A stretch of DNA of 50,322 bases from Terriglobus albidus. GTDB taxonomy: Bacteria; Acidobacteriota; Terriglobia; Terriglobales; Acidobacteriaceae. The notes below the pieces were generated by a model. It was not told the DNA's origin and made no database searches. It worked only from the letters and a program-made list of their open reading frames with translations. The DNA is taken from contig NZ_JAGTAS010000031.1 in assembly GCF_025685425.1 (NCBI RefSeq), positions 1 to 50,322 of the forward strand. Reading direction: 5' to 3'. Within the stretch, counting starts at the first letter, position 1. Each line of letters starts with the position of its first letter. Shown here one piece after another: positions 1-50,322 of the stretch. The position numbers and the translations under genes are program-made.

Positions 1-76
1 CCTCACTCAGAACTTCATCCACACGTGGCGGAACCAGGTAGCCCTGCTCCGGTGAATACGGAAGATAGCGCGACAT
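1..76 (-). CDS. Transposase, N-terminal fragment (cut by window edge)
   Basis: A leftward reading frame opens at the ATG at 74-76 and is still open at base 1, giving 25 codons that begin MSRYLPYSPEQGYLVPP. An N-terminal pattern Y-x-P-x-Q-x-x-L-x-P-P is typical of IS1182-type and related DDE transposases, which usually start with such a segment before a DUF772-like domain. No DDE residues are in the window, so the family is an inference from this short segment. A weak GAGAG lies just upstream of the start. The terminal inverted repeat of the element was not identified in the flanking bases. Confidence 0.55.
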   Translation of the reverse strand, partial: MSRYLPYSPEQGYLVPPRVDEVLSE

Positions 77-153
77 ACTCTCTTTTCGTATATCTATCCA
101 CGAAAATCAAGCACTCACACAGACTCTAAAGCCCATTTCATATTGAGCCGATA

Positions 154-214
154 CACCGTGGGCTGAAAGCCCACGGCTCCCACCGATTCGAGCTTCGCTC
201 GAACATCCCACCCA
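154..214 (+). repeat. Paired-hairpin intergenic repeat, type B copy 1
   Basis: Hairpin 1 is CCGTGGGCT-GAA-AGCCCACGG at 156-176. Hairpin 2 is TTCGAGC-TTC-GCTCGAA at 187-203, after a 10-base linker, followed by CATCCCACCCATC. The same arrangement recurs near 13491-13576, in reverse at 46050-46096, and as a decayed reverse copy at 24487-24506. Both stems are perfect. Confidence 0.8.
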
Positions 215-529
215 TCGCTAGGCAATTCGCTGATGCGAGGCCGCTTCTTTACGCGCGAGGATAATGCTGCCCTGCCCGCAAAGCAACCAAGACCGGCCCG
301 ATGATCCCGTCGCGTGCAGAGTAGTCTCCAATGGTTCTGAGTTCATATGGGATGTAATACGTAGTGTTGATCGTGCATGCGTAAAGAGCTTGCGTCGAGG
401 GTAGTAAATGCAGGCACCGGCATGGCATTGTGGATAGGGCATTCTCACGGTGGAAGGAGCTTTGGCCAGGACAAAATAGAGGTTGGTATCTAACTCGATC
501 TACTTGTTAAATTGCACCAGGAGCTAAAC
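215..529. other. Non-coding stretch without recognised features
   Basis: About 315 bases separate the type B repeat from the VCBS gene. Reading frames here are short and have no ribosome-binding site or family resemblance. I see no clear promoter. The region must carry the promoter of the gene starting at 530. Confidence 0.4.
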
Positions 530-1933
530 ATGACGACCGTCTCGAAATGCACTGCTACTTTGATCGCTGTGCTGTTTCTGCTTGTAGCGCCCGCGCAAGC
601 ACAAGATCCGGCTCACGCGTCTGCAAAGCAAAGGCAGCCAGGCCATGATCCTGACGGCAGGCCTCGGATTGCTTTTCTCACGCACCGCCTTGGCGCCGAT
701 CATGCCGAAGGGATCTCGATGATCGATATGAACGGTGACGGTTTTGTCGATCTGCTGAGTGGCGCCTACTGGTACGAGAACCCGGGGGCGCAAGGCGGCG
801 AATGGAAACAGCACCAGTTCCGCACTGTCGGGATTCACCAGGAGTTCGTCTCCGATTGCGGCGAGTGGGTCATGGATGTTGATCACGACGGCCTGCCTGA
901 CCTGGTGACTACCGGATGGATCTCGAATGGCGTTTGGTGGTTCCGCAATCCAGGTCCGCAAGCTACAGTTTCCGGAGAACAATGGAAAGGCGAAAAGATC
1001 ACGGATAGCTTTGACACCGAGGGCGGAGCCTTCGCCGATATTACAGGGGATGGCAGGCCGGATCTTGCGCTGGCTCACTACAACCGGGCGGGTGTCATCT
1101 GGATAGACTTCGCTCAAAACAGGCCGAAGGTGCACCACCTCGGCGGCAGCGAGCAGGATGGGCATGGCATCGGCATCGCCGACCTCGATGGAGACGGTAA
1201 AGCTGACATTCTCACGACGCACGGCTGGTTCCAGCAAATCGACGCGGATGCGGACAAATGGCAGTGGCATCCCGATTGGACGCTCGGTGAAACAGGCTTT
1301 CCCATCCTTGCCTACGACGTGAACCACGACGGCAAGATGGATCTCATCTATGGACAAGGGCATGGCTACGGCCTCTACTGGCTCGAACAGGCCGGTACAC
1401 ACGAACATCCGCGGTGGATTCGCCACATGATTGACGAGTCTTTCTCGCAAGCGCACGCTTTGGCGCTGGTGGACCTCAATGGCGACGGCAGCCTGCAACT
1501 TGTCACCGGCAAACGCTACCGTGCACACTCGGGCGGTGATCCAGGTGCGTATGAACCGACGGTGGTGTATGCCTACCGCCTGCCTGGTGCAGCAGAGCTA
1601 GCGGCAGCGAAGGCTCACACTGGTACGAACGCGGCAGGCCCGGACATGACCATCGCAGATCCAACCGCTGATCCTGCGTTCCATCGCATCGCTCTCTCTG
1701 TCAACGGTACAGCTACGATCGGCACGCAGATCGTTACGGCGGACTTCGATCACGACGGCGATCTTGACCTGGCGACCGCTGGAAAGCTGGGCGTTCACGT
1801 CTTTGAGAATCTCAAGGTGAACGAGATAAAGAAGGCCGCACGAGAGGATATGCAGCCCATCAATCGCGCATGGCCGTTTCCGGGCGAAGGAGCTGAAGTA
1901 CCACAGGAAGATGGACCGCCAGTTCCAAAGTAG
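530..1933 (+). CDS. Secreted FG-GAP/VCBS repeat protein
   Basis: This 467-residue protein begins with a signal peptide of basic start, hydrophobic core and an AQAQ cleavage region near residue 25. It carries at least seven calcium-binding-like FG-GAP/VCBS segments of the form D-x-[ND]-x-D-G-x-x-D-L, for example DMNGDGFVDLL, DVDHDGLPDLV, DLDGDGKADIL and DFDHDGDLDLA. Such segments build the beta-propeller of integrin-alpha-like proteins. It is therefore probably an exported propeller protein. The start at 530 is preferred over an in-frame TTG at 512 because CAGGAG precedes it by about six bases. The ligand is unknown, and the gene stands alone between repeat-rich spacers. Confidence 0.85.
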   Translation: MTTVSKCTATLIAVLFLLVAPAQAQDPAHASAKQRQPGHDPDGRPRIAFLTHRLGADHAEGISMIDMNGDGFVDLLSGAYWYENPGAQGGEWKQHQFRTVGIHQEFVSDCGEWVMDVDHDGLPDLVTTGWISNGVWWFRNPGPQATVSGEQWKGEKITDSFDTEGGAFADITGDGRPDLALAHYNRAGVIWIDFAQNRPKVHHLGGSEQDGHGIGIADLDGDGKADILTTHGWFQQIDADADKWQWHPDWTLGETGFPILAYDVNHDGKMDLIYGQGHGYGLYWLEQAGTHEHPRWIRHMIDESFSQAHALALVDLNGDGSLQLVTGKRYRAHSGGDPGAYEPTVVYAYRLPGAAELAAAKAHTGTNAAGPDMTIADPTADPAFHRIALSVNGTATIGTQIVTADFDHDGDLDLATAGKLGVHVFENLKVNEIKKAAREDMQPINRAWPFPGEGAEVPQEDGPPVPK

Positions 1934-1967
1934 TCAGCTGCTGATAACGCCCGTTCGGGACGCCATT

Positions 1968-2248
1968 ACAGGTACCTCAGCGGCTAAAGCCGCGATCATT
2001 TTGCAGCTATTTCGGCACGGCTGAAGCCGTGCCCTTCAGCAAGACATTCGCGCTACGCGCGAACCGTCGTTCTTCGTCATTGTGGAGCAGCTCATGCGTA
2101 GCAGTGTACTGCTCCAAGCACTAAAGGCCGCCGTTGCGCAAACGCGCAACTGTTTCGCACCGCAGGTGCGAATGTCTTGTTAAGGGGACGGCTTTAGCCG
2201 TCCCGTACCAGACGCTGATATGGTGACGGCTTTAGCCGCTGAGGTACC
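1968..2248 (+). repeat. Composite intergenic repeat block with two type A paired hairpins
   Basis: The block is bounded by an inverted pair: GGTACCTCAGCGGCTAAAG at its left and the complementary CTTTAGCCGCTGAGGTACC at its right. Inside are two type A units in opposite orientation. Unit 1 (+) has stem 1 at 2014-2033 (GGCACGGCT/AGCCGTGCC) and stem 2 at 2047-2063 (TTCGCGC-TAC-GCGCGAA). Unit 2 (-) has stem 2 at 2154-2172 (TTCGCACC-GCA-GGTGCGAA) and stem 1 at 2185-2204 (GGGACGGCT/AGCCGTCCC). The two units differ by compensatory base-pair changes. A half-unit (GCTAAAGC then CTTAAGCAAGAC) follows near 2268-2293. Confidence 0.75.
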
Positions 2249-2408
2249 CAGGCTATGACCTCAGCTGCTAAAGCCGCGCTCTTAAGCAAGACGGAATGCC
2301 TTCAGCGCTTCGGGTCAGTTGAGGTCCGCCGAGTCTGAAATCGCCGCCTTGTCAGCTTCGTTCAGACTCGGTTCCCGACTTTTGTCTTGCAAATCCACTT
2401 CTAGCCAT

Positions 2409-3770
2409 TTAAGCAAGGAAGCCCAGATTCGGCGTACTGAAATGTCCTATGTTAGGAAAGACCGTGGCCAGATTCGCAGAGCTTACGCCAAACCATTCCG
2501 CCAGGGTCGCACCGTATTGATCGACCGACGATGTCGGAATCAAGGAGCCGCGGTTCGTGGCATCGTAGGCGCCGCCGAGCGTGAGCAATGGAAACTGACC
2601 ATAGAACCTGCCGCCCTGCACGCTGGATCCGATGATGAAATGATGATTGCCCCAGGCATGGTCGGTGCCACCGCTGCCGTTGGGCGTCAGTGTGCGCCCG
2701 AATTCAGAGGCGGTAAACGTGGTTACATCCCGGTCGACTTCCAACTCCCGCGTGGCTTCATAGAAGGCCATCACGGCCTGGCTGAGCTGCTGCAGGAGCG
2801 AGGCCTGAATGCTCAGCTGACCGCCATGGGTATCGAAGCCATCGAGGTTACAGTAGAAGATCTGGCGTGTTAGCCCCAATGTGCTGCGCACTTTGATGAT
2901 GCGTGCCACGGTTTGCAGTTGCGCAGCAATCAGATTGGGAGCGCCATCGACTCCGATCAACGGAAATTGCGTCTGCAATGTCGAGTTCGCCAGCGCCGCG
3001 CTGAGAGCATTCGCGTAGCTGACTCCACGGCCCATCGTGTCGTTGGCGGATTGTACAAGTTGCAGACCGTTGTCGAAGGTCAACAACTGCTGCATGCCGG
3101 TATTGCGGGACGAGTTGACCGTATTGAGCAATGTTGCCGATCCACCGGGCACATTTGCAGCAAAGGTCTGCTGGCCCGTGAGGAAGAGATTGGCTCCGTT
3201 CATTGAAGTCATGGAAGGGAAGGTGGCGCCGGAGTTCGAACTCTGCATAAGATCGGCCATGCGCCCGCCCCAACCGGTACTGCCCAGGCCAGATGGAATG
3301 GATGTCTGCCACTGGCTCAGCTGATCGGAGTGAGAGAAGAGCGCATTCGGCAAGATCGTCGTGTTGTTCGAAAGGTAGTCGGTGCGGGTGATTGGCTTGA
3401 CCAGCATACCTACATTGGCCAGCACTGCCGCTCGCCCCGCGTTATAGAGGCTTTGAATCTCAGGAAGAGACGGGTGCAGTCCGTAGACATCGCTGCCGTC
3501 CTGAATCGGCAGTAGCGAACTCTGTGCAAGGCCCATGCCGGCGCGGGCGTTTTGATACAGGTTGAAACCCTGTTGGGCGGTGGCGATGGGGATAACGGTA
3601 TTGTGGCCATCGTTGCCGCCCGTCATAAAGATGCAGACAAGCGCCTGATAGTTCGAGCCGGAGGCGTAGGCATTAATTTCGCCGAATTTGCCTAAGGCTC
3701 CCAGTGCACCGGCGGCAGAAACAGCCCGGATCCCGTCCCGTATAAAGTCACGTCGTGTACGAATCAGCAT
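2409..3770 (-). CDS. DUF1501 domain protein with Tat signal
   Basis: This 453-residue protein belongs to the DUF1501 family, exported proteins distantly related to sulfatases or alkaline phosphatases whose reaction is not established. It starts with a twin-arginine signal (TRRDFIRDG, then a hydrophobic stretch), shows the GGNDGHNTV motif near residue 50 and has HAWGNHHFIIG toward the end. The start at 3770 is chosen because AAGGAG lies just upstream and the Tat signal then sits at the N-terminus. An in-frame start at 3890 would overlap the upstream gene and bury the signal. It follows the DUF1800 gene after 37 bases on the same strand, so the two are probably an operon. DUF1800-DUF1501 pairs are common in Planctomycetes, Acidobacteria and Proteobacteria. 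Confidence 0.9.
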   Translation of the reverse strand: MLIRTRRDFIRDGIRAVSAAGALGALGKFGEINAYASGSNYQALVCIFMTGGNDGHNTVIPIATAQQGFNLYQNARAGMGLAQSSLLPIQDGSDVYGLHPSLPEIQSLYNAGRAAVLANVGMLVKPITRTDYLSNNTTILPNALFSHSDQLSQWQTSIPSGLGSTGWGGRMADLMQSSNSGATFPSMTSMNGANLFLTGQQTFAANVPGGSATLLNTVNSSRNTGMQQLLTFDNGLQLVQSANDTMGRGVSYANALSAALANSTLQTQFPLIGVDGAPNLIAAQLQTVARIIKVRSTLGLTRQIFYCNLDGFDTHGGQLSIQASLLQQLSQAVMAFYEATRELEVDRDVTTFTASEFGRTLTPNGSGGTDHAWGNHHFIIGSSVQGGRFYGQFPLLTLGGAYDATNRGSLIPTSSVDQYGATLAEWFGVSSANLATVFPNIGHFSTPNLGFLA

Positions 3771-3807
3771 GTTTTTGAGTCTCCTTGTTCCGCGCTGCGC
3801 TGTAAGT

Positions 3808-6795
3808 CTAGTGCCAGACGTTGTAATAGCCCGAAGAAAGAATGAGCCACGCGCCCGTCTGCACGCGCGACAGGTTGCCATTGGTGTCATTCGTAACCGC
3901 TGTCACGATGTTTTGCTTCATGGTCGCGGGCATGGTGCCGTGTGTCAGAGTCAGATCAAGCGCGGCCACCAGGTTGTTTGGATTCGAGGCGAGCGCGAGA
4001 TATGGAGTCAGATCGATGGAGGTTCCAGGTCCGTAGCTCAGAACCGGATTGCTGTAGGAAGAAAAGAGATTCCCCATCATGTTTCCGCGGTAGATAGCGC
4101 TGTCAGGTGTGTAGAGCTGGAATTCCGGACCCAGCAGTGTACTTCCCGGTGCACCAAACGTCGGAGAGTAATAGTTGAATACGCTGGGGGCGTTATAGAG
4201 ATCTTCGCCCATATTGGACAGCTCCCAGGAGAAGTAATTCTGATTTGTCACCGTTCCGCCAAAGGCGCGAACAACACCGGCGACATAAAGGATCGGCTCC
4301 TGCAGGTGCCCGTCGCCAGGATCTTCGCTGCCGCCCTCATCGTTGGCGCGCGCTTCGGGATCAAGCAGAATCGCGGTGATCACCGCTTTCATGTCGCCGC
4401 GAACGCCACGGCCGTTGTCGTTGAACGCGTCCGCAACACGCTTGATGTAAGCAGGGCTGGGATTGCTCTTCACAAGGTGCTGGATGAGGAGCTTGGAAAC
4501 GAAGGGTCCCACATTCGGATGGTTGAAGATGTTATCGAGTGCGCCATCCAGATCCGCCTGTGGACTGAGTCCCGCAGATGCAACATAGCCATTCACCAGA
4601 TTCTTCGAGCCACTATCGTGCTCGGCAGGATAAGGAACCATCGGTCCCGCGGGATTGATATATGCGTTCCAGTAGACGGAGCTTCCGCCCGCGGGTTGAT
4701 AGGTCCATCCGGTAAAGACGCGCGCCGTCTCGCCTACGGTGGCCTGATTGTAGGTTGGGATAAACAGCCCGTGGCTATCGAGTTGCGGCGTGCCGTCGGG
4801 ATTGAGCATTACGGTGCCGATGGTGAACAGCTGCATCACTTCGCGTGCGTAGTTTTCGTTCGCTACGGTGCCCAACGCGGAATTCGCCTTCGCGTTGTTC
4901 GCCATGTTGAGGTATTGGCCCATGGCGGGGCTCAGCGTCACATCGCCCAGAATCTGGCGGTAGTTTGAAAACGCATCGTTCATCAGCATCTGTTGATATG
5001 GAATCACCGAGTCGTTCCAGATAAGCGTGTTGATCGACGTAACGAAGATCTGGCTGAGTGCGAAAGCCACCTTCTGGCGAAGCTGATCCGGGTTCATGAC
5101 TGCATTTGCCATGAACTGCGTTGCCAAGCCGCCCTGGCTTCCGGTGACTGCGCTGTAGTTGGAGACCTGCGGCATATTGAACTGGTTGGTGATCCATTGC
5201 TGGAACCCGACCGCCTGTACGGTATTCGCCTCGGAGGGGGTTGGACCGAAGGCAGCCTGCTCAAGAAACCTTCGCGCTGCCGCCGACGACACCAGCGCAT
5301 TCTGAATGCCGATTTGTACTGGCGCCGGCTGCGATAAAGTCGAGCCATTGCCGACGACCAGGGTTCCCTGGCCGGACTTACTGGCAAATCCAGAGATTGT
5401 AAGTGAGTTAGGCGAATTGTAAGCCGTGGTGATAGGTGAACCATTTAATGTGGCGGTCGATGTCGGGATAAAGCCGCTTCCTGTGACCGTGGAACTGAAG
5501 AGTCCCAGCGGAAGCTGCCCGCCATTCCCGACACTGTTGATCACAGGGGTGGGCACGAGCAATGCCACAAGTGCTGTCGCTGACCCGCCGGGCCCAGTGA
5601 CGGTTACGGTATCGCTGCCGGAAGCCGGCATACCTGCCGGAGCCGTATAGAGACCGGTGCTGCTTACGGTTCCGTATTGCGCGGTCCAGGTGGTGCCTCC
5701 ACCGCTGGAGAACTGCTGGGTTGTGCCTAGAATCAGGCTCGCGGAAACAGGCGAGATGGTTGTGGGCGTGCTGTTGATGACAGTGATGATGGCTGTGGCC
5801 GTACCGCCGGGGCCCGTTGCAGTTACGGTTGCGGTGCCTCCGGCCGGCTGCACGGAGGGCGCCGTGTAGAGGCCAGTGCTGGAGATGGTGCCGGCGGATG
5901 CGGTCCACCCTGTAGCACCTGCAGAGGTGAACTGCTGCGTCACGCCCAGGTTAAGACTCACAGCGGCCGGAACAATGGTCTGGGGAGGCAGAGGGACCAG
6001 GGTGACCGCAGCGTTTGCGCTTCCGCCAGGGCCGGTTGCAGTGACCGTGACAGTTTTGGAGGAGGGCATGGTTGAGGGAGCCGTATAGAGTCCCGAAGAA
6101 GTAATGGTTCCGGCGCTTGCTGTCCAACTTGTAGCTCCGGGAGAGGAGAATTGCTGCGTTTTTCCCAGCGTAACTGAAGTCGATGACGGAGCAATCGTTT
6201 GCGGCGTCACGCTCTTGAACTGTAAGTTGTACACTGGGCTCCACAGCGTACCCGGATTTTGAATCTGGAGTGTGCCAGTGGTTTTGTTCCAATAACCTCC
6301 GACCTGCAACGTGGTCGAGTTCACATAGGTCGCGGAGCCCGATGCGCCGTTCAACAGATACATGGCGCCTTTTTGAAATCCGCTGCCCGTAACAGTGATC
6401 GTGAAGTTTCCCATGGGAATGGGGCTGGGCGACACGGCCGTGACCGTCGGTCCGGCCGGCTGGATATTCACATACACCACGCCAACCGTTTTGTTATCGG
6501 AGGCAAGTGCCTCAATCAGCGTGCTGACGGCCGGAACCTGCGCCGGCGCCGTATAGAGCCCAGTGGGGCTAATCGTGCCCACCGTGGCGTTGCCACCCTT
6601 CACTCCGGAAACTTCCCAGGTGACGCTGGTATCGCTCAGGCCTGTCACTACGGCGGAATACTGTTGAGTTGCGCCTACACCCAGATTGGTATATCCGGGA
6701 GTGATGGTAACCGACTGCGCATGCGCTCGAACGGCAACCAGGAAAATCGACGCCAAGGCAATGGCGAAGGCAAAGCGCCTCAAGAACACGTGCAT
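3808..6795 (-). CDS. DUF1800 protein with N-terminal Ig-like repeats
   Basis: This 995-residue exported protein starts with a signal peptide ending in RAHAQ. The N-terminal half (about residues 27-480) has several bacterial Ig-like repeats. Four carry a near-identical unit in which a phrase like LGTTQQFSSGGGTTWTA is followed by G-L-Y-T-A-P and then a TVTATGPGG strand. An IPT/TIG-like domain lies near residues 110-190. The C-terminal half (about 500-995) is the DUF1800 domain, with RRFLEQAAFGPT at its start, NENYAREVMQLFTIG and a TGWTY motif. The function of DUF1800 is unknown; export alongside DUF1501 is established. The start at 6795 has GAGG upstream. The repeats make the + strand look open in several short frames, which are shadows. 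Confidence 0.88.
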   Translation of the reverse strand: MHVFLRRFAFAIALASIFLVAVRAHAQSVTITPGYTNLGVGATQQYSAVVTGLSDTSVTWEVSGVKGGNATVGTISPTGLYTAPAQVPAVSTLIEALASDNKTVGVVYVNIQPAGPTVTAVSPSPIPMGNFTITVTGSGFQKGAMYLLNGASGSATYVNSTTLQVGGYWNKTTGTLQIQNPGTLWSPVYNLQFKSVTPQTIAPSSTSVTLGKTQQFSSPGATSWTASAGTITSSGLYTAPSTMPSSKTVTVTATGPGGSANAAVTLVPLPPQTIVPAAVSLNLGVTQQFTSAGATGWTASAGTISSTGLYTAPSVQPAGGTATVTATGPGGTATAIITVINSTPTTISPVSASLILGTTQQFSSGGGTTWTAQYGTVSSTGLYTAPAGMPASGSDTVTVTGPGGSATALVALLVPTPVINSVGNGGQLPLGLFSSTVTGSGFIPTSTATLNGSPITTAYNSPNSLTISGFASKSGQGTLVVGNGSTLSQPAPVQIGIQNALVSSAAARRFLEQAAFGPTPSEANTVQAVGFQQWITNQFNMPQVSNYSAVTGSQGGLATQFMANAVMNPDQLRQKVAFALSQIFVTSINTLIWNDSVIPYQQMLMNDAFSNYRQILGDVTLSPAMGQYLNMANNAKANSALGTVANENYAREVMQLFTIGTVMLNPDGTPQLDSHGLFIPTYNQATVGETARVFTGWTYQPAGGSSVYWNAYINPAGPMVPYPAEHDSGSKNLVNGYVASAGLSPQADLDGALDNIFNHPNVGPFVSKLLIQHLVKSNPSPAYIKRVADAFNDNGRGVRGDMKAVITAILLDPEARANDEGGSEDPGDGHLQEPILYVAGVVRAFGGTVTNQNYFSWELSNMGEDLYNAPSVFNYYSPTFGAPGSTLLGPEFQLYTPDSAIYRGNMMGNLFSSYSNPVLSYGPGTSIDLTPYLALASNPNNLVAALDLTLTHGTMPATMKQNIVTAVTNDTNGNLSRVQTGAWLILSSGYYNVWH

Positions 6796-7029
6796 GGGGA
6801 CCTCGACTTTTAATGAGAAATAGGGAAGCTATCGCGAGCTTGTCCGCCACTGCGGCCTGTCTCTATAAGCTTGTGGCCAAATGGGAAAGGATATTACCGG
6901 GCTCAGAAAAATTTTCTTCAACAGAATTTCCGGGCAGCAACTGCCGATCCCGGTCTGATGGATTTCCTGGAACCGCGCGATGCCGCCGCGGCGCGACAGA
7001 AGCGTGACCTGTTAGCGATGGCGGCGGGA

Positions 7030-8739
7030 TTATTCCGGAAGCGTATATCGCGAATCGATGAGAGCGCGTATGAGCTTTCGAGACTCCTGGGAATTCCGAG
7101 GAAATTGAAGTTCTATTCGAGCTGCCTGGTCTGCCATGTAAGGATCTTTCACCGCTTCACGAAACCACTTGGAATAGTCTTGACGGTGCAGATGGAAAAG
7201 CCACGTTTCCTCATCGATACCTTCAGCAATTTGCGAAAAAATGGCAAGATTGTGGGCCTTGAGATTGTGACGGTTCCCCGGCCCGCGAAAATAGAAGCTG
7301 TGATAGCGCATATTGCCTTCAGCGTATTTTCGGCGATGACGGATACGATCTACTTTGGGTGGCATGATGCCCATCGGCGATGGAGGCTTTCCAGACGCAG
7401 GAAGCCAAACGATAGCCTGCCCCGCCTTATGGGACAGACCTTGAGGCCAGAGCAGGGGACGACCCGTTGCAGTGCTGAAGCTCTTCATGGTCGCCTCCGG
7501 GGAAGGTCCCACTGCGATGACTACATCCATCATCGCCAGGAGCGCGGTCGGCAAATGATCTGGTCGCACCGTCACGAGTATCGTCTCGCCTAGTTTTTGC
7601 GGCAATACTTCCGGCAAATGACCCCAATCTAAGGGCAAAAGGTGATGAGCTTCATCAAAGATCATCCAGTGCGGCCGGCCTGTTCGCGTACGCAAGGTTC
7701 GGAGGCTAGGGAAAAGTTGCCCGAAAAATCCGGGACGATCCGCAAGCTGAATACCGAGGAGATTGAGGCTGACGTTCATTTTTGGATCCTCGAGTATGCT
7801 CAATACCTCGTTGATGCTGATTGCACGATTCGAATCGCCTAGATGGATAACGTCGCGGGAGGGCCCGTAGTCTCCTTCCGGGTCGATAATGCAAACCTGA
7901 TACGTCTGCTCAAGCAGGCGTTCGACGATACCTGCTGTGATCGTGGACTTACCGCTTCCCGAAGGCCCGGCAATAAGGATATTGGTTCCATAGGGGGGAA
8001 CTTTGAGCTCGCCTTGGCCCTCAAGCGAACCAATAGGTATGAAATTGCGGCGAAGGTTTCCTTGCATTCGGGCGAGGTCGTCGAAGATTAACTCATTCAC
8101 TAACTCTGCCAAACCGCTGCCTGCTTCTCCCTTTGTGACCAAGTCGACGAGCTTAACGACGGAAGGCACTGCATTGGCTACCGCAGCGGAACATTCACAA
8201 CGGTCGAGAAAAGACTGGTCGTTCTCTCCGTCTCCAATACCCACTGCTTCATGAAATGAAAGCCCAAGTCGTCGCAGGGCAACACTAAGTCCAGTCGCTT
8301 TATTGACCCCTGTAGGAAGCACCATCACGGCGTTCTTGTTGAAAACGATCAGCAACTCCAAACCCGATTCCTGAATAGCTCGAAGGACGGCGTTTTGATG
8401 AGGTGTCCATGTGGCAACTACAACCCGGCCAACCTCGATCGGCTTTACGCCAAGACTGCGGAGACGTTCGATAAAGCCTAAGGGTAACGGTGGGCAAAGG
8501 AGCGTCTCCTCTCGTGTCTGAGGGATATAAAGAACCGCGCCATTTTCTGCGACGACACAGTCGAACAGATCAATCTGGGGCAGAACCTCGAGCAACTCAA
8601 CAAGCCGCCTTCCGGTCACCAGAATGACTCGCCGTCCCGAAGCCCTGAGACGTTTGACAGCTCCGATCGCCTCCTCCGACACTTGCCCATCGGTAGCCAG
8701 CGTGCCGTCGTAGTCCGTAGCTAACGCCAAGTATCGCAA
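7030..8739 (-). CDS. HAD-IIB phosphatase fused to HerA/DUF87-like P-loop ATPase
   Basis: The 569-residue protein joins two catalytic modules. Residues 1-220 form a Cof-type (HAD-IIB) phosphatase with motif I DYDGTL (D9, D11), motif II T42 in VTGR, motif III K147 and motif IV GDGEND at 169-174. These residues suggest an active phosphohydrolase. Residues about 240-460 hold a P-loop ATPase with Walker A GPSGSGKST at 258-266 and Walker B MIFDEAHH at 359-366, resembling DUF87/HerA-type ATPases. A C-terminal segment (about 470-569) with SFYFRGPGNRHNLKAHNL and DYSKWFREAVKD belongs to neither. No signal peptide is seen, so it is cytosolic. The start is supported by GGAG nearby upstream. It stands alone, so the substrate is unknown. 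The length and continuity of the frame argue against a sequencing-error fusion. Confidence 0.85.
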   Translation of the reverse strand: MRYLALATDYDGTLATDGQVSEEAIGAVKRLRASGRRVILVTGRRLVELLEVLPQIDLFDCVVAENGAVLYIPQTREETLLCPPLPLGFIERLRSLGVKPIEVGRVVVATWTPHQNAVLRAIQESGLELLIVFNKNAVMVLPTGVNKATGLSVALRRLGLSFHEAVGIGDGENDQSFLDRCECSAAVANAVPSVVKLVDLVTKGEAGSGLAELVNELIFDDLARMQGNLRRNFIPIGSLEGQGELKVPPYGTNILIAGPSGSGKSTITAGIVERLLEQTYQVCIIDPEGDYGPSRDVIHLGDSNRAISINEVLSILEDPKMNVSLNLLGIQLADRPGFFGQLFPSLRTLRTRTGRPHWMIFDEAHHLLPLDWGHLPEVLPQKLGETILVTVRPDHLPTALLAMMDVVIAVGPSPEATMKSFSTATGRPLLWPQGLSHKAGQAIVWLPASGKPPSPMGIMPPKVDRIRHRRKYAEGNMRYHSFYFRGPGNRHNLKAHNLAIFSQIAEGIDEETWLFHLHRQDYSKWFREAVKDPYMADQAARIELQFPRNSQESRKLIRALIDSRYTLPE

Positions 8740-9275
8740 TGTCGTGATCTCCGATCGCTAATTCGGAGCATATGCTCGCAATGGTAGTACGCGATAAGGG
8801 GACCAGCGCACGTCAACTCGCGTAATCGTGTCTCCGATCGTACCCTCTAGGACAGGGTGCGAAAGCTATTCCGCACCTCGAATTAGTCCTCACAAACGCG
8901 CTTCCAAAAGTTGTAAGGCTTTCGAAGTGCAACTATGCCGGAAGCGTACACATCGTCGGTGCAGGCTCAAAAACCGATTTGGTTATTTCGGTTGGAGGAT
9001 CTGTATGGGAAACGGGCATTTCGGAAGTTCCGACTCTCGCTTGTGCCAATCGCCAATGCATTCATCGAGGTGTTTCAATGAGTGCTTTGGCCTGCAGTCG
9101 CCAATTGAGAGCGGCTGGGCAGATTACTTACGATATGCCGACTTGTCAGGACTAACCCGATTTCGGCTAAGTTTGAACCGATGGGACTGGACGAGTAGAG
9201 ATTGTTCTGAGGACGGAAGAGTTCTTGGGATAGCCATCGAAGACCAATAAGCGGGCCGCATGCTAGGTCGCAGGC
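8740..9275. other. Gap of about 535 bases with no convincing gene
   Basis: The only long frame (8828-9250, +) has a Cys/Arg/Ser-rich composition typical of chance frames. A 48-codon frame at 8935-9081 (+), ending in a hydrophobic segment RLSLVPIANAFIEVF, looks more protein-like but lacks a well-placed ribosome-binding site. It may be a remnant. A GGAGG at 8995-8999 precedes an ATG at 9005 in another frame. I do not call a gene. The promoter of the HAD-ATPase gene should lie in the left part. Confidence 0.35.
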
Positions 9276-10067
9276 TCAACGATTTGGGCTATCTTGCCAC
9301 ACCGGACTCGTGAGCACCATCGTCCATCTGGGCCCTTTCTGATACAGCGGACCTACAAGCTTGACAAAGGTCGGCACTTCGCCGTCCATCACCCAGAGTT
9401 TGAGATCGGAGGGCTGCTTTCCGATGACGGGCGCAATAGCCCCAGCAACGCCACCGATCTCGATATGGATATTGAAAATGCCCGCTCGCCGACCACCGCC
9501 ACCCACCGAAAAGTGATCCTCTCCCTCCCGCTTGATGGAAAGCTTCACGATCCGAGGCTTTGAGTCCCCCGCTACGTAGGAGACCTTCATTTCCTGTTGC
9601 CTCTCTGGGAAGTTTTCTACTACCAGCGGGACCAAGCCATTCGCCAGGTCGGAAGGAAGTTCCATACGTTGGCTCTTCACTTCGTCCTTACCATTCTTCG
9701 TCTCGTGCCAGGTGACCTCGCTGGCCGGGACATTCACAGTCATATCGAGAGGTTCCGGGAACGAGGGGCCCTTCTGGATGTGATGATCGCTCACCAGTTC
9801 GAGGATCTTCTGTTGACGGAAGACCGTTGTCTCATCATCGATAGACCCGTCCTTGAACCGGAAGATCAGCCGAGAACGCACTTGGATTCCATGTGTGACA
9901 GTTACCTGATCCCCCACGGCGAGGATCTTGCCTTCCGCGGATTTCAAAAGCAGAAATCCGTGAACTGAGCCCTGCTTATGACGAGCAAGCACCTGATCGC
10001 CGAATCCGAGCGAGCAAAAGCTAAAGCAGGAAAGAAACAGCAAGGTTGCAGTCCACCGTAAGCGCAT
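9276..10067 (-). CDS. Putative secreted protein of unknown family
   Basis: The start at 10067 gives 263 residues with a clear signal peptide (MRLRWTATLLFLSCFSFCSL, then a small-residue region). The frame stays open upstream to 10280, but that extension is Arg/Gly-rich and would place the signal internally. GAGAGG precedes the chosen start. The mature part has an early segment about DQVTVTHGIQVRSRLIFRF and many beta-strand-like stretches, with a GGGGRRAGIF turn and a Trp-rich end. I do not recognise the family. The alternation of charged and hydrophobic residues suggests a periplasmic beta-sandwich, which is only an inference. It does not form an obvious operon with its neighbours. Confidence 0.65.
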   Translation of the reverse strand: MRLRWTATLLFLSCFSFCSLGFGDQVLARHKQGSVHGFLLLKSAEGKILAVGDQVTVTHGIQVRSRLIFRFKDGSIDDETTVFRQQKILELVSDHHIQKGPSFPEPLDMTVNVPASEVTWHETKNGKDEVKSQRMELPSDLANGLVPLVVENFPERQQEMKVSYVAGDSKPRIVKLSIKREGEDHFSVGGGGRRAGIFNIHIEIGGVAGAIAPVIGKQPSDLKLWVMDGEVPTFVKLVGPLYQKGPRWTMVLTSPVWQDSPNR

Positions 10068-10435
10068 CACAATCGGCCCTCTCGCAGAAATCCATCGACG
10101 GCAGCCACCACCACCAAAAGCACGCAGGGTGATGCCGCCTAGGCATATGAGATTTCTTGCCCCCGCCAGGGTTGTACTTATCTCGCGGGTAGATAAGGCA
10201 GACACACTGGGCGCCCGGTTCCCTCGAGATTCGGAAACACTGAAGAATGACCCTGCCAACTCCCGATAGACGCTGTTCACAGAACAGCGAAGGGGATGGA
10301 TGGACGCTAAATCGCCGAGTCACTCACTGACGGTTGGCACAATGAGCGCTTTGCCCTTTTAGCAACAGTTCAGAGCCATTTGGCTGAATCGCGAGATGCG
10401 GATATCGAGACCGAACTTGAAATCATATGGCCGCT

Positions 10436-10470
10436 TACAAAAATGACAGACCGGCCAACGGCGGTCTGTC
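10436..10470 (-). terminator. Rho-independent terminator of the alpha/beta hydrolase gene
   Basis: On the minus strand an 8-9 base stem, GACAGACC pairing with GGTCTGTC (10445-10470), is followed directly by ATTTTTG. It lies 24 bases beyond the hydrolase stop codon, in the correct orientation and place for that gene. Confidence 0.7.
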
Positions 10471-10493
10471 GAAGATCAGAAGTGGCAGCCTGA

Positions 10494-11198
10494 CTAGGCC
10501 GGCATATTCCCTTGGATTGTGTTGGCAGCTTTACGGATTACATCAATGACAACGTCAGGTTTAGAGAGCATCGGAACATGGCTGCTTTCGACCTCAATCA
10601 CTGTCGCTCCCATACGTTTGGAGACCCAACGCTGTAGATCGGGATGAACGGTGTGGTCTTGCAGGCACAGGATGTACCAGCTTGGCTTCGACTTCCAGGG
10701 AGTGCTCTGGAGCTTCTGCTGCGTGAAGAGTTCGGCGTGAGGCGGGAAATGTGTCGCCCAGACGAGCTTCTGCTCTTCCTCGGAGAGGTCTCCGCAGAAG
10801 AACTCAGTTCCGTTTGGAAGCATCCAGGCATACCCGTCCGCAATCTGGACGCGAGAAAAGATATCCGAGGGATACTTGTCGAGTTGCTGTTGTACGGTCT
10901 CTCCGACATCCGGAGCAACCGCTCCGATATAGACGAGGCCGGCCACGCGATCATCGATTCCTGAGGCTGTAATGGTAGCGCCGCCATAAGAATGGCCCAC
11001 AAGCAGGACGGGGCTGCCAATGCGGTTGAGCGTCCGCTTCACCATGGCCACGTCGTCTTCGAAAGATTCCAGGCTGTATTGAACTGCGATCACCTCGTAG
11101 CCATCCGCCTGCAATGCGGGGATCACCTTGCTGAAGCACGAGCCATCAGCCCAAATACCGTGGCAGAAGACGATGGTTGGTTTGCGTTGTGATGACAT
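10494..11198 (-). CDS. Alpha/beta-fold hydrolase
   Basis: This 234-residue enzyme has the compact alpha/beta hydrolase layout: an oxyanion-hole HG near residues 13-14 (FCHGIW), the nucleophile elbow GHSYGG with Ser70, a likely acid at Asp181 (LCLQDHTVHP) and His207 (SSHVPML). All catalytic positions are present. It resembles small esterases of the salicylate-esterase/EstC-like type annotated in many soil bacteria. The substrate cannot be inferred. No signal peptide is seen, so it is cytosolic. It is divergent from the LysR gene at 11332 with 133 bases between, a layout in which the LysR protein often controls the partner. A terminator follows. Confidence 0.88.
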   Translation of the reverse strand: MSSQRKPTIVFCHGIWADGSCFSKVIPALQADGYEVIAVQYSLESFEDDVAMVKRTLNRIGSPVLLVGHSYGGATITASGIDDRVAGLVYIGAVAPDVGETVQQQLDKYPSDIFSRVQIADGYAWMLPNGTEFFCGDLSEEEQKLVWATHFPPHAELFTQQKLQSTPWKSKPSWYILCLQDHTVHPDLQRWVSKRMGATVIEVESSHVPMLSKPDVVIDVIRKAANTIQGNMPA

Positions 11199-11239
11199 AC
11201 TGATACTCCTGAGATTGGATTTTGGAGAACTCGGAAGAG

Positions 11240-11319
11240 CTATCCATTGGCTATAGATTCCGCCGCGCCAGGTGCGGGGACAAATACTTTGAATGTTGGA
11301 GTTATGCTTCTAAGGCATA
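11240..11319. promoter_or_regulatory. Candidate LysR-type operator sites in divergent spacer
   Basis: Two inverted repeats lie between the hydrolase and LysR genes. One is TATGC-N7-GCATA at 11303-11319, an A/T-bounded palindrome of the kind LysR-type proteins recognise. The other is CTAT-N9-ATAG at 11240-11256. The first sits 12 bases before the LysR start codon, suited to autoregulation; the second is nearer the hydrolase gene. Confidence 0.5.
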
Positions 11320-11331
11320 GATGGAGGCCAC

Positions 11332-12258
11332 ATGGAACTTCGTCATCTGCGGTACTTTATTGCGGTTGCCGAGGAAGGCAGTCTTTTGCACGCCGCTGAG
11401 CGGCGACTTCATACGGCACAGCCGTCCCTGAGTCGTCAGATTCGCGATCTGGAACTCGAACTAGGTGTGAAGCTGCTGGAGCGAAAAGCGCGGGGCGTTG
11501 AGCTCACCGCGGCCGGACGCGTATTCCTCGATCATGCACGGTTGGCGCTGATGCAGATAGAGGTAGCATGCGAGGCTGCGCGAAACACGGAGCGGCCGCA
11601 CAAACCAGGCTTTGGACTTGGCTTCCTGCCGGGACAGGAAATTATCTGGCTGTCAGAGGCACTGCGGATCCTGCGTGAGGAGGCGCCTGATGTCGACGTC
11701 ACGATCACCACGAAATCTTCACCTGATCTCGCGAATGCATTAATGCAGGGAGAGATCGACATAGCCCTGCTGAGGCGCGAGAAGCGCACCGCCGGCCTGG
11801 ACTTCAGGCTTCTCGTGAAGGAGCCTCTGGTCGCGATCCTGCCTTCTCGCCACCGCCTGGCCCGGCACAAGACAATACGGCCAGAGGACATCTGTCGCGA
11901 GGACTTTATCAGCACAGCACGTGCCGCGCCCGTGCTTAAGACCGTGATCGAGGAGTACGCGGCGAAGGTCGGCATCAAATTGAAGCAGACCTATGATGCC
12001 GAAACTCTTTCTGGCGGAATGTCGTTGGTGGCCTCCACAGGAGGCTTCACATTATTGCCAATCTATGTGCAAAATGCGCTGATTCCGTCGGTGGTCGCCA
12101 AGCCTTTGCACGGCGAGATTCCGACGATCGATCTCGTGATGGGGTACAACAAATCGAATACCTCTCCGCTGCTTAACAAGTTTCTGCTGCGGGCAGAGGA
12201 GTTGGCCGTACATGGAGCTGCTATGCGAGGAGCTCGCTCTGTACAATCGAGGACCTGA
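11332..12258 (+). CDS. LysR-family transcriptional regulator
   Basis: This 308-residue protein has the LysR layout. The N-terminal winged helix-turn-helix (residues 1-60) begins MELRHLRYFIAVAEEGS, with the recognition helix near TAQPSLSRQIRDLE. A linker helix follows, and residues about 90-300 form the substrate-binding domain. Length is normal. Sequences such as ISTARAAPVLKTVIEEYA fit the CbnR/CatM-like branch that senses small aromatic or dicarboxylic acids, but the effector is not determined. GGAGG precedes the start by five bases. It is divergent from the alpha/beta hydrolase gene, so that gene is its most likely target. Confidence 0.92.
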   Translation: MELRHLRYFIAVAEEGSLLHAAERRLHTAQPSLSRQIRDLELELGVKLLERKARGVELTAAGRVFLDHARLALMQIEVACEAARNTERPHKPGFGLGFLPGQEIIWLSEALRILREEAPDVDVTITTKSSPDLANALMQGEIDIALLRREKRTAGLDFRLLVKEPLVAILPSRHRLARHKTIRPEDICREDFISTARAAPVLKTVIEEYAAKVGIKLKQTYDAETLSGGMSLVASTGGFTLLPIYVQNALIPSVVAKPLHGEIPTIDLVMGYNKSNTSPLLNKFLLRAEELAVHGAAMRGARSVQSRT

Positions 12259-12343
12259 ACCCAGAACGGATGAGTGAGCTTAAGCCGATTTATGTTAGTG
12301 ACCGGAGCGCATCAAGATCAAATCGAGATCTTACAATCTCGGT

Positions 12344-13177
12344 TCAGCGAGCGACGTGGAGAGTGCGTTTCCAGCGCGTGTCTGGAAAGAAATGCACCAG
12401 AACGTGGCCGATCCACGCGAGCTTGGGACCGAATCCTGTCTGTTCAAGTTGTCCATCTGCGGCCTTGAACGACCAATAGTTGAAGAGAGGACGGCCAATT
12501 ATGTTGGCGCGCGGCACGAAGCCCCAGTAGCGCGAGTCCAGGCTGTTATGCCGGTTGTCGCCCATCATGAAATACATGCCGGGTGGAACCACCAGGTCGC
12601 CAGCCTGGATATAGCTTGAGAAGTTCGCGGCCCACGACTCTGTCGACCCAGATGCTGCTGCCGGGGGTACTGCGGGAAAATCATCGAGGAACTCGTTGAA
12701 GTTATCCGTTGTCGTCGGTTGCGCAAATCCGGCAGGCTGTGCGACACCATTAACAATCACAATGCCGTTGCGTAGATGAATATGATCGCCCGGTACGCCA
12801 ATCAACCTCTTCACCAGGGGAGTGTATTGTGGTGTTCCATCCGCATCAGCGGCATCAATACCAGGCTGGTAAACGGGCTTGTGGAACACCACGATATCGC
12901 CGCGGCTCGGCTCACGATACCTTACTAGCGGCATCCACGAAGCGGGCGACTTTAGCGTGATCTGGTCGACAACGAGGTGATCACCTACAAGCAACGTGTT
13001 CTCCATCGAACCAGACGGAATTACGTAGTTCTGGGCTAAGAAGGTCATAATGAATAGGCCCACCACCAGAACTGAGCAGATGCTGGCCAGCGCCTCGAAA
13101 GGAGTCTCCTCCCGGTCGATCTTGGCGGAAGCTGCAGGCTTCGTTGAAACAGGAGAAATCTTCGTCGCTGGGCGCAT
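12344..13177 (-). CDS. lepB: Signal peptidase I
   Basis: The 277-residue membrane protease cleaves signal peptides of exported proteins. It has one N-terminal membrane segment (about residues 30-48), the catalytic Ser57 in SGSMENTLLVGD, the general-base Lys123 in LVKRLIGVPGDH and the C-terminal GDNRHNSLDSRYWG box. An insertion of about 40 residues rich in Ala, Ser and Pro precedes the last box. The start at 13177 is set by GAGGAG seven bases upstream. The frame is open to 13471, but the added region overlaps an intergenic repeat and has no matching domain. The gene is monocistronic here. It serves the Sec pathway, so it is likely expressed constitutively. Confidence 0.93.
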   Translation of the reverse strand: MRPATKISPVSTKPAASAKIDREETPFEALASICSVLVVGLFIMTFLAQNYVIPSGSMENTLLVGDHLVVDQITLKSPASWMPLVRYREPSRGDIVVFHKPVYQPGIDAADADGTPQYTPLVKRLIGVPGDHIHLRNGIVIVNGVAQPAGFAQPTTTDNFNEFLDDFPAVPPAAASGSTESWAANFSSYIQAGDLVVPPGMYFMMGDNRHNSLDSRYWGFVPRANIIGRPLFNYWSFKAADGQLEQTGFGPKLAWIGHVLVHFFPDTRWKRTLHVAR

Positions 13178-13411
13178 CCAAGGGCTCCTCAGGAAGGCTG
13201 GCGAGCCCCGGAGCGTTCGCAGCGGTCCCTTCGAAAGGGATGATTTTATGTACGTCCGACTGTCGTCGAGTTTGCGTCTTGACCGGAGTCTATCAAATCC
13301 GTGTGCAATGTAGAATTCTGCGGATGATTCGGCGTGCGAGCGGTTAGTGGTCGATCCGGAAGTTATATAGGAGTAAATACTTCGGCCCGCTGATAAAGGG
13401 CCTAAAAGTAG

Positions 13412-13470
13412 ACGGGCTTTAGCCCTGGGCCTCCTCTGTACGAGAGGAAAAAGCCCAGGGCTGAAGCCCA
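13412..13470 (+). repeat. Long palindromic repeat, type C copy 1
   Basis: Arms GGGCTTTAGCCCTGGGC (13414-13430) and GCCCAGGGCTGAAGCCC (13453-13469) are complementary except at the two central loop bases of each small hairpin. The region can therefore fold either as one 17-base-pair hairpin or as two small ones. A related copy is at 24528-24583. Confidence 0.8.
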
Positions 13471-13490
13471 TTTCATATTGAACCGATACA

Positions 13491-13590
13491 CCGTGGGCTG
13501 AAAGCCCACGCCTTCACCCCAGCCAGCAAAGCTGGCCGGGACTCCGATGCTCCCACCGATTCGAGCTTCGCTCGAACATCCCACCCATCG
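13491..13590 (+). repeat. Paired-hairpin repeat, type B copy 2
   Basis: Hairpin 1 is CCGTGGGCT-GAA-AGCCCACG from 13491 and hairpin 2 is TTCGAGC-TTC-GCTCGAA at 13560-13576. Unlike copy 1, a segment of about 37 bases with its own CCAGC-AAA-GCTGG hairpin is inserted between them. It ends in CATCCCACCCATCG, followed by CATTGCGATGGATGG. Confidence 0.75.
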
Positions 13591-13647
13591 CATTGCGATG
13601 GATGGGGCACCCAGAGTTTGGGCTATCTGGAATTTGTCGATACGCTT

Positions 13648-14571
13648 CTAGTGCGCAGGGTTGAAGAAGTGAAGATTCGCTTGAAAAAACTCTTCCAGTG
13701 CTTGCGGGTTTCGCCCGGTCACTCTCTGAATGACATCCGTCGGCTTCGTCTGGTGCTCCCGGGTCCTGAAATACCTCCAGAGGTGGGAAAGATGGTCAAC
13801 GGCATGAGCGTTGATCCTCTCCTTAACCGCATCGGCCCACTGCTCGTCTGTAATAGGTACATACTTCAGGGGCCGGCCTAGCACCTTGCTGAGGCTGTCG
13901 ACGATCTGATGTACCGTGAGCGCTTCGCTTACCAGAGGAAACACCTTCTGTCGTGGCAGGCTGGGACTCGCTAAAAGAGTTGCAGCAACGCGGGCGACAT
14001 CCTCCCCGCCTGTAAGTGGGAACGTAGCGTCCCCGTCGCCCCAAGGCAGAAAGACAGTATCTTTTTCGGAGACAGAACGGCTCACGAGCGCACGAACATT
14101 CTCGTAGTATGGCGGCGCTTGAATATGAACGGCGCCGACTTCCGCCCAATCAAAAATCAGATCGGTGAGACGGTGCTGTAGGTTGCGTTGACTGGGAGCG
14201 CCCACGAGATTGCGAAAGAAAGTGTCTTCCGGAGTGTCTTGAAATTGAGAGTTGTTGACCACCAGCTCCAAACCCGCGGTGCGGGCCATAGCCGCGAAAA
14301 TCGTGGCAGCATCCATGAGTCCATCTGCGACGGGATAGGTGAAATAGGCGCGACGAATGTCCCTCATCGCTTCTTGGACCGATCCCGGATTGAGGAGATC
14401 CCCGACAAAGATGTCGGCCCCTTGTTCGCGCAATTCATCCGACCGCGCATCAACTTTTCGGACGAATGCTCGAACCGGTATCCCTTGCTGGAGCAAAAGC
14501 GTTGCGATAAGGCGACCGGTCGCCCCCTGCTGACCACCGGCTGCGCCGGTGACTAAGACTGGATGAGACAT
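13648..14571 (-). CDS. NmrA-like NAD(P)-binding protein
   Basis: The 307-residue protein is an atypical short-chain dehydrogenase of the NmrA/HSCARG type. The N-terminal nucleotide-binding fold shows VTGAAGGQQGATGR at about residues 7-20. The family includes redox sensors and quinone reductases such as QorB, and the classical Tyr-x-x-x-Lys catalytic pair is not obvious here. The C-terminal substrate domain contains LTGGEDVARVAATLL, typical of this family. AGGGGA precedes the start. It faces away from the histidine-kinase group. Two operator-like palindromes upstream suggest control by a dedicated repressor, which is not encoded next to it. Confidence 0.85.
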   Translation of the reverse strand: MSHPVLVTGAAGGQQGATGRLIATLLLQQGIPVRAFVRKVDARSDELREQGADIFVGDLLNPGSVQEAMRDIRRAYFTYPVADGLMDAATIFAAMARTAGLELVVNNSQFQDTPEDTFFRNLVGAPSQRNLQHRLTDLIFDWAEVGAVHIQAPPYYENVRALVSRSVSEKDTVFLPWGDGDATFPLTGGEDVARVAATLLASPSLPRQKVFPLVSEALTVHQIVDSLSKVLGRPLKYVPITDEQWADAVKERINAHAVDHLSHLWRYFRTREHQTKPTDVIQRVTGRNPQALEEFFQANLHFFNPAH

Positions 14572-14597
14572 ATAGGATTCCCCTTTCTGTGCTATGG

Positions 14598-14665
14598 GAT
14601 TATTATCATCATCCTATCGATGCACTTTATTCGTATCGCCATGTAGGATGATTGTCAGCATCCTA
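14598..14665. promoter_or_regulatory. Two operator-like palindromes upstream of the NmrA-like gene
   Basis: Site 1 is GGAT-N10-ATCC near 14598-14615, a quasi-palindrome (GGATTATTATCATCATCC). Site 2 has perfect seven-base arms, TAGGATG-N8-CATCCTA, at 14644-14665. Both share the half-site CATCC and lie 27 and 73 bases upstream of the start codon. They look like binding sites for one dimeric repressor, for example of the HxlR or TetR type. Confidence 0.5.
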
Positions 14666-14831
14666 AAAAGGATCATGCTCCGCAGCAAATGTTCGGGAAC
14701 GACCTCACGAAATCTTTAACGAAAACCCGGTGATCAGCACCAGCAGATGCAAGGATGCTCGCGATAACTCTCAGCTAAGAGGGCGTCACGCCGCCAAAAC
14801 CTCTCTACCACTTCATCCAAAACAATGCCTT

Positions 14832-14945
14832 AGAGCATTTTCCCTGTTGCCGGGTATCCCGGAAGGAACGTGCAGCGGCGTTTTCATTGCGGAAAACGCC
14901 CATAGATGCGGATCCTCTGGACTACACCTACAGGGAAAATCCTCT
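14832..14945 (+). repeat. MITE-like palindromic element, copy 1 (full)
   Basis: The left terminus is AGAGCATTTTCCCTGT and the right terminus is its near complement ACAGGGAAAATCCTCT. Between them is a hairpin GGCGTTTTC-ATTGCG-GAAAACGCC. T and A flank the element, so each outer boundary reads TA, as expected for a TA target duplication. The right boundary TAG, read on the minus strand, is the stop codon of the STAS-like gene at 14944. Confidence 0.85.
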
Positions 14946-15354
14946 ACCGCCTCTGCGCCTGCTCCAGTGCCAGATCAAATACATTTGGCTCCGTGCAGAC
15001 CCACATGATGCCATTCAACCCGGCAAATCGGCGCACGAACTCCGCCGTGATCTGGATGAGCTTGCTGCCGGTGAGCATTGTGATCGTTTTGAACCGGGAG
15101 CGATTTTGCGTGAACCAAGCCGACCATTCGCTGCTCACGTCGATTGAGGCGCCGCGCACATTCCGGGCATCGATAAAAAACTCGACTGCGTTGACCCCAG
15201 CCACCCATTCGTCGAGCACTTTAATGGGCGCGTCGAGCAGCTCCCCGGTATCGGTGCCCGTCAGGCGCATCAGGATCAGCGTTTCCGAAAGTTGCTCGAG
15301 CTCTACCGCGAAGTGTGCTCCTTCAAAGCTCGCCGATTTCAGTCCTGTTGCCAT
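14944..15354 (-). CDS. STAS-like small protein of unknown function
   Basis: The product is about 136 residues from the ATG at 15352-15354; in-frame ATGs at 15375 and 15390 are alternatives and none has a strong ribosome-binding site. The alternating beta/alpha pattern, with VEFFIDARNVRGASIDVSSE in the middle, resembles a STAS/SpoIIAA-like domain. No phosphorylatable Ser motif was confirmed, so this is a weak inference. It lies 86 bases downstream of the MEDS histidine kinase on the same strand and may be co-transcribed with it. Its stop codon TAG is supplied by the end of a MITE-like element, so the C-terminus may have been set by that insertion. Confidence 0.6.
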   Translation of the reverse strand: MATGLKSASFEGAHFAVELEQLSETLILMRLTGTDTGELLDAPIKVLDEWVAGVNAVEFFIDARNVRGASIDVSSEWSAWFTQNRSRFKTITMLTGSKLIQITAEFVRRFAGLNGIMWVCTEPNVFDLALEQAQRR

Positions 15355-15440
15355 ACCACTGATTCTCGTTCTCATTCCCCAAAGCTGCAACCGCAGACCG
15401 GCCGACGCACCAAGTCAGCCCCGGGTTGCCGGTATGTGCG

Positions 15441-16886
15441 CTAGCGCGTCGGGAGGGTGGAGGGGAAGAAGATGGTGATGACGGTGCCGTGGCGGGCGGG
15501 ATGCTCGGACGTGCGGACATTGATGTGGCCGTCGTGCTTGGCGACAATGCCGCTGACGACCCAGAGACCCAGGCCGGTGCCCTTTTCGGCTTTGGTGGTG
15601 AAGAAGGGTTCGAAGATGCGCGCGAGGTGGGTGCGCGGAATGCCGGAGCCGGTGTCGGCGATGGTAAGGCGGACGCCGGGCTGCAGGGTAGACCAACGGC
15701 GCGCGGGATGAAGCGAGATGATGATGCGGCCGTTTTGCGGTGTAGCTTCGATCGCATTGAGGAGCAGGTTGTCGATCACCTGGCGAAGCTCGTCACCGAA
15801 GCCGACAATGCGGAGCGCGGGAGTGATGCGGCTGGAGAGGTGGATACAGGTACGCGCGGCCTTTTCGCGGTAGATGGAGATCGACTCGTCGACCACGGTG
15901 GAGAGGTCGAGCTCGCGGGGGACGGTGCCGATGCGGTAGTAGGAGAGGCTCTGGCGGACGATGCGGGCAACGCGCGCGAGCTCGGAGTCGGCGGTTTCGA
16001 CGAGCGCGTGTGTGGTGGGGTCGAGCCCGGCGTTCTTGAGCAGGTAGAGGACATTGATGACGGAGGAGAGCGGATTATTGATCTCGTGCGCGAGCGAGGC
16101 CGCAAGCTGGCCGGCGGCGGCGAGCTTTTCGGTCTTGCGCAGGCGGTCTTCCTGCTGTTGGATCGTGCGGCGGGTCTGGTTGAGGAGCTCGGCCTTGTGC
16201 TGCAGGAGGCTGATGGCGCGATGGCGCTCGTCTTCAGTGAGGAGGGCGGTATAGGTTTCGGCGGGGATGACGTGGGAGTGCTCGGCGCAGACGAGACGGA
16301 AGGCCTCGTCGTGGCGGTCGTCGCCGAAGGTGGAGAGCGAGTAGCCGCAGAGGAGCGAGAAGTGGTGCGTGAGGGCGATCGCGTTCCAGAGGCGCTCGAG
16401 TTCAATGGCCGCGGTGGGGTTGGAGTCGGCCCAGAGGAGGGCGACCATCTCGCCGAAGGCGGCGACCGAGGGATTGGAAAAGCCGGTGGCGCGGGTGGCG
16501 CGGGTGATGACGTCGCCGATGACGGTGCGGAAGCGCTCGGGATCTGGGTGGCTGTCGACCATGAACTGGTCGAGGGTGTCGGCGGCGTCGAGTGCGACGT
16601 AACGTCCCTGGCGGCGGGCGAGCGCGAGGTCGATGCCAAGACTGGAAAGGCGGCCGGCAAGTGCGACGCGATGGGCTTCCGTGGCGATGACGATGCCGGC
16701 GCCTCCGGAGCCGAGCGCGGCGCCGATGGTGCGGGTGATGTTGTCGAGGAGTGCAGTGTCCTCCTCGTAGAACTGGACGGCGTGTGCGTGGGGAGCGTGG
16801 GGTGTGTGGGGTGCGTGCCTGGTCGAGGGGGCGAGCAGCGGCGCCGGTGGGGAGGAGTTGTTCAGGGGGATGTTGGCGGTGCTCAC
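15441..16886 (-). CDS. MEDS-domain sensor histidine kinase
   Basis: The product is 481 residues from a GTG at 16884-16886, chosen because GAGGAG lies six bases upstream. Residues about 36-205 match the MEDS sensory domain (HAVQFYEEDTALLDNI at its start), followed by a coiled-coil segment. The HisKA region has SLAHEINNPLSS with His267. The HATPase domain has the N box (DELRQVIDNLLLNAIEA), G1 (DTGSGIP) and the FFTTKAEKGTGLGL lid. No membrane segment is seen, so it is a soluble kinase. MEDS domains are proposed to sense small hydrocarbon derivatives. No response regulator is adjacent. The gene is very GC-rich, which opens long false frames on the other strand. Confidence 0.88.
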   Translation of the reverse strand: MSTANIPLNNSSPPAPLLAPSTRHAPHTPHAPHAHAVQFYEEDTALLDNITRTIGAALGSGGAGIVIATEAHRVALAGRLSSLGIDLALARRQGRYVALDAADTLDQFMVDSHPDPERFRTVIGDVITRATRATGFSNPSVAAFGEMVALLWADSNPTAAIELERLWNAIALTHHFSLLCGYSLSTFGDDRHDEAFRLVCAEHSHVIPAETYTALLTEDERHRAISLLQHKAELLNQTRRTIQQQEDRLRKTEKLAAAGQLAASLAHEINNPLSSVINVLYLLKNAGLDPTTHALVETADSELARVARIVRQSLSYYRIGTVPRELDLSTVVDESISIYREKAARTCIHLSSRITPALRIVGFGDELRQVIDNLLLNAIEATPQNGRIIISLHPARRWSTLQPGVRLTIADTGSGIPRTHLARIFEPFFTTKAEKGTGLGLWVVSGIVAKHDGHINVRTSEHPARHGTVITIFFPSTLPTR

Positions 16887-17098
16887 AGGGATCTCCTCGT
16901 ATCTATGATGCGGTTTGCGAGGAACACGGATGCAGTGAACCTGATGCGGCAATATTTTACAACGCTGGAGTCAACGAGTGCATTATCGCCAAACCACTCC
17001 GCGAGAAATCCTGCCGTTTATCCAAAGAAACCAGCGCGGATGCGCCACGATGAGGCGAAGCCTGTGATTGGGACCTGGCCTGCAAATCTCCTCAATGA

Positions 17099-18574
17099 TC
17101 ATCGAGAGAGAATCGCTTCCAGAACCGAAACGCCACGCTTTATCTCATTTGCATTACATCCTGCGAAGCCCAGAAACAACGCGGGCTTCTGCTCGTACTT
17201 GCTGACAAATGAGGAGATTGGACTTACTTCCAATCCCAGCTGTTTAGCCCGCCGTGTCAATCCCATCTCGGTGATGCGGGTCTTGATCCAGGCCACGGTA
17301 CACATCCCCGATTGCGCGTGCTCCACCTCGATCAGGCCGGAAAGACGCCGATTCGCTTCATCCGTAAGTAGCTGCGAACGCTCCGAGTAGACCTGCCTCA
17401 TCTTTCTAACGTGGCGGCCGAAGTGGCCTTCGTTGATAAATTCCGTCAGCACGGCCTGGTCTAACGTCGGAGCATGGCGATCCATGAAACTTCGCGCGAT
17501 TCTAAACGCTTCAACGAACCGTTCCGGCACAACGATGAACCCAATACGAAGAGCGTTGAAGAGCATCTTCGTAAATGTTCCAACATACATGACCGATCCA
17601 GATGGATCGAGACTGTGCAATGACGCAATCGGCTTCCCGGAATAACGATATTCCGCGTCGTATTCGTCTTCGATAATCCATGCCCCCGCACGCACGGCCC
17701 AGGAGAGAAGTTCGACCCGTCTCTCTGCCGACATCACGACACCGAGAGGGAATTGATTGGCTGGTGTTACATACACTGCACGGGCAGCGGGAGATAACTT
17801 GATCGCTCTTCCAACATCGATGCCGTCGCCATCCACTGGAATGGGAATCACACTCGCGCCGGCGTTCTGAAAGGCTCGAGAGGCTCCAGGGTACCCGGGA
17901 TCTTCCATCCATACTTCGTCGCCGGGATCGAGAAGCACCCGGGCCAAAAGATCCAACGCCTGTTGCGCGCCCGATGTCACGATGATCTGGTCCGCGGAAC
18001 AACGTACTCCGCGGGACTGGCCCACATATTCAGCGATGGCTCTTCGCAGCGGTGGATAACCACCTGCATCGCCTTGTCCATACAAAGAACGCGGCGCCTT
18101 GCGATAAACCCGCGCCGCGATCCGCGCCCACTGCTCGACTGGAAACAGGTCGATCGCCGGCTCGTAGCCCCGAAACGCCTTACCGACGGAATGCGAAGCG
18201 GGCCGGAGAAAGCTGGTCTTAAGAAGACCTTGCGTGCGCTTTGCGATCGTCGCTCTGGAGATGGCCTGCCGGGACGATCTTGGTTTCACCGGAGAGGTCA
18301 TCTCCCACCCTGGCGCCGGCAGGACAAAGGTGCCGGCGCTCACTTCCGACGAAACGTATCCCTCATCCTGAAGTTGCTGGAATGCTGCTACGACTGTGCC
18401 CCGGGCAAAACCGTATTGTGCTGCCAGGTTTCTCGTGGACGGCAAGCGTGCTCCGGACTTCAATCTGCCATCGATAATTGCGGAACGCAGCTCCGTATAG
18501 AGCCAGCGCCACATCTCCTGGTCATCCTTCCTCGGTTCTAAGACGAGGTCTTGAAATGTCTCTGTCTTCGGCAC
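17099..18574 (-). CDS. MocR-type GntR/aminotransferase regulator
   Basis: This 491-residue MocR-family regulator joins an N-terminal winged helix (about residues 20-88, with GARLPSTRNLAAQYG and GTVVAAFQQLQDEGYV) to a fold-type I aminotransferase domain. The PLP-anchoring lysine is Lys336 in GTFTKMLFNALRIG, and the cofactor-binding ED-x-YDAEYR lies near 303. Such proteins (PdxR, GabR, TauR) bind PLP and usually activate a divergent neighbour. Here the divergent neighbour is the AhpD-like/oxidoreductase cluster that starts at 18673. The regulator is therefore likely its controller, although links to pyridoxal or amine metabolism cannot be proven from sequence. Confidence 0.9.
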   Translation of the reverse strand: MPKTETFQDLVLEPRKDDQEMWRWLYTELRSAIIDGRLKSGARLPSTRNLAAQYGFARGTVVAAFQQLQDEGYVSSEVSAGTFVLPAPGWEMTSPVKPRSSRQAISRATIAKRTQGLLKTSFLRPASHSVGKAFRGYEPAIDLFPVEQWARIAARVYRKAPRSLYGQGDAGGYPPLRRAIAEYVGQSRGVRCSADQIIVTSGAQQALDLLARVLLDPGDEVWMEDPGYPGASRAFQNAGASVIPIPVDGDGIDVGRAIKLSPAARAVYVTPANQFPLGVVMSAERRVELLSWAVRAGAWIIEDEYDAEYRYSGKPIASLHSLDPSGSVMYVGTFTKMLFNALRIGFIVVPERFVEAFRIARSFMDRHAPTLDQAVLTEFINEGHFGRHVRKMRQVYSERSQLLTDEANRRLSGLIEVEHAQSGMCTVAWIKTRITEMGLTRRAKQLGLEVSPISSFVSKYEQKPALFLGFAGCNANEIKRGVSVLEAILSR

Positions 18575-18591
18575 GGTTTCACCCGCCTCTC

Positions 18592-18622
18592 ATGGACTAC
18601 TCATTCCTGCTCATTATGGACC
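18592..18622. promoter_or_regulatory. Direct repeat candidate MocR operator
   Basis: ATGGACT at 18592-18598 and ATGGACC at 18616-18622 are direct repeats spaced by 24 bases, about two helix turns, in the 98-base divergent spacer between the MocR gene and the AhpD-like gene. MocR-type regulators typically bind direct repeats. The site is suggestive only. Confidence 0.4.
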
Positions 18623-18672
18623 TTCTGGCTGTTCCATCCCAAGATAGCCTGACTGTGGAAGGAGAATACCTC

Positions 18673-19128
18673 TTGAAGATGAGATTGGAGCCGGTGAAGG
18701 TTTCGCCCGCTGCTTACCATGCGATGCTCGGATTAGAAAGCTTCGTAAGTAAGTCATCGAAGCTTGAGGAATCTCTTCTGGGACTCGTCAGGATGAGAGC
18801 CTCCCAGATCAATGGATGCGCCTTCTCCATGGATATGTATTCCAAAGACGCGCGTGTGAATGGTGAGACGGAGCAGCGTCTCTACACCTTGTCTGCATGG
18901 CGGGAAACGACGTTCTTTACCAACCGCGAACGCGCGGCTCTGGCGTGGACCGAAGCGTTAACGGTTATCACAGAAGGCCACGCGCCGGATGAGGTCTATG
19001 CGGAAGTCCGGAAGGAGTTTGGTGAAGAAGAACTGGTCAATCTCTCACTGGCGATCATCACGGTCAACGGGTGGAACCGGCTTGCGATAGGTTTCCGCAC
19101 GATCCCGGGTGAGTATCAGCCGCACTAA
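18673..19128 (+). CDS. Carboxymuconolactone decarboxylase (AhpD-like) protein 1
   Basis: The product is about 151 residues. AAGGAG at 18658-18663 points to the TTG at 18673 (spacing nine) or the ATG at 18679. The region upstream is open but lacks family residues. The central motif RASQINGCAFSMDMYSKDAR is characteristic of the family. The usual C-x-x-C of AhpD peroxidases appears here as C-x-x-S (GCAFSMDM), so the second redox cysteine is missing and thiol peroxidase activity is doubtful. The C-terminal RLAIGFRTIPG also fits the family. It is the first gene of a rightward cluster with the oxidoreductase 83 bases downstream. Confidence 0.82.
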   Translation: MKMRLEPVKVSPAAYHAMLGLESFVSKSSKLEESLLGLVRMRASQINGCAFSMDMYSKDARVNGETEQRLYTLSAWRETTFFTNRERAALAWTEALTVITEGHAPDEVYAEVRKEFGEEELVNLSLAIITVNGWNRLAIGFRTIPGEYQPH

Positions 19129-19211
19129 CTTCGATTTACCGAAGGGACAATTCCGATGAAACAAACATCGAACGACTACACAGGCAAGAAATCGACATGG
19201 GGAGGTGACCG

Positions 19212-20129
19212 ATGAAGGCGATTGTAGCTACAGATCAGGCAGCGGGAATGGCTGGGGTTAAGCTCGTGGAGCGCCCCGAGCCACAGGCGGCGATCAACGA
19301 TGTCGTTGTTCAGGTGTATGCGTCGGGATTCACCGGGGATGAGCTGTCGTGGCCCTCGACCTGGACCGATCGTACAGGCCGTGCCCGGACTCCTTCGATT
19401 CCGGGACACGAACTGGCCGGAGTGGTCACCGCTCTGGGCTATGGCACGACGGGGCTGTCGATTGGACAGCGGGTCTTCGGTCTCACCGACTGGTATCGCG
19501 ACGGTACGTTGGCGGAGTATGTAGCGGTTGAAGCACGCAACCTCGCGCCGCTTCCGGGTGACGTTGACTTCACGGTAGGCGCTGCCCTGGTGATGCCGGG
19601 CTTGACCGCGTGGCAGGGACTGTTCGATCACGGCCGCCTACAGGCGGGACAGCGCGTCCTCGTACACGGTGCGGCCGGCGTAGTCGGTTCCATGGCAACG
19701 CAGCTCGCGCGTGATGCGGGCGCCTACGTCATCGGCACCGGGCGTGCTGCCGGCCGTCAGACCGCCCTCGACTTCGGCGCGCAGGAGTTCGTTGACCTCG
19801 ACAAGGACACTCTGGAAGGCATCGGTGAAGTCGATCTGGTGTTCGATGTCATCGGCGGCGAAATCGCGAAGCGGTCTGTGGGCGTGATTCGCGCCGGAGG
19901 AACGTTCGTGAGCATCACCGGCCCGGCCGAGGCACAACCCGCCAACGGCCGAGCGGTCGACTTTGTTGTCGAGTCCGATCGTGCGCAGCTGACTGAGATT
20001 GTCCGGCGGCTCCGGGATGGTCGGCTGCGGACGAACATTGGGAATGTCTCGACTCTCGATGAGGCCGTGGCTGCGTTTAATCGGACGGAGAGAAGCAAAG
20101 GGAAGACGATCATCCGCTCTCGCCCGTAA
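19212..20129 (+). CDS. NADP-dependent zinc-free quinone oxidoreductase
   Basis: This 305-residue medium-chain dehydrogenase/reductase has an N-terminal catalytic fold with IPGHELAGVV and a Rossmann fold with the nucleotide-binding HGAAGVVGSMATQLARDAGA near 152-171. No structural zinc cysteines are visible, so it belongs to the zinc-independent quinone-reductase branch. It transfers hydride from NADPH to quinones or enones. GGGGAGG precedes the start. It lies in the MocR-linked cluster with nitroreductase and AhpD-like partners, consistent with a role in detoxifying electrophiles. A decayed partial copy of its 3' end follows at 20179. Confidence 0.9.
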   Translation: MKAIVATDQAAGMAGVKLVERPEPQAAINDVVVQVYASGFTGDELSWPSTWTDRTGRARTPSIPGHELAGVVTALGYGTTGLSIGQRVFGLTDWYRDGTLAEYVAVEARNLAPLPGDVDFTVGAALVMPGLTAWQGLFDHGRLQAGQRVLVHGAAGVVGSMATQLARDAGAYVIGTGRAAGRQTALDFGAQEFVDLDKDTLEGIGEVDLVFDVIGGEIAKRSVGVIRAGGTFVSITGPAEAQPANGRAVDFVVESDRAQLTEIVRRLRDGRLRTNIGNVSTLDEAVAAFNRTERSKGKTIIRSRP

Positions 20130-20178
20130 GGGATCGAGATCGACATTCCCACCATATCCAGCGTTTGATCGCCCGAAC

Positions 20179-20356
20179 GCGTGAAGCCGTCCGCAGGACT
20201 GCTTCGCGCCGGAGGAACGCTGGTGACCATCACCCGCCTATAAGAGGCGCGCAGCCAGCTGCGTTCTGACGGCAGACATTGTTGTCGAGTCCGATCGTTC
20301 TAACTAACTGAGATCGCCCGGCGTGTGCGTGACGGACGGCTGCGAACAAGGCATGA
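20179..20356 (+). pseudogene. Decayed duplicate of the oxidoreductase 3' region
   Basis: This stretch aligns with about 19867-20045 of the preceding gene. Blocks include CGCGCCGGAGGAACG, GTTGTCGAGTCCGATCGT, AACTGAGAT and CGGCTGCG. Indels and stops break the frame, and only the C-terminal part of the domain is represented. It has no start codon or ribosome-binding site. It is best read as a decayed remnant of a second oxidoreductase gene from the same cluster. Confidence 0.8.
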
Positions 20357-20413
20357 GCGACACGCGAAAACACTCTTGTATTTCAACCTATTCCTTCAAC
20401 GAACGGAGTCATC

Positions 20414-21031
20414 ATGACCAACGCCGTCATCGAATGTATCTTGAGCCGCAGGGCGACCAAGTACTACGACCCTAACGCCAGCTTGAGCGACGACCAGATC
20501 CGCGAACTGGTGCGAATCGGCACCAGCGCGCCGACGTCCTTCCACATGCAGAACTGGCGCTTCATCGCCGTTCGCACGCCTGAAGCCAAGGCTCGGCTGA
20601 GTCCGATTGCCTGGAATCAGCCTCCAATCAAGGACGCGGCCGTTACCTTCATCGTCTGTGGCCAGCTGGCCGATTCCAGCGTCATACCCGAGCGCCTGGC
20701 GCCGGTGGTGGAAGCCGGCATCATGCCCGAGACAATGGTGCCGGAGTGGGAGATTCCCGCACGGGATCTGTATAGGAATTATCCGCAGCGCCAGCGTGAC
20801 GAGGCAGTACGAACCGCGGCTATCGGCGCGACGGCGATCATCTATGCAGCCCGCTCGCTTGGCCTGGGTTCGACGCCGATGATCGGTTTCGATGCCGATG
20901 CAGTGGCTCGGGAGTTCGCACTGGCCGAGAACGAAGTGCCGGTCCTGCTGTTGTCCATTGGGACCGAGCGTCCGGGAAATTGGGCGCAGAAGCCGCGTCG
21001 TCCCGTCGCCGATGTGCTGGATTTCGTATAA
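20414..21031 (+). CDS. Nitroreductase-family protein
   Basis: This 205-residue protein has the nitroreductase fold. The FMN-phosphate segment SRRATKYYDPN lies at 11-21, SAPTSFHMQNWRFIAV near 38-53, and a C-terminal part has AARSLGLGSTPMIGF near 147 and the family ending VADVLDF. Such enzymes reduce nitroaromatics, quinones or related electrophiles with NAD(P)H, usually as dimers with FMN. A start at 20414 follows a short spacer with GGAG. It precedes the second AhpD-like gene by 32 bases, so they are probably co-transcribed. Length is usual for the family. Confidence 0.9.
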   Translation: MTNAVIECILSRRATKYYDPNASLSDDQIRELVRIGTSAPTSFHMQNWRFIAVRTPEAKARLSPIAWNQPPIKDAAVTFIVCGQLADSSVIPERLAPVVEAGIMPETMVPEWEIPARDLYRNYPQRQRDEAVRTAAIGATAIIYAARSLGLGSTPMIGFDADAVAREFALAENEVPVLLLSIGTERPGNWAQKPRRPVADVLDFV

Positions 21032-21063
21032 CCCAGGTGAAAACAATAGCGCGCGGAGATCAG

Positions 21064-21609
21064 ATGCCAAGAGCAGAAGCTTTAAAACCGGAACAAGTGC
21101 CGCCCGATTCGAAACCAACCCTCGATGCGTTCACCAGGAACATCGGGTTCACCCCAAATATGATGGCGACTTTCGCGCTTAGCCCGATTGCGTTCAACTC
21201 ATGGGCAGCGCTATTCGGCTCCTTGAGCAAGGCGCTTGATGTGAAGACCCGTGACAGTATCGGTCTCACTGTCTCCGAGTTGAATGGATGCAACTACTGC
21301 CTGACGGTTCACAGCTTTACGGCCCAGCATATGGCCCGCTTGAGCGCCGATGAAATCATTCTCGCTCGAAAGGGCCATGCCAGCGACCCTAAGCGAGACG
21401 CAGCCATCCAGTTTGCACACAAAGTTATCGAGACCCGCGGCAAAGTCAGTGACGCCGATCTGAAAGCTGTCCGCGATGCGGGCTACACGGATGCAAACGT
21501 CATGGAGATTATCGCGCTGGTGGCCATGTACTCCCTGACGAACTTTTTCAATAACGTATTCGATCCCGAGAGGGACTTTCCCCCAGTTGCGCCGGCCGGC
21601 TCGATCTGA
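21064..21609 (+). CDS. Peroxidase-related AhpD-like protein 2
   Basis: This 181-residue member of the carboxymuconolactone decarboxylase/peroxidase-related family has an intact C-x-x-C pair in SELNGCNYCLTVHSF, followed by His and the expected helix. Unlike the first AhpD-like protein of this cluster, it keeps both redox cysteines, so thiol-dependent peroxide reduction is plausible. GGAG lies close upstream of the ATG at 21064. The frame continues upstream to 20980 but overlaps the nitroreductase end, so the later start is preferred. It ends the cluster and is followed by repeat DNA. Confidence 0.87.
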   Translation: MPRAEALKPEQVPPDSKPTLDAFTRNIGFTPNMMATFALSPIAFNSWAALFGSLSKALDVKTRDSIGLTVSELNGCNYCLTVHSFTAQHMARLSADEIILARKGHASDPKRDAAIQFAHKVIETRGKVSDADLKAVRDAGYTDANVMEIIALVAMYSLTNFFNNVFDPERDFPPVAPAGSI

Positions 21610-21613
21610 ACTC

Positions 21614-22200
21614 TTGGGCGTTTTTCCCTGTTGGTGAGTATCCGGAAGGGGCATCTATGCGGCGTGTTTTTGCGGAAAACGCCGCATAGATACGGATGCT
21701 CTGGACCTACAGGGGAAATGCTCCATCCCTTCATCTTGGGTAGGGCAGACGTCTCCAGAGATGCTCTACAACTTGAGGTCTGCTGAGACTCAACTATTGT
21801 GAAACCCTCCGCACAGCGCATCCCGTTTCGCACCGCAGGTGCGAATGTTTCGCTTAAGGGGACGGCTTCAGCCGTCCCGTCAGACGAGCCACAACGGCGG
21901 GGCTTTAGAGCATTTTCCCTGTTGCTGGGTATCCCGGAATAAGAGTGCAGCGGCGTTTTCATTGCGGAAAACGCCCATAGATGCGGAAACCCTACTCTAC
22001 ATCCACAGGGAAAATGCTCCAGCCCCTGAGGATATCGCCATGACACGGTACCTCAGCGGCTAAAGCCGCGATCATTTGCAGCAATTTCGGCACGGCTGAA
22101 GCCGTGCCCTTAAGCAAGGCATTCGCGCTACGCGCGAACCGTCGTTCTTCTCAACCCTTGCTTCATCTTCCGAAATACTCAGCAACAGGGAAAATTCTCT
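21614..22200. repeat. Repeat-rich spacer with MITE-like and type A elements
   Basis: A divergent MITE-like copy lies at 21614-21724 and a full copy at 21907-22020 (termini AGAGCATTTTCCCTGT and ACAGGGAAAATGCTCC, inner stem at 21952-21975). Type A units are at 21827-21878 (- orientation; stems TTCGCACC/GGTGCGAA and GGGACGGCT/AGCCGTCCC) and 22089-22138 (+; GGCACGGCT/AGCCGTGCC and TTCGCGC/GCGCGAA). A MITE end fragment at about 22167-22201 finishes with the stop codon of the next gene. No coding region is supported in the roughly 590 bases. Confidence 0.8.
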
Positions 22201-23635
22201 AATAAACTTCGATGTCGGTCCTGGAAGCGAGCCGCCTGTCCGGCGCGCTGAGAAACTCGTAGATGTACACATCTCCCTCGAGGGAGTTCAGCAGCGGCCC
22301 ATGCATCCGCTTCATGAACAATAGCCGTTGGCTGTTCAGAAAATAGTGGTGGATCAGGTCGTTATAGATTGGCCTGCATGCGTCATCGAGTCCACCTGCT
22401 CCGAGCAGTACCGGTACGGTGCTGTAGTACGGCTTTTTAGTTGCTGGATGGATCGGCTTTACCGGCCACTCGCGGCACACGGATCCGAAGACGTCATTCA
22501 CATGAAAGCCTGCCAGCCACGGCATCACCTTTTCCTGTTGTGCAATCAGGTCGGGATCTTCATAGGCCATTTTGTCCGAGCAGTAGACGGAGATGCGCAT
22601 TCCCGAAAGTCCTCCGTTATTGGTGAATACACCGTCGAAGTAATCCTTCACGTATCGCTCGGCGTCCCCACTGACCATGTCGAGGACGATTTGCGGCAGC
22701 TGCTTGATCCCGTCGTAGTCCTCCAGTTTGCTGTGCAGGATGCTCAGCAGTTCACTGCGTCCATAGCTCAAATCAACATCCCGGCCATCCTTGAGCCGGT
22801 AACGGATCGAAAAGCTTTTGCCCTCTAGAGAGCTGAAGTACGCGTGAAACCGAGGCGTGAGCTTCCTCTCTCCACTGTCCAGCACCGTTGTCAGAGCTTC
22901 ATCGAAGTTCGCTAATTCCTGCTCATCGATGTTCACGAATTCCGGAAGAGGTGAATCGAGGATGAGCGACCGGATGTGTTCGGGATATTTCTGCAGGACG
23001 GCCATCATCAGGCCGCCGCTGTAAGAAATCCCCATTAGGTTGATCGAGTCGATCTTGAGCATTCGGCGCAAATCTTCGATGTCAGCTGCGCTTTCATCCG
23101 TGTTGTATGCGGAAAGATCGATACCCTGTCCGATCAGTTTCTGGCGGCACGCCCGCACCGCTGCAATCCGTGCGGCGTCGGGCGAGCGATGTTCGAGATA
23201 TGCCTTCTGGACCTCCACGCCTTCGCCATCGCACTCCAGGTTTGGCAGCGCGAAGTGCGTACCTCGTTGTTCGAAAGCGATATAGTCCCGGTCGGCCAGT
23301 AACGATCGGCGGGAGATGGAAGTCACAGGATGCAGGGAACTGACACCGGGGCCGCCGCCCGTGTACAGCACCGGATCGGGGCGCCTGGCAGTGTTCTTGC
23401 TCTTTACGTAGATGAATGGAAGCTTGATGGACGGGCCTTCAGGACGTTCACGGTTTTCGGCCACAACAAGATAGCCGCAGCGGGCTTCGTATCCTTCGCC
23501 AGGCACATAGAGGCAGGGACTATCTTCAACACGCGGCAATGCCGCTTTCTGCGCATGGCACGTCAGGGCCGCACAAGCCAGCAAGAGAAGTCCGCACAGC
23601 CTTCCTATCATTCTCATGCGCGGCTTAGACCGCAT
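22199..23635 (-). CDS. Secreted alpha/beta hydrolase (TAP-like)
   Basis: The product is up to 478 residues; an ATG at 23617 or 23611 could be the real start, since the signal peptide begins at MRMIGRLCGLLLLACAALTC. It resembles the TAP/prolyl-aminopeptidase-like hydrolases, with an oxyanion loop YTGGGPGVSS, nucleophile region LMGISYSGG (Ser204), acid in GGLDDACRP and His in RMHGPLLN. The second elbow glycine of G-x-S-x-G is replaced by Ser206, which is unusual. Two Cys pairs suggest disulfides, fitting export. Its TAG stop lies at the boundary of a MITE-like fragment. The substrate is unknown. Confidence 0.82.
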   Translation of the reverse strand: MRSKPRMRMIGRLCGLLLLACAALTCHAQKAALPRVEDSPCLYVPGEGYEARCGYLVVAENRERPEGPSIKLPFIYVKSKNTARRPDPVLYTGGGPGVSSLHPVTSISRRSLLADRDYIAFEQRGTHFALPNLECDGEGVEVQKAYLEHRSPDAARIAAVRACRQKLIGQGIDLSAYNTDESAADIEDLRRMLKIDSINLMGISYSGGLMMAVLQKYPEHIRSLILDSPLPEFVNIDEQELANFDEALTTVLDSGERKLTPRFHAYFSSLEGKSFSIRYRLKDGRDVDLSYGRSELLSILHSKLEDYDGIKQLPQIVLDMVSGDAERYVKDYFDGVFTNNGGLSGMRISVYCSDKMAYEDPDLIAQQEKVMPWLAGFHVNDVFGSVCREWPVKPIHPATKKPYYSTVPVLLGAGGLDDACRPIYNDLIHHYFLNSQRLLFMKRMHGPLLNSLEGDVYIYEFLSAPDRRLASRTDIEVY

Positions 23636-23766
23636 TCGGCTTTGAAAGTTTCAACCACAAAAATATTTTGATAGAAGCCAGTATCGATAAACACGCTACC
23701 GGAGGTTCGAACTGTCGCGACCGGCAACCCAGCTTAGCAGGCTCTATAGACATCCCTGCGATTCAG

Positions 23767-24264
23767 CTAATTAGGCGCGCTCAGCTTCTTCACAAGATCG
23801 CTGAGCTGACCCTGGATATCATCTCGGTCCGATTGAGTAGTTTTCATTCGGCGTTCAGCCTCTTCCAGACGCTCTGATGTCGCCGCTTCTCGTGCCGCAA
23901 GTTTCTGGACCTGATCTTTCATCTCGTTAAGTCTGGCAACAAATTGCGGTTCTGGGTTGGTGACCTTGCTCATACCGTCTTCGAATCTGGTCACCTCGCC
24001 TTGCGCGGCAACTTTGTCGGCAGTCAGTTGAGTGACTTGCGCCTTGAGGGCATTTCTGTCCTGAATGGCACGATCCAGGGATGCCTGCATGATTTGTAGT
24101 TCGGCTAACAGCAACTGGAGGGTTGAACCCGCCTTCAGATCACGGCGGATAGCTCGAAGCTCGTCTAATATCTGCCGCTGCACTAATGCTTCAGGGCTAT
24201 TGGTTTGGGCAAAGACTGGACTGGCGAGCAGGCCTGCCCCTAAGAGAATCCACTGAGCTTTCAT
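23767..24264 (-). CDS. Secreted coiled-coil protein of unknown function
   Basis: This 165-residue protein starts with a signal peptide (MKAQWILLGAGLLASPVFAQ) with a clear A-x-A-type site. The mature part is almost all charged heptad-like helix with many Gln, Glu, Lys and Leu, for example RQILDELRAIRRDL and LEEAERRMKTTQSD. No catalytic motif is seen. It is probably a periplasmic coiled-coil protein that could act as a scaffold. The neighbours give no clear partner: the secreted hydrolase lies 131 bases downstream on the same strand, so they may be linked. I do not recognise the family. Confidence 0.75.
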   Translation of the reverse strand: MKAQWILLGAGLLASPVFAQTNSPEALVQRQILDELRAIRRDLKAGSTLQLLLAELQIMQASLDRAIQDRNALKAQVTQLTADKVAAQGEVTRFEDGMSKVTNPEPQFVARLNEMKDQVQKLAAREAATSERLEEAERRMKTTQSDRDDIQGQLSDLVKKLSAPN

Positions 24265-24424
24265 ATGCGGTTGTCCTCACAACGGTAACGGTACAAGCCT
24301 CAGGGAATGAAGTTCAAGATCGGGCATCAGGGTAAGCGCTGAAGGCCGGGGCCCCAATGAACTTGTTCATTCGGGTGGAAAGGCGCATTCCATAGTTCCA
24401 AATGCAAAGTGAATACACGAACAC

Positions 24425-24640
24425 GCCGTGGGAGGAATGTTCGAATCCGGTATCGACAAATTCGATTGATCTAACACTGGTGGGAGCCGTGGGCTTCAGC
24501 CCACGGTCATTCGGTCTTAGAGGAAATGGGCTTTAGCCCTGGGCCTTTCTCTTGGTCAAATAAAGTGCCCAGGGCTGAAGCCCACTTACTTTGCGCTGTT
24601 ATCAGCGGGCTGAAGCCCGCTTCTCCCACCCATCACCGAT
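24425..24640 (-). repeat. Composite repeat block (types B and C)
   Basis: It contains a type B hairpin in reverse, CCGTGGGCT-TC-AGCCCACGG at 24487-24506, a type C palindrome with 17-base arms at 24528-24544 and 24567-24583, and a smaller GCGGGCT-GA-AGCCCGC hairpin at 24605-24620. The second hairpin of type B is decayed. The remainder of the spacer (24265-24425) shows nothing notable. Confidence 0.7.
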
Positions 24641-24701
24641 TTATCCAGCCGCCTACAAAATTTGGTGAACTGCTTTCAACGAGGTCGGTTGCCCCTTTGG
24701 C

Positions 24702-27398
24702 TTACTCGACTCTTAGCGCATCCACGGGATTGACGGCAGCCACGCGAGAGGCCGGTAGAAAACTTGCGAGCGCGGCGGCCAGGATGAGGATGAGCGGCAC
24801 GATTACGAAGCTCACTGGATCAAGAGGGCTGATCCCAAACAGCAGTGTTCTCATCAGCCGTGCGACGGCCGCAGCGGCTCCGAGGCCCAGGACGACTCCG
24901 ATCCCGGTGAGTACTAAGGCTGGCCGGACGAACATCCAGCGGAGCTCGTTCTTGCGGGCGCCGAGCGCAAGGCGGATACCGATCTCGCGGGTGCGCTGTG
25001 AGACGGCGTAGGAGATGACGCCGTAGATCCCGACAATGCCGAGCGCGAGCACCATCGCTGCGGCGATTCCCAGCATTACGAGTGTGAATGAGGTGCGGGC
25101 CAGGGATTTGCCATAGATCTCCTGCATGGTCTGCATGGAGGCCAGGGGCAGATTCGCATTGACCGACCACACGGCTTGCTGCATTTCGCTAAGCAGGCCG
25201 GCGGTTCCGGCGCGGTCGGTGCGGATCGCAAAGGTCACGACGCGCGAAGGCATAATCGGCGGCTGCGGATTGTATGGATTCTTCAGCATGGCCGGCCAGT
25301 AGACCGTTGCCGGGGCATTTTCATCGACACCCAGGGTATGCACATCTTCGGCGACGCCGATCACTTCCTGCCACGGCATGCTGGAGAATTCCCGAACCTG
25401 CTTACCGATGGCCGCCTGTGCGGAGCCCCATGATTCGCGGGCGAAGTTTTCTGAGACGATGACGTTGGGCCGGAGGCTGTAGATGTCAGCCCAGGTGAAG
25501 TCGCGTCCAGCGACGAGACGCGTGCCCATCGTGTGGAAGAAGCCGGGTGAGATGTAGTTGAAGAAGCGGATTGGAGGCTCGGTCCCGCCGTAGTCCTTTC
25601 CTTTCAGGTAGAGGGTATCCCAGTTGGGCTGGTTGCCATCCATGGGCACGGCGCCGGCAAAGCCGGCGGAGGTGACGCCAGGGATGCCGGATAGTTTGTC
25701 GACGATCTCGTTCTCGATGCGCGTGACCATCTCGGGGCTGGCGATCAGTTGATCCGGAACCCATGTGCTTGCGGTCTGTATATGCGGGGCGTCGGCGAAG
25801 CCAGGATCGACATTGTGCAACGCGGCGAAAGTGCGGACCATGAGCAGAGCGCACACCAGCAGCACGAGGGCCATCGCCACCTGAGTGACCACCAGCACGT
25901 TGCGTGCGCGATAGCGTTCGCGACTGATGCTGGTGGTGCGCCCGGAGCCGTCGAGCAGCGCAGATCTCCGGCGGAAGGCGTATTTCCATGCGGGGAGCGA
26001 GCCGAAGAGGAGTCCGGAGAACAGCGAAATCGCGAAGGTAAATACGACGGAACGTGCGTCGAGAGATATCTCGCTGAGGCGCGGCAGATTGGCCGGACCG
26101 ATGGAGACGAGCAGGCGCAGGGCCGCGGCGGCGACGCCAACGCCGAGCACACCGCCGATCAGTCCGAGCACGACGCTTTCCAGTAACAGCTCGCGGGCGA
26201 TGCGGGCGCGTCCGGCGCCGAGTGCGGCGCGTATGGAGATCTCCTGATGGCGAGATTCGGCGCGTACCAGCAGCAGATTGGTGATGTTCATGCAAACGAT
26301 CAGCATGACGACCGCGATGGTGGCCATGACGACCCAGAGCATTTTGCCCACGTCGCCGATGACCTGGCGCTTGAGGAGAGTGAAGTTCGGCGTAATCTTC
26401 CACTTCTCGTACCAGTGCGGATTGGTGCCGGGCCCGTTGGACCACGAGTCCATCCATAAGGGAAGAAGACGAGCGATGTCGGCGTTGGCCTGATCGATTT
26501 GGATTCCTGGTTTGAGCCGGCCGATTCCGTTGCAGCAGAAAGGCGCGAGTTTGAGCTGGCTGCGATCGAGTGCGAGTGGGATCAGGAGATCGAAATCCTG
26601 ATCGACCATGTGGAAGCCGCGCGGCATGACGCCGACAATGGTTCTGGTCTGGGCATCGATCTGGATGGCGCGGCCGATGACGCCGCGGTCTCCGCCAAAG
26701 CGACGTTGCCAGTAGCCGTAGCTCAGCATGACCGTTTTGGAGCCGTGGGGATCCTGATCCGCAGCCGAAAACCAGCGGCCCAGCAGAGGTGGAACTTCGA
26801 GCGTCTGCAGCACACCGTCGCTGACCTGGGCTGTGTGCACCCACTCGGGTTGTTCGACGCCGGTGACGTTGGAAGCACTCGGAGACCATAATCCGATCGA
26901 CTGAAAGGTTCGGTTATGCTCGGCGAAGGTCAGATACATGGATGGAGAGACTGCCAGTCCGCTGGAGAAACTGGCAAGCCCGCCTGCGCCCGGCGCATCA
27001 AGGCGCAGCGCGATGAGCTTGTTGGAGTCTGGATAGGGCAGCGCCTTGAGCAGCACGCTATTGATGACACTGAAGACCGCGGTGTTGGCGCCGATGCCGA
27101 TGGCGAGCGTGAGAAGAACGGTCGCGGCAAAGCCCGGAGCTCTGCGCAGGCGCCGCAGGGTGAGCTTGAGATCGGCAAAGATGGATTCGAGCGTGGACCA
27201 TTGCCAGACTCCGCGGCTGCGTTCCTCCAGAAGAGTCACGTTGCCGAAAGCCCGCAGAGCCACTCGCCGCGCTTCAGGGCGCGAGAGATTTTCGAGACGC
27301 ATGATCTGCTCGATCTTCTCTTCGATGTGCTCGCGGATCTCTTCGGAGAGTTCATCGTAAAGGCGCCGACGACGGAAGATTCGCTCGAACCAGCTCAT
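24702..27398 (-). CDS. ADOP-family permease 1 (MacB/FtsX-type)
   Basis: This 898-residue protein belongs to the acidobacterial duplicated orphan permeases. It has an N-terminal soluble segment of about 75 residues (EEIREHIEEKIEQIMRLENL and LSRPEARRVALRAFGN), then two copies of a MacB periplasmic core plus FtsX permease. The first membrane segment follows RLRRAPGFAATVLLTLAIG. A C-terminal FtsX has QRTREIGIRLALGA. No ATPase gene is next to it, hence orphan. It probably works in the inner membrane with an unlinked ATPase, but the substrate is unknown. It lies nine bases after its padR gene, so the two form an operon. Confidence 0.92.
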   Translation of the reverse strand: MSWFERIFRRRRLYDELSEEIREHIEEKIEQIMRLENLSRPEARRVALRAFGNVTLLEERSRGVWQWSTLESIFADLKLTLRRLRRAPGFAATVLLTLAIGIGANTAVFSVINSVLLKALPYPDSNKLIALRLDAPGAGGLASFSSGLAVSPSMYLTFAEHNRTFQSIGLWSPSASNVTGVEQPEWVHTAQVSDGVLQTLEVPPLLGRWFSAADQDPHGSKTVMLSYGYWQRRFGGDRGVIGRAIQIDAQTRTIVGVMPRGFHMVDQDFDLLIPLALDRSQLKLAPFCCNGIGRLKPGIQIDQANADIARLLPLWMDSWSNGPGTNPHWYEKWKITPNFTLLKRQVIGDVGKMLWVVMATIAVVMLIVCMNITNLLLVRAESRHQEISIRAALGAGRARIARELLLESVVLGLIGGVLGVGVAAAALRLLVSIGPANLPRLSEISLDARSVVFTFAISLFSGLLFGSLPAWKYAFRRRSALLDGSGRTTSISRERYRARNVLVVTQVAMALVLLVCALLMVRTFAALHNVDPGFADAPHIQTASTWVPDQLIASPEMVTRIENEIVDKLSGIPGVTSAGFAGAVPMDGNQPNWDTLYLKGKDYGGTEPPIRFFNYISPGFFHTMGTRLVAGRDFTWADIYSLRPNVIVSENFARESWGSAQAAIGKQVREFSSMPWQEVIGVAEDVHTLGVDENAPATVYWPAMLKNPYNPQPPIMPSRVVTFAIRTDRAGTAGLLSEMQQAVWSVNANLPLASMQTMQEIYGKSLARTSFTLVMLGIAAAMVLALGIVGIYGVISYAVSQRTREIGIRLALGARKNELRWMFVRPALVLTGIGVVLGLGAAAAVARLMRTLLFGISPLDPVSFVIVPLILILAAALASFLPASRVAAVNPVDALRVE

Positions 27399-27407
27399 CG
27401 CAGCCTC

Positions 27408-27770
27408 CTAGGAAATGGCGTTGCGCTTCTGGGGGCCGAGTACCATCTGGATGCCTTCCAGCATGCGATCGAAGCTGGAGATCTCGCGCTCCAGGTGAAG
27501 CAGACCGCTCTTGGTGATCTGGTAGACGCGCACGCGACGGTTGGTGGAAGGCGATACCGTCCACTCCGCCTTGACGAGCTTACCTTTCAGCAGGCGCTGT
27601 AGGGCAGGGTACAACGAGCCCTCTTCGACCTGAAGCAGGTTGTTCGAGCGCTGCTGGATGTGCTGAACCAGAGCGTATCCGTGCGCGGGCTGGCGGCGGA
27701 GAGATTCCAGGATCATCATCTCCAGTGCGCCGGGAAAGAGATCGCGGGCTGTATTCTTACTATTTTCCAT
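27408..27770 (-). CDS. PadR-family regulator
   Basis: The 120-residue protein is a short PadR-type repressor. The winged helix spans about residues 8-95, with LEMMILESLRRQPAHGYALV and EEGSLYPALQRLLKGKLVKA. The C-terminal helix is short, as in the PadR-s1 group that usually lacks a large effector domain. It precedes an ADOP gene by nine bases, the usual arrangement in Acidobacteria, and probably represses the pair in response to an unknown signal. AAGG precedes the start. Confidence 0.92.
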   Translation of the reverse strand: MENSKNTARDLFPGALEMMILESLRRQPAHGYALVQHIQQRSNNLLQVEEGSLYPALQRLLKGKLVKAEWTVSPSTNRRVRVYQITKSGLLHLEREISSFDRMLEGIQMVLGPQKRNAIS

Positions 27771-27792
27771 AAGGCCTTGTTACAGCAAGCCT

Positions 27793-27821
27793 AGAGTAAA
27801 ACAGTAATGAGGGGAAGTCAA
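27793..27821 (-). promoter_or_regulatory. Promoter of the padR-ADOP operon
   Basis: On the minus strand, TTGACT (27821-27816) and TACTCT (27798-27793) are spaced by 17 bases. They lie 22 bases upstream of the padR start. The spacer carries direct repeats TTACTG and TTTACTC that may be the PadR site. Confidence 0.55.
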
Positions 27822-27822
27822 A

Positions 27823-27877
27823 TACCCAGAGATACGAGATGCGGATCCTCTGGGTACACCTGCAGTGAAAATGATCT
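27823..27877 (+). repeat. MITE-like element fragment
   Basis: The sequence ACCCAGAGATACGAGATGCG and the following CTGCAGTGAAAATGATCT match the right half of the MITE-like element in a degenerate form. It lies in the divergent spacer between the padR gene and the SnoaL-like gene. Confidence 0.55.
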
Positions 27878-27936
27878 AGCCGGATACTTAGCATATCGTT
27901 CACTACCAACACCGCATCTCATTGGCTGGAGGCCGC

Positions 27937-28329
27937 ATGGATCTGTCGAGTAGGTACGAAGAGTACATCCGCTGCTTAAACCAACGAGAACTGTCACGCC
28001 TGAGTTCATACGTAGGAAATGACGTCGTACACAACGGGAAGCAGCTCGGTCTGGCCGGCTATCAAGCGATGCTTGCTGCCAATTATGAGGAGATTCCGGA
28101 TCTTCACTTCCACGTAGACCTTTTGGTCATCCAACCTCCCTTTGTCGCCGCCATTCTTCACTTCGATTGTCATCCAACGGCCAGGTTTCTGGGCATCGAG
28201 ATCAATGGCCGTCACGTGATTTTCAATGAGAATGTTTTTTACCGATATAGTGAGGGCAAGATTCAGGAAGTGCGTTCCGTTATTGACAAACAGCGTATTG
28301 AAGACATGATCCACCAGCGTTGTGAGTAA
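27937..28329 (+). CDS. SnoaL-like/ester cyclase-type protein
   Basis: This 130-residue protein has the NTF2-like fold of the SnoaL/ester-cyclase family. Such proteins are small alpha+beta barrels that act as cyclases or isomerases, or bind small hydrophobic ligands. The pattern starts with RYEEYIRCLNQREL, then VVHNGKQLGLAGYQAMLAA, a DLHFHVDLLV strand and HVIFNENVFYRYSEGKI. The start at 27937 is supported by GGAGG five bases upstream; the earlier TTG at 27922 is not. It is divergent from the padR gene. No pathway partner lies beside it. Confidence 0.8.
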   Translation: MDLSSRYEEYIRCLNQRELSRLSSYVGNDVVHNGKQLGLAGYQAMLAANYEEIPDLHFHVDLLVIQPPFVAAILHFDCHPTARFLGIEINGRHVIFNENVFYRYSEGKIQEVRSVIDKQRIEDMIHQRCE

Positions 28330-28648
28330 CGAGAAGCGCGCTTTTCTGAAGCTCGCAAAATATCCCATTGACGGGCCGATGATGCCTAGGGCGTATCGAA
28401 AATTCAGTTGATCTGACACAGGATGACTGAACTGGTGGGAGCAGCGGGGTCCCCAACAGCTTTGCTGGATGGGTGTTCAGCGGGCGTCAGCCCTCTGATA
28501 AAGGCGTAACAATCTGGGCCCTGACAATACCGATTGCCGGCTTCCGCAGTTTGCCGGCCGCAAGCCGGCTTCACGGACACACGAGTTTTCCCATAGAAGT
28601 TCGAGTGGTGTATGATTCCTTCCCATAGAACTTCGAGTGGAGGAGCCG
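28330..28648. other. Non-coding spacer with degenerate repeats
   Basis: It holds a hairpin GCCGGCTT ... AAGCCGGC at 28536-28569 and degenerate pieces of the type B repeats near 28433-28500. It ends with two 21-base direct repeats (described separately). No gene is supported here. Confidence 0.5.
28588..28640 (+). promoter_or_regulatory. Direct repeats and candidate promoter before the truncated padR
   Basis: TTCCCATAGAAGTTCGAGTGG at 28588-28608 is repeated with one change at 28620-28640, a period of 32 bases. TATGAT at 28611-28616 between them could be a -10 element. The repeats probably bind a regulator, perhaps one encoded elsewhere, since the local padR is truncated. Confidence 0.5.
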
Positions 28649-28771
28649 ATGCACCATAGCAGCGAGCCTCAGAACGAGATGCTCAAGGGCATCCTCGATA
28701 TGTGGATGCTGCGGACTCTCGTCCGGAGTAATACGCACAAGGACGCGATCGCCAAAGAAGGAGATGTGTAA
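28649..28771 (+). pseudogene. Truncated padR (40 codons) overlapping the ADOP start
   Basis: An ATG preceded by GGAGG opens 40 codons, MHHSSEPQNEMLKGILDMW and onward, matching the first helix of PadR proteins (compare LKGTLDLLVLRTL). The product stops at 28769-28771, well short of the usual 105-120 residues, so the winged helix is missing. The TAA stop shares its last base with the ATG of the following ADOP gene (TAATG). It probably no longer represses, but its translation may couple to the ADOP gene as a leader peptide. Confidence 0.75.
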
Positions 28772-31407
28772 TGAGCTGGCTGAGATTCCTACATCGCAAG
28801 CGCTCCGATGCCGAGTTGCAGGACGAGATCGAGGCTTTTCTGACGGAAGAGGCGGCCGAGAATGAGGCCCGCGGCATGTCACCGGCAGAAGCCCGACGCA
28901 GGGCCCGGTTGAAGTTCGGCAATGCGCAAAAGGTGCGCGAGTCGCTATGGAGGCAGAACACGCCCCAACGATTGACCGCTATCGCTCGCGACGTAAGATA
29001 TGCCTTTCGCACATTGCGCCGCACGCCGGGATTTTCGTTCATTGCGATTGTGGTCATGGCCTTGTGCCTGGGCGCTGCCACGTCGCTTTTCACCGTTGTG
29101 CGTTCGGTGTTGCTGAGGCCGCTGCCTTTTCGCGAGCCCGCGCGGCTGGTGATGGTGTACGAACACTTCCGGGGAGGGGAGCTCAGCTACCATCCGGTTG
29201 CGCCGGCCGACTTCTACGACTGGCGCTCGAAGACCCAGGGCTTTGAAGACATGGCAATCATGCGTTCCGCCGGGTACAACCTCACTGGTGTGGGCAACGA
29301 ATTGCCGGAGTCGGTCTACGCAGAGGCAGGTTCCTCGAACCTGTTTTCACTGCTGGGAGTGCAGCCGGCATTGGGCCGGAACTTTGCGGACGCGGACGAT
29401 CATCGCGGCAGCACCGTCGTAATGTTGACCTGGAGCGTGTTCGAGAGGCGGTTTGCAGGCGACGCGAAGATTGTGGGCAACCAGATTCACCTTGACGGCA
29501 AACCGTATACAGTAGCCGGCGTGTTGCCTTCGTGGTTCACGTATCCCGATGCCAGAATTCAATTGTGGGTTCCCTACAAGGCCGATGCCAGCGCTGAGAT
29601 GCTTCAGCATCACGACTGGCATGGGAGCCAGGTGGTGGCAAGGCTCCGCCCCGATGTAAGCCTGGCCAACGCAATCGCGCAGGTCGGCGCCATACAGTAC
29701 CAGAATCATCTGCAGTATCCACACGATCCGGTGGCTGAAGAGGTGGTTTCGCGCTCGCTGAATGAGGATCTCGCCGGAGATGTGAAGAAGCCGCTGACGT
29801 TGATGCTCTCCGCAGTTGGCTGCATGCTGCTGATCGGCTGCCTCAATGTTGCCAACCTGCTGGTGGCGCGGGGCGCGGCACGGCAGAAGGAGGTGGCGAT
29901 CCGAAGCGCTCTCGGCGCGCAGCGGGCCACCCTGATTCGCGAGCAGATGGCCGAGAGTCTTTTGATTTGCGCAGCCGGCGGCATCAGCGGGATTCTGCTG
30001 TCATTGGGAGCTACCGGGTGGCTGGCAAAGACGTGGAAGGACCTGCCCACCGCGCAGAGCATTCACATCGATGGCGCGGTGATTGCGTTTGCCGGCGCGC
30101 TCCTGTTCGCCGCGGCGCTGATTGCAGGCTTGCTGCCCGCGCTTTCCACCACAGGTAAGTCGATGCTGACGGCCCTGCAAACCTCGGTCCGGACCGGGTC
30201 GAGCAGTGTTTCGCGCACCGTGCTCAGAAAGTCGCTGCTTACGGCGGAGATTGGCATCACCGTGGTGCTGCTGGTGGCCGCCGGGCTGCTGCTCAAAAGT
30301 TTTATGCAATTGCGCGCTGCTGATGTCGGCTGCGTCGTAGACAACATGCTCACCTTGCAATACAACCTGCCCGGCAAGAAGTACGACACGCCTGAGAAAC
30401 AAAACGCCTTCAACGAAGCGCTGCTGGCGCGAGTGAGAGCGATGCCGGGAGTTCGCGGCGCTGCCTTGGGAACCACGGTTCCGGGAACAGGATACTGGGG
30501 TACTGACGAATTCACGGTGAAGGAGCATCCTCCGCTTAATGCGGGCGAGCACCTGCCCGACGCGATGACACGCTGGGCCGATCCAGGCTACTTCAGCGCG
30601 CTCGGAATTCCGCTGGTGAGCGGACGATTCTTTACCAGCGACGAACGTGGCGCGCGCTCGTACAAGGTGATTGTGAGCCGTCAGCTCGTTCAGCAATATT
30701 TCGCAGGCGAAGATCCCATCGGAAAACATTTGCATATTCCAGGGCGCGCTCACGATGGAGCGCCGAACCTGGTGGATTGGGAGATTGTCGGCGTCGTCGG
30801 CGACATCCTGTACCAGGTCGGCAAGGCGCCGAAGGCAACAGTGTATTTCCCCATCCTTGAGGGCCGGGGCGGTGCGACACTCGCGGTTCACACGGCAACC
30901 GATGCATTGCAATTCTCGGTGCCGCTGCAAAAGCAGATTGCGTCGCTCGATCCGGAACTTCCGGTCTCAGATGTGCTTACCATGAACCAGATCATTGGCG
31001 CGTCCCTGGTGAATGCGAGCCTGAGCGCAACCCTTGTGCTGACGTTTGCTGTTCTATCGCTGATTCTTGCTTCGGTGGGATTGTACGGTGTGCTTTCGTA
31101 CCTTGCTACGCAGCGAACCTCGGAACTGGGAATCCGCATGGCGCTCGGCGCGCAACGAGATCAGCTCCTGCAGTTGATGCTGATGGATGGCTTGCGGCCG
31201 GCGCTGTTCGGGCTCGGACTTGGTCTGTTGATGAGCTTCGTGGCGACACGCATCTTCCAGTCGATGCTCTTCGAAACGAAGCCTCTCGATCCGGCGGTTC
31301 TCTGCGGCGTGATTGCGACGCTGCTGGCGGTTGCGGTTCTGGCCTGCCTGGCTCCCGCATGGCGTGCTTCCCGGTTAGATCCAATGAAGGCGCTCCGAAC
31401 GGAGTAG
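28771..31407 (+). CDS. ADOP-family permease 2 (MacB/FtsX-type)
   Basis: This 878-residue protein has an N-terminal segment (DAELQDEIEAFLTEEAAENE, then SPAEARRRARLKFGN), followed by a first membrane segment in PGFSFIAIVVMALCLGAATS. A middle FtsX part carries RQKEVAIRSALGAQRATLIR and a C-terminal one QRTSELGIRMALGAQRDQ. This is the full-length ADOP form. The upstream AAGGAG lies inside the truncated padR, whose stop overlaps this start. No ATPase is adjacent. The stop codon TAG is followed by AGCGGTTCCC, with GCTCTA 20 bases on, so it may end in a MITE-like remnant. Confidence 0.92.
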   Translation: MSWLRFLHRKRSDAELQDEIEAFLTEEAAENEARGMSPAEARRRARLKFGNAQKVRESLWRQNTPQRLTAIARDVRYAFRTLRRTPGFSFIAIVVMALCLGAATSLFTVVRSVLLRPLPFREPARLVMVYEHFRGGELSYHPVAPADFYDWRSKTQGFEDMAIMRSAGYNLTGVGNELPESVYAEAGSSNLFSLLGVQPALGRNFADADDHRGSTVVMLTWSVFERRFAGDAKIVGNQIHLDGKPYTVAGVLPSWFTYPDARIQLWVPYKADASAEMLQHHDWHGSQVVARLRPDVSLANAIAQVGAIQYQNHLQYPHDPVAEEVVSRSLNEDLAGDVKKPLTLMLSAVGCMLLIGCLNVANLLVARGAARQKEVAIRSALGAQRATLIREQMAESLLICAAGGISGILLSLGATGWLAKTWKDLPTAQSIHIDGAVIAFAGALLFAAALIAGLLPALSTTGKSMLTALQTSVRTGSSSVSRTVLRKSLLTAEIGITVVLLVAAGLLLKSFMQLRAADVGCVVDNMLTLQYNLPGKKYDTPEKQNAFNEALLARVRAMPGVRGAALGTTVPGTGYWGTDEFTVKEHPPLNAGEHLPDAMTRWADPGYFSALGIPLVSGRFFTSDERGARSYKVIVSRQLVQQYFAGEDPIGKHLHIPGRAHDGAPNLVDWEIVGVVGDILYQVGKAPKATVYFPILEGRGGATLAVHTATDALQFSVPLQKQIASLDPELPVSDVLTMNQIIGASLVNASLSATLVLTFAVLSLILASVGLYGVLSYLATQRTSELGIRMALGAQRDQLLQLMLMDGLRPALFGLGLGLLMSFVATRIFQSMLFETKPLDPAVLCGVIATLLAVAVLACLAPAWRASRLDPMKALRTE

Positions 31408-31603
31408 AGCGGTTCCCATAGGCTGCTCTATAGAGATTCGTCGTCCACATCCGGACGCCACTGCCCGTCTCCGGGCACTCCCGCCAAGCTGCACTGGCAA
31501 TTTGCGCTGAATTTGCAGGAGTTAGCGCGTTTTCGAGTTGGCATTCGAATTGCCTTTCCTCCTCTTAGACAACGAGCGCCCCAGGAAGCTGGAGTAAGAG
31601 CCC

Positions 31604-34036
31604 ATGTTCACGCTGTTTCACGATTTCTCCTTTGCTCGCAGGCAGATCACCAGGCACTATACCTATGCCCTTACCGCAATTCTCTCGATGGCACTTGGTA
31701 TCGGGGCTACCACGGCCGTTTACAGCGTGCTTTATGGGGTTTTGATCGACCCCTATCCCTACCGTGACGCTGATCGCATTGCGTTTGTCACCGTCCAGAA
31801 CAAGCAGGGCTTTGGCAGAGACATTCCCTTAACGCTTTCGGAGCTCTACCAACTGCGTCAGGCCAGATCGGTGGAAGACGCATTCGCGCAGAACGACGCC
31901 AGCATGGTCGCGACGGACGGCGATATTCCGCAGTCGGTCAAGGTGCTGGAGATGACAGGCAATGGGCTTCAATTCCTGGGGGCACCACCGGTAATGGGCC
32001 GGATCTTTACTGCTTCTGAAGCGCCGGCAGGTGTAGCGCCTCCCCAGGTGGCGGTCATCAGTTATCTGTTCTGGAAGAGCCACTTCGCATCGAATCCAAA
32101 CGTGATCGGGAAGGATCTCGATCTCAATCACCGGAAGTACACCATCGTCGGGGTGGTTGGCCCACGCTTTACCTGGCACGACTCCGACGTGTATGTACCC
32201 ATGCCGGCCGGGATCGATCCGAAGAGCCGCTTTCAAACGCTGATACGACTTCAGTCAGGTATCTCGACCGCTGCGGCGGGCGGGGAACTGGCCGGCTTCG
32301 TACAGCAGGTCAGTCGCACGGAACCAACACTCCTGCCGCGTGATGGCTATCGCCTCAAGGTGGATACCCTGAACGATTGGATCCTCGGACAATTCAAAGG
32401 CACGCTTTTTGTGCTGTTCGTTGCAGTCGCACTGCTGCTTCTCATTGGCTGCGGCAACGTCTCCATCTTGATGCTCGCCCGTGGAACCGCCCGTTCGCAA
32501 GAGATCGCAACCCGGGTTGCTCTCGGCGCGTCTCGCCGCCGCATCATGCAGCAACTGCTCACGGAGGCAGTCATCCTGTCGGTTGCGGGCGGAGTGCTGG
32601 GCGTGGTTTTCGCGCATCTCTCGATACGCTTGATCACTGGTTTGATTCCGGAGTATTCCATTCCGCATGAAGTCGTCATCACGCTGAATACGCCGGTTCT
32701 TCTGTTCAGCACCGCCGTTTCGATCGCTATCGGAATCCTGGCTGGTATCTCTCCGGCATTGCAGTTTTCGAATCCCCACATCAGTCAAATCATCCAGTCG
32801 GCGGGCTCGCGCAGCACGGCTTCTCATGGCGCCCGGACGCGGTCCGTGCTTATTGTTGGACAGACGGCACTCACCGTTCTCATGCTCGCCGGCGCAGGCG
32901 CCGCCATGCGCAACTTCCTGCAGGCCTACGCCGCGCAGCTTGGTTTCGACCCACATCAGGTCCTCACGCTTCGAGTCAATTTGCCGGACAACTCGTTCCC
33001 GGGGTGGCAGGAACGGGTGAATTACTACGATGCGGTGATTGAAAAGATCAAAACCACCCCCGAAGTCACGGCCGCCTCAGTCTCTGCAGTAGGCATTCCA
33101 CCGGACAGCAACTGGGTCCAGCCCGTACAGATCGTGGGAAGTGCACCCGACCCAAGTCGCACAACCGGGGTGAATCTGATCGACTCCGATTACTTCGCAG
33201 TACTTCATATCCCGCTGCTCGAGGGACGAGTTTTGACGCGCGAAGAAGTTCTTCACGGCGCGCATCTGGCGGTGATCAGCAAGACCTTTGCCCAGCATTA
33301 CTTCCCTGGCTCCGATCCCATCGGGAAACAGATCATCCCTGAGCAACTTTCGCGCGTCCCGCGCAATCTGTTGCAGGCACCCAACATCAGCCAGCCCTTC
33401 CAGGTAGTCGGCGTCGTCGGCGACGTGCGCAACGCGGGATTGCATCGGCCCATTCTCCCTCAGGCCTATATCCCTTCTTCTATTCTCGTCGGTCAGGGTG
33501 CAAGTATTCTGATTCGCACCACTGCTAATAATCCCGCCACGCTGCTTCATGCCATCAGCGCCAATATCCGCACGCTCAATCAAAACCAGGCCGTCAGCTT
33601 TGTCTACTCGATGGATGAGTATCTTTCCACGTTCGTCTGGTCACACGAACGCTTCATTGCGGCTCTCTTCTCGGTGTTTTCGGCCATTGCACTGGCCCTG
33701 GCTGCTATCGGCCTGGCGAGCGTTGTCGCGTACTCTGTCGAGCAGCGAACCCGCGAGATCGGGATTCGTTCGGCCCTGGGCGCACCGCGATTGAGCGTTT
33801 TATTGCTCACGATGACCTCAACAGCTCGCACCACAGGGGTTGGGCTCGTTCTTGGCATTCTGCTCAGCATCGGGCTGAGCGATGCCGTGCATCGCTGGAC
33901 CCAGAGCAGTTTGCGCGATGTTTCGGTGCTCGCCGTTATCGCGGGGATTTTCTTGTTTGCTTCGGCCATCGCTTGTATATTGCCGGCACGGCGAGCAATC
34001 CTTATTGATCCGGTACGCGCGTTGAGGGACAACTAG
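31604..34036 (+). CDS. ADOP-family permease 3, short form
   Basis: This 810-residue protein lacks the N-terminal soluble segment of the other long ADOPs and starts directly before the first membrane segment (MFTLFHDFSFARRQITRHYT, then AILSMALGIGATTAVYSVL). It retains both MacB core and FtsX units, with RSQEIATRVALGASRRRIM in the first and QRTREIGIRSALGAPRLS in the second. No padR precedes it. It lies 196 bases downstream of ADOP 2 on the same strand and may be transcribed with it. Its TAG stop is also the first three bases of a MITE-like end (TAGAGCATTTTCCCTGTAGG). Confidence 0.9.
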   Translation: MFTLFHDFSFARRQITRHYTYALTAILSMALGIGATTAVYSVLYGVLIDPYPYRDADRIAFVTVQNKQGFGRDIPLTLSELYQLRQARSVEDAFAQNDASMVATDGDIPQSVKVLEMTGNGLQFLGAPPVMGRIFTASEAPAGVAPPQVAVISYLFWKSHFASNPNVIGKDLDLNHRKYTIVGVVGPRFTWHDSDVYVPMPAGIDPKSRFQTLIRLQSGISTAAAGGELAGFVQQVSRTEPTLLPRDGYRLKVDTLNDWILGQFKGTLFVLFVAVALLLLIGCGNVSILMLARGTARSQEIATRVALGASRRRIMQQLLTEAVILSVAGGVLGVVFAHLSIRLITGLIPEYSIPHEVVITLNTPVLLFSTAVSIAIGILAGISPALQFSNPHISQIIQSAGSRSTASHGARTRSVLIVGQTALTVLMLAGAGAAMRNFLQAYAAQLGFDPHQVLTLRVNLPDNSFPGWQERVNYYDAVIEKIKTTPEVTAASVSAVGIPPDSNWVQPVQIVGSAPDPSRTTGVNLIDSDYFAVLHIPLLEGRVLTREEVLHGAHLAVISKTFAQHYFPGSDPIGKQIIPEQLSRVPRNLLQAPNISQPFQVVGVVGDVRNAGLHRPILPQAYIPSSILVGQGASILIRTTANNPATLLHAISANIRTLNQNQAVSFVYSMDEYLSTFVWSHERFIAALFSVFSAIALALAAIGLASVVAYSVEQRTREIGIRSALGAPRLSVLLLTMTSTARTTGVGLVLGILLSIGLSDAVHRWTQSSLRDVSVLAVIAGIFLFASAIACILPARRAILIDPVRALRDN

Positions 34037-34657
34037 AGCATTTTCCCTGTAGGTCTAGAACAAGGTTTCGTACAGTGAGGCAAATATCGGTACAGAGAAT
34101 CAAGCGCTGAAGGCGCGTTCTATACCAGCCTGGGGCAACGCCCCAGGGTTTGTCGCCCCCAGACGTTAAAGGGCTGAAGGCCCGCCCTATAGAAAGGTCT
34201 TCAAGCCGGCCGTATCGTTTCGATACCAGCATTTTCTCTGTAGGTGTGGTGTAGGGCTTCCGCATCTATGGGCGTTTTCCGCAATGAAAACGCCGCTGCA
34301 CGCCTCTTCCGGGATACCCAGCAACAGGGAAAATGCTCTAGGCGTACAGCGGTCTCAGGAACCGTTTCGTTTGTGACGATTAGGGATTATAGATCGGGCC
34401 TTCAGCCCTCTTACCGTTTTCTATCTCCGTACCTGGGGCGTTGCCCCAGGCTGGTATAGATCGCGCCTTCAGCGCTCAACACGTCTTTCTTGCTCAATAG
34501 AAATAGGGCTTAAAAGCAATTTCTCGCGATGCGTTTTACGACACAGCTGAAGCCGTGCCCTTAAGCAAGACATTCGCGCTACGCGCGAACCACCACTCCC
34601 GATCTCGATGTTTGAAATTCACATTGACATCAGCAGAAAATCCACTACCATTCGGTT
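34034..34657. repeat. Repeat-rich spacer: MITE-like, type D and type A elements
   Basis: A MITE-like end fragment is at 34034-34055. A type D unit (+) at 34101-34193 has GCGCTGAAGGCGC, the hairpin CCTGGGGC-AAC-GCCCCAGG at 34129-34147 and GGGCTGAAGGCCC. A full MITE-like copy in reverse is at 34228-34339. A type D unit (-) is at 34387-34478. A type A unit is at about 34545-34589, with stem 2 at 34573-34589. No coding region is supported in about 620 bases. Confidence 0.8.
34624..34651 (+). promoter_or_regulatory. Promoter of the ArsR gene, leaderless layout
   Basis: TTGACA at 34624-34629 and TACCAT at 34646-34651 are spaced by 16 bases. Their geometry puts the transcription start about seven bases downstream, on the GTG start codon at 34658. 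No ribosome-binding site lies between. Confidence 0.65.
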
Positions 34658-35008
34658 GTGGATCGATTGGGCACAACATTTGCGGCTTTGTCTGATCCGA
34701 CCCGTCGGGCGATGGTCGAGCGGCTCTCGCATGGGCCTGCCTCGGTGCATCGATTGACGGAGCCTTTTGCCCTCTCGCAGCAGATGATTTCAAAACATAT
34801 TGCCTATCTGGTGCGGGCCCGGATTGTGATCAAGACAAAGCGTGGCCGAGAGAGTATTTGCACGCTCAGACCGGAAGCGATCAAGACTGTCAGCGACTGG
34901 GCGATGAGCTATCGCCAATTCTGGGAAGAGAGTTTCGACAAGCTGGAAGTCGTGGTGAATGAAATGAAGAAAGCGGAGGTGAAGGATGCCAGAAGGCACG
35001 GTAAATGA
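34658..35008 (+). CDS. ArsR-family transcriptional regulator
   Basis: The 116-residue protein is a winged-helix ArsR-type repressor. It begins MDRLGTTFAALSDPTRRAMV, with SLSQQ-like recognition helix FALSQQMISKHIAYLVRA. No metal-binding Cys set is seen, so it probably belongs to the non-metal branch that pairs with SRPBCC proteins. The start is a GTG at 34658, the only start upstream of the HTH; there is no ribosome-binding site, and the promoter lies seven bases upstream. It overlaps the SRPBCC gene by 23 bases, the widespread ArsR-AHSA1 arrangement. Confidence 0.92.
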   Translation: MDRLGTTFAALSDPTRRAMVERLSHGPASVHRLTEPFALSQQMISKHIAYLVRARIVIKTKRGRESICTLRPEAIKTVSDWAMSYRQFWEESFDKLEVVVNEMKKAEVKDARRHGK

Positions 35009-35495
35009 GACAGAGCGGCTGGTTGTAACCAGAGTTTTTGATGCTCCGCGCGAATTGGTTTGGAAAGCGTGGACAAATCCGGAATATGTGATGAAGTGGT
35101 GGGGCCCGAAGGGTTTCACTTGTCCTGTATGCAAAATGGATTTTCGCGTGGGCGGAAAATTTCTCTACTGCATGAAATCGCCGGATGGGCAGGAGTTCTG
35201 GAACGGTGGTGAGTACCATGAGATTGTTCCGTACGAGAAGATCGTTTCCTCGATGTACTTTTCCGACCCGGATGGAAACAGGGTCGAGCCTGAGCAGTTG
35301 GGAATCAAGCATGAGGTCATCGAGGATGCGCACGATGTGATCCTTTTCGAAGATCTTGGAAACGGCCGGACGAAAGTCACCTTCATCGGCAATGAAACCA
35401 TGCAGGATGCAATGGAGAGCGGTCAGCTGGAGGGCATGAAGCAGATACTCGATAAAGCTGCTGCAGTGGTTGCGGAGTTGGCGCAGGCGAAGTAA
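34986..35495 (+). CDS. SRPBCC/AHSA1-family protein
   Basis: This 169-residue protein belongs to the START-like SRPBCC superfamily, AHSA1 branch. The first strand starts ERLVVTRVFDAPRELVWKAW, then NPEYVMKWWGPKGFTC and FRVGGKFLYCMKSPDG. These proteins bind hydrophobic ligands in a deep cavity, and the ligand here is unknown. It overlaps the ArsR gene by 23 bases and is translationally coupled; GGAGG lies within the end of arsR. The length matches the family. A terminator follows at 35539. Confidence 0.92.
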   Translation: MPEGTVNETERLVVTRVFDAPRELVWKAWTNPEYVMKWWGPKGFTCPVCKMDFRVGGKFLYCMKSPDGQEFWNGGEYHEIVPYEKIVSSMYFSDPDGNRVEPEQLGIKHEVIEDAHDVILFEDLGNGRTKVTFIGNETMQDAMESGQLEGMKQILDKAAAVVAELAQAK

Positions 35496-35538
35496 GAGGC
35501 TCGCTGATCGTCACGTGCGAAATTCACGAATGCAAAAG

Positions 35539-35570
35539 CCTCCGCAGCCAGTCCGAGACGGCTGCGGAGG
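35539..35570 (+). terminator. Terminator after the ArsR-SRPBCC operon
   Basis: An 11-base stem, CCTCCGCAGCC (35539-35549) and GGCTGCGGAGG (35560-35570), is followed by TTT. It lies 43 bases beyond the SRPBCC stop. The U-tract is short, so termination may be partial. Confidence 0.65.
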
Positions 35571-35588
35571 TTTGGACACTGAGCGGCT

Positions 35589-35830
35589 AGAGCAGTTTCC
35601 TGTAGGTGTGGTTTCCGCAGATTGGAAGAGCCCGAACTATAGATCGGGCCTTCAGCCCTCGATTATCTTTCCGGACATCAAACCTGGGGCGTTGCTCCAG
35701 GCTGGTATGGAGCGCGCCTTCAGCGCTTGAAGGAGTGGCAGTCCTACGTACGAGCTGCTCCACAACGATGAGGAACGAGGGTTCGCGCGTACGCGAAATG
35801 TTTGCTTAACGGCACGGCTTCAGCCTTGCC
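35589..35830. repeat. Repeat block: MITE fragment, type D and type A (reverse)
   Basis: A MITE-like end fragment, AGAGCAGTTTCCTGTAGGTG, starts at 35589. A type D unit in reverse is at 35638-35730. A type A unit in reverse follows, with stem 2 TTCGCG-CGTA-CGCGAA at 35782-35797 and an imperfect stem 1 at 35811-35830. No gene is supported here. Confidence 0.75.
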
Positions 35831-35837
35831 GAAATAG

Positions 35838-36269
35838 CTACTTGTGTCGTGTATGCAAACTCTTCCACTGGTCTCCTGCAAAGAGCCTGGGTCCGACCTC
35901 AATCAGTCTTGGCATCATCTTATGTAGGCTCACTCGGTCCCACGGAGCATTGGCCCGGGTTCGCAGGCCTCTTTCATTGAGGGCGCTGACGATCTGGGAG
36001 TAGGAAAAGTCCTGGCCCAGCAGGTCCATCATCTGCATCAAAACCGAGTTCTCGTAGGGATCGATCTCCAGACGCAGGCCATCGTCGGAAAGCCGGAGAC
36101 CATAAGGAATCTCTTCCATGTGTTCCGGTTCATGAGGTGTTTCCGACTCCGGAAGTTCTCGACGCCACTCGATCGAAACCAACTGCCATCCGGCCTTCTG
36201 ACGTTCCGTGATGAGAGTCGGGCTGAAGGGGCCGGAGATTCTGTCCTTGACTCGTTCAAAGTAAGGCAT
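35838..36269 (-). CDS. Protein with recombinase-like C-terminal segment, function unknown
   Basis: This 143-residue protein has a C-terminal segment FSYSQIVSALNERGLRTRAN followed by PWDRVSLHKMM. It resembles the Recombinase domain of large serine recombinases (an A-x-x-L-N-x-x-G-x-x-[TR] pattern), but the catalytic resolvase domain is absent. The N-terminal part, with YFERVKDRISGPFSPTLITE and GWQLVSIEWRRELP, is unlike any family I recognise. It could be a regulator or DNA-binding protein. GGAGG lies upstream of the ATG at 36269. The gene stands alone between the ArsR-SRPBCC unit and an ADOP gene. Confidence 0.7.
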   Translation of the reverse strand: MPYFERVKDRISGPFSPTLITERQKAGWQLVSIEWRRELPESETPHEPEHMEEIPYGLRLSDDGLRLEIDPYENSVLMQMMDLLGQDFSYSQIVSALNERGLRTRANAPWDRVSLHKMMPRLIEVGPRLFAGDQWKSLHTRHK

Positions 36270-36565
36270 GGGTTTCCTCCCGCCTGTGGACTTGCACTCG
36301 CCACGCCAAAGAATTTCGCTTCATAATCAAGCGTTTGATGCGCGATCGCCTTTGCAAGCTGTTCACCGTTGGACGGAGCTGTCCGCATTCGGACAAAATT
36401 TCCGAAATTCCGCTAACTCAGGATCGAGGCGTTCGTCTTGAAAGACAGCGAGAATCTCCGCGCAACTGCATAAAAGCAACCGGCAAACGATCGGAATCGA
36501 ATATTCTGCTCACGATACGGTTGCCATGGTTTACGTGATCTGAAGCTTCAATCGCGAGGTCGTGC

Positions 36566-38989
36566 ATGTCCAATCTCTTGCGCAATCTGCAGTATTCCGC
36601 GCGCGCACTCTGGAAGAATCCCAGTCTCACCCTCACAATTCTCTTCACATTGGCCCTTGGCATCGGCGCTAACACCGCCATCTTCACCGTAGACTACGCC
36701 ACCCTGCTTGCGCCGCTGCCTTACCCTGACCCCGATCAGCTCGTTGTTGTCTGGTCGAAGATTCAGACCTTTCACAACGGAATCTCCGCCGGCGACTTCA
36801 CGGACTGGAAGCGGCAGAACTCAAGCTTTCAGGATATTAACGCCTTCACCGGCGGCTCCTTCAACATCGCCAGTAAAGACCAGCCAGAAAACATCGACGG
36901 AAGACAGGTTACCGCGGGCTATTACAAGATGCTTGGCCGTCCGTTCTTCCTGGGCCGCGATTTTCTGCCGGAGGAGGGGACTGACGGTAAGAACCACGTG
37001 GTGATTCTCACCCACAAGCTCTGGTCTCACCTTGGCAGTAACAAAAAGATCATCGGCCAGTCGATGCGCATTAATGGCGAGCCCTACACCGTGGTTGGCG
37101 TCCTCTCTCCCGGTCTCGACGATAGGGCGGAATCTCAATTGACTGTCCCCCTCGTCTTCAAGCCCGAACAACTCAACCACGATTTTCATTGGCTTCTCTC
37201 GATCGCCCGCCTCAAACCGGGTGTCACCATCCAGCAGGCGCGGGCCGATATGGATGCGGTCGCGACCCACATCGCCGAGGCAAATCCCAAGAGCAACAAA
37301 GGCTGGGGTGTTTTCGTCGAACCCCTGAAAAACGACTTCCTGCCCAGCGAACGCAAGCAGACGCTCTGGCTTCTGCTCGGCGCCGTCGCCTTCATCCTGC
37401 TCATCGCCTGCGTCAACGTCGCAAACCTGCTGCTCGCCCGCGGCCTCGCACGACAGAAGGAGTTAGCCGTTCGTTCTGCTCTTGGAGCAAGCCGAAGAAC
37501 CATCTTCGAGCAACTGATCACGGAAAGTCTGTTGCTTGCCATTACCGGAGGACTTCTCGGCATCGGCGTTGGTTACGCCATGCTCCAGGGTCTGGTGGCT
37601 ATGATGCCTCGCGGCACATTGCCGACTGAGGCCGATCTCCATCTCAATCTTCCTGTGCTGCTCTTTGCTCTCGCCCTCACCACACTCGCAGGTCTTCTCT
37701 TTGGCAGCGCTCCGGCGTGGTATGCCTCGCGAGTCGATCCTGGCGAGACGCTGAAAGAAGGCAATCGCACGGGGGTAGGGTCTGGACGCCATCGTCTAAG
37801 GCAATCACTCGTCATCGGGGAGTTCGCCCTCGCTCTCTCCCTGCTGGCGGGCGCAGGCCTCGCGATCCACAGCTTCCTCAACCTTCTTCGAGTGGACCTT
37901 GGCCTAAGCACCGACCACGTCCTCACGTTCTTTCTGCCCGTTCCCGACTCGCGCCCCAAAGACCCAGAGAAGATCATCGCGTACTACAAACAGATTCTCG
38001 CCAGTGTCAGTGCGGTCCCGGGAGTGACCTCCGTCTCCGCGATGACCGGTCTTCCTCTCTTCGGCGCGGGCTTTGGTATGCCGTTCACGATTGTCGGTAA
38101 GCCCGCCTTCAACGACCCCTCCATGCGCCCCAACACCGGCTTTGGTATGGTTACGCCCGACTTCTTCAAGACCTTTGGTATTCGCATGGTCAACGGCCGC
38201 TCCTTTACCGATCAGGATGCCGGCTCCAGCGTGAAGGTCGCTGTCGTCAACGAGGACTTCGTGAAGAAATACTTCCAGGGCGTCGATCCGCTGCAGCAGC
38301 GTGTCTCGGTCGAGCAGCTCATTCCCGGCGTCACCAAGCTCGGTCCGCCGCAGGAGTGGCAGATCGTCGGCGTGTATCACACCGTGCATAGCCGGGAGTC
38401 GAGCACTCCTCGCCCTGAGATGCGTATCCCCTTCTGGCAGATTCCCTGGTCCAACGCAGGTATTGGCGTTCGCACCGTCAACGATCCGGCCACCATGGTG
38501 AAAAGTATTGCCGCGGCGGTTCACTCGGTCGACCCGGAGATCGCACTTGCGCAACCCCGCTCTATGGAGGAGATTCGTGGCCTGGTCCTCTCCAACGACC
38601 GTTTCACGCTGGTGCTCTTTGTCTGCTTTGCCACGGTGGCGCTTCTGCTTGCCGCACTCGGCGCCTATGGCGTGATGTCCTTCTCGGTGACGCAGCGTTC
38701 CCAGGAGATCGCGCTTCGCATGGCGCTCGGCGCCAACCGCGGCCGCGTCGTCGCTCTCGTGATTCGCGAAGGCTTAGTGCTTGCCTCAGTCGGCCTCACG
38801 GTAGGCCTCGTGGGAGCCTACTTCGTTGGCCGAGGCATGCAGAGTACGCTCTACGGGATTGGCAAGCTCGACCTCTCTGTCCTGGCCTCGGTCGCCATTG
38901 TGTTACTTGTCACCGCGGTCACAGCCTGCCTCATTCCCGCACGGCGCGCTGCGTCGGTCGAACCGATGCAGGCCCTTAGAGCGGAGTAG
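36566..38989 (+). CDS. ADOP-family permease 4, short form
   Basis: This 807-residue protein lacks the long N-terminal soluble segment. It begins MSNLLRNLQYSARALWKNPS followed by a membrane segment (LILFTLALGIGANTAI-like). The middle contains RQKELAVRSALGASRRTIFE and the C-terminal FtsX has QRSQEIALRMALGANRGR. Two MacB core plus FtsX units are present. No padR precedes it. The C-terminal 40-50 codons are closely related to the remnant at 42500-42676. The start has GAGGT nearby upstream. Substrate and ATPase partner are unknown. Confidence 0.9.
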   Translation: MSNLLRNLQYSARALWKNPSLTLTILFTLALGIGANTAIFTVDYATLLAPLPYPDPDQLVVVWSKIQTFHNGISAGDFTDWKRQNSSFQDINAFTGGSFNIASKDQPENIDGRQVTAGYYKMLGRPFFLGRDFLPEEGTDGKNHVVILTHKLWSHLGSNKKIIGQSMRINGEPYTVVGVLSPGLDDRAESQLTVPLVFKPEQLNHDFHWLLSIARLKPGVTIQQARADMDAVATHIAEANPKSNKGWGVFVEPLKNDFLPSERKQTLWLLLGAVAFILLIACVNVANLLLARGLARQKELAVRSALGASRRTIFEQLITESLLLAITGGLLGIGVGYAMLQGLVAMMPRGTLPTEADLHLNLPVLLFALALTTLAGLLFGSAPAWYASRVDPGETLKEGNRTGVGSGRHRLRQSLVIGEFALALSLLAGAGLAIHSFLNLLRVDLGLSTDHVLTFFLPVPDSRPKDPEKIIAYYKQILASVSAVPGVTSVSAMTGLPLFGAGFGMPFTIVGKPAFNDPSMRPNTGFGMVTPDFFKTFGIRMVNGRSFTDQDAGSSVKVAVVNEDFVKKYFQGVDPLQQRVSVEQLIPGVTKLGPPQEWQIVGVYHTVHSRESSTPRPEMRIPFWQIPWSNAGIGVRTVNDPATMVKSIAAAVHSVDPEIALAQPRSMEEIRGLVLSNDRFTLVLFVCFATVALLLAALGAYGVMSFSVTQRSQEIALRMALGANRGRVVALVIREGLVLASVGLTVGLVGAYFVGRGMQSTLYGIGKLDLSVLASVAIVLLVTAVTACLIPARRAASVEPMQALRAE

Positions 38990-39061
38990 AAATAATGCGA
39001 GGTTTGCCGGAAATCTTCGACTTGCAACGATAAACGCTACAGGCAGTGAAACACCTGATGT

Positions 39062-39096
39062 GTATCTCGGCAGCGAAGTATTTAGTACCGAGATAC
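39062..39096. other. Inverted repeat between ADOP 4 and the SGNH gene
   Basis: GTATCTCGG (39062-39070) and CCGAGATAC (39088-39096) form a nine-base stem with a 17-base loop. It lies in the convergent spacer. It lacks a U-tract, so a terminator role is uncertain. Confidence 0.4.
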
Positions 39097-39182
39097 GCGT
39101 TTCCTAAATATGCGGTGGAAACTTCTCGCCATGAGTGCATTGGCTTGAACGCGACGTTGAGAAACGCCGCGGCTTCGGATGC

Positions 39183-40013
39183 TCAGACAGGATTTTCTTC
39201 GGCGCTCTTACCGGTATTCTCAAGAAACGTCTGCACAAGACCGGCAAGGAGCAACCCACCGCGGCCATTCAGGTGGATCCCGTCGGTATGAAACTCCCAG
39301 CCATTTAATCTGCAAATATCATCAGGACTTTTCCCGAGCACCAGCGCACGAAATGCATCACGATAAAACGCGAAAAAACGGAATTCCGTGAAAGAACGCC
39401 GTCGTGAATTGTTCATCTGCGTGCTGAATGCTTCGTAGACATTGATATAGCCGATATCCTGTTCTGTCGCGACTTCTCGGATGATTGTGCTGAGTTTCTC
39501 GACTTGCACATTGATTTCGTGTTGGAACGGGTTCGTCGAATCCAAATCTTCGCCGATCGGTGGCAGGGAGCAGAGCGCGAGATCCGCGGAGGTATCTTGT
39601 TTTAATCGCCGAACAATTTTTTGAAGATTGATACGGAACCATTCAGGAGATGGATCTTGCGGTAGTTTCTTTGCAAAGCGATAGAACCTTCTCACCTTAG
39701 CCGATACGATGCCCAAGACATCATTCGCGCCGATGAGAATCACGACCTTTTGAGGATTCGATTCGATTACTTGGGAAAGCCGTTGAAGGGCATTGTAGGC
39801 TAAGTCGCCTCCAACCCCAAAATTGCGCAGTGCAAACTCTTCCTGTCCCAGCCTGTCCTGTAGAACCTTGATCCAGTCGAAGGCCTGGCCCTTGCCTGCG
39901 GTGGTACTCGAACCGAGGCACGCCACAACAAACGGATGTCCTTGCGCTGCATATCGCGGCATCTTATCCAATCTTTTCGCGCGCCGTATCGCGCAGGTTA
40001 GAGATGGACACAT
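39183..40013 (-). CDS. SGNH/GDSL-family hydrolase
   Basis: This protein of up to 276 residues has the four SGNH blocks: GSSTTAG (block I, catalytic Ser), FGVGGD (II, Gly), GANDV (III, Asn) and DGIHLN (V, Asp and His). It probably acts as a small esterase or deacylase. No signal peptide is obvious. ATGs at 40013 and 39962 (MPRYAAQG) are both possible and neither has a ribosome-binding site. It is convergent with the ADOP 4 gene. The substrate is unknown. Confidence 0.85.
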   Translation of the reverse strand: MCPSLTCAIRRAKRLDKMPRYAAQGHPFVVACLGSSTTAGKGQAFDWIKVLQDRLGQEEFALRNFGVGGDLAYNALQRLSQVIESNPQKVVILIGANDVLGIVSAKVRRFYRFAKKLPQDPSPEWFRINLQKIVRRLKQDTSADLALCSLPPIGEDLDSTNPFQHEINVQVEKLSTIIREVATEQDIGYINVYEAFSTQMNNSRRRSFTEFRFFAFYRDAFRALVLGKSPDDICRLNGWEFHTDGIHLNGRGGLLLAGLVQTFLENTGKSAEENPV

Positions 40014-40115
40014 TTACGGATCATCGCCAAATGAGTTCAACTCTATGTTTTCGGCCATCGGACATATTTCACTCGCTGAATGCTTAGAAAGCATGCTCCG
40101 GTGGCTGGCCACATG

Positions 40116-40799
40116 CTATCTCCCCTGGGCCTTTACGGCCAGCCTGTCGTCCACCGGGATAACACCCACGGCAAACGGCGTGCCCTCGTCGTCTCCAATA
40201 GATGGGAGAGGGTTTTGGGGGTGTTTGGTGCCAAGCAGGGTCTCGTAGCCGGGAAGATACACCATGATGTGCGGGTGCCAATGACCCGTCGGTCCAAGCA
40301 CTTGTTCCGCTGACCACATGTAGGCAAAACATACTGCTGGACGCTTGGGGATCTCGCCTTTGGCGTAAGCCGTTTGTACACCCTCCGCAATTTGCTCGGC
40401 TGTCTTGCCTTCCAATCCTAGCTTTGTCCGAAGTTCGTAGTAAGGGAGGACGGTTCGCGCGGCGAGTGGGTCGAGGCAAATTGGAGCCCGCGTTTTCGCG
40501 TCGTAATTGATGTAGTCCCGGACTTGGGCCGGAGTGTACATCGGGGCTCCGGTGAACCCGCGCATGACCATGCACACGAAGCCGTTGTCTCCCTTGTGTA
40601 CGGTTTGAAATCCGGACTCGGTGAAGACCTTTATGGTCGCGTGATCGGAAACTGACTCCGGAGCCGCGCTCTTTGCCAGAGCGATTTCAGCGTCGCGCGC
40701 CATCATGTATTCGCGGAGGGGAGGGTATTTGGGATTCTGCGCCAACACGGGAAGGCCAGCCAACGTTGCGAATAAAAGAATCACTGGAAACTTGTTCAT
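40116..40799 (-). CDS. Secreted protein of unknown function
   Basis: This 227-residue protein starts with a signal peptide (MNKFPVILLFATLAGLPVLA). GAGGAGG precedes the ATG, giving a strong start. The body is compact with REYMMARDAEIALAKSAAP, a GFVCMVMRGFTGAP turn and GHWHPHIMVYLPGYE near the end. The HWHPH cluster could bind metal, but this is only suggestive. I do not recognise the family. It is downstream of the DinB gene on the same strand with a 151-base gap. Confidence 0.75.
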   Translation of the reverse strand: MNKFPVILLFATLAGLPVLAQNPKYPPLREYMMARDAEIALAKSAAPESVSDHATIKVFTESGFQTVHKGDNGFVCMVMRGFTGAPMYTPAQVRDYINYDAKTRAPICLDPLAARTVLPYYELRTKLGLEGKTAEQIAEGVQTAYAKGEIPKRPAVCFAYMWSAEQVLGPTGHWHPHIMVYLPGYETLLGTKHPQNPLPSIGDDEGTPFAVGVIPVDDRLAVKAQGR

Positions 40800-40950
40800 T
40801 TCAGAACCTCCTCGATCAAATTATTTTTAGATCTGCGACTACGGCCATCGGCCGTCGCAGGATACCTACGCAGGATTGATATGCAGGGATTCGCGGGAGA
40901 CCAGCTCAGATCGTTGTCCAGGCTCGTCAGCTGCTCCCTGACCAGCGGGT

Positions 40951-41457
40951 TCAGGATGTCTGTAGGACGACGGCCGTCCGGCCGGCGGCACGTCGCGCGT
41001 CAGTCAGGTTGCCGCGGTGCATCGCCTGGTGCAGGGCCAGCACAAGGAAGCTCTGTCCGAACGTAGCGAACTCTCGCTCCCGTCCCTTGGGAGGCGCCTT
41101 CGCCGGCTTGTCGAAGTCAGCCTCGGTCATTGATTCGAGAATCTTGAGGTTCCGTTCGCGCAGTTCAACATATTTTTCTCGTACCTGCGCGAAGGGTGGA
41201 TAGGCAGAGGGATCGGCGATGGCTTCCGAGCTTTCGCCAAAGTACTGTTGCCACTCTGCCACGGGATTTTCTTCTGCGAAGAGGGCTGCCGGAATCATGC
41301 CTTCAACCAGCGTGAGGTGACCCAGGACCCAGAGCGGATGGCACCCGCCATTCTGCGTTGGAAACGTTGTTGCGGCGTCGCTCATCTCGTCGATTACATC
41401 CAGCACCGCTCGGTCCGAAATGCTGAGAGCAAATTGAATAGCATCTTTCATGCGCAT
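40951..41457 (-). CDS. DinB-family protein
   Basis: The 168-residue protein has the DinB four-helix fold. His residues at CHPLWVLGHLTLVEG and LALHQAMHRGNL fit the usual metal-binding triad. DinB-like proteins act as thiol-dependent or metal-dependent transferases or as damage-induced proteins. The start at 41457 is set by AAGGAG nine bases upstream; the frame stays open to 41664, but the extra segment has no homology and would lie in the spacer. It follows the ECF sigma factor by 80 bases on the same strand, so it may belong to that operon. Confidence 0.85.
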   Translation of the reverse strand: MRMKDAIQFALSISDRAVLDVIDEMSDAATTFPTQNGGCHPLWVLGHLTLVEGMIPAALFAEENPVAEWQQYFGESSEAIADPSAYPPFAQVREKYVELRERNLKILESMTEADFDKPAKAPPKGREREFATFGQSFLVLALHQAMHRGNLTDARRAAGRTAVVLQTS

Positions 41458-41537
41458 GTTTCGTTCTCCTTGAACTGCCCCTCTGCTCTGTATTACGGCT
41501 CCAGGGCGGTTCGGGATACGGAGTCCTGCTACATTCC

Positions 41538-42449
41538 TCAGTGGGGCAGGCGGATGACAACGGAGGTCGCCGCTGGGAGAACCCACGCGCAATGCGCGTA
41601 ATCCACGATACGCACGATATGCTGATCCGTCACATCGAGACGAGCGACCGAAGCAGGCCTCCACTCGTCGCCGTGTTTATGCAGCGTGACGATTCCCAAC
41701 TGGCCGTCCACTTCTGCCACTGACAGCCGCCACGGCACTAGCTGGCGTTCATAGTTCTTGAAATATGGCGCTCTTTCGACGAGACCGGCAAATCGATCGA
41801 CAACCCGCAGTTGCGCGTCGGCGCTGATTAATTCACGCAATCCATCCCAATCGCGCTGATTAAAGCGGTCAACGTAGAGACGCAAAAGTCGCGATAAATC
41901 CGGATTTGGTTCCCGACGTGAATTCACTGGTTCAGGCAAGGCAGCCAATTTCGATCGGCCCCGGTTGAGGGCGGCCTTGACGCCTCCCACGGTGGAGCTG
42001 AGAAGTTCTGCGATCTCCTCAAGCGTGTAGTCGAAAACATCCTTGAGCAACACGCATGCGCGTTCCTTGGGGGGCAGACTTATCACTAACCGTTCAACCG
42101 CCCGGCCGATACCCAGAACAGGGGAAGTGGGAGGCATTATGAAATCCGGGGTCATGGCAGCAGTTTCTGCCTCAACCCGGACACCACGCCTACGCAAGAA
42201 GTCGATGCATCGATTGTGGGCAATCTTGAATAGCCATGGAGCAAGAGGACGATTCTCGTCGTACTGATCCAACTTTCGATACGCCTCAAATAGCGCTTCT
42301 TGAACAACATCCTCTCCATCCATTACCGATCCGGTCATCCGTGAACAGTACCGATGCAGACGAGGCCGGACTTGCGTGATGGTCTCAAGGAACGCTAAAT
42401 AGCGTGCATCGAAGGGACCTTGGACTTCCATGTCGCGCGTATGATCCAT
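41538..42449 (-). CDS. ECF sigma factor with SnoaL-like C-terminal domain
   Basis: This 303-residue protein has sigma region 2 (about residues 28-90, HRYCSRMTGSVMDGEDVVQE and NRPLAPWLFKIAHNRCIDFL) and region 4 (about 122-172, LPPKERACVLLKDVF and YTLEEIAELLSSTVGGVKAA). A SnoaL/NTF2-like tail follows (about 185-303, LLRLYVDRFNQRDWDGLREL). This is the layout of ECF41/ECF56-type sigma factors, in which the tail takes the place of an anti-sigma factor and adjusts activity. No anti-sigma gene is adjacent. The likely target includes the DinB gene downstream. An ATG at 42431 is an alternative start; neither start has a clear ribosome-binding site. Confidence 0.87.
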   Translation of the reverse strand: MDHTRDMEVQGPFDARYLAFLETITQVRPRLHRYCSRMTGSVMDGEDVVQEALFEAYRKLDQYDENRPLAPWLFKIAHNRCIDFLRRRGVRVEAETAAMTPDFIMPPTSPVLGIGRAVERLVISLPPKERACVLLKDVFDYTLEEIAELLSSTVGGVKAALNRGRSKLAALPEPVNSRREPNPDLSRLLRLYVDRFNQRDWDGLRELISADAQLRVVDRFAGLVERAPYFKNYERQLVPWRLSVAEVDGQLGIVTLHKHGDEWRPASVARLDVTDQHIVRIVDYAHCAWVLPAATSVVIRLPH

Positions 42450-42499
42450 ATTTATCTCTACGCAGCTGATCGCCTTTGGGATACGGCCGGAGTTTCAGC

Positions 42500-42676
42500 T
42501 TACGACATCGGCCCTTGGAGCGGCTCGCAACGACCCTTGCAGAAGAACTGTGTGAACGCAGTGACAAGCAAAACCATGGCGACGGAGGCGAGGACAGAGA
42601 GGCCGAGCTTGCCAATCCCCGTAGAGCGTACTCTGCATGCCTCGACCGACGAAGTAGGCTCCGACGATGCCTACCC
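42500..42676 (-). pseudogene. Remnant of an ADOP gene, C-terminal part
   Basis: On the minus strand this region encodes GAYFVGRGMQSTLYG and then, after one extra G, the remainder of the last membrane segment. It matches 38810-38920 of ADOP 4 at high identity (for example GCATGCAGAGTACGCTCTACGG). The frame is broken by the extra base and the end is decayed. No start is retained. It is downstream of ADOP 5 on the same strand and shows that another ADOP copy was once here. Confidence 0.8.
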
Positions 42677-42935
42677 ACCCCGTTCCCGCACGTATGGAAG
42701 GCGATAAAGCGAAACGGGCCCACTTTGAAGCGTCCGGATCGATCAGCAGGAAGGTCTTCTGGCCGGAACCGATAGTACAGGCACTGAGATCATCGGTCAG
42801 CCACTCATGACGCTCGAGGAGTTCATCCTCGTAAACAGAAGCGCCTTGAGCCAGCTGGAAGCGCGGGCCACCTGCAACGTGTCCGCGCTTTTCCGGATTC
42901 ATCTCTGGGCTATGGCAGAGAGACTTCACGGTCAA
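42677..42935. other. Degenerate spacer between ADOP 5 and the ADOP remnant
   Basis: An open frame on the minus strand spans this stretch and runs into the ADOP remnant. Its segment LERHEWLTDDLSACTIGS could be a fragment of another gene, but no ribosome-binding site or family match is seen. I do not call it a gene. Confidence 0.35.
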
Positions 42936-45587
42936 CTAATCTGCGCGGAGCATGATGGATGGATCAATGCGCGCGGCACGTAGCACGGCTGGAATTGCGG
43001 CAAGCAGGGCTGCGGCGAAAAGGACGAGTGTCGGTACGATCAGCATGGATGGGGCGGCTCCTTCCAATCCGAAGAGCAGTGCCTGGACGTAGCGGACTGA
43101 GGTGATGCCGCATGCGATACCGGCAGCGGCGCCAATCAATACGGTGACGAAGATTGGTGCAGTGACCAGCCTGACGATGCTTCCGATACGCGCACCCACC
43201 GCGATGCGGATACCGATCTCGCGCTCGCGCTGGAGCACCGAGTAGCTCAACACGCCATACAGCCCGATGGCGGCGAGTAAGAGGGCGACGATTGCGAAGA
43301 ACAGGGCCAGCAACGCCAGAAGACGTTCGCGGATACTCTGGTTGTCGACAAGTTCCTGCTGGGTTCGCACGTTGTTGACGCGGTAAGCGGGATTGGTCTT
43401 CGCGACCAGGCGGCGCGATGTGGCGGCGAGAGAAATAGGGTTGATGCCGGAGGTGCGGACGACGAAGGCGCCTCCGTCAGCCGGATTGAGCGTGCCGTCT
43501 TCATTGATCTTATGGAAGGGCACGTAGGCGACAGGGCGGAGGGGTTCGTGCAGGTTGCCGTAAGTTGCGTCGGAAACGACGCCGACCACACGGCAGAGTT
43601 GGCGCGAGCCCAAGGGATTTACTTTTTCAAAGGTCCGGCCGATGGGATTGACGCCGTTGAAGAAGATTTTGACAAAGCTCTGGTTGACGATGGCTTCGCC
43701 GGGAAACGTGTCTGCGGAGTTGAAGTCACGGCCATCGATGAGCTGTATCCTCATGGTGTTCAGCCAGCCGGGTGAGATGGAGAGGAAGTAGCCCCAGGTG
43801 TCTGTGGGCGGAGCAGCGTTGACGGAGATGGAACCGGTCCAGCCGCCTGAGAGAAGGGGCCAGCTCGAGATAGCCACATCCTTGACTCCGGGAACTGTGC
43901 GAAGGGTGTCGGCCATCTGCGACCATGCTTCGGGCGATTGGCCGTGCGGTGTGGTGGTTTCGATGAGCAACAGGTTTTGGGCATCGAAGCCGAGCCGCTG
44001 TTTGGAAAGATTGCGGTAGGTGACGAGGAAGAGCCCTGCGAAAAAGAGGACGACGAAGCAGAAGGCGACTTGCGCGGCGATGAGTGCATACATCGAGCGA
44101 TCTTTAGTACGCGGTTCTTCGCCGCCTTTCAGTGCAATGACAGGTTGAATGGCAGAGGCGCGCAGGGCCGGGGCGAGACCGAAGAGAAGTGTGACGGCGA
44201 GAGTGAGCAGCGAGCCGAACGCGAGCACGCGCCAGTCTGCCGGAAGGATGAGGTGCGCTGGGTTGTCCGGCGGGTTAATGCGGCTGACGACAAAAGGCGC
44301 GGCCCACCAGGCGAAGATTGCTCCGAGCACGGCAGAGAAGAACGCGAGCATGGCATTCTGAACCAGGACGAGTTGCATCAGGCGTGAGCGGCCGGCTCCG
44401 ATGGAAACACGGAGAGCCATTTCGCGCGCACGCGATGCGGCCTGGGCGGTCATGAGATTTGCCACGTTGGCGCAGGCGATCAGGAGCACAAGCGCCACGA
44501 GAACGCCCAGCCAGACCAGCGCCTCGCGATAGTCGCCCTGCAGGCGGGAGACACCGGCGGCTGCCGGCTCGATCACCATCTTCTTCTGCAGAGACATTTC
44601 GATGTTATGTCGCGACATCCCGACGAAGCCCCTGGCGCGCTCGGTCTCGTAATTGAGACTAACAGCGTCGAGTTTTGCACGGAGCGGTTCATGGGGCACA
44701 CCGGGAGCGATGACGGCGAGGACGCGGACCCAGCTTATGTCGGTGCGCGCGACGTCGGGGTCCATCATTGCAGGCAGGAAGATGTCGGTGAGGATACCGG
44801 GTTCGGTACCGGTGAAGGACTTGGGGCCGACGCCGATGATCTGGAACATATTGCCGCCGATGCGAACGGTGCGGCCGACGACCTGGGGATCGTTGGCGAA
44901 ACGGCGAGACCAATAGTTGTAGGAAATGACGGCAATGGGATGTGCACCTGGAGTGATATCATCCTCGGCGGTGAAAAGACGGCCGAGCGTAGGTCTAAGA
45001 GCGAACGTCGGGAACATCGTGCCGGAGACGTACTGCACGTAGCCCTTTTCCATCTCATTGTCGGTGGCGTAGGTAAGGTCCGTGCGATAGGTGAATGAAG
45101 CTGCGATGAGTTCGGCCTGGCCTTTGGCGGCAGCGCGCATACGAGCGAAGTTGGGATAGGCGAAGTCGTCGAAGCTACGGGGCACGCCGTGGTCATCAGG
45201 ACCCTGCCGCACGAGAACGTTGAGCTGATCGGCGTGAGCTACATGCAGGGGGCGAAGGAAGAGCGCGTCGATAAGGCGAAAAGCGGAGGTGCATGCACCG
45301 ATCGCGAGGGCTAGCGAAAGAATCGCAGTGGCGGTAGTGATTTTTCGCTTCAGCAGTTGGCGCCAGCCGAAGACGAGGTCGGCACGCAGATTGTAGAGCC
45401 GGCCGGCGATGCGGGCCTCCCGGCTTTGTTCGCGCAGGCGCAGCAGGGAACCGAAGCTCCGGCGTACTTCTGCAGGGTCTTCACCGGCGGCGATTGCTTC
45501 TTCCATGTGCGCGGCGAACTCCTCGTCGATTTCTCGATTCAGACGATCGCTGCGGAATGCGTAGGCAATGCGCGACCATAAGGACAT
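42936..45587 (-). CDS. ADOP-family permease 5 (MacB/FtsX-type)
   Basis: This 883-residue protein has the long ADOP layout: an N-terminal soluble segment (REIDEEFAAHMEEAIAAGED), a first membrane segment in TTATAILSLALAIGACTSAF, then a MacB core, FtsX (AREMALRVSIGAGRSRLMQL), a second core and a C-terminal FtsX (QREREIGIRIAVGARIGS). The start at 45587 follows AGGAGG and lies two bases after the padR stop, so translation is coupled. An in-frame start at 45740 lies inside padR and is not preferred. No ATPase is adjacent. The substrate is unknown. Confidence 0.92.
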   Translation of the reverse strand: MSLWSRIAYAFRSDRLNREIDEEFAAHMEEAIAAGEDPAEVRRSFGSLLRLREQSREARIAGRLYNLRADLVFGWRQLLKRKITTATAILSLALAIGACTSAFRLIDALFLRPLHVAHADQLNVLVRQGPDDHGVPRSFDDFAYPNFARMRAAAKGQAELIAASFTYRTDLTYATDNEMEKGYVQYVSGTMFPTFALRPTLGRLFTAEDDITPGAHPIAVISYNYWSRRFANDPQVVGRTVRIGGNMFQIIGVGPKSFTGTEPGILTDIFLPAMMDPDVARTDISWVRVLAVIAPGVPHEPLRAKLDAVSLNYETERARGFVGMSRHNIEMSLQKKMVIEPAAAGVSRLQGDYREALVWLGVLVALVLLIACANVANLMTAQAASRAREMALRVSIGAGRSRLMQLVLVQNAMLAFFSAVLGAIFAWWAAPFVVSRINPPDNPAHLILPADWRVLAFGSLLTLAVTLLFGLAPALRASAIQPVIALKGGEEPRTKDRSMYALIAAQVAFCFVVLFFAGLFLVTYRNLSKQRLGFDAQNLLLIETTTPHGQSPEAWSQMADTLRTVPGVKDVAISSWPLLSGGWTGSISVNAAPPTDTWGYFLSISPGWLNTMRIQLIDGRDFNSADTFPGEAIVNQSFVKIFFNGVNPIGRTFEKVNPLGSRQLCRVVGVVSDATYGNLHEPLRPVAYVPFHKINEDGTLNPADGGAFVVRTSGINPISLAATSRRLVAKTNPAYRVNNVRTQQELVDNQSIRERLLALLALFFAIVALLLAAIGLYGVLSYSVLQREREIGIRIAVGARIGSIVRLVTAPIFVTVLIGAAAGIACGITSVRYVQALLFGLEGAAPSMLIVPTLVLFAAALLAAIPAVLRAARIDPSIMLRAD

Positions 45588-45589
45588 CG

Positions 45590-45919
45590 TTAGGCCTCCT
45601 GCAGGACACGATTGATGGCAGAGCTGACGGTGTACCAGCGGGCGACCTCCGCGGCGAGCTGTTTCTTTCCGGCGGCGGTGAGCTGGTAAAGCCGCGTCCG
45701 GCGGCCGGCTTCTTTGGGAGCCCATTCGGCGCGGATCCATCCGGTCTCTTCCATGCGATGAAGCGCGGGATAGAGCGAACCGACCTCGGCGTTGAGAACG
45801 TCGCCGGACGTCTGCTTGATCGCCGTCATGATGGCATAACCGTGCAGCTTGGGCTGACGGGAGAGAACCTTCAGGATGAGAAGGTCAAGCGAACCTTGCA
45901 TTGCGTCCGTCTTCTTCAT
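45590..45919 (-). CDS. PadR-family regulator
   Basis: The 109-residue protein is a short PadR repressor with a winged helix (SLDLLILKVLSRQPKLHGYA at about residues 10-29, then AEVGSLYPALHRMEETGWI). It lies two bases before the ADOP 5 start, so the two form one operon. The start codon has no ribosome-binding site and is close to the predicted transcription start, so a very short leader is likely. An operator palindrome overlaps the promoter, consistent with self-repression. A decayed piece of a related 3' end lies at 46104-46140. Confidence 0.92.
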   Translation of the reverse strand: MKKTDAMQGSLDLLILKVLSRQPKLHGYAIMTAIKQTSGDVLNAEVGSLYPALHRMEETGWIRAEWAPKEAGRRTRLYQLTAAGKKQLAAEVARWYTVSSAINRVLQEA

Positions 45920-45931
45920 AGTAAGACAGCT

Positions 45932-45960
45932 TAATACTAAGACGGCTTAGTAGTTGTCAA
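45932..45960 (-). promoter_or_regulatory. PadR promoter and operator
   Basis: On the minus strand TTGACA (45960-45955) is followed 17 bases later by GTATTA (45937-45932); TAGTAT (45939-45934) at a 15-base spacing is an alternative -10. The palindrome TACTAAG-N4-CTTAGTA at 45935-45952 covers the spacer and reaches the -10. A second half-site with the same AAGC-GTCTTA-TAT pattern lies 16 bases downstream, next to the start codon. Confidence 0.65.
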
Positions 45961-46049
45961 GTCGGTGTACCAGGCCTGAAGGCCTCTCTAGCATTGGAAA
46001 GCAGGTCCGTCACGAATCACCCAGCAAACCTGGTTCGCTGGGATGATTA

Positions 46050-46096
46050 TTCGAGCTCAGCTCGGACCGGTGGGACCCGCGGGCTTCAGCCCGCGG
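46050..46096 (-). repeat. Paired-hairpin repeat, type B copy in reverse
   Basis: Stem 2 is TTCGAGC-TCA-GCTCGGA at 46050-46066 and stem 1 is CCGCGGGCT-TC-AGCCCGCGG at 46077-46096. Compared with copy 1, a T:A pair of stem 1 has become C:G on both arms, a compensatory change. Confidence 0.75.
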
Positions 46097-46103
46097 TTTC
46101 CAA

Positions 46104-46140
46104 CTCCTGCAGGACACGATCAATGGTGGAACTGACGACG
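46104..46140 (-). pseudogene. Remnant of a padR 3' end
   Basis: This 37-base stretch matches the 3' end of the padR gene at 45596-45632 in 30 positions (shared CTCCTGCAGGACACGAT at its start). Translation on the minus strand gives VSSTIDRVLQE against VSSAINRVLQE. It has no further padR sequence, so it is a short remnant of another padR copy. Confidence 0.75.
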
Positions 46141-46169
46141 TTGTTAGAACCAGACGAGATCTTTACACT
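46141..46169 (+). promoter_or_regulatory. Promoter of the VOC gene, leaderless layout
   Basis: TTGTTA at 46141-46146 and TACACT at 46164-46169 are spaced by 17 bases. The ATG of the VOC gene is at 46176, seven bases beyond the -10 box, so the first transcribed base would be at the start codon. No ribosome-binding site lies between. Confidence 0.6.
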
Positions 46170-46175
46170 CGACGC

Positions 46176-46613
46176 ATGGCGCTCAAACGGATGGACAACG
46201 TAGGAATTGTGGTCGAAGACTTGGAAGGAACCATTGGTTTCTTTCAAGAGCTCGGACTCGAGCTCGAAGGTCGGGCTACGATCGAAGGCGAATGGGCAGG
46301 ACGTGTCACCGGGCTCGGCGATCAGCGCGTCGATATCGCCATGATGCGCACGCCCGACGGTCACAGCCGTCTCGAACTCTCTCGCTTCCTCACGCCGCCT
46401 GTCATCACGGATCACCGCAACGCTCCGGTGAACTCTTTAGGTTATCTCCGCGTCATGTTCGCCGTGGATGACATCGACGACACGTTGGAAAAGCTTCGCA
46501 ATCGCGGCGCGCAGCTCGTAGGTGAAGTCGTCCGGTATCAGGACGCATATCGACTCTGCTACATCCGCGGGCCTGAAGGGATTCTCATCGGGCTCGCCCA
46601 GGAACTGCACTAG
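46176..46613 (+). CDS. VOC-superfamily (glyoxalase-like) protein
   Basis: This 145-residue protein has the VOC fold with two beta-alpha-beta-beta-beta modules. The first begins KRMDNVGIVVEDLEGTIGFF and the second LGYLRVMFAVDDIDDTLEKL. The first metal-ligand His of typical glyoxalases is Asn8 (DNVGIVV), so the usual metal site is incomplete. Glu in SRLELSRF is retained. Members include glyoxalases, dioxygenases and antibiotic-resistance proteins, so the activity is not assigned. The promoter layout suggests a leaderless mRNA. The stop TAG is followed by AGCA. Confidence 0.85.
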   Translation: MALKRMDNVGIVVEDLEGTIGFFQELGLELEGRATIEGEWAGRVTGLGDQRVDIAMMRTPDGHSRLELSRFLTPPVITDHRNAPVNSLGYLRVMFAVDDIDDTLEKLRNRGAQLVGEVVRYQDAYRLCYIRGPEGILIGLAQELH

Positions 46614-46829
46614 AGCACATAGCGAAGGCAATCACGTCTTTCGGCACCCGCGTTTATCAGTACTAGCCGGAAGAACTTTCCGGTATCTCGGAATATTTTT
46701 CATCCTCGGATCGATGACGAAGCATAAGTTGCTCATATTGCGTAGATAAGGTCTCCGCTATTTTGCGGCCATCGAAATGCAAGCTGCTGCCCACGGTTCC
46801 CCTATTCTCCCCAGGAGCAGCTTGTAGAA

Positions 46830-47553
46830 ATGCAGATCAGTCGCTTAGTCGCTCAGTGTCTTCGTGTGCTTACACTCGTCGCAGGTGCATTGATATCCTG
46901 CGCGGTGCCTGCGCTCGCCGCCGTGGTCGTAACCACTCCTACCAACGGCTCCACTGTTGGAACTTCATTCCCGGTCGTTGCAACTACAAACACAACGTGT
47001 TCCCAGGGCGTTGCTGCCGTCGGCATTTATGTTGACGACAAGCTACAGTGGAGCGCAAATGGAACTACCGTCAACACGACAATCACTCTTACTCCCGGTG
47101 CACACTACGTTGTCGTTCAGAACTGGGACTACTGTGGCGGAGCCACCAAAACAGGCTTGAACCTTAATGTCTCCGACAACTCAACGTTGCCTGGCAGTTC
47201 GTTGCCGGGTACGCCGCACATCAACTACACCGATCTCAATGTAGGTTCAGGCAGCGGCGGTGATAACGGAAATGGCGTATATGTCCGAATCTTCGGAAAC
47301 AACTTCGGAGCTTCGCAGGGAACCAGCACGGCGACCCTTGGTGGACAACTCGTGACCGACTGCAGCCTGTGCTCGTGGTCAGACACCATGATCATCGCGC
47401 AACTTGGACCGTCAGCGAAGACAGGAAACATCGTAGTCAACGTAAACGGACTTCCCTCAAATGGCGTTCCATTCACCGTCACCCCGACCACCATCGTCTT
47501 TGTCTCCCCGAAGGGACTCGATACGAACAACGGCAGCTTCACGGCTCCCTTTA
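46830..47553 (+). pseudogene. Secreted beta-helix protein, 5' part (split by IS630)
   Basis: The first 241 codons of an exported protein are here. A signal peptide (MQISRLVAQCLRVLTLVAG and on) ends near PALAA. An Ig-like domain (about residues 30-115) begins VVVTTPTNGSTVGTSFP, and an IPT/TIG domain (about 130-225) contains YVRIFGNNFGASQGTSTATL. The beta-helix lead-in SPKGLDTNNGSFTAPF is cut by an IS630-type element at the TA at 47552-47553. A stop in the element ends the frame at 47589-47591. The upstream AGGAG is 12 bases from the ATG, somewhat far. Confidence 0.85.
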
Positions 47554-47576
47554 TTGATTCCTGCATAAATAAAGTC

Positions 47577-48176
47577 CTATTTGAGGCGTAGAAGAAGAGG
47601 GCTGTGTTGCACGAAGGATCGTAGCAGTGTCTGTTTGTGCTGCAAGGATCTGGCGGCGTGTCGTGCTTCAACCGCCAAGTCGTCTATGTCGAAGAAGGCG
47701 CGGTTGGCGAGCGGATTCATCTTGGCCCAGGACCAGAGATACTCGACGGGGTTCAACTCAGGGGCATAGGGAGGGAAGAAGGAGGTCCACAGGCGTTCTG
47801 CGCCGGCAAGCCACTGACTGGTTTGCTTGGAACGGTGGGCATTGAGCCTGTCCCAGATCAAGCACCAGTTGACCTCCAACTCATGGTTGAGGGCACGCAG
47901 GAAGTTGATCACGCGTGTGGAATCGACATCTCCTCCAGGATAGAGACGGAAGTAGAGTCGAACCTCGTCACGCTCCGGCGAAACACATAGCGCAGCGATG
48001 GCAGAGACCTTCTTGTGATGCCGTCCGCGCTGATAGAGTACCGGTGTTTGGCCGCAAGGCGCCCAGCTGCGCCGCACCAGGGGAGCCAGCAAAAAGCCGC
48101 TCTCATCCAGAAAAACCAGCCAGGCTTTCAGCCGGCTCGCTTTTTTTTGAGAGCAGGCCAGTCCTGTTTTACCCAT
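47577..48176 (-). CDS. IS630-type transposase, catalytic frame (orfB)
   Basis: The frame of 199 residues holds the DDE catalytic part. The first Asp is in WLVFLDESGF, the second in LIWDRLNAHRS, and the Glu in PELNPVEYLWSW. All three catalytic residues are present, so the enzyme is probably active. The ATG at 48176 overlaps the end of orfA in the -1 frame. Production of the full transposase requires -1 frameshifting on the A tract at 48141-48148. Confidence 0.9.
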   Translation of the reverse strand: MGKTGLACSQKKASRLKAWLVFLDESGFLLAPLVRRSWAPCGQTPVLYQRGRHHKKVSAIAALCVSPERDEVRLYFRLYPGGDVDSTRVINFLRALNHELEVNWCLIWDRLNAHRSKQTSQWLAGAERLWTSFFPPYAPELNPVEYLWSWAKMNPLANRAFFDIDDLAVEARHAARSLQHKQTLLRSFVQHSPLLLRLK

Positions 48177-48607
48177 TGCTGGATCGCCTCCTCATCGCGT
48201 TCAACGGCTTTGCGGGCTGGCTTTTGTGGACTCCAGTGCATCCGATGCAGCAGGCGGCAAACATGATCGACATGGTAGTGAACCCCGAAGGTTCGCTCGA
48301 TGTAGTCGGCTACCCGAGGACAAGTCCATAGGTCCGTTGGAAAACCAGCAGAGACAGCTCCTTTTAGCAGCTGCTTCTCCAGCTTCTGCTTTTCAGTCAC
48401 AGTCAGACGCGGTGGCCTGCCGGTGGCTTGGGTCGCCCCTAACGCCTCACGGCCGCCTTCGGTCCACGCGCGCTTCCAACGCCGCACACTGCGCGGATCA
48501 ACTCCCAGAACACGCGCTATTTCAGCTTGGGTAATGCCTTCTTCGATTAGAGTGATCGCGCGCTGACGCTTCCGCTCCAACTCCTCCGGACTGCCGACTG
48601 GACGCAT
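48128..48607 (-). CDS. IS630-type transposase, DNA-binding frame (orfA)
   Basis: The frame gives 159 residues from an ATG at 48607 (ATG at 48610 is also possible) after GAGGAGG. It contains the helix-turn-helix ITQAEIARVLGVDPRSVRRW and a second helical domain, with the HTH linker ATGRPPRLT. It ends after LKKKRAG, just past an A8 tract at which ribosomes can slip into orfB. Upstream frame extension to 48724 goes outside the element and is not used. Confidence 0.9.
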   Translation of the reverse strand: MRPVGSPEELERKRQRAITLIEEGITQAEIARVLGVDPRSVRRWKRAWTEGGREALGATQATGRPPRLTVTEKQKLEKQLLKGAVSAGFPTDLWTCPRVADYIERTFGVHYHVDHVCRLLHRMHWSPQKPARKAVERDEEAIQQWVKQDWPALKKKRAG

Positions 48608-48665
48608 CATGCCTCCTCGACTGCTCGGATAATATAATAGGACATTAGTTAAGCAGGAATCAATA

Positions 48666-49840
48666 AAACATGGAGGGCTGCATTCAATTCCGTAACATCG
48701 GGTGACTCTGCATCTCCTTCGCAAAATACCGTTATTTATCTTGAACCGGGAACCGACGTGACCTTCGACGATGGACGGAGCTACAAGGCGGCTATGTCGT
48801 TGGATCTTGGCGGCAGATCAGCCACAAGTCAGCTTTCCATCGTGGGCTACCCCGGTGGAACAGTGAATGTCGGCAGCACCAGCGTAGATAACGGGGTTAA
48901 GAGCTGGGGTAAATTCACGACGATCGCCAACCTTAATATCGTGGGCAAGAGTTCTGCGATCGATTCCGAGGTCGGCAATGTGCGTATCATCAACAACAGC
49001 CTCTCATGCCCGGCGCCTCCTTCCGGTATCGGCGGAACTGCGTGCGTTCTGGCCGAAACCACAAACCCCGCTGAGACCTGGGTGTTCCAGGGCAACAATG
49101 TGCATGACACCGGTGGCAAGGTAGACAAGACCTATCATGCTGTCTACTTCTCGTCTGGCGCCAATCACGCAGACGTGGGCTGGAACACCATTGGACAAAA
49201 CTTCAAGGGGTATTGCCGCAGCCTCATGTTCCATGCCACGACCGGCAGCAATCAGTACGATCTTCATATCCATGACAACGTCATTACCGGCGGATACTGC
49301 GATGGAATCCAACTCGCATCGGTCAATCCATCACAGGGAACCGTTGAGGTTTACAACAACGTAGTAGCCCATGTCGCGATTGCCTCCAATCCTTACGGAG
49401 TCGCAAACGAGGCAGGCATCGCAATCAACTCAGATCCTGCCGGTTCAACAAGTGGAACGGTTCAGGTCTACAACAACACCGTCATGGATGCGGGCGGCTA
49501 CACACTCGGCAATCAAAATGGATGCTTCGGTGTGATCTTCGCAGGCGCAGTCATCAACTTGACCAACAACATCTGCGTCCAGCCTTCTGCGGCGCAGCCA
49601 TACATTCAATCAAAGAGCCAGGGAGTCACCGGGACGAATAACCTCTGGTCCGGAGCCGGAGCCGCTCCCGCATTCGATCCGCGACCGGTAACCAGCGCAC
49701 CAAGCTTCGTCTCCACGACGAACTTCGCACTCCAATCCAGCTCCGCAGGTAAATCTGCCGGCGCCTCTTCCAAGGCGTCGCAGGTCGACATCGTCGGAGA
49801 CCAACGCGGTAGCACTCCTTCCATGGGTGCTTATCAGTAA
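48666..49840 (+). pseudogene. Secreted beta-helix protein, 3' part (split by IS630)
   Basis: The reading frame resumes directly after the TA duplication and in the same phase as the 5' part. Removing the element and one TA joins ...TAPF to KTWRAAFNSVTSGD and restores a frame of about 632 codons. The remaining 390 codons form a right-handed parallel beta-helix, with repeating short strands such as VQVYNNTVMDAGG and VEVYNNVVAHV, ending in a GSTPSMGAYQ tail typical of this family. As a free fragment it lacks a signal peptide and start. It ends at a TAA followed by a terminator-like hairpin. Confidence 0.85.
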
Positions 49841-49847
49841 GGAAGTG

Positions 49848-49875
49848 CGGGCCGCCGCAAACAATCGGCGGCCCG
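49848..49875 (+). terminator. Hairpin after the beta-helix gene
   Basis: A perfect ten-base stem, CGGGCCGCCG (49848-49857) and CGGCGGCCCG (49866-49875), with an eight-base loop lies eight bases beyond the stop codon, followed by ATTTC. The U-tract is short, so it is a weak rho-independent terminator. Confidence 0.6.
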
Positions 49876-49959
49876 ATTTCCAAAACTACGTCTCATTCCG
49901 TCCTTGTTTTCAGGTATTGATAAGCGTTCCCGTCTTCGGTCCACGCGAAACTTTCCGCT

Positions 49960-50072
49960 AGAGCATTTTCGCTGTAGGTGTACCGCAGGGCTTCCACATC
50001 TATGGGCGTTTTCGCAATGAAAACGCTGCTGCACACCGCTTTCGGGATACACAGCAACAGGGAAAATGCTCT
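49960..50072 (-). repeat. MITE-like palindromic element, full copy in reverse
   Basis: Termini AGAGCATTTTCGCTGT and ACAGGGAAAATGCTCT enclose the inner hairpin GGCGTTTTC...GAAAACGC. The element lies in an intergenic region, flanked by T and A. Confidence 0.85.
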
Positions 50073-50116
50073 AATCCTCGCCTGTGTTTACTCCGCGGGC
50101 GTTCACCCCGGCAAGG

Positions 50117-50204
50117 CAAGCGCTGAAGGCGCGCTCTATACCAGCCTGGGGCAACGCCCCAGGTATCCGGCCCAGTACGAGATAAAGGGCTGAAGGCCAG
50201 CCGT
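50117..50204 (+). repeat. Type D palindromic repeat, copy 4
   Basis: GCGCTGAAGGCGC is followed by the CCTGGGGC-AAC-GCCCCAGG hairpin and AAAGGGCTGAAGGCC. It matches units at 34101-34193 (+), 34387-34478 (-) and 35638-35730 (-). The final 118 bases of the window show no gene. Confidence 0.8.
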
Positions 50205-50322
50205 TTCAAGGTGTTTGTATGAGCGGTTGAGGGGGAATCACTTTAGTTATGGTGGTTGTGTCTTTATTGTCTGAGTTGATGGGTTGGAGGTGTTTAGCCT
50301 ACAGATTTCCGGGAGGAAGTTT

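What the first reader, a model, noticed from the sequence alone, without database searches (positions are those of the whole stretch)
14832..34055. MITE-like element whose terminal TAG doubles as the stop codon of the neighbouring gene
The palindromic element begins TAGAGCATTTTCCC, with TA outside and G inside. In three places that TAG is exactly a stop codon: STAS-like gene (minus strand, 14944-14946, full copy), secreted hydrolase (minus strand, 22199-22201, fragment) and ADOP 3 (plus strand, 34034-34036, fragment). Weaker cases are ADOP 2 (31405-31407, TAGAGC with GCTCTA nearby) and the VOC gene (46611-46613, TAGAGCA). An element that targets TA and starts with G would regenerate TAG when it lands in the TA of a stop codon, so the gene would keep its product. 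This would be a neat way to insert next to genes without damage. The alternative is that the insertion truncated longer genes.
Basis: partly seen in the sequence, partly recalled or inferred. Interest (0 to 1): 0.8.

Follow-up and report, generated by a model that had tools for sequence, protein, structure and literature searches.

The report
Mobile repeat that preserves stop codons
A 115-base mobile DNA repeat, present in hundreds of copies in a soil bacterium, often inserts into the stop codon of a gene and rebuilds that stop codon with its own first base, so the gene's protein is left unchanged.

Summary
The element is a ~116-bp MITE with termini TA-GAGCATTTTCCC (751 ends at <=3 mismatches; 35 for the reversed control). 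It targets TA, preferring CTAG and CTAA/TTAG, and duplicates TA: 11 of 16 empty sites checked in a sister species show the single TA. In 850 kb, 29 of 149 ends are exactly a called gene's stop. Stop codons are 5.4% of non-coding TA sites (10.8% weighted by context), yet hold 29 of 87 non-coding insertions. Truncation is rejected: in 19 of 21 comparisons with an element-free orthologue the protein ends at the same position (other genes 517 of 567). SecA is a clean case. But stop codons are hit no more than TA sites in the next 25 bases once base context is allowed for. So the likely mechanism is insertion or survival at gene 3' ends plus a YTAR-like target, with the stop codon a free landing site because the element starts with G. 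Some IS630-family elements of related bacteria share the ends; no such partner was found in this genome. Precedent: GTAG REP termini were reported to supply TAG stops.

The parts
14831..14946 (-). Full element copy, both ends TAG (one end TAGAGGATTTTCCC)
   Evidence: profile hit; sequence; RNA fold -53.9 kcal/mol, z -5.6
14944..14946 (-).
   Evidence: a G015 relative without the element ends at the same codon with TAG
21622..21725 (-). Degenerate element copy
   Evidence: profile hit E 8.6e-17
21906..22021 (-). Full element copy, one end TGGAGC
22164..22201 (+). Solo right-end fragment; its TAG (22199-22201, minus) is the stop codon of the alpha/beta-hydrolase gene 22199-23635 (-)
   Evidence: no orthologue found for its C-terminus
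34034..34069 (+). Solo left-end fragment; its TAG (34034-34036) is the stop codon of the MacB/FtsX permease gene 31604-34036 (+)
   Evidence: a G002 relative ends at the same codon with TAA and no element
34226..34340 (+). Full element copy, left end decayed
   Evidence: RNA fold -48.5 kcal/mol, z -4.1
49959..50073 (+). Full element copy
31405..31430 (+). Possible short relic TAGAGC...GCTCTA at the stop of the gene 28771-31407 (unproven)
   Evidence: no profile hit
47550..48667 (-). IS630-family (DDE_3) insertion sequence with different terminal repeats (TTGATTCCTGC...): not this element's mobiliser

Best explanation
It is a high-copy non-autonomous transposable element (MITE), most likely derived from and moved by an IS630-family DDE transposase. 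It inserts at TA, preferring CTAG and CTAA/TTAG, and duplicates the TA. Because its first base on both strands is G, an insertion at the TA of a TAA or TAG stop codon rebuilds TAG at once, so the upstream protein keeps its C-terminus. Insertions accumulate at gene 3' ends, and the stop codon simply belongs to that permissive zone. Shown here: the TA duplication, the symmetric target preference, the excess at stop codons, conserved C-termini and end similarity to some IS630 elements. Inferred: the identity of the mobiliser, and that the 3'-end bias reflects survival of harmless insertions rather than active targeting.
For: 29 of 149 ends are exact stops. In-frame open stretches 37 vs 5 and 8 of 115, and 16 vs 3 and 6 of 49 in G002. 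29 of 87 non-coding insertions at stop TAs; expected 5.4% (P 8e-16) or 10.8% by context (P 2e-8). Clean empty sites with a single TA: blocks 2, 3, 10, 16; blocks 16, 22, 23. SecA: the filled genome and the empty G002 and G015 sites all end ...HGAEA-TAG, G017 ...HGAEV-TAA; the SEC-C motif ends 3 residues before the stop. C-termini: 19 of 21 element-free comparisons end at the same position, control 517 of 567. Flanks of 91 insertions: left -1 base C 34, A 14, T 12, G 2, unknown 29; right +1 base A 24, G 20, T 6, C 5, unknown 36, as for a symmetric DDE target. A search for inverted TA-ended repeats found a pair at 12 of 33 DDE_3 loci, 3 of them (L234, L238, L239) with GAGCA-type ends; L279, in the genus, has GAGCATTTTC at both ends. 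L234 matches the element's left end at 22 of 28 positions on both its ends, reached by 0 of 46,081 background TA sites.
Against: No IS630 copy with these ends was found in the own genome: its only substantial DDE_3 copy has other ends. The compared IS630 ends were picked because they carry the motif; most DDE_3 loci do not. In 2 of 21 comparisons the element-free relative is longer (2 and 14 residues). 5 of 16 empty sites checked lack a TA at the junction (blocks 6, 11, 15, 17, 21). Relatives have TGA at 5 of 21 such sites against 11 of 178 controls (Fisher P 0.016, post hoc), more than expected if all ancestors had TAA/TAG.
Confidence: 0.85

Rival explanations
1. Insertions truncated longer genes, and the first in-frame TAG in the element became a new stop.
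For: 2 of 21 relatives are longer, by 2 and 14 residues; one further site, outside those 21, shows 600 vs 615 bases (block 6).
Against: 19 of 21 end at the same position; the other frames are hardly represented; C-terminal domains run to the end in SecA and the M13 peptidase.
Confidence: 0.03
2. The transposition machinery actively seeks stop codons or gene 3' ends (for example through supercoiling, terminators or terminating ribosomes), rather than inserting freely and being sieved by selection.
For: Rate per 1000 TA sites: stop 82, next 25 bases 41, 26-200 bases 12-18, further 5, coding 0.2.
Against: Stop codons are not preferred over the next 25 bases once context is allowed for (expected share 0.674, observed 29 of 43). 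Selection against harmful insertions gives the same gradient.
Confidence: 0.2
3. It is a REP-like element moved by a Y1 tyrosine transposase (RAYT or TIRYT), as described for Acidobacteria.
For: Palindromic, high copy, arrays of 2-4 units, sits at gene 3' ends; GTAG REPs also supply TAG stops (PMC3733652). 10 Y1 matches in the genome.
Against: No Y1 locus is flanked on both sides within 1.5 kb; 2 of 10 have one copy nearby. No GTAG tag (G is the rarest -1 base, 7 of 127). The target is symmetric with a TA duplication; the ends match some IS630 elements.
Confidence: 0.08
4. Chance coincidence of a frequent TAG end with ORF ends.
For: TAG is the commonest stop in the sampled genes (212 of 562).
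Against: P 8e-16 against random non-coding TA sites and 2e-8 with context.
Confidence: 0.01

Closest known systems
RUP / ERIC / Correia type MITEs (TA-targeting)
   Same: Roughly 100-170 bp, terminal inverted repeats, TA target duplication; RUP is 107 bp, intergenic and linked to IS630-Spn1 by its ends (PMC2229807, section 8 read; sizes and TA duplication of RU-1/RU-2 from the listing and passages of PMC2759123).
   Different: Different sequence. In one RU-1 case the insertion appears to have removed the normal stop and extended the protein (PMC2759123, passages); here the stop is rebuilt. That RU-1 is ERIC is recalled.
GTAG REPs (repetitive extragenic palindromes with RAYT)
   Same: Lie at gene 3' ends, and their termini often provide the TAG stop of flanking ORFs (PMC3733652, sections 15 and 16 read).
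   Different: 20-40 bp, GTAG tag at one end, Y1 transposase; this element is about 116 bp, two-ended, TA-duplicating, without a GTAG tag.
MITEPsy1 of Pseudomonas syringae
   Same: 100-bp MITE that inserts at CTAG or YTAA (PMC3189936, passages), much the same target bases.
   Different: Four-base target duplication and IS5-like ends (ISPsy2); no stop-codon role seen in the passages.
IS630-family insertion sequences of the same bacterial family (loci L234, L238, L239, L279)
   Same: Outer ends TA-GAGCATTTTC or close to it (L239 reads GAGCATTTTT and GAGCATTTCT, one end of L234 GAGCAGTTTC); AGGTGTATAGT in L234 resembles the element's AGGTGTAGTGT.
   Different: They carry a DDE_3 transposase (~1.03 kb); the element has none, and no such copy was found in its own genome.

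Membership tests
Bacterial MITE | 70-300 bp, terminal inverted repeats, no coding capacity (definition as in PMC3733652 passage) | tested here: met
   53 paired copies, 42 of them 115-116 bp; outer stem of 14 pairs
Bacterial MITE | Target duplication with empty sites in relatives | tested here: met
   Single TA in G002 at 11 of 16 empty sites checked by eye; further cases
IS630-derived MITE | TA duplication with preference for CTAG | tested here: met
   Rate per 1000 non-coding sites: CTAG 31, CTAA/TTAG 20, ATAA/TTAT 9, others 0-5, from the 40 insertions with both flanks known; the IS630 CTAG preference itself is recalled
IS630-derived MITE | Ends shared with an IS630 element | tested here: met
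   L234, L238, L239, L279 ends; all in other genomes
IS630-derived MITE | Matching full-length IS in the same genome | tested here: not met
   Own DDE_3 copy has other ends; a second hit is a 41-position piece at a contig end
GTAG REP | GTAG at one terminus | tested here: not met
   Base before TA at 127 ends: C 62, T 37, A 21, G 7
GTAG REP / TIRYT repeat | Copies flank a Y1 transposase gene on both sides | tested here: not met
   0 of 10 Y1 loci, 1.5 kb each side; 2 of 10 have one copy
Rfam RNA family | Match of the element to a known RNA family at the gathering score | tested here: not met
   Three Acido-Lenti-1 hits in the window, all outside the element copies

The most novel reading that the evidence does not exclude
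The terminal G after TA is a selected trait: by making TAA/TAG stop codons safe landing sites (352 such sites in 850 kb), the element gains targets that would otherwise damage proteins, has come to supply the stop codon of about 1 gene in 20 of its host, and places a cloverleaf RNA directly behind those stops that shapes mRNA 3' ends.
Probability: 0.2. Interest if true: 0.7.

Novelty: new variant of a known kind. Interest (0 to 1): 0.52.

Why it matters
It shows, with empty sites and orthologues, how a mobile repeat can occupy stop codons without changing proteins. In the sample 29 of 562 complete gene calls end in an element TAG (9 of the 41 stretches were picked because ends were listed there, so this is an upper-side figure). 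It gives a testable rule: TA-inserting elements whose first base is A or G should tolerate TAA/TAG stop codons, those starting with C or T should not. It also warns annotators that such C-termini are mostly real, not truncated.

Tried and rejected
Window IS630 (47550-48667) as mobiliser: its ends match the element's left end at only 7-8 of 28 positions. IS4/IS5-type DDE_Tnp_1: no match in G000 or G015. Y1 transposases: no flanking pairs. Full-length IS with these ends in the sampled DNA: end pairs 500-3000 bases apart exist, but I did not scan their contents for transposases. Covariation for the cloverleaf: copies too alike, 2 of 36 pairs with a double change. Bryocella copy L307 as a possible parent: it is only another 116-bp copy. 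Exact 54-base pattern in genome contigs: 0 hits; the 25-base pattern gave 33 stretches. Literature searches for a stop-rebuilding TA-inserting MITE listed no such report beyond the REP sentence; I opened only four papers (PMC2229807, PMC2759123, PMC3189936, PMC3733652) and the library is open-access only. Hydrolase C-terminus: no orthologue found. Element at both stops of a convergent gene pair: none found.
Full report
Observation. The three main coordinates are exact: the element's terminal TAG is the stop codon at 14944-14946 (-), 22199-22201 (-) and 34034-34036 (+). The element is about 116 bp: of 53 paired copies in the sample 27 are 116 and 15 are 115 bases long. Full copies in the window lie at 14831-14946, 21906-22021, 34226-34340 and 49959-50073, a degenerate one at 21622-21725 and end fragments at 22164-22201 and 34034-34069. 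Two copies fold as a four-way cloverleaf more stable than shuffles (z -4.1 and -5.6); the consensus of 20 copies has an outer stem of 14 pairs, but copies are too alike for covariation to test this (2 of 36 pairs).

Genome scale. The window is contig C35 of a 6.1-Mb genome. Ends at <=3 mismatches number 751 against 35 for the reversed pattern. Of 19 genomes of the genus including this one, four carry hundreds of ends (G000 603, G002 437, G012 366, G015 368, at <=2 mismatches) and the other 15 at most four, near the control (at most 3). In the bacterial family 46 of 398 genomes searched have at least one end at <=1 mismatch; outside the genus the most is 18. Exact 25-base matches in named genomes are in Granulicella mallensis X5P3, two Acidobacteria bins and Bryocella elongata, whose copy is full length. 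The genus is therefore probably Granulicella (inference from these names). Some copies form arrays of 2-4 units with a period near 114-120.

Stop codons. I sampled 850,322 bases (41 stretches including the window; 9 of them picked for listed ends), called genes with a home-made codon model (562 complete genes) and found 149 ends. For 70 of them a gene stop on the same strand lies within 400 bases; for 29 the distance is exactly zero, and in the printed range -60 to +120 no other distance occurs more than twice. Genes called on joined stretches give 31, and 12 in 800 kb of the sister species G002. Without any gene caller, open stretches of 100 codons or more run into the TAG in frame at 37 of 115 TAG-ends and out of frame at 5 and 8; in G002 the counts are 16, 3 and 6 of 49. 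Among all TAGs of the same DNA the in-frame class is the rarest (764, against 2408 and 1124 of 10,349), so the bias belongs to the element.

Null models. Collapsed to 91 insertions, 4 lie inside genes and 29 of the other 87 are at stop-codon TAs. Stop codons make up 5.4% of non-coding TA sites (P 8e-16) or 10.8% when sites are weighted by their neighbouring bases using non-stop insertions only (P 2e-8). The rate per 1000 TA sites falls from 82 at stops to 41 in the next 25 bases, 12-18 up to 200 bases, 5 further away and 0.2 in coding DNA. Between stops and the next 25 bases the split is what base context predicts (expected 0.674, observed 29 of 43). Hence the stop codon is treated like the harmless DNA behind it; no stop-specific targeting is needed. 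Convergent and tandem gene gaps are hit more than divergent ones (20, 50 and 13 insertions, with 8 at stretch edges, for 937, 2945 and 1818 non-coding TA sites).

Empty sites and C-termini. Against G002 (long aligned blocks mostly 82-92% identical), 16 of 22 own C39 insertion blocks with both flanks aligned (of 32) and 6 of 13 G002 blocks (of 19) are empty, with a gap under 40 bases, in the other genome. Read by eye, 11 of those 16 have a single TA at the junction; 5 (blocks 6, 11, 15, 17, 21) do not, two of them with TG or CA in its place. A four-unit array also sits in a single TA (block 16). For secA (SecA domains, with the SEC-C motif ending at residue 991 of 994) the filled genome reads GCC-TAG-element while G015 and G002 read GCC-TAG and GCA-TAG, and G017 GTC-TAA, with no element. 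For stop-coincident genes, 18 of 27 own and 9 of 12 G002 genes have a relative in the fetched DNA of the other species (best match, >=55% identity). Of these 27 comparisons 25 end at the same position; 6 are dropped because the relative also has the element at or near the stop; of the remaining 21, 19 end at the same position and 2 relatives are longer, by 2 and 14 residues. Other genes end alike, within one residue, in 253 of 279 and 264 of 288; these two directions share most pairs. Against the more distant G017 5 of 6 end alike within one residue; the sixth, at 76% identity, is 9 residues shorter there. In the window, the 14944 gene ends at the same codon in an element-free G015 relative, and the 34036 gene ends at the same codon with TAA in a G002 relative that is not in the same neighbourhood; the hydrolase could not be tested. 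Block 6 (600 against 615 bases), outside the 27 because its end holds a deletion, is a possible small truncation.

Mobiliser. Flanking bases are alike on both sides: C, then A or T, before the left TA; A or G after the right TA (unknown for 29 and 36 of 91). CTAG and CTAA/TTAG sites are used most. This symmetry and the TA duplication suit a DDE transposase of the IS630 type. A search for TA-ended inverted repeats found a pair at 12 of 33 DDE_3 loci, three with GAGCA-type ends (L234, L238, L239); L279, within the genus, has TA-GAGCATTTTC at both ends, and L280, in the element-bearing G015, TA-GAGCA only. L234 matches the element's left end at 22 of 28 positions on both of its ends, reached by 0 of 46,081 background TA sites; the loci compared there were picked for the motif. 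The only substantial DDE_3 copy in the own genome lies in the window and has unrelated ends, so the active partner is lost, unassembled or elsewhere. Y1 transposases are present (10 matches) but none is flanked by copies on both sides.

Known work. [quoted passage not shown]). RUP is an IS630-linked MITE (PMC2229807, section 8 and passages). For RU-1 an insertion appears to have removed a stop codon (PMC2759123, passages). MITEPsy1 uses CTAG or YTAA targets (PMC3189936, passages). I found no paper showing stop-rebuilding by a TA-inserting MITE in the listings, in an open-access library only.

Unexplained. Relatives carry TGA at 5 of 21 element-free sites; among ordinary orthologues with TAA or TAG in the own genome G002 has TGA in 11 of 178 (Fisher P 0.016, post hoc, and the 21 mix both directions while the 178 are one-way).

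Noticed in passing
window 34103-34147, 34432-34476, 50119-50163: Three matches to the Rfam family Acido-Lenti-1 (RF01687) that are also near-identical dispersed repeats (98%), close to element copies; this candidate RNA may itself be a mobile repeat.
   Followed up: partly
window 46830-49840, IS at 47550-48667: An IS630-family element (1.1 kb, ends TTGATTCCTGC) lies between two ORFs (46830-47591 and 48758-49840) that by eye look like halves of one secreted protein; G002 has two DDE_3 loci with similar ends.
   Followed up: partly
L004, L016, L026, L028 (array junctions): Tandem arrays have variant inner junctions (TGCGATTAGAGC, TGCGGTTAGAGC, TGCGACTAGAGC) instead of GCTCTAGAGC, as if arrays descend from one dimer and move or grow as units.
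   Followed up: no
L086 (strand coordinate 6489); own C28:142918-143009: Very short internally deleted relics (about 25-36 bases) that keep element ends at a stop codon.
   Followed up: no
G056 (L101 and other places): A genome of another family of the class has 8 listed copies of a related end motif TAGAGCATTTTCACCG.
   Followed up: no
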